This document shows, one piece after another, positions 1-24,074 of a stretch of DNA of 24,074 nt; the stretch's first letter is position 1; each line of letters starts with the position of its first letter. The notes under the pieces are model-generated. The model saw only the letters and a list, made by a program, of their open reading frames with translations. It had not been told where the DNA came from and did not search any database. This DNA comes from a virus, in the IMG/VR virus record IMGVR_UViG_3300040808_000895, positions 1 to 24,074 of that record. One strand, written 5' to 3'. The translations under genes and the position numbers were made by a program.

Positions 1-2
1 CA

Positions 3-173
3 TATTATATGGCCAACAGTAGAACATACTGTGGATGTGCAAGTTGTTGTAGAGGATTTAGACTTATTGCAATGGGTGGTATGAGTAATATGAAATCTTG
101 GTGCGGTAACTTTATTTGTTTCTGTCGAGGAACGCCTGGTATGCCGGGTATGGTCAGAGTAACTTGGAGTTAA
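3..173 (+). CDS. C-terminal end of a Cys-rich, Gly/Met-rich tail-fibre-like protein (partial)
   Basis: The reading frame is open at the left edge of the window and stops with TAA at 171-173, five bases before the next start codon. An internal ATG at 9 would give a 54-aa protein, but no ribosome binding site can be seen in the eight bases before it. The fragment has seven cysteines in about 32 residues (8, 10, 13, 14, 32, 37 and 39 counted from that ATG). It ends in a Gly-Met-Pro-rich stretch and the motif GMVRVTW. That ending resembles the C-termini of glycine-rich phage fibre or adhesin proteins (G-x-x-V-R-I-x-W), and the next gene looks like a tail assembly protein, which fits. A competing frame (1-108) is also open but stops far from the next gene. 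The function is inferred from weak motif resemblance only. Confidence 0.45.
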   Translation, partial: YYMANSRTYCGCASCCRGFRLIAMGGMSNMKSWCGNFICFCRGTPGMPGMVRVTWS

Positions 174-177
174 CAAT

Positions 178-990
178 ATGGCAAAAATAGATTTAAAAAC
201 AAACTTAGGTGTAGACATTGACGAAATTGAGTTGACCGACGAACACGGCACTGAATGGATCAAAGTTGAATACAGCTATGAATGTCCCAACAGCAACTAT
301 TTAGAAGGCTGGGACGATACTGACACTATAGACACAGTTTACATAGGACCAAAATACCTATACTTTTATGCTAACAAAGAAGACGGATCGTTTGAACGTG
401 TATATAGAGAACACGAACTACAAGATGTTGATTTAGAACCAGATCCAGACACTTCTTTGATTAAATTTGACTGTGAGTCTGATCCGTTGGCAGCAGAAGT
501 ATTAAGTGACTATCACAATAACTTTATGGATGCTGACGAATACGAACACGAAGTTGGTCAGAAAATTATTGAATCACCACCAGGGTACGAAAATTTTGAA
601 TATCCTTACCCAATTCATCCAGATGAATTGTATTGCGATCAGCGCAGTTATTGGGATTTTGATGCTAAAAAAATTGTATTAGTAAAAATGGTTAACGAAG
701 ACTGGATCGGAAAGGCAACACCGTGGGCAGTAATTAGAATAGAAAGAGATATTCTATTAAGAAACACAGACTCTTTATATATGACTTTTAAGGCTATGGA
801 CCCAGAAGGCGAAAAAACTTTAGAACTTGAAAAATATCGTCAACTACTACGAGATATGCCACAGGCATTCGAAGGCACTGATATTCCCCTAGTCTTTATC
901 GATTCTATGTATCCAAAAACAAAATTGATCGAATATGATATTACAAGTTATGATGACTACAATCCTAATGAAGATCCTAACAACGATTAA
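178..990 (+). CDS. Acidic tail-assembly-chaperone-like protein
   Basis: A 270-aa, strongly acidic protein. The start is supported by GGAG at 166-169, eight bases before the ATG. The N-terminal half (about 1-170) is rich in Asp, Glu and Tyr and I do not recognise it. The C-terminal part (about 183-245) has the pattern W-x4-I-E-R-D-x-L-L-R-N-T-D, then Y-R-Q-L-L-R-D-M-P-Q at 220-229. This pattern is typical of the small phage tail assembly chaperone domain that often follows tail fibre genes. It lies just downstream of a fibre-like C-terminus and is closed by a strong terminator, so the two genes probably form the end of a tail-fibre transcript. The chaperone role is inferred from that motif and the position; the large acidic N-terminal domain is unexplained. 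Confidence 0.5.
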   Translation: MAKIDLKTNLGVDIDEIELTDEHGTEWIKVEYSYECPNSNYLEGWDDTDTIDTVYIGPKYLYFYANKEDGSFERVYREHELQDVDLEPDPDTSLIKFDCESDPLAAEVLSDYHNNFMDADEYEHEVGQKIIESPPGYENFEYPYPIHPDELYCDQRSYWDFDAKKIVLVKMVNEDWIGKATPWAVIRIERDILLRNTDSLYMTFKAMDPEGEKTLELEKYRQLLRDMPQAFEGTDIPLVFIDSMYPKTKLIEYDITSYDDYNPNEDPNND

Positions 991-1009
991 ATATTAAAAA
1001 TATAATAAA

Positions 1010-1041
1010 GATAAAAGGCAGTTTACACACTGCCTTTTATC
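1010..1041 (+). terminator. Rho-independent terminator after the tail-assembly gene
   Basis: A perfect 13-bp stem (1010-1022 with 1029-1041) closes a 6-base loop (TTACAC). The descending arm includes TTTT but only a poor T-run follows. A-rich DNA upstream makes it possibly bidirectional. It separates the tail-fibre unit from the sugar-modification genes, which have their own late promoter. Confidence 0.8.
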
Positions 1042-1081
1042 ATCTTTGCAACCACATTTGTAATTCTAATTAATAGTGTGC

Positions 1082-1089
1082 TATAAATA
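1082..1089 (+). promoter_or_regulatory. T4-type late promoter (TATAAATA) for the sugar-modification unit
   Basis: An exact match to the T4 late consensus TATAAATA. By T4 geometry initiation would fall near 1095, giving a 27-base leader to the ATG at 1122, with AAAGG at 1105-1109 as a weak Shine-Dalgarno sequence. This is the only exact T4 consensus of the late boxes listed here; the others are GATAAATA, GCTAAATA, ACTAAATA, AATAAATA or TGTAAATA. Confidence 0.75.
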
Positions 1090-1121
1090 TTTTCGTAATT
1101 ACATAAAGGTACCTAACAACA

Positions 1122-2144
1122 ATGAAAAGATCTACAGTATTTTTTATCAACGGCGGAGCCGGTCGTGTGGTAACGTCAATCCCTGCATTTGAATTATACG
1201 AGAAAGAAAATCCCGATGATGATTTTATTATTGTATGCGAAGGCGGTATGGATTTTTATAAAGGACATCCTACACTACATAAACGTGCTTATGATACTTG
1301 GCACAAGGGCTTGTTTGAACAGTTTATTAAAGATAGAGACTGTGTAAGTCCAGAACCGTATCGTATTTGGGAATATTATAATCAAAAGTGTAGTATTGCA
1401 CAAGCATTTGATATCGAAATTAACAAAAAAGGTATTAGAGATTTACCTACTCCAACGATTAGTCTTAATAAATCAGAAATTGCACAAGGTAAGTCAGTTG
1501 TTGATGAAGTCAGATCAGTAACAGGATTTAGTAAGGTAGTTGTAATCCAGCCTTTTGGTAGAGGAGTAGAACAAAACTTAATCGACCAAACATCAAGAAG
1601 TTTTAGAGTAGATGATATGCTTGCTATTGCAAATCAGCTAAAACAAGAATACGGCATTATTGTTATGAGTGAATTACCGCTAAATCTTTACGAAGAAAAC
1701 GAAAACGAGCACCCGTTGGCCTTACCACAAATTCCTGACTTACGTATTTGGTCAGGAGTAATTAAAGAAGCAGATCATTTCTTAGGATGTGATAGTGTAG
1801 GACAACACGTAGCAAAAGCATTAGGTACAAAAGCAACAGTTGTAACCGGCAGTACATTTCCAATTAATACATCTTATCTAAATGATAAAGATATTACCGT
1901 ATTTGATATCGGTGAAGGTAAAAGAGTTTATGCTCCAATTAGAGCCAGTATGGAAGAAGAACCAGATAGGATAAACGATAAATCTATGGATATGAGTAAA
2001 CAACACATTAATGATATTGTAAAATCAATTAAAGAAACAACAGGCAAATCTGTAAAAAGTGCGCCTAAGCCGCCGCAAGAAATGCAACAACCGCAAGGCG
2101 AAGTTTGCCCAACACACGGTGTAGTTCATCAAGGAGGTCATTAA
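1122..2144 (+). CDS. GT9-like (heptosyltransferase-type) glycosyltransferase
   Basis: A 340-aa protein with a GT-B layout. The N-terminus is a beta strand followed by NGGAGRVVTSIPAFE (10-24), which resembles the acceptor-side start of ADP-heptose:LPS heptosyltransferases. The C-terminal half has the GT9 signature-like segment ADHFLGCDSVGQHVAKALGT, in which D224 and H229 occupy the positions of the family's D-S-G-x-x-H nucleotide-sugar-binding loop. The last 30 residues are a Pro/Gln-rich tail ending in C-P-T-H and H-x-G-G-H, which could bind a metal and is not part of the usual GT9 domain. Its stop codon overlaps the carbamoyltransferase start (TAATG). The nearby minus-strand operon makes heptose precursors, so a nucleotide-heptose donor is a reasonable inference. 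Donor and acceptor cannot be read from the sequence. Confidence 0.65.
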   Translation: MKRSTVFFINGGAGRVVTSIPAFELYEKENPDDDFIIVCEGGMDFYKGHPTLHKRAYDTWHKGLFEQFIKDRDCVSPEPYRIWEYYNQKCSIAQAFDIEINKKGIRDLPTPTISLNKSEIAQGKSVVDEVRSVTGFSKVVVIQPFGRGVEQNLIDQTSRSFRVDDMLAIANQLKQEYGIIVMSELPLNLYEENENEHPLALPQIPDLRIWSGVIKEADHFLGCDSVGQHVAKALGTKATVVTGSTFPINTSYLNDKDITVFDIGEGKRVYAPIRASMEEEPDRINDKSMDMSKQHINDIVKSIKETTGKSVKSAPKPPQEMQQPQGEVCPTHGVVHQGGH

Positions 2145-3940
2145 TGAGTTTATGGATCGCAGGTATTGCTAGAGGTCACAACGCAGGCGTATGCTTATTA
2201 AAAGACGGTGAAATTGTATTTTCAATCGAAGAAGAAAGATTAACACGTAGCAAGTATGATGGCGGACCGTTAGCGTCAATATTGAAAATTTTAGAGTACA
2301 CAGACAAACTAGATTATATGGTTGTCTCGCATACTCAAACACTTGACGAAACTGCTGGTAGACTTGATTATACCAATGAAGATATCTATACAGGACTTGC
2401 AAGAAAAATGGGTCTTATCGAAACAGGCCATCCTTGGAATAAGCATCCACAAGTCATTGATACTGCGATGTTGCATCATAAAATGCACGCCAGTTTAGCA
2501 TTTTATAGATCAGGGTTTGAGGAAGCAGTTGCAGTAATTGTTGACGGTGCAGGAACGTGTTTTACAATTGACGCAGATGGTGACCCTAGGTATATGTGGG
2601 AAACTGAAACAATTTATAAGTGTTCGTATCCTGACAATATTCAAACATTATACAAAACATTAGGTTGTAAAGATTGGTTACCGACTGTAGCAAACGAAGC
2701 ACCGGACACAGATATCTTTAACAACACTACCGGAACATTTGGCGCTTCACTTTCTGACAGAGCAGGTATTGTTAAATGTTATGAAGCAGTAACCGAATAT
2801 TGCGGATGGGACGCAATTGAAGCAGGAAAAACTATGGGACTATTTCCATATGGAGAAGAAAATTCTGAGATTCCTGAAATTTTTGATAGCACAGCACAGT
2901 GGCCTACTCCGTTGAGTAATAGAAACTTATTTGTACCAAGGTATCCAAATGGTTCTATTGTAAACGAAAATTTATACAAGCAACTACGAGATCAACCAGG
3001 CGACAGTGATCCCACACTAATGAAAAATAGAAGAGATATGGCATATGCTGTACAAACGCAAACTCAAAAAGCAGTAGCAGATGTAATTAAATATGCTGTA
3101 GAAATTAGTGGCTGTAAAAATGTAGTCATTAGTGGCGGATATGGACTGAACTGTGTTGCAAACTATTACTACCTTAAAGAATTAGAAAATGAAGGTTTAA
3201 GTATCTATGTAGAGCCAGTGTCAAATGACGGTGGTACAGCAATGGGTGCAGCGTTATGGGCTTATAGAAGTATTACTAAAGATACTACAATACATCCACA
3301 GGCAGAAACTGTATATCTCGGACCTGAACACAATATCAGTGACAAAGATGTAACAGAAATGTGTGAAAAGTTTAATGCTACTGTAACTGAAGCTACAGAT
3401 CAAGATATTGTTGATCTAATCACTAGTAGAAACATTGTAACAATATTTCAAGGACGTTCAGAAAATGGACCTAGAGCATTAGGTAATAGAAGTATATTAT
3501 ACGATCCAACAGACCCGGACGGTAAAGACTTTGTTAATAGTGTAAAGCATAGAGAGTACTTCCGCCCATTTGCAGGTAGCATTTTAGAAGAAGATGTACA
3601 CGAATGGTTTGATTTACGTGGTATGAAAAATTCACCTACAATGATGTATGCTGTAAACTGTCAACCAGGTGTTGAAGAAAAGATTCCTGCTATTATTCAC
3701 GTAGACGGAACTTGTAGAATTCAAACAGTAAATCAAGAACAGAATCCGAATTACTACAATCTCATAAAAGCATTCAAAGATAAAACAGGTTGTCCTATTG
3801 TATTCAACACTAGTTTTAATTTAGGAGGCGATCCTTTAGTAGAAACACTAGAAGATGCATTTACAACATTAGCTAAAAGTGCTATTGAATATTTGTACCT
3901 GCCAGAATTAGGTAAGCTAGTAAAGGTTGAAAATGTTTGA
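2144..3940 (+). CDS. NodU/CmcH-family O-carbamoyltransferase
   Basis: A 598-aa protein, close to the usual length of this family. The start at 2144 follows AGGAGG and overlaps the preceding stop codon; a longer in-frame start at 2105 lies inside the previous gene and is unlikely. The N-terminal ASKHA/Kae1-like domain has H-N-A-G near 12-15, E-E-E-R-L near 29-33, the metal-binding-type H-H-K-M-H (111-115) and D-G-A-G-T (134-138). The middle has SGGYGLNCVAN and NDGGTAMGAA. The C-terminal YrdC-like half has G-R-S-E-N-G-P-R-A-L-G-N-R-S (about 437-450) and FNTSFN. The family moves a carbamoyl group from carbamoyl phosphate through carbamoyl-AMP onto a hydroxyl of a sugar or nucleoside. The target here is unknown; a glycan made by its neighbours, or hydroxymethylated DNA bases, are both possible. 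Confidence 0.88.
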   Translation: MSLWIAGIARGHNAGVCLLKDGEIVFSIEEERLTRSKYDGGPLASILKILEYTDKLDYMVVSHTQTLDETAGRLDYTNEDIYTGLARKMGLIETGHPWNKHPQVIDTAMLHHKMHASLAFYRSGFEEAVAVIVDGAGTCFTIDADGDPRYMWETETIYKCSYPDNIQTLYKTLGCKDWLPTVANEAPDTDIFNNTTGTFGASLSDRAGIVKCYEAVTEYCGWDAIEAGKTMGLFPYGEENSEIPEIFDSTAQWPTPLSNRNLFVPRYPNGSIVNENLYKQLRDQPGDSDPTLMKNRRDMAYAVQTQTQKAVADVIKYAVEISGCKNVVISGGYGLNCVANYYYLKELENEGLSIYVEPVSNDGGTAMGAALWAYRSITKDTTIHPQAETVYLGPEHNISDKDVTEMCEKFNATVTEATDQDIVDLITSRNIVTIFQGRSENGPRALGNRSILYDPTDPDGKDFVNSVKHREYFRPFAGSILEEDVHEWFDLRGMKNSPTMMYAVNCQPGVEEKIPAIIHVDGTCRIQTVNQEQNPNYYNLIKAFKDKTGCPIVFNTSFNLGGDPLVETLEDAFTTLAKSAIEYLYLPELGKLVKVENV

Positions 3941-4556
3941 GTTAGTTTTTGGTAGTTTAATTTTTAAAACAAAAATGCCTAATCACGAAGAAATTAAACA
4001 AGGATTTTTGCCTTTTTTAAATGATGACAACGCATTTAATACTTCTAATAGATGGGACTGTAACTGTGATACTACAATGCATCACGAAGAACTTAATAGT
4101 AAATTACCTTGGAATTTATTTTTCCAAAATATACAACCAGGACTAGGACCGTACTTGCAAGAAATCGGTCTTAAACAAGAATATAAAGACAAAATACAAT
4201 CTTATGCGTGGGCTAATAGATATCATCAAGGACAACATCAAGAAGTACACGCACATTCCGGCGATAATAATTTAGTGAGTTGTGCGTATATTTTAGATCA
4301 AGCAGGAGAAAATACTGCTGAAAATGACGGTATGTATGGTCAATTTATTTTTTATAATAGTGCGTCAGAGCCATTTTCTCCGTTTCAAATGCATTTATTT
4401 GAAGAACCCGAAAGATGGACTGCAAGACACAATCCGTTTTTACAAGAAGGAGATATTGTGTTTTTTCCGAGTACGCTAAATCATTATGTCACGTGGAATA
4501 AAAGTGATACTATAAGAGCATCAATTAGTGCTAACTTTAGAATTTTAGAAGATTAA
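3933..4556 (+). CDS. 2OG-Fe(II) oxygenase superfamily protein
   Basis: A 207-aa protein. The ATG at 3933 follows AAGG by about six bases and overlaps the end of the carbamoyltransferase gene; a TTG at 3927 is in frame but less likely. The double-stranded beta-helix core is visible as EVHAHSGDN (H106 and H108 at the iron-binding H-x-D/H site), GQFIFYN, EGDIVFFPSTLNH (distal H184) and R195 followed by ASISANF. This is the pattern of the putative 2OG-Fe(II) oxygenases common in marine T4-like phages. The substrate is unknown; hydroxylation of a sugar, lipid or protein is possible. It ends convergently against the phosphatase gene, the two stop codons sharing TTAA. It is the third gene of a tightly packed plus-strand unit. 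Confidence 0.72.
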   Translation: MFELVFGSLIFKTKMPNHEEIKQGFLPFLNDDNAFNTSNRWDCNCDTTMHHEELNSKLPWNLFFQNIQPGLGPYLQEIGLKQEYKDKIQSYAWANRYHQGQHQEVHAHSGDNNLVSCAYILDQAGENTAENDGMYGQFIFYNSASEPFSPFQMHLFEEPERWTARHNPFLQEGDIVFFPSTLNHYVTWNKSDTIRASISANFRILED

Positions 4557-5236
4557 CGATCTAAATAATCTGCAAACTGAGCAAGATCGTCAAATATGAT
4601 GGTCTTTTTCTTTATCTTTTGATTACTAAATTTATTTAATTCTTTAATAGTCTCTTCGCCATAACCGGTACGTACTAATACAGGTTTTGCACCCATTTTA
4701 AATGCAGCTTTTAGATCTGATATCTTATCACCTACAAAGAATCCTTTGGAAAATTTAATAAAGGGCATTTCTTCTTCACACCTCTTAAACATACCCGTGT
4801 TAGGTTTTGCAAAGCCGTCTGCTCTTAGACTAGTCTCACTGTAATACAATGCATCAATACTGGAACACCCTGCTTTGCCCAATAGATCAAACATATGATC
4901 GTGTACACGTTCTACATCGTCTGTTGTATAGATACCTTTTGCTATTCCGCCTTGATTAGTAATAATTGCAATTTTATGACCTAAACGTCTAATCTTAGCA
5001 ATAGCTTCTAAACTACCCGGTATAGGCTCAAAGTCTTCAACTCGATAAGTATATTCACCCCTGTCAACATTGATAACACCGTCTCTGTCTAAGCCGACAA
5101 CAACTTTAGGTGCAATATTATGAACAGGATCATAAAAAGGAATGTCCTCAGGTTTAGGCTGATTAGTCCATCCCATATTAGTTTTAGGTGTTTGTTCTTG
5201 TTTCTTAGGAGCATTACTCCACATATTGTATGCCAT
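4553..5236 (-). CDS. gmhB: GmhB-like HAD phosphatase (heptose bisphosphate phosphatase)
   Basis: A 227-aa protein, last gene of the minus-strand sugar operon; its ATG directly follows the stop codon of the 2OG gene. HAD motifs are clear: motif I LDRDGVIN (D50 and D52), motif II TNQGGIAKG (93-101), the K-P of motif III (144-145) and motif IV VGDKISD (D170, D174). The D-R-D-G-V-I-N and N-Q-G-G-I motifs fit the GmhB/HisB-N group, which removes the 7-phosphate of D-glycero-D-manno-heptose 1,7-bisphosphate. Two things are odd. The first 44 residues are a Pro/Gln/Asn-rich extension absent from typical GmhB. The Cys/His zinc-binding loop usually found just before K-P is missing. The HldE and HldD genes in the same operon support the heptose assignment; a different sugar phosphate remains possible. 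Confidence 0.75.
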   Translation of the reverse strand: MAYNMWSNAPKKQEQTPKTNMGWTNQPKPEDIPFYDPVHNIAPKVVVGLDRDGVINVDRGEYTYRVEDFEPIPGSLEAIAKIRRLGHKIAIITNQGGIAKGIYTTDDVERVHDHMFDLLGKAGCSSIDALYYSETSLRADGFAKPNTGMFKRCEEEMPFIKFSKGFFVGDKISDLKAAFKMGAKPVLVRTGYGEETIKELNKFSNQKIKKKTIIFDDLAQFADYLDR

Positions 5237-5803
5237 CTAAATACCTACATTAAATGCAATAGTAGTCCTTACTACGTCTATTCTTTTTGTAACTACCTTG
5301 TGTTTTAGATATGAAGGGAACAACACTAGTCTTCCTTTTTCTGCTTTAACATCATAATGTGCTTGAAAGAAGGGTTTAGAGCCATCGTGATGTTGTACAT
5401 ATTCTGCAATAGTATTCGGATTATAAAATCTAATGTAGCCTGCATTTTCGTTAGCACGTAGCCAGTAAACGCCACTAATACCATCAATGCCGTGGCCGTG
5501 CATATCGTGGCCTTCATCGTCTTTGTAGTCTTGGGTCCAGTAGTGCAGTCCTTCGCCAGTTTGTATACTGGTTGCTTCTTTATATTCAGCAATACATTTA
5601 GCCCATTCGTCGGTTAGCTCAGGAGCAATTTCGTGATACAGGATTTTAGTTTCCCAGAAATCTGAACGACGGTAATCATAATCATCTCCGTTGTTTTCTA
5701 ACTTGTCTAACTCTGGGACAATACGTGTTTCTAATTCATCTGCTAAATCAGCAGGAATACGGTAGTCTAAAATTGGAACTGCAAAAAAACTACTTACTGT
5801 CAT
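5237..5803 (-). CDS. 2OG-Fe(II) oxygenase superfamily protein (operon copy)
   Basis: A 188-aa protein counted from the ATG at 5803; a GTG four codons upstream at 5815 is possible, and neither has a strong ribosome binding site. The fold markers are F-F-A-V-P near the start, H-D-M-H-G-H (H99, H102, H104) followed by SGVYWLRANENAGYIRFYNP, then LVLFPSYLKHKV (distal H168) and R179 before TTIAFNVG. The layout matches the oxygenase at 3933-4556, including an H-x-H at the iron site, but overall identity is low. The window therefore carries two members of the family on opposite strands flanking the convergent point. It overlaps the end of the cupin gene and abuts the phosphatase start, so it is translated from the same operon. 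The substrate is unknown. Confidence 0.72.
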   Translation of the reverse strand: MTVSSFFAVPILDYRIPADLADELETRIVPELDKLENNGDDYDYRRSDFWETKILYHEIAPELTDEWAKCIAEYKEATSIQTGEGLHYWTQDYKDDEGHDMHGHGIDGISGVYWLRANENAGYIRFYNPNTIAEYVQHHDGSKPFFQAHYDVKAEKGRLVLFPSYLKHKVVTKRIDVVRTTIAFNVGI

Positions 5804-6194
5804 CTTGTTTGTCACTCAACTTTTGACTGTCACCTGGACCGATACGGTAATTGTCTTCTACACTGTCAGGTGTACTTACTTCAGTAACACTACCTTCTTT
5901 AGATAAGCAAATTAATTGATGCGGCTGTAATGGTGGATTATGCCAAGTAGAACCTTCTATTAGCTCTTGCTCATAAAGTTTAGAATCTTTAGTGTCGATC
6001 CATTTTACTTTAAACTTGCCACTATTAACAAACCAAGTCTCGTCTTTTTCTCTATGAAAATGCATACTGGTCTGTCCCATTTCTCTGTTGAATACCATAA
6101 TTTTACCACAATACTTTTCATTTGTGGCCCAAATCATTTCGTAACCCCAACCTTTTTGGTCGACGCCACTTTTTCTAGTTGGTTGCTGTTCCAT
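5790..6194 (-). CDS. Single-domain cupin related to sugar-phosphate isomerases
   Basis: A 134-aa protein. Its ATG lies inside the end of hldD (20-base overlap) and is preceded by AGAGG. The cupin metal site is visible as H45-F-H47 with E52 (motif 1, MHFHREKDETW) and H92 in PPLQPHQLI (motif 2). The opening W-G-Y-E and the later S-T-P-D segment resemble type II mannose-6-phosphate isomerases and the cupin part of mannose-1-phosphate guanylyltransferases. A sugar isomerase or epimerase role in the same pathway is the natural inference. Because no GmhA is visible, it could be tested as a replacement isomerase, but nothing in the sequence proves this. The C-terminus (about 115-134) is a polar tail rich in Asp, Lys and Ser. 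Confidence 0.65.
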   Translation of the reverse strand: MEQQPTRKSGVDQKGWGYEMIWATNEKYCGKIMVFNREMGQTSMHFHREKDETWFVNSGKFKVKWIDTKDSKLYEQELIEGSTWHNPPLQPHQLICLSKEGSVTEVSTPDSVEDNYRIGPGDSQKLSDKQDDSK

Positions 6195-6993
6195 TAATAT
6201 ATTCCTCTACTGTTGCAAAGTTAATATCTGTAACTTTACTTAATTTATCTATGTTTGCACACGTATATTCCTGATACTGTGATTGTAAGTAATCGGGCAT
6301 TGGAATATACTCTATAGTTGCATTGTATGTTTTTGCAACTAGATCTGCTATTTTTTGAAAGCTCTCAGCTTTTCCTGTACCAATATTAAAAAGGCCCGGT
6401 TTTTTATTTTCTAACAACTGCTTATGTGCTTCGCAAACATCGCCTACAAATACAAAATCTCGTTCGTATTGGTCGCTGTTTTCAAATAGTGCAATAGTGT
6501 TATTTTCTTTTGCTTGTTTAATAAATTTTGTTATAGGACTTGCTTGATTACCTTTGTGATCTTCTAGCGGCCCGTATACATTAAAATAACGAAAGCCTTG
6601 AACACAAACTTTATGCTCTTGTTGCCACACCCATCTGTCGAACAAATACTTACTCCACGCATACGGTGATTGTGGAGACTTTGGATCATCTTCTCCAAAT
6701 TTTTCATACGGTCCGTAAACACTTGCACTAGAAGCATATTGAAAATTAACTCCTTTTGAGTTGCATTGGTTATAGAGCCATTTACTAAATTCGTAATTCT
6801 GTAGCATTACTTTATCTACATCTTGTTCTACTGTGCTTGATATTGCACCAACGTGTATAACCCAATCAAACCCTTCAACTTCGGGTAAGTGTTCTTCCTG
6901 CCATTCATATCCAAATAGTTCGTGATCTGGTTGTAAATAAAAAGTTAGGTTTTGACCAATAAAACCTTTGTGTCCTGTAATTAAAATTTTCAT
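6175..6993 (-). CDS. hldD: ADP-L-glycero-D-manno-heptose 6-epimerase-like SDR
   Basis: A 272-aa extended short-chain dehydrogenase. The NAD(P)-binding GHKGFIG is at 7-13, a catalytic Ser lies in ASSASVYG (about 87-94), and Y111-x3-K115 is in YAWSK. The segments FRYFNVYGPLEDHKG (134-148), ERDFVFVGDV and YIPMPDYL are characteristic of HldD (RfaD), which inverts C6 of ADP-D-glycero-D-manno-heptose; in particular the V-Y-G-P-x-E-x-H-K-G region is diagnostic. It is somewhat shorter than E. coli HldD (about 310 aa). The ATG overlaps the hldE stop codon as ATGA and has GAGG upstream. The product would be the sugar donor for heptosyltransferases such as the GT9-like protein nearby. A related NDP-sugar epimerase cannot be excluded. 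Confidence 0.82.
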   Translation of the reverse strand: MKILITGHKGFIGQNLTFYLQPDHELFGYEWQEEHLPEVEGFDWVIHVGAISSTVEQDVDKVMLQNYEFSKWLYNQCNSKGVNFQYASSASVYGPYEKFGEDDPKSPQSPYAWSKYLFDRWVWQQEHKVCVQGFRYFNVYGPLEDHKGNQASPITKFIKQAKENNTIALFENSDQYERDFVFVGDVCEAHKQLLENKKPGLFNIGTGKAESFQKIADLVAKTYNATIEYIPMPDYLQSQYQEYTCANIDKLSKVTDINFATVEEYINGTATN

Positions 6994-8129
6994 TCCTGTG
7001 CCTCTAATATTTTAGTTGTACTGTAACCATTGACTGTAGGTACAATGTGTACAGGTGCTAGATCGTGTCCAACAATTTCTTCTACGGTATAATCACCACC
7101 TTTAACAATTAGATCCGGTTGCAATTCTTTGATAAGCTCGTATGGAGTATCGTTGTCAAATACAATAACTTCGTCTACATACGGTATTAATAATAGTTGT
7201 TCCATACGTGTTTCCACGTCGTTAAACGGTCTTAGAGCGCCTTTTAAACGCTTTACGCTGTCATCGCTGTTAAGACCTACAATTAACTTATCACCTTGCA
7301 TACGAGCTTCTTTTAGCAAGGTAAGATGTCCTTTATGTAATATATCAAAGCATCCATTTGTAAATACGACCTTTTTCTTTAGATCGTTTTCTGTTAAAAT
7401 GTATGTGCCTACGTGCTTAACACTTTCAGTTGATCCTTGTACTGCAAGTGTAATTGCGCTTTCGTAATCATATTTTTTAGTAAGTGCATAAACAAATGTT
7501 GCTAAGAAGCAATCACCTGCACCTGTAACATCTGATACTTCAATACGTTCTACAGGCACGTTATACATAATATCGTCTATATTTCCAACAACATTATCGC
7601 CTGCATTAGTTACGATAAAATTACCCTTCCAATTTGTAAATTCAAAGTCCTTGAACTCTTTGTGGTTAGGTTTTACAAGCCACGCACCTTCGTATTGATC
7701 TGCGTGTTTTTTAGGATCTACAATTACCTTACAGCCAAATGTGTTTAGATATTTTATAATTTCTAATGACTTGTCTAGCACACCTTTGTTGTAATCACTT
7801 AGTATAACATATGTGTATTCGCTAAAATCTTTCTTTAGGATATTCTCTAATACAAGTTCACTGTTTGCAATAACATCGTCGTCTATACGTGTAATATAAT
7901 GTCCATCGCATAGTACTCTTGTTTTAATACTTTTAGGATAGTCATAATCAAATAGGTCTACATCAACACCTAGACTTTCTAAGTTTTTGTAAACTAATCC
8001 TGCACCACCCTGTGTTTCTATAATGTGTTCTTGTGTAACTACAGGTACAGGAGCCTCCGGACTCAAACGTGTGCTTGTTCCGTAGATATATCTGTCAATT
8101 ATTATGTCACCGATTATAAGAACTTTCAT
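6990..8129 (-). CDS. hldE: Bifunctional heptose-7-phosphate kinase / heptose-1-phosphate nucleotidyltransferase
   Basis: A 379-aa two-domain protein counted from the ATG at 8129, which directly begins the conserved MKVLIIGDIIIDRYIYG; a TTG five codons earlier is in frame. The first domain (1 to about 245) is a PfkB/ribokinase-type kinase with T-R-L-S-P-E-A-P-V-P (19-28), a Gly-rich Q-G-G-A-G and the catalytic T-G-A-G-D (202-206). The second domain (about 250-379) is a cytidylyltransferase-fold enzyme with FTNGCFDILHKGH; the H-x-G-H motif is at 265-268 and V-K-G-G-D-Y follows. This order is that of HldE (RfaE), which phosphorylates heptose 7-phosphate at C1 and later adds AMP. At 379 aa it is about 100 residues shorter than E. 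coli HldE, mainly in the kinase domain. No clear Shine-Dalgarno sequence is visible. Confidence 0.88.
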   Translation of the reverse strand: MKVLIIGDIIIDRYIYGTSTRLSPEAPVPVVTQEHIIETQGGAGLVYKNLESLGVDVDLFDYDYPKSIKTRVLCDGHYITRIDDDVIANSELVLENILKKDFSEYTYVILSDYNKGVLDKSLEIIKYLNTFGCKVIVDPKKHADQYEGAWLVKPNHKEFKDFEFTNWKGNFIVTNAGDNVVGNIDDIMYNVPVERIEVSDVTGAGDCFLATFVYALTKKYDYESAITLAVQGSTESVKHVGTYILTENDLKKKVVFTNGCFDILHKGHLTLLKEARMQGDKLIVGLNSDDSVKRLKGALRPFNDVETRMEQLLLIPYVDEVIVFDNDTPYELIKELQPDLIVKGGDYTVEEIVGHDLAPVHIVPTVNGYSTTKILEAQE

Positions 8130-8156
8130 ATTACTACTATACAATCTTTTACCGGA

Positions 8157-8591
8157 TTAGTCAAGTAAATCTATTACTTCAAATACAGTTTTTAATTTAG
8201 AAAGATTGACCTTTTTTGTAAGAGTGTTTTGCAAACCAAAATGTAACGGCTTGGGCCAATGCCCGAAACTAACCCAAGCATAACCGTCGTGTTCGTTATT
8301 AAGTGCAGGCAAAAATTCATTGTTTACTACACACAAATACGTATGAAAATGAAACTTAGTGTCGTTAGATACAAATGTTTCTAACGGAATAGTTTTTTTA
8401 ATTTTTATTGTTCCTATCTCTTCAAATATTTCACGTTTTAAGCCTTCCCAAGGAGTTTCTTCTCCTTCGTTAGTGCCGCCAACAAGCCCCCAAACTTTTT
8501 TGTTTTTGCCGTTAACTCTATGTAAAAACAAAAAACGTTTAGTATCGAGAGAATATAGTAGTGCTCCACTACAAATAATTTGCTTGCTCAT
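8157..8591 (-). CDS. Nudix hydrolase
   Basis: A 144-aa protein with a complete Nudix box: G39, E45 and R53-E-I-F-E-E-I-G60 fit G-x5-E-x7-R-E-U-x-E-E-x-G-U exactly. The surrounding fold (SGALLYSLDTKRFLFLHR at the start) fits a small NTP or nucleotide-sugar pyrophosphohydrolase. It starts 13 bases after the gp15 stop and precedes hldE, so it probably belongs to the same transcript. It might clean up nucleotides or NDP-sugars made by the operon; the substrate cannot be read from the sequence. A TATAAT-like hexamer on the minus strand at 8604-8599 lies just before the start, but no -35 box is visible. Confidence 0.85.
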   Translation of the reverse strand: MSKQIICSGALLYSLDTKRFLFLHRVNGKNKKVWGLVGGTNEGEETPWEGLKREIFEEIGTIKIKKTIPLETFVSNDTKFHFHTYLCVVNNEFLPALNNEHDGYAWVSFGHWPKPLHFGLQNTLTKKVNLSKLKTVFEVIDLLD

Positions 8592-8604
8592 ACTAGTAAT
8601 TATA

Positions 8605-10035
8605 TTAGAAATTTAAACGCCAGGTGCCGTTTGGATACTCGCCTTCGAAAGAAAGCAACCAATCATTACCATCAAATTTATATTGTACACCAGTGGTTAA
8701 ATTTGTAGTATAAACAGTTCCATAAACACTTAGGTCAACGTCTGCGTCAAATACAATAGTCCACTTTGATCCATCCCATTCAATTATGTCATTAGCGTTT
8801 GCTACAAAATCACTATTGTCTAGATTCTTCCAAGCATCTGCACCATCTTTATTTGCAGAATTTCCTATATCACCTAAAATAAGTATTCTTGGATTACCAG
8901 ACAATTGAAGATCATTCGGATTAGTTTTTAGAGGATCTATGATATAGTCAATTTTATTCCTTGTCCCAGCTTCGCTTGATATTGAAGTGTCTGTAGGAAT
9001 TGTATCTTCGTCCCAAATGACTGTTGCTTCTGTTTCATCCAACGGATTAATTGCTAATGCTCCTATGACATCAAAGGGCATATCTGCTCTGGTTAGTCTA
9101 ACTTGTGTAATTCCGTCTTGGAATTTTTGAGGAAATGCAAGCAAAAACTCTGGCCAAGATTTGCCGCCTACATTGCCTTTGTCGATTAATTTAATTGTAG
9201 TGTTAAGAACAAGTAGTCCTGTGTTTTGGTAACTAGTTGGCGCAACAGTAAGCCTAGTTTGAGTATTTTCCCAGTATGCTTCTGTTTTTCCTCTTTGTAA
9301 GTCGCCATTTTCGTCGATATAAATCTTTGTACTAATTTCAGCTGCATCGTCGATATCGTCAATTTCACTACCTTGGAATACTCTACTAATAACGTCAGTA
9401 ACAATGCCCAAACGCTTTACTTTAGTGGGCGGACTAATATAAATCGGTGTTGTAAAAGTTAATGAACCTACATCAATTTCTGATTCAGTTCCTGTAGGAA
9501 TACTTCTTGAACTCCACGAGATATTATCTAAGTTAACAACACTTAAACTAGTCCAGTCAAGATAATTATCAGTAGTTTGTATTTCTAAACTTGGATTAAA
9601 CAACATTAAAACTTGTTCCATAATTTGTAACTTTTGTTCTGTATTTGTAGTCCAAATGTCAACATTTACTGATAAAGTATATGGTGTAGGCATTAATCTT
9701 TCAACTGTATAGTTTTTACCTTCTTTGTTTAGATACTCATTATTATTTTCGTCGAACGCTCTTTCTCTAATGTGTGCTTTACTTACATAACTAGAATCAC
9801 TAGTTCTGCTTCTATCCATTTCAAGGCCAGTAACGTAAATTCCCATTCTAGGAGCACTTGGAATTTTATTTTCTGAATTATCTCTTAAAATACTTCCTAC
9901 TTGTCTTGTAATATCTCCATACATTACAGGAATTGTTGTAAGATTGCCTTTACCGTCTTTGTAACTAAAGCCACTCATCATCCTAATCAACTGTGTAAGA
10001 TAACGTCTTATTTGTCCGTCATAAAAATGTTGCAT
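8605..10035 (-). CDS. 15: gp15-like tail sheath stabiliser / tail completion protein
   Basis: A 476-aa protein. The N-terminal domain matches T4 gp15 in pattern: F-Y-D-G-Q-I-R-R-Y at 4-12, then I-P-V-x-Y-G, then MPTPYTLSVNVDIWTTNTEQ, a polar Gln-Ile-x-Glu-Gln helix with LMLFNPSL, and a late P-I-Y-I-S-P-P segment. T4 gp15 (272 aa) forms the hexameric ring that caps the sheath and joins it to the neck. The protein here is about 200 residues longer. The extra C-terminal part ends in short modules of the type W-D-G-S-K-W and Y-K-F-D-G-N-D-W (about 420-459). The start overlaps the gp14 stop codon (TAATG). Unlike T4, gp15 lies on the strand opposite to gp13. Confidence 0.8.
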   Translation of the reverse strand: MQHFYDGQIRRYLTQLIRMMSGFSYKDGKGNLTTIPVMYGDITRQVGSILRDNSENKIPSAPRMGIYVTGLEMDRSRTSDSSYVSKAHIRERAFDENNNEYLNKEGKNYTVERLMPTPYTLSVNVDIWTTNTEQKLQIMEQVLMLFNPSLEIQTTDNYLDWTSLSVVNLDNISWSSRSIPTGTESEIDVGSLTFTTPIYISPPTKVKRLGIVTDVISRVFQGSEIDDIDDAAEISTKIYIDENGDLQRGKTEAYWENTQTRLTVAPTSYQNTGLLVLNTTIKLIDKGNVGGKSWPEFLLAFPQKFQDGITQVRLTRADMPFDVIGALAINPLDETEATVIWDEDTIPTDTSISSEAGTRNKIDYIIDPLKTNPNDLQLSGNPRILILGDIGNSANKDGADAWKNLDNSDFVANANDIIEWDGSKWTIVFDADVDLSVYGTVYTTNLTTGVQYKFDGNDWLLSFEGEYPNGTWRLNF

Positions 10036-11408
10036 TATAAGTCTGCCTTAGGTCTAAGCACAGTACTGAGGCTCTGTCTTTGTGCTTCTCTGTTGTTATA
10101 AATTATTACTTCCCATTGACCTGTATATTTGACAGAGGATTGTACTCCGTTGACCACAGGTAAATTAACAACAGCCTTGCCATTACCGTTGTCTGTTATT
10201 AAATCTGGATAGTCTGCTATTACAAAACCATCTTCAACAACTTTGTACTTAAGAACAAGATACAATCCTGTAATAGGGTAATTAATGTCTGTGCTGAATG
10301 AAGTATCACCTTCATAAAGATTTTTAAAATCACTAATAACTTTGTCGTTATAAGTAAATTGTGTATTATTAATAAACGAAGTTTTCTGAGTCATTCTATC
10401 ATTACTATTTGTCATTGTCATACGCACAGCGTCTTGTACTTTGACCCACCTAGTACCGTCATATCTAAACATACGTTTTGGTAAAAAGTCTGTACGTAAA
10501 AAGTAGTCTCCTGGATTAGCGCCAATTGGAAATTGAATTCCGTGACCAAATGATTCTCCATTTGGTGCGCCGTCATCTCCTAATAAGTATCCGTCATACC
10601 CCGGTTTAGGAGGATGAGTGGTAACTGTTTCTCCGCCTACTTTTTCTACTTCGACATTGCCTTCAGTATCTGTATTGAGAGTATAATAGTGTCCTATATC
10701 ATATCCGCTTTTACCAGCATCTACTTCTGCTTGTTCTAACACTGCATTATTAATTTGCATTTCTTTTTCGTAAGTAGAAAGCATATTTCTAAGAGTATCA
10801 CCGTTATCATTATCTGCGTCAGCAGGTAAATCAAGAATTTCTTTAAATTCTTGCGAGTCAACTATTTGTTTTAGTTTAAGTCTATATAAATGAGGATACC
10901 ACGTAGGACTAAATCCTTCGCTTGCACGATTCACATCTTCTACAACATAAAAGCGTTTTAATGCTAATTTATAATCGTTAAGTGCGTATTCGTCTTTTTG
11001 GTGTGGAAGTTCAAGGACATCACCGCTCATAATTTTTCTACCAAGAGTTTTTACACTACTATTGATAGGAATAGTCATAAACAACGTGTCGTTATCTAAA
11101 AACATACCAAATTGTGAAAGATTAAAGTCTACATCTTGCACATTATAAATGCCACGCATTGTATAGATATTAGGATCGTATTTTCTATCTCTGTTTTCTA
11201 AAAATAACAAATCTTGAATATTTGTTTCTTTAACAGCGTCATAGCGAGGACGATCAGCTGTAGCATCTACCTCATCTGGATTTTCTGGGCCTAGGTACTT
11301 GTGAACATTGATGTCAGTGCCACCAATAGTAAACATTTCTGTGATCTGTCGATCTAAAAATGTGTAGTCCTTACCCTTTTCTGGTTTGTATAAACTTAAT
11401 CTTGGCAT
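10035..11408 (-). CDS. 14: gp14-like neck protein
   Basis: A 457-aa protein counted from the ATG at 11408; an ATG two codons upstream at 11414 lies inside the late promoter and would not be transcribed if T4 spacing holds. Segments such as NIQDLLFLENRDRKYDPN, FGMFLDNDTLFMT and LGRKIMSGDVLELPHQKDEY fit my recollection of gp14 neck proteins of marine T4-like phages. T4 gp14 (256 aa) helps form the collar that joins head and tail. The protein here is about 200 residues longer. It contains G-D-Y-F-L-R-T-D followed by F-R-Y-D-G-T-R-W (about 300-320), a module also seen in gp15 and gp18. It is followed by gp15 with a one-base overlap, and appears to be transcribed from a late promoter five bases before its ATG, giving a leaderless message. 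Confidence 0.75.
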   Translation of the reverse strand: MPRLSLYKPEKGKDYTFLDRQITEMFTIGGTDINVHKYLGPENPDEVDATADRPRYDAVKETNIQDLLFLENRDRKYDPNIYTMRGIYNVQDVDFNLSQFGMFLDNDTLFMTIPINSSVKTLGRKIMSGDVLELPHQKDEYALNDYKLALKRFYVVEDVNRASEGFSPTWYPHLYRLKLKQIVDSQEFKEILDLPADADNDNGDTLRNMLSTYEKEMQINNAVLEQAEVDAGKSGYDIGHYYTLNTDTEGNVEVEKVGGETVTTHPPKPGYDGYLLGDDGAPNGESFGHGIQFPIGANPGDYFLRTDFLPKRMFRYDGTRWVKVQDAVRMTMTNSNDRMTQKTSFINNTQFTYNDKVISDFKNLYEGDTSFSTDINYPITGLYLVLKYKVVEDGFVIADYPDLITDNGNGKAVVNLPVVNGVQSSVKYTGQWEVIIYNNREAQRQSLSTVLRPKADL

Positions 11409-11413
11409 ATACA

Positions 11414-11421
11414 TATTTATT
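11414..11421 (-). promoter_or_regulatory. T4-type late promoter (AATAAATA) for gp14-gp15 and the downstream operon
   Basis: On the minus strand TAAATA (11419-11414) is followed by five bases and the gp14 ATG at 11408. By T4 spacing initiation falls on the A of that ATG. It is the mirror partner of the plus-strand promoter at 11423-11430, with one base between the two octamers. No terminator is visible between gp15 and the sugar operon, so this promoter may also supply the heptose genes. Confidence 0.65.
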
Positions 11422-11422
11422 C

Positions 11423-11430
11423 GATAAATA
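11423..11430 (+). promoter_or_regulatory. T4-type late promoter (GATAAATA) for gp13
   Basis: GATAAATA with predicted initiation near 11436, leaving a 13-base leader that holds the Shine-Dalgarno sequence AGAGGA before the ATG at 11449. It is divergent from, and nearly overlapping with, the gp14 promoter, so one late RNA polymerase would be expected to block the other. Confidence 0.7.
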
Positions 11431-11448
11431 CTTTACAGAGGAATTCAT

Positions 11449-12204
11449 ATGTCATTAGCTACACAGAAACAAGAAATATTTGATTACGTAAACGCAATGC
11501 TCGGTGGAGGTATGATTGATGTTGAGTTAGACCCAGTTCATTACGAAACTGCTCTAGCAAAAGCATTATCTCGCTTCAGACAAAGGAGCGATAATGCAGT
11601 AGAAGAATCATATATGTTTATGCCCACAGTACTTGATCAAAATACTTACACATTGCCAAAAGAAGTGGTAGAAGTTCGTCAAATCTTTAGACGTTCGATT
11701 GGCTCGCGTAGTGGCGGCGGCGATGGCGGGACATTGTTTGAGCCGTTTAATATGGCATATACAAATACCTATATGATGGCAAGTAGTAATTTAGGTGGTT
11801 TAGCAACATATGATTTCTTTAGCCAATATCAAGAATTAGTAGGACGTATGTTTGGTTCGTTTATAGAATTTAAATGGAATACTACAAGCAAGCAACTTAC
11901 AATTCTTCAACGCCCGCGAGCAGAAGAAAACCTAATGTTGTACGTTTATAACTATCGTCCTGATAGTGAATTACTATCAGACTATCTAGTGGTACAGTGG
12001 ATTAAAGATTATACACTTGCTAGTTGTAAGTATATGCTAGGCGAAGCACGTTCAAAGTTTGCTACTATTGCTGGACCACAAGGCGGGTCAACTCTTAATG
12101 GAGATGCATTAAAGGCAGAAGCTCAACAAGAGATGGAAAAACTTGAACAAGAAGTTATTCAACAGGTAGCAGGCGGTGTAGGCTACGGCTTTACTATCGG
12201 TTAA
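11449..12204 (+). CDS. 13: gp13-like neck protein
   Basis: A 251-aa protein with AGAGGA upstream of the ATG. The order of features matches gp13 neck proteins of marine T4-like phages: an N-terminal helix of the type Q-E-I-F-D-Y-V-N-A-M-L-G-G-G, E-L-D-P-x-H-Y-E-T-A-L-x-K-A-L, YMFMPTVLDQNTYTLP, a Gly/Ser-rich loop, then YNYRPDSELLSDYLVVQWIK and a C-terminal helix rich in Glu and Gln. T4 gp13 and gp14 together close the head after packaging and make the tail-docking site. In T4 genes 13, 14 and 15 run consecutively on one strand; here 13 stands alone on the plus strand, divergent from 14-15. The gene is not followed by an obvious terminator. Confidence 0.8.
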   Translation: MSLATQKQEIFDYVNAMLGGGMIDVELDPVHYETALAKALSRFRQRSDNAVEESYMFMPTVLDQNTYTLPKEVVEVRQIFRRSIGSRSGGGDGGTLFEPFNMAYTNTYMMASSNLGGLATYDFFSQYQELVGRMFGSFIEFKWNTTSKQLTILQRPRAEENLMLYVYNYRPDSELLSDYLVVQWIKDYTLASCKYMLGEARSKFATIAGPQGGSTLNGDALKAEAQQEMEKLEQEVIQQVAGGVGYGFTIG

Positions 12205-12224
12205 TGTTAACGCTATAATCTAAA

Positions 12225-12244
12225 CATACTGTAAATACAGTATG
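12225..12244. promoter_or_regulatory. 20-bp inverted repeat covering a late-type box and a start codon
   Basis: The arms CATACTGTA (12225-12233) and TACAGTATG (12236-12244) are perfectly complementary across a two-base centre (AA). The right arm ends in the ATG of the 74-aa gene, and the centre contains TAAATA (12232-12237). It could be an operator, an RNA hairpin that hides the start codon, or both. Confidence 0.5.
12230..12237 (+). promoter_or_regulatory. Possible late promoter box (TGTAAATA) for the 74-aa gene
   Basis: TAAATA lies four bases before the ATG at 12242, one base closer than in the gp14, tube-like and terminase units. The following bases CAGTATGA are the same as after the HNH gene's box, so TAAATACAGTATGA is shared by the two genes. 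The first two bases (TG) differ from the other boxes, which lowers confidence. Confidence 0.4.
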
Positions 12245-12466
12245 ACATATTTTCAACACAAAGAAGCAAATCGTTTGTACTGGATGGTCAAAGGACAACT
12301 TATCCCAGAATCTTGGCAAGAAAAAGATATTATGGCAACATATGAGTCATATATAAAAAGACTTTGGGGTAATTGTGAGAGAGCTGAATACAGCCTTCTC
12401 GGCTTTGATGCTGCCTGGGCAAGGCGACAAGCCAAAAACAGTAAAAAATACTTGACAAACACATAA
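12242..12466 (+). CDS. Small basic protein of unknown function (74 aa)
   Basis: A 74-aa protein that I do not recognise. It is rich in aromatic residues and in Lys/Arg. The N-terminus (Q-H-K-E-A-N-R-L-Y-W-M) and the middle (E-S-Y-I-K-R-L-W-G-N-C-E-R-A) look like amphipathic helices, and the C-terminus is basic (A-R-R-Q-A-K-N-S-K-K). No ribosome binding site precedes the ATG; the start lies within the right arm of a perfect inverted repeat and four bases after a TAAATA box. The 3' end contains the -35 box of the next gene's promoter. Being real rather than chance is supported by the plausible composition and the tight fit between gp13 and that promoter. An antisense frame (12253-12462) is open too, so this remains moderate. 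Confidence 0.55.
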   Translation: MTYFQHKEANRLYWMVKGQLIPESWQEKDIMATYESYIKRLWGNCERAEYSLLGFDAAWARRQAKNSKKYLTNT

Positions 12467-12480
12467 ATCTTCTATATACT
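12452..12480 (+). promoter_or_regulatory. Host sigma70-type (early) promoter
   Basis: TTGACA (12452-12457), a 17-base spacer and TATACT (12475-12480): a near-perfect sigma70 promoter. It is the only one I can support in the window. Initiation near 12487 would give a 20-base leader with AAAGGA before the kinase ATG at 12507. The inverted repeat ATATACT/AGTATAT (12474-12480 and 12485-12491) spans the -10 box and start point, as a repressor operator would. Confidence 0.8.
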
Positions 12481-12506
12481 ATAGAGTATATTGTAAAGGA
12501 TATTTT

Positions 12507-13067
12507 ATGTTACCTAAGTTATTAGTTGTTGGCCACGGCAGACACGGTAAAGATACAGTCTGTGAAATGTTAGAAGTATATGGGTATAAGTTTCAATCAT
12601 CGTCTAAATTCTGTTCTGAACTCTTTATCTACAATGATCTAAAAGACAAGTACGGATATAAAAATGAGGATGAATGTTATACCGATAGACATAATCATCG
12701 TGCTGAATGGTATGATATGATTCATAATTATTGTAGCAACGATCTGGCAAGACTAGGACGTAATCTATTTGCAGAACACGACATTTATTGTGGTCTACGT
12801 AATAGGCGTGAATTTTTTGCAATGAAAAATGAAGAGCTTTTTGATTATGCTATTTGGGTAGATCGTTCCGATCATTTACCTGCAGAAGATAGTACATCAA
12901 TGAGTATCGAACAATGGATGTGTGATTATACATTAGACAATAATGCATCATTAGATAGATTAGAAAGAAACGTAGAAATCTTAATACGTACTATTTTTAA
13001 AAATCAGGGACTAAGTCTCCCTGCTTCCACGTTACTCCATTCTTTTGAAGAATACGCTGACAGTTAG
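12507..13067 (+). CDS. dNMP-kinase-like P-loop protein
   Basis: A 186-aa protein with AAGGA seven bases before the ATG. The Walker A loop is G9-H-G-R-H-G14-K15-D16-T17, the G-K-D-T variant seen in T4 gp1-type deoxynucleoside monophosphate kinases. A LID-like region follows the strand FDYAIWVDRSDHLP (about 112-125), and D-Y-T-L-D-N-N then precedes the C-terminal helix. Such enzymes raise dNMPs to dNDPs for phage DNA synthesis. The protein is shorter than T4 gp1 (241 aa), so another nucleotide-type kinase is possible. It has its own sigma70-type promoter inside an otherwise late region, which fits early expression. The last 24 codons overlap the 3' end of the convergent HNH gene. Confidence 0.65.
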   Translation: MLPKLLVVGHGRHGKDTVCEMLEVYGYKFQSSSKFCSELFIYNDLKDKYGYKNEDECYTDRHNHRAEWYDMIHNYCSNDLARLGRNLFAEHDIYCGLRNRREFFAMKNEELFDYAIWVDRSDHLPAEDSTSMSIEQWMCDYTLDNNASLDRLERNVEILIRTIFKNQGLSLPASTLLHSFEEYADS

Positions 13068-13332
13068 CACAAATTGTTTTTAAGTTACTAGGACGGCAAT
13101 TATCAAGATTGCCATCTATATGAAATACATTAAACTGTTCTTCGTGTTTGCTATGGTATCCGCACTTCTCACAAGTATCTAGCTTTTCGTAACCACGTTG
13201 CTTCCACTTCGGTATTCCGTGCCCTACACCATTTCGCAAACAAGTTTCACACAGCCTACGATAGTATGTTCTTTTTCCTTTTTTATAGTTTATAGCAGCA
13301 GGACGTTGTCCGCACTTACATAACGGTCTCAT
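12997..13332 (-). CDS. HNH-type zinc-finger protein
   Basis: A 111-aa protein with three pairs of metal-binding cysteines in addition to the HNH core: C5-x-C7, C28-x2-C31, C54-x2-C57 and C88-x2-C91. The core is VFHIDGNLDNCRPSNL with H71 and N78, followed by ICANCQR. In typical HNH nucleases the last motif is C-x2-C-H; here the residue after C91 is Gln, so the final His is missing. A DNA nicking or binding role is likely for the fold; full nuclease activity is uncertain. The ATG lies four bases after a minus-strand GCTAAATA box, with no Shine-Dalgarno sequence between. It is convergent with the kinase gene and overlaps it by 71 bases; the conserved-looking ending K-Q-G-D-L-V-P-D-F suggests that the overlap is genuine. 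Confidence 0.75.
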   Translation of the reverse strand: MRPLCKCGQRPAAINYKKGKRTYYRRLCETCLRNGVGHGIPKWKQRGYEKLDTCEKCGYHSKHEEQFNVFHIDGNLDNCRPSNLKTICANCQRILQKNGVTWKQGDLVPDF

Positions 13333-13336
13333 ACTG

Positions 13337-13344
13337 TATTTAGC
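13337..13344 (-). promoter_or_regulatory. T4-type late promoter (GCTAAATA) for the HNH gene
   Basis: On the minus strand GCTAAATA (13344-13337) is followed by CAGT and the ATG at 13332. The four-base spacing predicts initiation within one base of the start codon. AGGTGAG lies upstream of the promoter and would not be in the transcript. Confidence 0.55.
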
Positions 13345-13399
13345 TCACCTTTTTGACCCCTTTTTCAGGGTGTTTAACGCACCGTTTTTATTACAAGCT

Positions 13400-13407
13400 G
13401 CTAAATA
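13400..13407 (+). promoter_or_regulatory. T4-type late promoter (GCTAAATA) for the sheath gene
   Basis: GCTAAATA with predicted initiation near 13413, giving a 36-base leader with AGGAGA (13437-13442) before the sheath ATG at 13449. The 12 bases TAACAGGAGAAC of this leader are repeated exactly in front of the tube gene. Confidence 0.7.
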
Positions 13408-13448
13408 CAAGTAGCAAAACTACGATTCGTAATAACAGGAGAACGATA

Positions 13449-16400
13449 ATGGCATTAACATCCCCAGGAGTAGAAGTCAAAGTAATTGACGAAAGTTTCT
13501 ACACTCCGGCAGAGCCTGGCACAACACCGATGATCTTTGTTGCTTCTGCGTCCAACAAGCTAAATGCTAGTGGAACAGGAACAGCACAAGGTACGCTCAA
13601 GGCAAACGCTGGTAAACCATACTTATTAACATCACAACGTGATCTAGCAGATACGTTTGGTGATCCGTTGTTTTATACAGATAACAACAATAACCCAATT
13701 CACGCTGGCGAGCTTAACGAATATGGATTGCAAGCAGCATATTCATATTTAGGTGTTTCAAACAGAGCGTGGGTTGTTAGAGCAGATATTGACTTAGCAG
13801 AAATTCAGCCTAGCTCAGATGCACCGGCATCAACTCCAGCAGCTGGCACATATTGGCTAGACACACAAACATCACAATTTGGTATTCAAGAATGGAATGG
13901 CGCAGGTGCTACAACAACCGGCGGCCAAACATTTACAAGTAAAACACCGATTGTAATTACAGATTCGACAAAATTAACAGACGGAAGTTCAGTAGTTAAC
14001 GGAACAACTGGTAAAATGCCAAAAGCAACTGTCGGTGCAATTGGCGACTATGCAGTTGTATTTGGATCAACTATTGCTAGAATGTTCTATAGAAATGCTA
14101 CAGGTACTTGGGTATTAGTAGGATCAGAAGCTTGGACAAAGAGTTGGGCAACAGTACGTGGCAACAAGTCTAACCCATCTTTTTCACAGTCATCTACAAC
14201 ATTTACAATTAACGGAACAACAGTTACAGTAACAAGTTCTAATACAATTGGCGAAGTTGCAACAAATATTGTTTCACTATTTCCATTAGGAAATATTAGT
14301 GCAGCAGCAGTAGACGGACGTTTAGAAATTTACAGCGATGGTACAGACAGTGCTGAACAGGATTCTTCAGCAGTAGGTTCTCTAGAAATTAGCGGTGATT
14401 CAACATTACTAGGCGAACTTGGTATTGCATCAGGTACTTACTATCCACCAGAACTACATATTGACAAGCATACTAGAGTTCCTGCATTTAAAGCAAGTGA
14501 TTCTTATCCACGTCCAACAGGGTCTGTATGGATTAAAACAACTGAGCCTGGAAATGGCGCACGTTGGAGAATGAAAGTATTTAACGATGCTACTAAAATT
14601 TGGGACGCAGTAGCCGCTCCAATTTATTCGTCAAACGAAGAAGCATTATACTGGTTAGATAAATTAGGCGGCGGCGCAAATATTGCAGCTGGTGATGTTT
14701 ATGTACAATCTAATGTAGCAGGCGATTCACAAAAACTAGCAACTTTTAAAGTATTCAGACGTAATGCAGTTGCACCAACAACAATTATTGGAGCAGCTAT
14801 TGGATCAAATGGTATTACAGCAGATACATATAACTTAGGTATCCAAGCAACAGCACCTAACTCTAATGCACTAAGCACTATTGCTGTTATTGAATTTACA
14901 ACAACAGGTGCAGCAACTGATGCAGATGTAATTGCAGAAGCTATTACAAATGCAGGTGTAGCCCACGTTAATGCAGAAGTTACTACAGGAAACAAAATTG
15001 TAATTACACACGCAAAAGGCGGAGATGTTAAATTAACTGACGACGGTTCAACACCAGTGTTAGGTAATGCAGGCTTTGCACATTTTGCAAATGTAAACAA
15101 CGGAACACCAAACCTATACTACGAGCCAGGAACAGATGGCGACACTGCTCCACTACAACTTCGTGGTACATTATGGAAGGCAACAATTAACGCTTCAGGT
15201 ACAGAAGTAGCATTTTATACTGCATCTGATGATGAAGTTACAGCACTAACAACTGATGGTGCATTATGGTATAATTCAATTGTTGACGAAGTTGACATTA
15301 TGATTCATAATGGTGACACTTGGGTTGGTTATCATAACTACAGTGCAGAATATGCTGATTGTGATCCTAACGGTCCGATTGTAAGTGCAAGCACACCATT
15401 ACTACAAAGTGACGGTACAGCTCTTGTAAATGGTGATTTATGGATTAGCACAGCTGATTTAGAAAATTATCCATTAATTTATCGCTACAATGCAGACCTA
15501 CAAAACACACCAATTGCAAATCGTTGGATTCTACTAGATAAAGCAGATCAAACAAGTGAAAATGGTGTACTATTTGCAGATGCACGTTACAACACAGCAG
15601 GTGCAAACAGTGGTACAGCAGGTGATATTGATGTATTACTAACTTCAAATTACTTAGATCCAGATGCACCAGATCCAGCACTATATCCAAAAGGTATGCT
15701 GCTTTGGAATTTAAGACGTTCTGGCTTTAATGTTAAGAAGTTTGTACGCAACTACATTGATATTAACAGTGACAACGAACGTTTAAATGACGAAGCAATG
15801 GGTTCTTACTATCCACATAGATGGGTAACAGAGTCAGGTAACCAAGGTGATGGTTCAGGTAGCTTCGGACGTATGGCACAGCGTAAGGTAGTTGTACAAG
15901 CGTTACAAGCTATGTTAAACAGCAACGATGATATTAGAGACGACGAATCAAGAATCTTTAACTTGATGGCAACTCCAGGATATCCAGAGCTAATTGGTGA
16001 AATGATTACACTAAACTATGACAGAGGCCTAAGTGCATTTGTTATTGGTGATACACCAGCTAGATTAAAATCAGATGCAACATCACTAAACAACTGGGCA
16101 ACAAACCAGGCACTAGCACCAGAGGACAACGACGATGGCTTAACTAGCCGCGATGAGTACTTTGGTATCTTTTATCCTTGGGGCTTCACAAGTGACAATG
16201 CAGGAAATAACGTAGTTGTTCCGCCAAGTCATATGATGCTACGCACAGTTGCACTAAGTGATCAAGTTAGCTATCCTTGGTTTGCACCAGCAGGCACAAG
16301 ACGTGGTGGTATTACTAATGCAACAGCAACAGGGTTTGTAGATGCAGAAGGCGAATTTGTAACAGTAGCGTTGAACGAAGGTCAACGTGATACATTATAC

Positions 16401-16808
16401 GCACAAGCAATTAACCCAATTACATTCATTAGTGGTGCAGGACTTGTAAACTACGGTCAAAAGACTCGTGCAAGAGGTTCAAGCGCATTAGACAGAATCA
16501 ACGTAGCACGTTTGGTAATTTACCTACGCAGCCAGTTGAATCAACTTGCTAAGCCTTACATCTTTGAACCAAATGATAAGATTACACGCGATGAGATCAA
16601 ACAAGCAGCAGAGAGCTTAATGCTCGAGCTTGTAGGTCAAAGAGCATTATACGACTTCTTAGTAGTATGTGATGAATCAAACAATACTCCAAGCAGAGTT
16701 GATAGAAATGAACTATACTTAGACATTGCTATTGAACCTGTTAAAGCAGTTGAGTTTATTTACATTCCACTAAGACTTAAAAACACTGGAGAAATAGCAG
16801 GGTTATAA
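13449..16808 (+). CDS. 18: Tail sheath protein gp18 (enlarged)
   Basis: A 1119-aa protein. The ATG at 13449 follows AGGAGA by six bases and starts the sheath signature ALTSPGVEVKVIDESF; an upstream in-frame start at 13353 precedes the promoter and is rejected. The N-terminus (1 to about 130) and the C-terminal third (LLWNLRRSGFNVKKF onward, then FEPNDKITRDEIKQAAESLM and LYLDIAIEPVKAVEFIYIP) match T4-like contractile sheath proteins. T4 gp18 has 659 residues. The extra length is a large middle region with several W/Y-containing modules (G-x-x-W-[ILY]-x-[TS] near 133, 358, 604 and 662) and two Thr/Ala-rich domains. These probably form surface-exposed domains on the sheath. The protein contracts to drive the tube into the host. 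Confidence 0.92.
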   Translation: MALTSPGVEVKVIDESFYTPAEPGTTPMIFVASASNKLNASGTGTAQGTLKANAGKPYLLTSQRDLADTFGDPLFYTDNNNNPIHAGELNEYGLQAAYSYLGVSNRAWVVRADIDLAEIQPSSDAPASTPAAGTYWLDTQTSQFGIQEWNGAGATTTGGQTFTSKTPIVITDSTKLTDGSSVVNGTTGKMPKATVGAIGDYAVVFGSTIARMFYRNATGTWVLVGSEAWTKSWATVRGNKSNPSFSQSSTTFTINGTTVTVTSSNTIGEVATNIVSLFPLGNISAAAVDGRLEIYSDGTDSAEQDSSAVGSLEISGDSTLLGELGIASGTYYPPELHIDKHTRVPAFKASDSYPRPTGSVWIKTTEPGNGARWRMKVFNDATKIWDAVAAPIYSSNEEALYWLDKLGGGANIAAGDVYVQSNVAGDSQKLATFKVFRRNAVAPTTIIGAAIGSNGITADTYNLGIQATAPNSNALSTIAVIEFTTTGAATDADVIAEAITNAGVAHVNAEVTTGNKIVITHAKGGDVKLTDDGSTPVLGNAGFAHFANVNNGTPNLYYEPGTDGDTAPLQLRGTLWKATINASGTEVAFYTASDDEVTALTTDGALWYNSIVDEVDIMIHNGDTWVGYHNYSAEYADCDPNGPIVSASTPLLQSDGTALVNGDLWISTADLENYPLIYRYNADLQNTPIANRWILLDKADQTSENGVLFADARYNTAGANSGTAGDIDVLLTSNYLDPDAPDPALYPKGMLLWNLRRSGFNVKKFVRNYIDINSDNERLNDEAMGSYYPHRWVTESGNQGDGSGSFGRMAQRKVVVQALQAMLNSNDDIRDDESRIFNLMATPGYPELIGEMITLNYDRGLSAFVIGDTPARLKSDATSLNNWATNQALAPEDNDDGLTSRDEYFGIFYPWGFTSDNAGNNVVVPPSHMMLRTVALSDQVSYPWFAPAGTRRGGITNATATGFVDAEGEFVTVALNEGQRDTLYAQAINPITFISGAGLVNYGQKTRARGSSALDRINVARLVIYLRSQLNQLAKPYIFEPNDKITRDEIKQAAESLMLELVGQRALYDFLVVCDESNNTPSRVDRNELYLDIAIEPVKAVEFIYIPLRLKNTGEIAGL

Positions 16809-16820
16809 GGCATTAAATTA

Positions 16821-16840
16821 GGCCCCTGAAATATGGGGTC
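16821..16840 (+). terminator. Weak stem-loop between sheath and tube genes
   Basis: GGCCCC (16821-16826) pairs with GGGGTC (16835-16840), with one G-T pair, around an 8-base loop; TAAATTT follows. It lies between the sheath stop and the tube promoter. The weak T-run suggests partial termination or protection of the sheath message 3' end rather than a full stop. Confidence 0.5.
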
Positions 16841-16847
16841 TAAATTT

Positions 16848-16855
16848 GCTAAATA
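16848..16855 (+). promoter_or_regulatory. T4-type late promoter (GCTAAATA) for the tube gene
   Basis: GCTAAATA with predicted initiation at about 16861, so the message would begin at AACAGGAG and carry a 16-base leader that is essentially just the Shine-Dalgarno sequence. Confidence 0.7.
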
Positions 16856-16876
16856 CTTGTAACAGGAGAACATAGA

Positions 16877-17503
16877 ATGGCAATTTCAACACTATCAAAA
16901 ATTACAGTTCCACTAGCGACAGGTGACTCAGCTGCAAGCCAAGGCTTGTTAATGCCAAAGCTACAGTACCGTTTCCGTGTAACACTAGAGAACTTTGGTG
17001 TATCAACACCAACAACAGAATTGACAAAACAAGTTGTTGACGTAACTCGTCCAACAGTAAGTTTTGAAGAAATGACAATAGATGTTTATAACTCACGTGC
17101 TTACCTAGCTGGTAAACACGCTTGGGAAGCAATTACTCTTAACTTAAGAGAAGACGTAAACAACAACGTTCAGAAATTAGTCGGCGAACAGCTACAGAAG
17201 CAGTTCGACTTCTACGAACAGTCAAGCGCAGCATCAGGACAAGATTACAAATTCACAACACGTATTGAGATCCTAGATGGTGGTAACGGTGCTAACACAC
17301 CAAACATATTAGAAACATTCGAACTATACGGTTGTTTCGTACAAAACGCAGCATACAATCAACTTGCATACAGTGCAAACGAGCCTGTAACAGTAACACT
17401 TGCTATACGTTACGATAATGCTATCCAAACACCAGAAGGTACTGGTATTGGTACAGCAGTTGGACGTACAACAAATACGCTAGTTACTGGTGGCGGCGTT
17501 TAA
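16877..17503 (+). CDS. 19: Tail tube protein gp19
   Basis: A 208-aa protein with AGGAG before the ATG. The core LQYRFRVTLENFG, then KQVVDVTRPTVSFEEM, VYNSRAYLAGKHAWEAITLN and LREDVNNNVQ, matches tail tube proteins of T4-like phages. Many copies stack to form the rigid inner tube through which DNA passes. It is slightly longer than T4 gp19 (163 aa), with a Gly/Thr-rich C-terminus. It directly follows the sheath gene, as in T4, and is closed by a strong terminator, so tube mRNA can come both from its own promoter and from read-through of the sheath unit. Confidence 0.9.
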   Translation: MAISTLSKITVPLATGDSAASQGLLMPKLQYRFRVTLENFGVSTPTTELTKQVVDVTRPTVSFEEMTIDVYNSRAYLAGKHAWEAITLNLREDVNNNVQKLVGEQLQKQFDFYEQSSAASGQDYKFTTRIEILDGGNGANTPNILETFELYGCFVQNAAYNQLAYSANEPVTVTLAIRYDNAIQTPEGTGIGTAVGRTTNTLVTGGGV

Positions 17504-17526
17504 TACAACTCTTTAAGCCATTCGTT

Positions 17527-17555
17527 AAAAAGGGAGCCACTGAGCTCCCTTTTTT
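17527..17555 (+). terminator. Strong Rho-independent terminator after the tube gene
   Basis: An 11-bp stem AAAAAGGGAGC/GCTCCCTTTTT (17527-17537 with 17544-17554) closes a 6-base loop, and the T-run continues past the stem. The GC-rich core next to a T-run is the classical form. A-rich DNA on the other side could make it work in both directions. Confidence 0.9.
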
Positions 17556-17580
17556 ATTATATACTCACTTAATTTCTAAA

Positions 17581-17588
17581 GATAAATA
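17581..17588 (+). promoter_or_regulatory. T4-type late promoter (GATAAATA), leaderless type
   Basis: GATAAATA is followed by five bases (TTAGT) and the ATG at 17594. By T4 geometry initiation falls on the A of the start codon. No Shine-Dalgarno sequence lies between the terminator and the gene. Confidence 0.7.
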
Positions 17589-17593
17589 TTAGT

Positions 17594-18874
17594 ATGGCAA
17601 AGTTCACAGGTTTTTTAGATAACGTAGCAAATGGTATATTAAGTCCAAAAGGCAATATGGCTGATTGGCAACACGCCTCTCGACTATATGTTACAGATAC
17701 ACAGAAACACGCACCTAAGGTTTCTTTCCTTTATCACGTAACATTTTATCTTACTGAACAAGCAAAGGCAATTATACCTGAAGTTGATCAGTATAAACAC
17801 GAAATTGGAATGCTTGTAAAACAAGCAGACTTACCTAAGTTTACTGCACAAGTTGAAGTAAAAAACAAATATAACAGAAAAAAGAATGTTCAGTCAAGAC
17901 TAGACTATTCTCCAATCAATATTACATTCCACGATGACAATTATGGTGCTACTACAGCACTTATGGAGGCGTATAATAGATATTATTTTGCAGACATAAA
18001 TCATTCTCTAAACGACGGTGCATATGGTAATAGACGTACTGGCGATACACTCTATGACGGCCCAGGAACAAATACATTTAAATTTGGTATGGACAATAAT
18101 ATACCAAATGTTCCATTTTTTGATAGAATAGAAATTGCACAAATGGCTCGTAAGAGCTATACAAAGTATACCCTAGTAAACCCGATTGTTACTGGTTGGG
18201 AACACGATAATGTAAACAATTCAGATAGTAATCCTTTAGAAAATAGAATGACTATCCAATATGATACTGTGTTCTATGACAGGGGTCACGTAGATGCAGG
18301 TGAAAACGGAGATCCAGCTGGATTTGGTAAATCCGATCATTATGATAGAACACCAAGTCCTATTACACCATTAGGTGGCGGACAACTAGGAATAGATGGT
18401 ATTTTTGGAACAGGTTTAGACTTATACGAATATATCACACAAGGTAAGAATTTTAGTAATCCGCTAGAAGCAGGAATTGCAGCAGTTAATTTGTTCCGTA
18501 GTGTTAGAGACAACGGAACCGATGGCCTTAGAGAAGGCGGATTTAGATTACTTACTGATGTAATTGGCGGCGCAGCAGGAATTGACGTATCAGGTGTTTC
18601 TCAAACATTCTTTCCAAAAAGTCAAGGAAGGGGCGGAGATGCAGGAACATTACTTGTTGCTACAGCAGCGGTAGCAGGACTAACTTCTGTTGTTAGAAAT
18701 TCAAATACATCAACATCAAGCAGCACCGGAGATACAAGTCCGCAAACAATTGATGATTTAAGATTTCAAAACTTTCAAAAACAATATCAAGCCAACGGAG
18801 GGACTGGCGGAATAAACGGAGCAAGAGTAAGTTTTGATGCATTGTCAGATGCAGCAAAAACCACATTCGATTAA
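17594..18874 (+). CDS. gp19-like tail-tube-fold virion protein
   Basis: A 426-aa protein. The N-terminal 130 or so residues have the tube-fold pattern: PKVSFLYHVTFYL (41-53), then IGMLVKQADLPKF (71-83), V-E-V-K-N-K-Y-N-R-K-K, and S-P-I-N-I-T-F-H-D-D (106-115). These line up with K-Q-V-V-D-V-T-R-P, V-Y-N-S-R and I-T-L-N-L-R-E-D in the true tube protein just upstream, so the two look like distant paralogues. The rest (about 230-426) is Gly, Ser and Asn rich with a hydrophobic stretch near 350-366 (LLVATAAVAGLTSVV). Candidates are a tube-tip protein of the gp48/gp54 type or a tube terminator; the sequence does not decide. The start has no ribosome binding site and lies five bases after a late promoter. 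Confidence 0.6.
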   Translation: MAKFTGFLDNVANGILSPKGNMADWQHASRLYVTDTQKHAPKVSFLYHVTFYLTEQAKAIIPEVDQYKHEIGMLVKQADLPKFTAQVEVKNKYNRKKNVQSRLDYSPINITFHDDNYGATTALMEAYNRYYFADINHSLNDGAYGNRRTGDTLYDGPGTNTFKFGMDNNIPNVPFFDRIEIAQMARKSYTKYTLVNPIVTGWEHDNVNNSDSNPLENRMTIQYDTVFYDRGHVDAGENGDPAGFGKSDHYDRTPSPITPLGGGQLGIDGIFGTGLDLYEYITQGKNFSNPLEAGIAAVNLFRSVRDNGTDGLREGGFRLLTDVIGGAAGIDVSGVSQTFFPKSQGRGGDAGTLLVATAAVAGLTSVVRNSNTSTSSSTGDTSPQTIDDLRFQNFQKQYQANGGTGGINGARVSFDALSDAAKTTFD

Positions 18875-18886
18875 TAAGGAATTAAA

Positions 18887-19255
18887 ATGTCAAGTTTACC
18901 AAAAGAAGCCCCAGATAATTATAGCGACAAAGGAGTAACTAAATTCTTTGATAACTACTTTTCAAAAGAATTAAGTTTTCCATCTAATCAAGTTGATGCT
19001 GTTGTAACCTTTTTTACAAAAAGAGGCTTTGATAAAACATCAGCAATTAGTGTTGCAACTACATTACTTCAGCAGGCAAAGATCGATAATGTAAAAATAT
19101 TTCAGCTACTAGATACATTAACAGGATTAAATGAAATTCAATTAAGTTCAATTGTTACAGAAGTATTAAACTATAATAGGCCAAAAACAAGTACATTAGG
19201 ATTTAAACGAACCGAGTCAGCTGATAAGATTGAAAAAAGAAATATAGTAGCGTAA
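18887..19255 (+). CDS. Small conserved-looking protein, function unknown (122 aa)
   Basis: A 122-aa protein with AAGGA seven bases before the ATG, 12 bases after the tube-like gene, so it is translated from the same message. It has an N-terminal part with V-T-K-F-F-D-N-Y-F, a helical centre (AISVATTLLQQAKIDNVKIF) and a Lys/Arg-rich C-terminal tail. No motif identifies it. Its place between a tube-fold protein and the head-completion nuclease gp4 suggests a minor virion or assembly role, but this is inference from position alone. Confidence 0.7.
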   Translation: MSSLPKEAPDNYSDKGVTKFFDNYFSKELSFPSNQVDAVVTFFTKRGFDKTSAISVATTLLQQAKIDNVKIFQLLDTLTGLNEIQLSSIVTEVLNYNRPKTSTLGFKRTESADKIEKRNIVA

Positions 19256-19256
19256 G

Positions 19257-19697
19257 ATGGCTAGGTTTGCCCAAGGAAAGTTTACACCTAAGTTTCCTGA
19301 AAAATACATAGGAACACGCACTCCAACTTACAGAAGTAGTTGGGAATTCCACTTTATGAAATTTTGTGATGAACATCCTAGTGTAGAAAAATGGGCAAGT
19401 GAAAGTATTCGTATTCCTTATAAGAATCCATTAACTGGCAAGCACACAATTTATGTTCCAGATTTTTTTATTTCATATACTGATAAGTCGAAGGGTAAAA
19501 GGGTCGAACTTATAGAAGTAAAACCAGCAAATCAAACAATTAGAGAAAAAGTCGGTAAATCAAGAGTAAATCAAGCAAGTTATATTGTAAATCAAGCAAA
19601 GTGGGCAGCAGCATATGCATTTTGTAAACAAAAAGGTATCATATTTAGAATAATTACTGAAAATGATATTTTTCATCAAGGAGGCAAAAGACGCTAA
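19257..19697 (+). CDS. 4: gp4-like head completion protein (TnsA/PD-(D/E)XK nuclease fold)
   Basis: A 146-aa protein starting two bases after the previous stop, close to the length of T4 gp4 (150 aa). The nuclease fold is visible: E30 in YRSSWEFHFMKF, D69 in YVPDFF, and E87-V-K89 in ELIEVKP, an arrangement like TnsA and other PD-(D/E)XK enzymes. The helix RVNQASYIVNQAKWAAAYAF follows. In T4 gp4 (also called gp50) is needed to complete filled heads before tail joining, probably by trimming DNA. All expected catalytic residues are present. The stop codon TAA doubles as the first half of the TAAATA box of the next gene. Confidence 0.85.
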   Translation: MARFAQGKFTPKFPEKYIGTRTPTYRSSWEFHFMKFCDEHPSVEKWASESIRIPYKNPLTGKHTIYVPDFFISYTDKSKGKRVELIEVKPANQTIREKVGKSRVNQASYIVNQAKWAAAYAFCKQKGIIFRIITENDIFHQGGKRR

Positions 19698-19700
19698 ATA
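19693..19700 (+). promoter_or_regulatory. T4-type late promoter (GCTAAATA) for gp16
   Basis: GCTAAATA overlaps the gp4 stop (TAA at 19695-19697). Predicted initiation near 19706 leaves a 20-base leader to the ATG at 19726, with no strong Shine-Dalgarno sequence. Confidence 0.65.
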
Positions 19701-19725
19701 ATAGTAGCATTTAATGGTATAAACA

Positions 19726-20226
19726 ATGACTAAAAAATTAGAAGAACTTCTAAACTTGCCAGATTCGAAAGAAATTGTAGATGACGCAAAAGCAGAAGAT
19801 AAAAAAACAAAAAAAGATACTGCTATTATTGAAGCAGAAGAAACTCAACGCGATATTCAAGAACTAGATAAAATTGCGGCTGCTTTACCTAGCGTTAAAG
19901 GCTTGGGCGAAATGGCCGATAAAGAATTAAATGAAGTTGCAGATAAAGCAATGAACGCATATGAAGATTTAATGGATCTTGGTATGAATGTTGAAAGCCG
20001 CTATAGCGGTCGTGTTTTTGAAGTAGCAGGGGGTATGCTAAAAACATCATTAGATGCTAAAGTTGCAAAAATGGATAAGAAATTAAAAATGATTGAATTG
20101 CAACTTAAAAAAGAAAAAATGGATAGAGACGGGTCTTCCGGTGAAGGAAATATTGTATCAGGTGAAGGATACGTAGTTACAGACCGTAATAGTTTATTAG
20201 AGAAACTAAAGAATATGGATAAATAA
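19726..20226 (+). CDS. 16: Terminase small subunit gp16
   Basis: A 166-aa, highly charged, mostly helical protein, close to T4 gp16 (164 aa). The centre (ADKAMNAYEDLMDLGMNVES, then VFEVAGGMLKTSLDAKVAKM) predicts the helical hairpin that forms gp16 rings. The C-terminus (GEGYVVTDRNSLLEKLKNMD) fits small terminases of marine T4-like phages as I remember them. gp16 recognises DNA and regulates the packaging motor gp17, encoded 1.4 kb downstream; in T4 the two genes are adjacent, while here two head-associated genes are in between. The last codons and stop (GAT-AAA-TAA) are at the same time the GATAAATA late promoter of the next gene. Confidence 0.72.
   Translation: MTKKLEELLNLPDSKEIVDDAKAEDKKTKKDTAIIEAEETQRDIQELDKIAAALPSVKGLGEMADKELNEVADKAMNAYEDLMDLGMNVESRYSGRVFEVAGGMLKTSLDAKVAKMDKKLKMIELQLKKEKMDRDGSSGEGNIVSGEGYVVTDRNSLLEKLKNMDK
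20218..20225 (+). promoter_or_regulatory. T4-type late promoter (GATAAATA) for the internal head protein
   Basis: GATAAATA forms the last two codons and most of the stop codon of gp16. Initiation near 20231 leaves a 17-base leader containing GCGGGA before the ATG at 20248. Confidence 0.7.
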
Positions 20227-20247
20227 TACAAAGCGGGAATAATGATT

Positions 20248-20805
20248 ATGAAAAGTTTTTCAGAATATTTAACAGAGTCTAAAAAGACTTATGATTTTAA
20301 AATTGGTGTAGCAGGTGACTATGCTAGTGAATGCAAGTCAGGACTAGAAAACGCACTCGGAAAATACGGTTTAGTTAAAATAACAGACGGTAAAAGAGTA
20401 CCTATTTCGAAACGTCCATTAGACTTTCCACAATTAGATAATATTGATGTAACTTATTTTGAAGCAGAAGTTACATACCCGACTACAGTGCAAGTATTAC
20501 AAGAGTACCTAGGAAAATGTTGCAATATCCCGCAAAGCAATATTATTGTACGTGACCCACTTGCTCCACAAGAAGATTATCAAGAAGAAAGATCAAACGA
20601 ACCATACGAAGCTAAACTTAATACAGAAGATATGGGCGGCGAAAGTGCTCAAGCTGATGTAGCAGGTAATAGAGTTATGGACTTACTTAAAGAATTAGAA
20701 GTTGCTCGTAAGGAAAGAGAAGTCGATCCAATTGCAGGCACTCCGCCAGGCGAGTCTAAAGATATTGGTGAATCAGAAAACAGCAAATCGGTCGTAGGAG
20801 GCTAA
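20248..20805 (+). CDS. Predicted internal head (prohead core) protein with capsid-targeting peptide
   Basis: A 185-aa protein. The ATG at 20248 sits nine bases after GGGA; an ATG six bases earlier is in frame but only three bases from the same site. The first ten residues M-K-S-F-S-E-Y-L-T-E resemble the T4 capsid-targeting sequence of internal proteins (M-K-T-[FY]-x-E-F-x-x-E), and L-T-E would be a cut site for the gp21-type prohead protease after E10. The mature part has PLDFPQLDNIDVTYFEAEV and PTTVQVLQEYLGKCC, a compact alpha/beta-looking domain, then an acidic, Gln/Asn-rich C-terminus. I infer packaging inside the capsid. It could have another role, since I do not recognise the domain itself. 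Confidence 0.6.
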   Translation: MKSFSEYLTESKKTYDFKIGVAGDYASECKSGLENALGKYGLVKITDGKRVPISKRPLDFPQLDNIDVTYFEAEVTYPTTVQVLQEYLGKCCNIPQSNIIVRDPLAPQEDYQEERSNEPYEAKLNTEDMGGESAQADVAGNRVMDLLKELEVARKEREVDPIAGTPPGESKDIGESENSKSVVGG

Positions 20806-20809
20806 TACA

Positions 20810-21526
20810 ATGGATATGAAAAAAATCTTAGAAAATATGGATGCTGCGGCAGCTGGCAACAAACCATCAGCAGGTGCAGGAAACATAAATGATATGAAAA
20901 CTATTTTAGAGTCAATTCAATCAGTTGAAGAATGTGGAATGACAGAAACTGGAATTGAAGAAGGCGGCTGCGGAAGCGATATGAGTATGCCAAGCGAACC
21001 AGAAGACAAAGTGTCAATGAATGTTACACTTAATGCACGTGGTGACGCTGTTGAAGACCTAATTAAATTAATGGGCGGAGCAGCAGCTCCACAAGATGCC
21101 CCAGTTAAAATGCCACCGCCACCGATGGCAATGCCTGGACCAGACCCACGTGATGCAGAAATGGGCGATATGAAAAAGATGATGAAAATCTCAACAGATG
21201 GTCCAGAAATGATGGACGATGATGTTGAAGAAGATTGGGATAACAGTCCAGAAGAAGAATACAGTGATACTAAGACAATGACTAAAGATTTGTCAGGTGG
21301 TATCAATAGAGAAAAGAAAGCATACAAAGCTACACAAGATGGCGACAATCCAATGGCTGTTGAAGCTGAGGAATTAACAAAGTCTATCAAAGAACAATTA
21401 CTACAAGCATTAGAAGAAAAGTATTCAAGTGATGCACAGCGCAAAGCAGTACACGCAAGTAAAGATGAGGACGACGAGAAGACTGATGAAGCTTCTTGTG
21501 GTTCAATGAAAAAGAAGAAAAAATAA
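20810..21526 (+). CDS. Low-complexity acidic protein, possible prohead scaffold component
   Basis: A 238-aa protein with AGGAGG eight bases before the ATG, immediately after the internal head protein. It is rich in Asp, Glu, Met, Pro and Gly, with no globular domain that I recognise. A short motif D-M-K-x-I-L-E-[NS]-[MI] occurs twice (about 2-10 and 28-36), with a looser D-M-K-K-M-M near 120. A proline/methionine run (MPPPPMAMPGPDP) lies near 101-113, a predicted helix E-L-T-K-S-I-K-E-Q-L-L-Q-A-L-E-E-K near 188-204, and the protein ends M-K-K-K-K-K. Such composition is common in phage scaffold and core proteins, and the position between internal head protein and terminase agrees. The open frame on the opposite strand is a shadow of the codon bias. 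Confidence 0.65.
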   Translation: MDMKKILENMDAAAAGNKPSAGAGNINDMKTILESIQSVEECGMTETGIEEGGCGSDMSMPSEPEDKVSMNVTLNARGDAVEDLIKLMGGAAAPQDAPVKMPPPPMAMPGPDPRDAEMGDMKKMMKISTDGPEMMDDDVEEDWDNSPEEEYSDTKTMTKDLSGGINREKKAYKATQDGDNPMAVEAEELTKSIKEQLLQALEEKYSSDAQRKAVHASKDEDDEKTDEASCGSMKKKKK

Positions 21527-21550
21527 TAATAATATAGCAACATAAACTTC

Positions 21551-21577
21551 AATAGGCACTTCGGTGCCTATTTTTTT
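21551..21577 (+). terminator. Rho-independent terminator with UUCG tetraloop
   Basis: A 9-bp stem AATAGGCAC/GTGCCTATT (21551-21559 with 21564-21572) capped by TTCG and closed by a C-G pair, followed by five more T. It ends the gp16-to-scaffold unit just before the terminase promoter. Confidence 0.93.
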
Positions 21578-21578
21578 C

Positions 21579-21586
21579 ACTAAATA
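21579..21586 (+). promoter_or_regulatory. T4-type late promoter (ACTAAATA), leaderless type, for terminase
   Basis: TAAATA (21581-21586) is followed by five bases (TTAAT) and the terminase ATG at 21592. It begins two bases after the terminator T-run, so the terminator and promoter fill the whole gap. Initiation by T4 spacing is on the A of the ATG, with no room for a Shine-Dalgarno sequence. Confidence 0.7.
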
Positions 21587-21591
21587 TTAAT

Positions 21592-23172
21592 ATGGCAGCA
21601 TCATTAGACGGCGTCTTAATTAAAAAGGCGAATAAACAAGAAACATTTACAGAAGATCAGATTGCTGATATTGCAAAGTGTATGGATCCTAATACAGGCT
21701 ATCTATATTTTGCAGAAAACTTTGCGTATATCCAACATCCTGTACAAGGCAAACTTTTGTTTGAACCTTACAATTACCAGTTAGGATTAATGGATACTTA
21801 TCATAACTATCGCTTTAATATTAATATGATGCCTCGACAGACAGGTAAAACTACTTGTGCTGCTATCTATCTTGCTTGGTATGCGATGTTTAATCCAGAC
21901 CAAACTATTCTTATTGCTGCACACAAATACACAGGTGCCCAGGAAATTATGCAACGTATACGTTATGTATATGAAATGTGTCCTGATTATATCAGAGCAG
22001 GTGTTACAAGTTACAATAAAGGCAGTATTGAGTTTGAGAATGGATCACGTATTGTATCACAAACAACAACGGGCAACACAGGACGTGGTATGTCTATCTC
22101 GCTACTATACTGTGACGAGTTTGCTTTTGTTATGCCTAACATTGCGGAAGAGTTTTGGACTTCGATATCACCTACATTAGCAACAGGTGGTCGTGCTATT
22201 CTTACAAGCACACCTAACTCAGACGAAGATACTTTTGCTACTATATGGAAGCAAGCAGAACAACGCTTCGACGAGCACGGTAATGAAAGTGAACTAGGAA
22301 TTAATGGCTTCCGTTCGTTTATGGCGCACTGGAGCGAACATCCTGATCGTGACGAAGATTGGAAAACAACAGAAATCGGCCGTATTGGAGAAGAAAAATT
22401 CCGTCGAGAGTACGGCTGTGAATTCTTAGTATTTGACGAAACATTAATTAACAGTATTAAATTAGCAGTAATGGAAGGCGGCAATCCTATTCTTAATATG
22501 GGTCAAACACGGTGGTATAAAAAGCCTAATCCAACATATACATATGCAGTGGCACTTGATCCTAGTATGGGCACTGGTGGAGATAACGCTGCTATACAAG
22601 TTTTTGAACTACCAACATACGAACAAGTTGCAGAGTGGCAACATAACAACACAGCTATACCTGGACAAATTAGAGTATTGGCTGATATATGTAGATATAT
22701 AGAAGAATGTACTAAAAACCCGCAGGGAATTTACTGGAGCGTGGAGAACAATGGATTGGGCGAGGCTGCCCTAATCGTTATAAATGACTTTGGAGAAGAG
22801 AATATTCCGGGTTTATTCGTCAGTGAGCCAATCCGAAAAGGACACGTTCGTAAATTCCGCAAAGGCTTTAATACTACACATAGTACAAAAGTAACTGCTT
22901 GCAGTAGGCTAAAAACTATGATCGAAAACGATAAGATGACTTTGCATTCTAAACCATTCATATCAGAACTAAAAGGATATGTAGCAACAGGGTCTAGCTT
23001 CCAAGCAAAGGTTGGAATGACAGATGATCTAGTAAGTGCAACCCTATTAGCAATACGTATGATGGCTGTACTAAAAGACTGGGATCCTAGAATATATGAT
23101 TCTTTCAACCAAGCAGAGCACGATGAAGATTATGAACCACCAATGCCAATCTTCATTAGTAGCAATTATTGA
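21592..23172 (+). CDS. 17: Terminase large subunit gp17 (packaging ATPase/nuclease)
   Basis: A 526-aa protein. The ATPase domain has Walker A PRQTGKTT (81-88), Walker B LLYCDE (171-176, catalytic E176) and the coupling motif TSTPN (205-209). The RNase H-fold nuclease domain begins with A-L-D-P-S-M-G-T-G-G-D-N (D323), continues with VENNGLGEAAL and has an acidic D-D near 477. These are the features of T4 gp17, the motor that cuts concatemeric DNA and pumps it into the prohead. It is a little shorter than T4 gp17 (610 aa), mainly at the N- and C-termini. The gene has no ribosome binding site and is predicted to be translated from a leaderless mRNA. Its stop codon TGA overlaps the next late promoter. 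Confidence 0.95.
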   Translation: MAASLDGVLIKKANKQETFTEDQIADIAKCMDPNTGYLYFAENFAYIQHPVQGKLLFEPYNYQLGLMDTYHNYRFNINMMPRQTGKTTCAAIYLAWYAMFNPDQTILIAAHKYTGAQEIMQRIRYVYEMCPDYIRAGVTSYNKGSIEFENGSRIVSQTTTGNTGRGMSISLLYCDEFAFVMPNIAEEFWTSISPTLATGGRAILTSTPNSDEDTFATIWKQAEQRFDEHGNESELGINGFRSFMAHWSEHPDRDEDWKTTEIGRIGEEKFRREYGCEFLVFDETLINSIKLAVMEGGNPILNMGQTRWYKKPNPTYTYAVALDPSMGTGGDNAAIQVFELPTYEQVAEWQHNNTAIPGQIRVLADICRYIEECTKNPQGIYWSVENNGLGEAALIVINDFGEENIPGLFVSEPIRKGHVRKFRKGFNTTHSTKVTACSRLKTMIENDKMTLHSKPFISELKGYVATGSSFQAKVGMTDDLVSATLLAIRMMAVLKDWDPRIYDSFNQAEHDEDYEPPMPIFISSNY

Positions 23173-23178
23173 TAAATA
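23171..23178 (+). promoter_or_regulatory. T4-type late promoter (GATAAATA), leaderless type
   Basis: GATAAATA overlaps the terminase TGA stop (23170-23172) and is followed by CTTTT and the ATG at 23184. The five-base spacing again places initiation on the start codon. Confidence 0.68.
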
Positions 23179-23183
23179 CTTTT

Positions 23184-24074
23184 ATGAAGAGTCTTGACAA
23201 CATAGCAGAAGATCTATTTAATAAAATTCGCGGAAGGTTCCCTAGCGTTACTATCGGCGACGAAGCAGGAAAAGTTACTAATGATCCAATTGTAGCTCGC
23301 TTTTTTGATTTTGATTACAAAGAAGGAGATAGAAATATCGGTAAAGTAAGTATTTCTATCAGTGAAGATAAACTTGCTGTTATGTATAGCAACAGTTTTG
23401 TAGAAAACGAAGATACAATTACTAGGCAAAACTGGTATAACTTTTTGAAAGAATTACGTGTGTTTGCTAAGAAAAGATTACTACAGTTTGATACTAGAGA
23501 TATTACTAAATCAAACTTAGACAAGAGAGATTATAAATTCCTAGCGCAACAACGAGGCGGAGAACAAACAATGAGCGAGTCAACAATGTACGGTACAAGT
23601 AAAGTCAGCTACCAAGATATTGGTAATGCAAGACTAACTATTAAGCATACTGAAAGTGTAAACCAAGAACAATCAACAGGTAGAACAAGAAAAATTGGTG
23701 CTATCTACGTAGAAAACACAGACGGTGAAAGATTTAAATATCCTTATAAACATCTAAACGGTGCAAGAGCAATGGCAAGACACGTTGCAGAAGGCGGAAA
23801 GCCATATGATGATTTCGGTAAACATATTACAGGACTGTCAGAAGAACTAGCTAATTTACGCAAATTTAAAACTTATATGAATCGCTCAAGCGTAATGGCA
23901 GAAGGTCTAGCAGGATATATGGGTGCTGTTGCTGAAAGACTTGAAACAATTAAAAAGACTGTGTCCGGCCTACAAAAAGAATCATTCTATAAACAAGCAT
24001 TTGAATCTTATGAAGTACCTGTTGTAGAAGATGTACCAAACGATGTTGCAGAAAATTGGATCGACGAACTTACT
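23184..24074 (+). CDS. Large protein of unknown function downstream of terminase (partial)
   Basis: The frame is open from the ATG at 23184 to the right edge of the window: 297 codons with no stop. I do not recognise the family. The N-terminus (M-K-S-L-D-N-I-A-E-D-L-F-N-K-I) looks helical and is followed by an alpha/beta region (about 30-110) with F-F-D-F-D-Y and N-W-Y-N-F-L-K-E-L-R-V-F-A-K-K-R-L. A middle segment with repeated charged strands (IKHTESVNQEQS, IGAIYVENTDGERFKYPYKH) leads to a helix with H-L-N-G-A-R-A-M-A-R-H. The rest is helical and charged. It may be a virion-associated protein, judging by its own late promoter and position after terminase; this is inference only. No Shine-Dalgarno sequence precedes the start. 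Confidence 0.8.
   Translation, partial: MKSLDNIAEDLFNKIRGRFPSVTIGDEAGKVTNDPIVARFFDFDYKEGDRNIGKVSISISEDKLAVMYSNSFVENEDTITRQNWYNFLKELRVFAKKRLLQFDTRDITKSNLDKRDYKFLAQQRGGEQTMSESTMYGTSKVSYQDIGNARLTIKHTESVNQEQSTGRTRKIGAIYVENTDGERFKYPYKHLNGARAMARHVAEGGKPYDDFGKHITGLSEELANLRKFKTYMNRSSVMAEGLAGYMGAVAERLETIKKTVSGLQKESFYKQAFESYEVPVVEDVPNDVAENWIDELT

Follow-up and report, generated by a model that had tools for sequence, protein, structure and literature searches.

Does a marine tailed phage that carries relatives of the bacterial heptose enzymes among its tail genes make ADP-heptose, a core lipopolysaccharide (LPS) precursor that is also a potent signal metabolite in animals, and if so, which protein takes the first step and what is the product for? 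The question is raised by the virus record IMGVR_UViG_3300040808_000895, whose entire 24,074 bases, from a marine tailed phage, form the window analyzed here. Its relevant features are the following.

178..990, plus strand: tail-fibre assembly chaperone-like protein (PF16778, 33.9 bits; PHROG tail-fibre assembly)
1122..2144, plus strand: GT9-fold protein (AF2 model, Foldseek, hhalign, alignment)
2144..3940, plus strand: NodU/TobZ-type carbamoyltransferase (PF16861, 201 bits, and PF02543; 61% identity to S-SSM7)
3927..4556, plus strand: second 2OG-Fe(II) oxygenase (overlaps the convergent operon by 4 bp)
4553..5236, minus strand: GmhB-like HAD phosphatase (PRK08942, PDB match, motif scan)
5237..5815, minus strand: 2OG-Fe(II) oxygenase (PF13759)
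5790..6194, minus strand: metal-type cupin, candidate stand-in for GmhA
6175..6993, minus strand: HldD-like ADP-heptose 6-epimerase, 272 residues (TIGR02197, PDB matches, tree)
6990..8129, minus strand: HldE-like fused PfkB kinase and nucleotidyltransferase, compact, 379 residues (NCBIfam HldE, PDB, motifs)
8157..8591, minus strand: Nudix hydrolase, first gene of the cassette
8605..10035, minus strand: gp15-like tail sheath stabilizer (PF16724, 81.7 bits), upstream of the cassette in the same strand run
11449-12204: head-tail adaptor (T4-superfamily structural gene)
13353-16808: tail sheath (T4-superfamily structural gene)

Tail tubes and the large terminase (TerL) are also encoded in the record. 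The original prediction had called the phage T4-like, which holds for the T4-superfamily structural genes but not for TerL, which is closest to that of the PA5oct-type Pseudomonas jumbo phages (55%) and less close to those of T4 and the cyanophages. That HldE, the GmhB-like phosphatase and HldD lie in one overlapping operon was borne out: the three genes are intact ORFs, and along the operon HldE-HldD-cupin-2OG-GmhB the gaps are −4, −20, −26 and 0 bp, with 13 bases between the gp15-like and the Nudix gene and 27 between the latter and HldE. The predicted gene list was right in these three enzymes but had left out the cupin and the 2OG-Fe(II) oxygenase between HldD and the GmhB-like gene. The plus-strand genes for the chaperone-like protein, the GT9-like protein, the carbamoyltransferase and the second oxygenase are convergent with this operon.

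For the fused protein the best family was by far NCBIfam HldE (282 bits), with PF00294 (PfkB kinase) joined to PF01467 (CTP_transf_like). A motif scan found DVTGAGD, NHKE, HKGH and GYSTTK present and the kinase half shortened, and the best PDB matches of the two halves were HldA (4e84) and an HldC-type nucleotidyltransferase (5x9q). The HldD-like protein scored 252 bits with TIGR02197 as compared to 58 bits with GalE, the next non-HldD family; its four best PDB matches were all HldD, and in a small tree containing only two bacterial HldD it grouped with these (support 94/97), apart from other SDRs, instead of falling outside the heptose clades. Profiles, solved-structure matches and tree agree in putting HldE and HldD among the heptose enzymes, and the ADP-heptose cassette can be considered real. 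All three proteins, the GmhB-like one included, score under the NCBI curated whole-protein equivalog cut-offs (HldE 282 versus 521 bits, its domain II 161 versus 181.5) because they are compact and divergent, and the functions given to them are therefore predicted ones.

The phosphatase matches PRK08942 with 136 bits, its best solved-structure match is GmhB (4pnh), and the HAD motifs DxDG, TNQ, KP and GDK are kept. GmhB of the E. coli type has a zinc-binding Cys/His loop; the motif scan found no such cluster in the phage protein, which has only two cysteines (124 and 153), and it is therefore named GmhB-like rather than GmhB. The gene is usual in related loci and missing from some relatives, which fits, by analogy, the partial redundancy of GmhB in E. 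coli and Klebsiella (PMC9302095).

GmhA was the one step that the original prediction had not seen, and a search for gmhA in the rest of the genome had been suggested. The record being only 24 kb long, its relatives were searched instead, and a SIS-type gmhA was found neither in the 48 related records (SIS_2, 0 of 48), nor on a 335-kb jumbo-phage contig carrying the whole cassette, nor in the complete genomes of P-SSM2, S-CAM1, S-SSM7 and Bellamy. The cyanophage proteins labelled "phosphoheptose isomerase" are short HAD proteins, so that this label, carried by several cyanophages, is wrong whatever the cupin does.

The cupin is present in relatives wherever the contig runs on beyond HldD, and its metal set His-His-Glu-His (H45, H47, E52, H92) is invariant. 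A heptose-7-phosphate kinase is encoded in all 35 phage records with the cupin, in 31 of the HldE type and in four (Bellamy twice, SynMITS9220M01 and AG-345-E15) of the HddA type, there as an HddA-HddC pair, HddA being non-homologous to HldE. We infer that the tie to two unrelated kinases is best explained by the cupin making or handling their common substrate. The conversion of sedoheptulose 7-phosphate to D-glycero-D-manno-heptose 7-phosphate involves the same stereochemical change as that of fructose 6-phosphate to mannose 6-phosphate, a reaction known among cupin isomerases. Type II phosphomannose isomerase (PF01050) was a weak match in 18 of 19 cupin members (best E 0.0028), GMP_PMI gave a weak phosphomannose isomerase match (best E 0.0007), and the neighbors in a fold search include D-lyxose isomerases among other cupins. 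The cupin could act like GmhA without being a member of the SIS-type GmhA family, and we tentatively regard it as a possible isomerase that replaces GmhA. If it does, this well-studied step is catalyzed by a new class of enzymes.

The scales stand level for a different assignment, in which the heptose 7-phosphate comes from host GmhA and the cupin acts on an intermediate further down the pathway, for instance as an NDP-sugar ketoisomerase or a tailoring enzyme. This would agree with the generic nature of the profile matches (oxalate decarboxylase, WbuC, and weakly PMI and lyxose isomerase) and with the bacterial homologues, which stand alone, in one genome in a housekeeping context, no heptose context having been found around the lone homologues in Actinobacteria, Chloroflexi and Giovannonibacteria. 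It would also agree with SynMITS9220M01 encoding a distant SIS GmhA-like protein in addition to the cupin; that protein, however, adjoins the other kinase of this phage. Against a role late in the pathway speaks that the cupin tracks two non-homologous kinases, HldE and HddA, and that in this gene set the GmhB-like gene is dispensable but the cupin is not.

For the order of Marinoscillum, genomes with the cupin were compared with those that lack gmhA. This line was dropped, because it came down to a single genome with a strong cupin (and without a strong SIS_2), while a number of other genomes without a strong SIS_2 were also without the cupin. A related MAG (G050) has both cupin and SIS_2, the latter inside an apparently separate GHMP-kinase heptose cluster.

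HldE relatives were found in 565 virus stretches, and in most of about 80 loci (the best 80 of the 565) the order Nudix-HldE-HldD-cupin-(2OG)-(GmhB) is kept. The cassette, cupin included, is shared by a family of marine T4-superfamily phages, and cyanophages have a rearranged version of it; in both groups it adjoins tail genes. In some relatives a virion protein of 2,000-2,450 residues lies between the two halves of the cassette region. Sullivan et al. had reported the co-occurrence of the T4-GC clusters 304, 305, 307 and 308 (Sullivan et al., 2010; PMC3037559), which we identify as nucleotidyltransferase, kinase, cupin and HldD, respectively. Together with a GT9-like protein (GC302) and a carbamoyltransferase (GC303) they make the set of P-SSM2, S-CAM1 and S-SSM7 (T4-GC 302-308) like that of the window. 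These cyanophage cassettes adjoin tail-fibre genes, in S-CAM1 and S-SSM7 also gp13-gp15, a slot between tail-fibre genes and gp13/gp15 that is similar in the window lineage. The cyanophages differ in that HldE is split and its two halves stand in reverse order, HldD is encoded on the opposite strand, a short HAD protein takes the place of GmhB and, in S-SSM7, a halogenase is added, whereas the window lineage has a fused HldE, a full-length GmhB-like protein and a PA5oct-like TerL.

With the bacterial GmhA-HldE-GmhB-HldD pathway the phage has homologues of HldE, GmhB and HldD in common; it differs from it by the lack of a SIS-type GmhA, the cupin in the operon, the compactness of the enzymes and the tail-gene neighbors. 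Among the GDP-heptose-type genes of Bellamy and SynMITS9220M01, a cupin of this family likewise adjoins a heptose-7-phosphate kinase and a nucleotidyltransferase, but these are a GHMP kinase and an NTP_transferase (HddA/HddC), not homologous to HldE.

On the opposite strand the original prediction had placed a GT9-like transferase, of which the fold, but not the plain name "heptosyltransferase", proved safe. The protein gave no significant Pfam match, and a sequence search of the PDB returned nothing useful. With its AF2 model (pTM 0.79), Foldseek found as the 30 best PDB matches only members of the GT9 family, including a Veillonella GT9, TibC, WaaC and WaaF (E 1e-9, other GT-B families following from about 3e-5), and hhalign aligned it to bacterial GT9 proteins with 94% over the C-terminal half. 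As judged from the model, the protein has the heptosyltransferase fold. The nucleotide-site motif CDSVGQH is kept; in the alignment the catalytic Asp position of the N-terminal GD motif, which we take to be that of Asp13 in WaaC, is held by an invariant arginine (Arg15). TibC, a protein heptosyltransferase that modifies an adhesin (PMC4358343), requires the equivalent Asp110, the D110A mutant being inactive; the phage protein shares with TibC and other bacterial autotransporter heptosyltransferases the GT9 fold and the nucleotide-site motif, but has Arg in place of the Asp. Its activity is therefore doubtful and we file it as GT9-fold rather than as an active GT9: either the base has been relocated or the role of the protein is binding and not transfer. 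Of 25 related records, 18 carry the gene, and most of the seven that do not are short or stop at or close to the cassette. The neighboring carbamoyltransferase and 2OG oxygenases resemble enzymes of sugar decoration. A carbamoylated heptose is known from the LPS core of Pseudomonas.

The computation thus yields enzyme families, a conserved synteny and the absence of a SIS-type gmhA. With these in hand we propose, as modestly favored, a working ADP-heptose pathway encoded in a tail-gene transcription unit, followed by the placement of a decorated heptose on tail or fibre proteins or on the host surface. Sedoheptulose 7-phosphate would be isomerized to D-glycero-D-manno-heptose 7-phosphate by the cupin, if this is its role, and otherwise by host GmhA; the HldE kinase would add a second phosphate, the GmhB-like phosphatase would take off the 7-phosphate, the nucleotidyltransferase of HldE would form ADP-D,D-heptose, and HldD would epimerize it to ADP-L,D-heptose. 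The GT9-fold protein, the carbamoyltransferase and the 2OG oxygenases would then build a heptosyl group with decorations such as O-carbamoylation, both the transfer and the order of decoration being presumed. As acceptor, phage tail or fibre proteins would be the most likely and the host surface the second most likely, the former being favored by the position of the cassette among tail genes.

That the product is meant for the host surface, the phage remodelling LPS or capsule during infection and thereby blocking superinfection or altering the receptor, appears rather unlikely, although it is the standing reading both of the cyanophage LPS clusters (PMC7824862) and of the rfaE and glycosyltransferase genes of pelagimyophages (PMC7029224), and although the GT9-like protein counts WaaC and WaaF among its structural matches. 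The cassette lies in a run of tail genes, from which late expression would be expected, and cyanobacterial LPS is devoid of heptose and KDO (PMC4390846), so that the cyanophage cassettes cannot rebuild a heptose core of their hosts. Two marine phage lineages that are only distantly related keep the cassette beside their tail genes, and one of them infects cyanobacteria, with their heptose-free LPS; this suggests a use specific to the phage, for instance the glycosylation of virions.

In a sharpened form of the proposal, the cupin would stand for a new class of sedoheptulose 7-phosphate isomerases, not of the SIS type, which marine phages use in ADP- and GDP-heptose routes alike; the phage pathway would then need no heptose metabolism in the host, and carbamoylated heptose would decorate the phage's own tail fibres. 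We consider this extended form improbable. Still more doubtful is that the product is no glycan but a diffusible sugar metabolite, carbamoylated and hydroxylated, with a role as signal, antibiotic or counter-defence molecule, one of the options of Iyer et al. for the related S-SSM6a cluster with its carbamoyltransferase, halogenase, 2OG oxygenase and cupin (PMC7824862). Against it speak the presence of the GT9-fold protein beside the cassette on the longer of the related contigs and the linkage to genes of the tail fibres. Equally poor are the prospects of the view that the enzymes have moved to another sugar and bear heptose names by ancestry only: compact, divergent proteins under the equivalog cut-offs and a lost GT9 catalytic residue would suit it, but the phage has retained several distinct enzymes of the heptose family side by side, with their heptose-enzyme motifs, and the HldD-like protein groups with true HldD.

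Cassettes of this kind were already known, cyanophage versions having been flagged before by Sullivan et al. (2010) and by Iyer et al. (2021), the latter assigning the S-SSM6a cluster to polysaccharide decoration or secondary metabolism (PMC7824862). Likewise, rfaE has been reported in pelagimyophages (PMC7029224) and heptose genes in SynMITS9220M01 (PMC7378029). In the literature searched we found no prior statement that a separate lineage of phages has the cassette, with HldE fused and a GmhB-like protein, that the cupin is tied to two kinase types, that gmhA is absent behind a false label, or that the catalytic residue is replaced in a protein of GT9 fold.

As to the host, one of 21 records, the 335-kb contig, carries a tmRNA of the alphaproteobacterial type, a host marker that is to be taken as a hint only. 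The same 335-kb relative was binned with a Neomarinimicrobiota MAG.

The cyanophage protein T4-GC306, labelled 'phosphoheptose isomerase', is a short HAD protein in the related stretches L081, L082, L171 and L172, and a SIS domain is absent from the proteins so labelled in these four:

L081:13119-13463, T4-GC306
L082:11092-11415, T4-GC306
L171:11055-11390, T4-GC306
L172:8013-8321, T4-GC306

The same label is borne by phrog_1238, and the name given to the cyanophage protein is likely a misannotation that has been repeated.

Of the two HddA-like kinases in SynMITS9220M01 (L170, L174), one adjoins the cupin and the other a distant SIS GmhA-like protein, as though either isomerase type could take the place of the other. 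Marinoscillum-type chromosomes harbor a lone cupin with about 60% identity to that of the phage (L085:9914-10372; L086:9986-10372), for which a phage-host transfer is possible. In one relative a formyltransferase (PF00551) sits between HldD and the cupin (L077:11945-12466), which hints at further decoration.

In a variant lineage (L019, L020, L076, L079, L080), reminiscent of the pcyX/alaS phages (PMC11480375), two further genes adjoin the heptose cassette:

L020:4729-5406, ferredoxin-dependent bilin reductase
L080:2632-3861, aminotransferase-fold protein resembling 5-aminolevulinate synthase

The 335-kb jumbo-phage contig (G049:C57) encodes a permuted tmRNA of the alphaproteobacterial type (RF01849, 145 bits; L117:2048-2355); none was found in 20 other related records, which are mostly fragments. 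The contig is included in a Neomarinimicrobiota MAG bin, and the heptose cassette region recurs on another contig from that MAG (L083 and L084: PBPT01000016.1 and PBPT01000082.1). At 130009-132481 of G049:C57 (L121:10009-12481) lies a second cluster, in the order cupin-like protein, nucleotidyltransferase, HAD-like protein and SDR.

In the window, the tail sheath ORF is long (13353-16808; 1151 aa) and is adjoined on the opposite strand by an HNH-endonuclease-like gene (12997-13332).

Follow-up and report, generated by a model that had tools for sequence, protein, structure and literature searches.

Late promoter boxes placed four to five bases before the start codon predict leaderless late mRNAs in marine T4-like phages

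Background

Late transcription in bacteriophage T4 depends on promoters of the form TATAAATA, associated with gp55, gp33 and gp45, whose box the cited passage places at -13 to -6 of the transcription start, +1 (PMC1524935). Leaderless transcripts have been described in other settings. Most middle and late mRNAs of the Thermus phage phiYS40 are said, in the passage cited, to be leaderless (PMC3594737); phage transcripts in general 'are often leaderless', in the wording of one excerpt (PMC5312081); and in the TA-led genes of bacteria a signal resembling the -10 element lies some 10 bp upstream of the start codon, a feature read as a mark of leaderless transcription (Zheng et al. 2011, PMC3160421). 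For pelagimyophages, an excerpt of a further report states that published late-promoter predictions failed (PMC7029224). Searches of open-licence PMC papers brought up no account of T4-like phages making late mRNAs without leaders.

The marine phage locus presented here resembles each of these systems in part. With T4 it shares the core box, its predicted +1 position would be compatible, and several of these phages encode a gp55-family sigma factor, but T4 boxes lie most often 24-28 nt before ATG, with no spike at 4-5. Like phiYS40, as portrayed in the passage cited above, these phages would make late mRNAs without leaders; unlike it, they would draw two modes from one promoter type, largely sorted by gene. 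The TA-led genes of the cited excerpt are host genes, whereas a phage late-sigma box is concerned here. In the late promoter of vaccinia virus, TAAATG, a late box is likewise fused to the start codon, but that virus is a eukaryotic one, in which an unrelated apparatus of its own carries out transcription and the mRNAs have poly(A) heads at the 5' end. The phage phiYS40, too, is unrelated to those considered here.

Methods

The window, that is the whole stretch of DNA analysed, comprises positions 1-24,074 (24,074 nucleotides) of IMG/VR record IMGVR_UViG_3300040808_000895, from a marine T4-like phage. Comparisons drew on related loci and on clade records G001-G010, of which G001 measures 275 kb. 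Genes were called by a codon-bias rule of this analysis and not taken from annotation. We term a gene direct if TAAATA lies 4-5 nt before its ATG and leadered if the box lies farther upstream. In the tally of modes by family, a gene counted as leadered when an in-frame ATG within the first 120 nt had TAAATA 18-35 nt upstream, genes with both spacings being scored as direct; in the comparisons of base composition, Shine-Dalgarno (SD) motifs and terminators, leadered meant a box 17-32 nt before ATG. Chance was gauged with 100 dinucleotide shuffles of the 60-nt regions upstream of candidate ATGs, defined by a frame of at least 60 codons with at most 25 open codons upstream. Pattern-only counts cover both strands.

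Results

The initial annotation singled out six genes in which TAAATA precedes ATG by five bases (four genes) or four (two genes), and all six sites lie where it placed them. Two are on the (-) strand. The box at 11414..11419 stands five bases from ATG 11408 of a virion structural protein gene (10035..11408; phrog_11591, 5.8e-87), four of whose seven family members are direct; the label gp14 first given to this gene is backed by no database match. The box at 13337..13342 stands four bases from ATG 13332 of an HNH endonuclease-like gene (12997..13332; phrog_10822, 7e-4), which scores 22 bits with the HNH_3 profile, under the cut-off of 24.8, and whose 14 usable family members are all direct. 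On the (+) strand, the box at 12232..12237 (gap 4) precedes ATG 12242 of a 74-aa gene (12242..12466) lacking a PHROG match, from a mixed family (three direct, four leadered, four neither; n = 11); that at 17583..17588 (gap 5) precedes ATG 17594 of a tube-like tail protein gene of 426 aa (17594..18874; phrog_13438, 1e-16), with 44 of 49 family members direct and none leadered; and that at 21581..21586 (gap 5) precedes ATG 21592 of the large terminase subunit gene (21592..23172; phrog_36964, 2e-123). The sixth box, at 23173..23178 (+), follows directly 3' of the terminase stop codon, five bases from ATG 23184 of a head structural protein gene cut by the record end (23184..24074; phrog_13484, 6.8e-16); its family, into which clustering merged two window genes, holds 68 direct sites among 151 usable members. 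Leaderless mRNAs are predicted for the virion structural, HNH-like, tube-like, terminase and head structural protein genes. The spacer of both gap-4 genes is CAGT, which falls in the special class CANT.

These six sites, at 41 candidate ATGs, compare with a shuffle mean of 0.12 and a maximum of 1. TAAATA as a whole is rarer in the window than in shuffles (27 versus a mean of 42), so A+T richness does not explain the direct sites. A further exact match to TAAATA-5-ATG, the fifth, occurs at 13738-13751 (-), at no listed gene start.

Other late genes of the window have TAAATA at gaps of 16, 18, 21, 25, 32 and 41. That they would keep leaders agrees with the initial annotation, although the predicted lengths span about 11-36 nt rather than the 13-36 it gave. 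All five boxes that follow are on the (+) strand. The divergent head-tail adaptor gene 11449 has its box at 11425..11430 (gap 18) with an SD-like AGAGGAA (2 of 10 family members leadered at 18-35, none direct), and the tail sheath gene (ATG 13449) has one at 13402..13407 (gap 41) with the SD AGGAG (13 of 40 leadered at 18-35, none direct). AGGAG also serves the tail tube gene 16877, with a box at 16850..16855 (gap 21; 43 of 44 family members leadered). The small-terminase-like gene 19726 (phrog_445, 1.2e-4) is preceded by a box at 19695..19700 (gap 25; 57 of 61 leadered), and gene 20242 by one at 20220..20225 (gap 16; 58 of 62 leadered).

Across 81 clade loci the TAAATA-to-ATG distance is two-peaked, with one sharp spike at 4-5 and a wider rise at about 20-31; a sharp peak at 5 in the genome and its relatives against shuffled controls, proposed beforehand as a check, is thus found. 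At gaps of 2, 3, 4, 5, 6 and 7 there are 0, 0, 76, 183, 3 and 17 genes, and in the 23184 family ATG lies at gap 7 in 13 members, corresponding to a predicted leader of 2-3 nt. The start codon at gaps 4-5 is ATG in 259 cases and GTG or TTG in none, counts for which longer gaps offer no usable contrast since GTG and TTG there take in internal codons. By number of gene families (27), TAAATA at gap 5 heads all hexamer-position pairs over gaps 0-35 and outranks every SD hexamer. Direct sites exceed shuffles in all five clade records tested (the window plus four others, 155-335 kb long); G001 has 17, with about 1.7 expected, so some singleton hits must be chance. Counts of the bare pattern against its reversed control were 16 versus 3 in G001, 14 versus 7 in G002, 9 versus 8 in G003, 5 versus 2 in G004, 6 versus 1 in G005, 6 versus 0 in G006, 4 versus 1 in G007, 4 versus 2 in G008, 6 versus 0 in G009 and 9 versus 1 in G010; in G003 the pattern does not stand out and the start filter alone separates the two.

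Ten control hexamers were examined. ATAAAT and AAATAT also spike because they overlap TAAATA, and the rest, TTAAAA apart, give smaller scattered peaks. TTAAAA peaks locally at gaps 3, 5, 21 and 23 (40 at gap 3 and 48 at gap 5, from 2083 sites), which would suit a reading in which the A+T-rich hexamer acts in translation, as an element that is unstructured or bound by S1 within longer transcripts from upstream promoters, rather than as a promoter; upstream read-through, for instance from the terminase into 23184, is conceivable. We nevertheless hold a translational signal to be improbable. Against it stand the sharpness of the TAAATA spacing, the pyrimidine at -1, the extended box common to direct and leadered genes and the terminators just upstream; moreover, a signal for translation would have no need to coincide with the late box. 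Direct and leadered genes share the extended box GATAAATA, the preceding GA having frequencies of 0.66 and 0.66 for G and 0.63 and 0.79 for A in direct and leadered genes, respectively, against 0.29 and 0.28 over all boxes. Terminators lie just upstream of 61 of 217 direct sites versus 4 of 227 leadered ones. At the terminase, an intrinsic terminator read from the sequence, AUAGGCAC-UUCG-GUGCCUAU plus a U run (21552..21577, +), ends three bases before the box, a layout recurring in many relatives; a simple hairpin rule picks up a terminator at 33 of 49 terminase sites.

The expected scarcity of SD sequences at direct genes is borne out, a 4-base SD motif occurring in 6% of direct sites (14/220) versus 63% of leadered sites. 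Eleven of the 14 belong to the tube-like family, in which AGGA abuts the box and hence lies before the predicted +1. The base before ATG in 220 deduplicated direct sites is T (0.85) or C (0.15), with A and G at 0.00 after rounding, whereas leadered genes favour A (0.57). Among leadered promoters, a YR step at box+5/+6, as an initiator with +1 at box+6 would give, scores best of ten positions in six of 12 groups (T4, KVP40, PA5oct, Mosig, G001-3 and G011) and in the one-per-family leadered set. It is not top in Atu_ph07, HTVC008M, Melnitz, S-PM2 or P-SSM2, ties in Syn9, and in the undeduplicated leadered set falls slightly below box+2/+3 (0.54 versus 0.57).

Several large gene families hold to one mode; a few are mixed. 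Among 80 terminases, 75 are direct (65 with TAAATA at gap 4-5 and 10 with TAAGTA at gap 5) and five have neither box at gap 4-5; two further terminases have TAAGTA 23 nt upstream and an AAGGA leader. Were the boxes promoters but the ATGs misannotated, with true starts downstream, these genes would be leadered after all. Codons 2-10 are indeed weakly conserved in the 23184 and tube-like families (amino acid identity 0.43 and 0.36), yet a downstream in-frame start with an SD exists in only 3 of 248 direct genes, and in more than half of the members of only one of 35 families. Moreover, alignments of all five families examined place the first residue within two columns, and SLDGVL is common just after the start in terminase relatives, which makes misannotation very unlikely. 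Finally, although the loci are homologous and a few hits, as in G001, are expected by chance, we give almost no credence to chance or to a few old sites inherited from one ancestor and counted many times, since 34 families include one or more direct members (27 at gap 5), individual genomes tested against shuffles of their own sequence retain the signal, distantly related pelagimyophages also have the spike, and terminase spacers vary in their letters while their length stays at 4-5.

In the shuffle test, T4, KVP40, Syn9, S-PM2, PA5oct and Atu_ph07 gave no spike at gaps 4-5, T4 having one direct site versus 1.34 expected. The pattern and its reversed control, on both strands, gave no sign of one in Phosso (3 versus 2), Vibrio 2.275.O (3 versus 3), 121Q (6 versus 11), CBB (4 versus 10) or AG-345-F15 (2 versus 3), and AG-345-L05 had no direct sites. 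The spike is present, above shuffles, in HTVC008M and Mosig, two Pelagibacter phages in culture, and 12 of 14 exact sites in HTVC008M are annotated starts. Melnitz-1 (three sites, reached by 7 of 100 shuffles) and P-SSM2 (two sites, reached by 25 of 100) are not claimed. In 6 of 20 pelagimyophage loci, the end protector gene has the box at gap 8.

A gp55-family sigma was found in G002 and G003 (two of ten clade records) and in all six named phages searched, including HTVC008M, Mosig and Melnitz; G001 (275 kb, 17 sites) and seven shorter clade records yielded no gp55 match. The gp45 sliding clamp (phrog_223) is present in T4, HTVC008M, Mosig and Melnitz, and this PHROG was not found in the ten clade records, PA5oct or Atu_ph07. 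Phage-encoded ribosomal protein S21 was considered as a cause; it occurs in HTVC008M, G001, PA5oct and Atu_ph07 and was absent from T4 and the nine other clade records searched, and its presence in phages without the spike makes it unspecific. Host assignment through terminases in bacterial genome bins was abandoned, five loci falling in four unrelated groups.

Discussion

As features of the sequence, the box, its spacing, the conservation of that spacing, the scarcity of SD motifs and the initiator signature are established, and they support the interpretation first proposed, including the coexistence of two modes of late gene expression. The reading that we favour, with a probability of roughly 85%, is that transcription from T4-type late promoters in these phages begins with the A of AUG, producing leaderless mRNAs beside SD-led ones. 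Several findings weigh against it: the terminases with neither box or with a leader, the mixed 74-aa family, the genes at gaps 7 and 8, the near-equal bare counts in G003, the groups in which YR at box+5/+6 does not come first, and the lack of gp55 matches in G001 and seven shorter records and of the gp45 PHROG in the ten clade records. The boxes, extended to GATAAATA, would be T4-type late promoters recognized by host RNA polymerase that carries a gp55-like sigma of the phage. The start had been placed at the A of ATG or its neighbour. For gap-5 genes this fits, +1 probably being box+6, the A of AUG; strict T4 spacing, however, would put the gap-4 start at the U, so those genes, with spacer CANT, would need +1 at box+5. 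Ribosomes recognizing a 5'-terminal AUG would initiate on direct messages, while in leadered genes the same promoter would lie about 16-41 nt upstream, the leader usually carrying an SD. The mode would belong to the gene in several large families, kept by selection on box-to-ATG length.

A likely use would be as a very short, portable promoter-plus-start cassette that could be placed right after a terminator or set back to back with a second promoter. We lean, with some reserve, towards a broader picture in which two separate marine lineages, the jumbo clade and the pelagimyophages, re-tuned T4-type late transcription so that one promoter type yields two mRNA classes per cell. Low-copy genes for packaging, neck and baseplate, together with mobile genes, would use leaderless messages and bulk virion proteins SD-led ones, the 14-base box-spacer-AUG forming a self-sufficient cassette for gene insertion behind any terminator.

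If correct, these would be the first leaderless late mRNAs in T4-like phages, as far as our literature search goes. The sharing-out of leaderless and SD messages from one promoter type in one cell would be opened to testing, for which HTVC008M on Pelagibacter HTCC1062 offers a cultured SAR11 system. The spacing supplies a rule by which late promoters and correct start codons can be recognized when these marine phages are annotated, and may bear on the failed predictions noted in the pelagimyophage excerpt (PMC7029224).

Direct mode may give modest output for low-copy proteins, with capsid, sheath and tube keeping an SD. A strict high-copy/low-copy rule, resting on copy numbers that we presume for these gene products, agrees with gp23, sheath and tube, which have an SD whether or not a distant box is present, and was set aside: the adaptor 11449 and the small terminase, presumably low-copy, are leadered, which speaks against the low-output view. 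For gene 23184, the terminase transcript might serve as a message as well.

Spacing between the late box and the start codon

The initial annotation had listed six genes in the window with ATG four or five bases after the late box TAAATA (here termed direct), predicting leaderless mRNAs. All six sites were borne out, making up six of 41 candidate starts, against a mean of 0.12 such sites and a maximum of 1 in 100 dinucleotide shuffles of the 60-nt upstream regions. The peak that it anticipated among relatives was likewise found: in 81 loci (1.05 Mb), among ATGs opening frames of at least 60 codons, 84 follow TAAATA at a gap of 4 and 169 at a gap of 5, with 0-2 at gaps 0-3, none at 6, 16 at 7 and 0-8 at each of 8-19, before a hump around 20-31. 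Ten other hexamers served as controls in the same loci. ATAAAT and AAATAT also spike before ATG because both overlap TAAATA, and TTAAAA gives smaller local peaks at gaps 3 and 5 (40 and 48 of 2083 sites) as well as at gaps 21 and 23. A scan made with no prior motif returned TAAATA at gap 5 as the hexamer-position pair present in the largest number of families (27), followed by AGGAGA at gap 5 (22 families); TAAGTA peaks at gap 5 as well (7 families, 17 genes).

Predicted transcription start at the A of ATG

The late box of T4 occupies -13 to -6 according to the available text of PMC1524935. At a gap of 5 the late holoenzyme would thus start transcription at the A of AUG, the sixth base after the box (box+6), and ribosomes would begin on the 5' AUG of the resulting leaderless mRNA. 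Ribosomes start on the 5' AUG of leaderless mRNAs in general.

As an initiator test, pyrimidine-purine frequency was taken at ten positions in leadered promoters having a Shine-Dalgarno sequence (in base, Shine-Dalgarno and terminator comparisons, leadered denotes TAAATA 17-32 nt before ATG). The box+5/box+6 step ranked first in T4 (0.50 of 22), KVP40 (0.50 of 12), PA5oct (0.58 of 24), Mosig (0.58 of 12), the records G001-G003 of the window's clade (0.47 of 57, next 0.44) and G011 (0.47 of 32, next 0.41). It tied with another position in Syn9 and was not first in Atu_ph07, HTVC008M, Melnitz, S-PM2 (4 promoters) or P-SSM2 (3 promoters). In the leadered set of the clade, box+2/+3 stood slightly above box+5/+6 before deduplication (0.57 versus 0.54); reducing the set to one gene per family puts box+5/+6 first (0.45 of 67).

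The base preceding ATG at 220 direct sites is T (0.85) or C (0.15), A and G rounding to 0.00, and in leadered genes it is A at 0.57. The gap-4 spacer is almost always CANT (C in 60, A in 58 and T in 62 of 64), so that +1 is predicted there at box+5. Direct and leadered boxes alike are mostly preceded by GA and, by their sequence, therefore look like one promoter type. Between -20 and -4, Shine-Dalgarno 4-mers accompany 6% of direct and 63% of leadered genes, and 56% of those lacking a box at either distance; a downstream alternative start with a Shine-Dalgarno sequence was seen in just 3 of 248 direct genes. A terminator precedes the box by at most 70 nt in 61 of 217 direct versus 4 of 227 leadered cases (by family, 9 of 34 versus 4 of 67). 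At the terminase gene of the window the terminator U run stops three bases before the box, about as it does in many relatives.

Conservation of mode within gene families

A simple rule based on codon bias was used to call genes in 110 loci (1.62 Mb), excluding window pieces, loci inside G001-G003, T4 and PA5oct, and yielded 1741 genes in 482 families. At least one gene with a box at gap 4-5 occurs in 34 of these families, part of which will be due to chance. One mode is kept across several larger families. Among 80 terminases 65 are direct by TAAATA and none is leadered by TAAATA; ten of the other 15 (relative loci L006, L007, L014, L017, L025, L028, L053, L067, L072 and L081) have TAAGTA instead, also five bases before ATG, so that five exceptions remain, and the late sigma of the clade therefore probably accepts TAAGTA. 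The tube-like family is direct in 44 of 49 members and leadered in none. All 14 of 14 members in the family of the HNH gene (window 12997-13332, minus strand) are direct, and this gene may be mobile, bringing its own promoter-start cassette. Families with leadered members (TAAATA 18-35 nt before ATG) and no direct ones include the small-terminase-like genes (57/61), the 187-aa gene (58/62), tail tube (43/44), sheath (13/40) and adaptor (2/10).

Counter to a fixed mode, however, the 74-aa family has three direct, four leadered and four other members. In the head-protein family (155 members, clustering having merged two window genes into it), 68 of 151 usable members are direct and 13 have ATG at gap 7. 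Terminases L219 and L220, from a genome bin, are preceded by TAAGTA at a distance of 23 nt, and their leader contains AAGGA. This mode switch inside the clade, upstream of position 6001, occurs on phage contigs binned as Neomarinimicrobiota. The HldE-like gene (6990-8144, minus strand; PfkB plus cytidylyltransferase) has no box in the window, yet 20 of 26 family members have one at gap 4-5.

Distribution among T4-like phages

Gap 4-5 counts were scored record by record against shuffles. Excesses were obtained in the clade (G001, 17 versus 1.70; G002, 7 versus 0.94; G003, 8 versus 0.74; and G011:C57, a MAG-binned 335-kb contig with the clade's terminase, 18 versus 1.89) and in the pelagimyophages HTVC008M (11 versus 1.14) and Mosig (5 versus 0.98); Melnitz-1 has 3 versus 0.92, a count reached by 7 of 100 shuffles. 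AG-345-L05, Syn9, S-PM2, KVP40 and Atu_ph07 gave no sites, and P-SSM2 (2 versus 1.07), T4 (1 versus 1.34) and PA5oct (2 versus 2.65) no excess, several of these records being covered in part. The trait is therefore present in two T4-like lineages and unseen in the tested relatives, for which two gains or several losses are possible.

Of 14 exact TAAATA-5-ATG sites in HTVC008M, 12 coincide with annotated starts, including those for DNA end protector, head closure, tail tube cap, tape measure, a baseplate wedge subunit, a wedge initiator and tail completion; of the remainder, one falls inside the DNA polymerase gene and one in an intergenic stretch. Gap 5 is kept by the tail tube cap gene in 21 of 24 loci found with that protein, HTVC008M included (L301, incomplete, falls outside the gap count; the L302 and L303 matches open without a start codon). 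Of the 20 of these loci in which the upstream side was viewed, 13 have the end protector at gap 5 and six (L294-L298, L300) at gap 8, and in L291 it could not be located. The end protector and head closure genes are arranged back to back, and the ATG of head closure is likewise mostly at gap 5 (gap 6 in L288). The HTVC008M genes for gp23, sheath and tube each follow a strong Shine-Dalgarno sequence and lack a box within 60 nt. In this phage the adaptor has its box at gap 8, and the portal combines a distant box, a Shine-Dalgarno sequence and a GTG start; gp23 of G002, G003 and G006 has a Shine-Dalgarno sequence and no box.

Machinery, precedents and possible use

A gp55-family sigma was found in G002, G003, T4, PA5oct, Atu_ph07, HTVC008M, Mosig and Melnitz, with no match in G001 or seven shorter records among the ten of the clade; the PHROG model of the gp45 clamp had no match in the clade. 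In the accessible text of the sources, most middle and late mRNAs of phiYS40 have no leaders (PMC3594737), phage transcripts are described in a general remark as often leaderless (AR9; PMC5312081), and bacterial TA-led genes are recognised through the same spacing logic as these phage boxes (PMC3160421). Late-promoter prediction in pelagimyophages was reported unsuccessful (PMC7029224, available text), and 15 late promoters with TATAAAT were predicted in Melnitz, with no mention of leaders in the available text (PMC9004378). The accessible literature, which mostly excludes subscription papers, yielded no account of late mRNAs without leaders in T4-like phages. Compactness and portable expression would fit as a benefit, since there are back-to-back promoters, boxes right behind terminators, and direct HNH and small singleton genes. 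Another idea is that the direct mode is used for low-copy proteins; it agrees with what is seen for gp23, sheath and tube, though not for all genes.

Gene content of the window and its relatives

By profile matches, the window, an entire IMG/VR record of 24,074 bases (36.8% GC), carries a T4-type structural cluster, with sheath stabilizer-like and virion proteins, adaptor, sheath, two tube proteins, head closure, small-terminase-like protein, large terminase and head protein. Judged by terminase, the isolates closest to it are jumbo phages, first Pseudomonas PA5oct and related phages (55% identity), followed by Sinorhizobium Phosso and Agrobacterium Atu_ph07 (49-50%); the gene order of PA5oct is similar. 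IMG/VR contains at least 80 relatives, whose terminases, among the matches listed, share 83-92% identity with that of the window. The tail sheath (13449-16808) has about 1,120 aa, far above that of T4 (659 aa from coordinates). At 11406-11451 a virion gene with a predicted leaderless mRNA diverges from the leadered adaptor, their promoters overlapping within about 40 bp. Genes for phage ribosomal protein S21 occur at G001:C1:181826-181981 and in HTVC008M (91237-91392), PA5oct (170985-171143) and Atu_ph07 (489120-489257).

Follow-up and report, generated by a model that had tools for sequence, protein, structure and literature searches.

The inverted repeat TATTTATTCGATAAATA, which occupies positions 11414-11430 of the window (namely, the whole 24,074-nucleotide stretch of viral DNA analysed here), most likely represents two separate, outward-facing late promoters of the T4 type, one for the gp14-like neck gene on the minus strand and the other for gp13 on the plus strand. 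Based on the sequence and on the geometry of T4 late promoters, the gp14 mRNA would be leaderless while the gp13 mRNA would carry a leader with a Shine-Dalgarno (SD) sequence. We assign a probability of roughly 0.7 to this reading.

Results

The repeat is composed of the following parts.

11414-11420, minus strand: box of the gp14 unit, AATAAATA as read on the minus strand; TATTTA[TG] in 88/88 distinct relatives
11421-11423: spacer TCG separating both boxes; 2-19 nt in relatives
11424-11430, plus strand: box of gp13, GATAAATA; [AC]TAAATA in 88/88 relatives

On the minus strand, AATAAATA is followed by TGTAT and then by ATG CCA AGA, and on the plus strand, GATAAATA is followed by CTTTACAGAGGAATTCAT and then by the ATG of gp13 (11449), which is 18 nt past the end of the plus arm. 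The 7-bp arms, the three-base gap and the coordinates 11414-11430 given in the initial annotation are all exact. At position 11414, the last A of the minus arm coincides with the opening base of the longest gp14 ORF (10035-11414), and the minus box hence touches the annotated start codon of gp14; this contact had been overlooked. Within the window, the repeat is not above the chance level: when up to two mismatches are allowed, 0.86 matches are expected and one (exact) is found, and ATAAATA is even rarer (6 occurrences) than in shuffled sequences (11.7). Significance of the repeat from the window alone was thus rejected, given that near-matches (~0.9) are expected in AT-rich DNA; the repeat by itself is unremarkable there, and it is conservation, as judged from the sequences of relatives, that confers significance.

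Indeed, both arms occur as [AC]TAAATA in all 88 distinct regions with divergent gp14 and gp13, which form 65 clusters at a gp13 nucleotide identity of 85%, compared with 2 of 17,600 shuffled regions. The two genes are divergent in all 157 IMG/VR loci possessing both of them (the loci from both queries overlap), and the mirror arrangement, the conservation of which the initial annotation had proposed to check, is kept in every close relative examined. The boxes are separated by 2 to 19 nt across relatives, and the predicted starts lie 28 bp from each other in the window and 27-44 bp in the relatives; these distances fall at 27-28, 31-33 and 42-44 bp, leaving an unexplained empty range of 34-41 bp. 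In the more distant Sinorhizobium phage Phosso and Agrobacterium phage Atu_ph07, gp14 and gp13 likewise diverge and each side has an NTAAATA-like box; gp14 of these phages is, however, preceded by an SD-like leader, unlike gp14 in the clade of the window. In PA5oct-like phages, gp14 and gp13 are about 21 kb apart. A DNA search for near cultured relatives yielded nothing beyond a short match (72%) to Atu_ph07, and matches in genome collections were confined to contigs binned as a Neomarinimicrobiota MAG, possibly misbinned phage. Two such contigs (153 and 335 kb) encode a gp13 81% identical to that of the window and have the same promoter pair; they are probably phage contigs binned with the bacterium.

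A T4-type late promoter consists of an 8-bp TATAAATA-like box at -13 to -6 without a -35 element, and the T4 late promoters use gp55-gp33-gp45. Boxes of this type (NATAAATA) were found upstream of late structural genes, and unpaired single boxes precede tube, tube-like and sheath genes in the relatives. In non-redundant related DNA (803 kb), furthermore, 82% of the 245 ATAAATA sites have an ORF start within 40 nt downstream, as compared with 10-18% for six other A/T-only 7-mers used as controls. Sigma70 promoters were rejected, as their matches occur at shuffle frequency. Five of the seven long contigs from relatives, as well as Phosso and Atu_ph07, encode a gp55-type late sigma (phrog_12791/phrog_234); the search covered the relatives, the contig of the window being too short to hold this gene. 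Relatives of the window resemble T4 in having the gp55-type sigma but differ in that gp33 and gp45 were not detected with the profiles used (phrog_254 and PF09116), which do match T4, although the relatives may be incomplete or diverged. This failure to detect gp33 and gp45, as well as the T4 spacing being assumed for a diverged sigma, is counted against our preferred explanation. Judging from the sequence, nonetheless, both arms behave as T4-type promoters, in agreement with the earlier assignment of a minus-strand late promoter to gp14-gp15 and a plus-strand one to gp13.

The two transcription units that would start from the repeat contain the following features.

11408, minus strand: predicted +1 of the gp14 mRNA, the A of the conserved ATG that is codon 3 of the long ORF (T4 geometry; PMC2988020)
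10035-11408, minus strand: gp14-like neck/virion protein gene (phrog_11591; weak match to T4 gp14)
8605-10035, minus strand: gp15-type tail sheath stabiliser (PF16724), in the gp14 operon without a box of its own
4553-8591, minus strand: Nudix, heptose/nucleotide-sugar, dioxygenase and isomerase-like ORFs in close succession, plausibly transcribed with gp14
11436-11437, plus strand: predicted +1 of the gp13 mRNA, approximate, from the same T4 geometry
11437-11442, plus strand: Shine-Dalgarno sequence AGAGGA of gp13; SD upstream of gp13 in 77/77 relatives
11449-12204, plus strand: gp13-type head-tail adaptor (phrog_211, E 4.6e-33)

The T4 late box spans -13 to -6, and A(-13) in place of T is mentioned (PMC2988020); +1 is therefore the sixth base past the box, and a gap of 5 nt puts +1 on the A of ATG. 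At gp14, the gap between the box and ATG is exactly 5 nt in 67 of 73 distinct upstream regions, and none of the 73 regions contains an SD core, as expected of a leaderless mRNA. Because M3-P4-R5 of gp14 is nearly invariant among relatives and Phosso gp14 has its SD-led start at the residue equivalent to M3 of the gp14 in the window, the true start is probably M3, but not M1, of the ORF 10035-11414. At gp13 of the same genomes, which serves as the control with an SD in 77 of 77, the gap is 16-22 nt. A leaderless gp14 mRNA is thus predicted beside a leadered gp13 mRNA.

The name gp14 is a weak one and is taken from the gene position and from the slight similarity to T4 gp14 (hhalign E 0.038, 68 columns); the protein had no match in Pfam and no sequence match in PDB, and its AlphaFold model (pLDDT 45.6) was unusable for fold comparison. 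As for gp15, no NTAAATA was found within 45 nt in 82/82 relatives. Since the minus-strand genes are closely packed from 11408 to 4553 and no further minus-strand ATAAATA was found in the window, the sequence suggests that the Nudix, heptose and oxygenase ORFs are plausibly carried on the gp14 transcript. While genes 13 to 20 are on one strand in T4, genes 14 and 15 in the window are inverted relative to 13, 18 and 19.

The arrangement of box, 5 nt and ATG is also found at other genes in the window.

17582-17596, plus strand: box + 5 nt + ATG of a tail-tube-like gene (start 17594), a second predicted leaderless gene; gap of 5 nt in 19/21 relatives
21580-21594, plus strand: CTAAATA + 5 nt + ATG of the large terminase gene (start 21592; PF03237)
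23172-23186, plus strand: box + 5 nt + ATG of the gene after terminase (start 23184); same layout in the homologue of relative G001

At 12242, a box has a gap of 4 nt to the start. A small minus-strand gene (111 aa, MRPL...; start 13332) that diverges from the sheath gene is preceded by CTAAATA at a distance of 4 nt from its ATG (13332-13343), and the gap is 4-5 nt in 69 of 71 relatives. In contrast to these genes is the SD-led class: gp19 has an SD in 42/42 relatives. In the sheath ORF (13353-16808), the listed TTG start at 13353 is too far upstream, and the ATG at 13450 behind AGGAGAA is the likely start, with a CTAAATA box ~40 nt upstream. We also noticed a strong intrinsic terminator (17527-17554) immediately upstream of the tube-like gene at 17594, which is predicted to be leaderless, and a similar hairpin with a run of T in front of the terminase gene (21592).

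On the genome scale, boxes having the ATG of an ORF of at least 70 codons exactly 5 nt away were counted. Such boxes amount to 7 of 54 in the 267-kb relative G001 (0.12 expected) and 8 of 42 in Pelagibacter phage HTVC008M (0.11 expected), with a weaker signal in a second relative, G006 (2 of 47), and 1 of 66 in P-SSM2. None was found among 65 boxes in T4, 38 in Syn9 and 102 in Atu_ph07 (400 kb of it). Given the enrichment in G001 and HTVC008M and the zero in T4, the layout is not general among T4-type phages but appears in two marine lineages.

Discussion

Several other explanations for the repeat need to be considered. That the palindrome itself acts as a hairpin, a cruciform or an operator for a dimeric protein is very improbable. 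In favour of such a function, CG...CG brings the arms to a length of 9 bp in 49 of 88 regions, a higher frequency than that seen at single boxes; CG is found just inside the boxes in 34/42 and 40/61 cases in the pair, and C is found there in 7 of 103 single boxes. The excess of these CG flanks in the pair is left unexplained by two independent promoters and also counts against our preferred explanation. The innermost pair of the arms is, however, broken in 12 of the 88 regions with no compensating change of the partner (0 cases), and all of the variants remain within the promoter motif; it is therefore the two promoters, but not a hairpin or operator, that are conserved. A spacer of 2-19 nt also excludes an operator with fixed spacing. 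Longer spacers fold no better than shuffled sequences, the repeat is absent from both predicted mRNAs, and no Rfam family matched; with the uncompensated variants, the folding at shuffle level and the absence of an Rfam family, a hairpin was rejected. If the two arms are promoters, it is still conceivable, albeit unlikely, that gp14 is not leaderless, with transcription starting a few nucleotides before the site given by the T4 geometry or with longer transcripts coming from upstream. A few relatives indeed have ATG 7-8 nt from the box, which would give a leader of a few nucleotides, and sigma70-like matches exist on the minus strand within gp13, albeit at shuffle frequency. Nonetheless, the gap spikes sharply at 5 nt, the T4 distance, with almost none at 6-7 and 9-12 nt, and the same gap recurs at unrelated genes and in HTVC008M; moreover, an SD is absent in all 73 upstream regions of gp14, so a longer transcript would not help this gene.

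The initial annotation had further claimed that late RNA polymerases do not occupy both promoters at once. With predicted starts 28 bp apart, well inside the footprint of one polymerase, simultaneous occupancy is implausible, and this claim is sterically likely, as far as the geometry of the predicted starts tells. It had also been proposed that the exclusion may work as a switch or balance gp13 against gp14, gp15 and the sugar operon, which found no support in our analysis and which we consider improbable. The distances (27-44 bp in relatives) do fall within one polymerase footprint, and in E. coli bidirectional promoters, strong activation of one direction can lead to repression of the weaker one by exclusion (PMC12825309). 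Competition matters there only with strong activation, however, and at basal activity the loss of one direction leaves the other unchanged, with exclusion having no effect (PMC12825309). In the window, furthermore, an identical box is used on both sides with no distinguishing regulation or regulator site found, the spacer drifts among relatives, and the same layout is applied to other gene pairs, 26/51 in T4 and 2/4 in HTVC008M. Exclusion would thus be a matter of geometry, and a switch is unsupported.

In the preferred reading of two late promoters, a gp55-type sigma with RNA polymerase would open either box late in infection, and on a given molecule one polymerase would load in one direction at a time. 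Over many genome copies, both units would fire repeatedly late in infection, and the pair would co-induce two late units, namely gp14-gp15 (plus the ORFs behind) and gp13. The minus promoter would start the gp14 mRNA on the A of AUG for leaderless translation, while the gp13 mRNA would have a ~13-nt leader with the Shine-Dalgarno sequence; the two neck genes would accordingly be co-induced but differ in the mode of translation start.

Similar layouts can be found in known systems. In T4, back-to-back boxes (TATTTATCATATTTATAAATA, 116441-116461) are located between the divergent late genes 26 and 51; the box is the same as that in the window, but the genes are different, both have SD-like leaders, and no T4 box is 5 nt from an ATG-led ORF. 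HTVC008M has tight back-to-back boxes (TATTTATATCTAAATA) between the divergent genes 2 and 4 (18392-19440 region), where the annotated starts of gene 2 (DNA end protector; 18916, minus strand) and gene 4 (head closure; 18943, plus strand) are 27 bp apart and each start is 5 nt from its box, on the predicted +1. As distinct from the window, both sides are predicted to be leaderless, and the gene pair and the phage lineage are different; these promoters were not described as back-to-back in the open-access PMC literature found. The pairs in T4 and HTVC008M therefore make tight divergent late promoters a recurring T4-type layout. The E. coli bidirectional promoters reported by Warman, Grainger and colleagues use a single symmetric -10 element for both directions, and their starts are commonly separated by 10, 18 or 23 bp (PMC12825309). 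Like the window, their divergent starts are near enough for polymerase exclusion, but the window has two separate boxes, 2-19 nt apart in relatives, with starts 27-44 bp apart; a bidirectional promoter with a shared -10 was thus rejected. Leaderless mRNAs are known from bacteria such as Sinorhizobium meliloti, which has 171 of them (PMC3616915), and gp14 resembles them in its predicted start on the A of AUG and in having no SD. It differs in that the predicted leaderlessness is built into a class of phage late promoters and concerns several structural genes. No account of leaderless late mRNAs in T4-type phages was found in a search of the open-access PMC literature, an absence that is no proof of novelty.

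In conclusion, the back-to-back layout is an economy of the T4 type but not a new switch, and the new element should be the gp14 mRNA predicted to begin with AUG beside a gp13 mRNA with an SD leader. With such a difference between the two mRNAs, any balance of the neck proteins may be set when translation starts. More tentatively, and at somewhat less than even odds, a marine T4-related lineage and, separately, pelagimyophages such as HTVC008M would have joined late promoter and start codon into one element of box, 5 nt and AUG, so that a subset of the structural genes is leaderless and the others are SD-led; in the gp14/gp13 pair, the two modes would be neighbours, with the neck stoichiometry set by the mode of translation start instead of promoter choice. 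Because HTVC008M is a cultured phage on Pelagibacter ubique with the same feature, the leaderless claim is directly testable. The rule of late box, 5 nt and AUG, which requires sequence only, predicts transcription starts and corrects start codons (M3 but not M1 in gp14), and it may bear on the unsuccessful prediction of late promoters in a study on pelagimyophages (PMC7029224). The same rule marks a predicted class of leaderless genes in uncultured marine phages.
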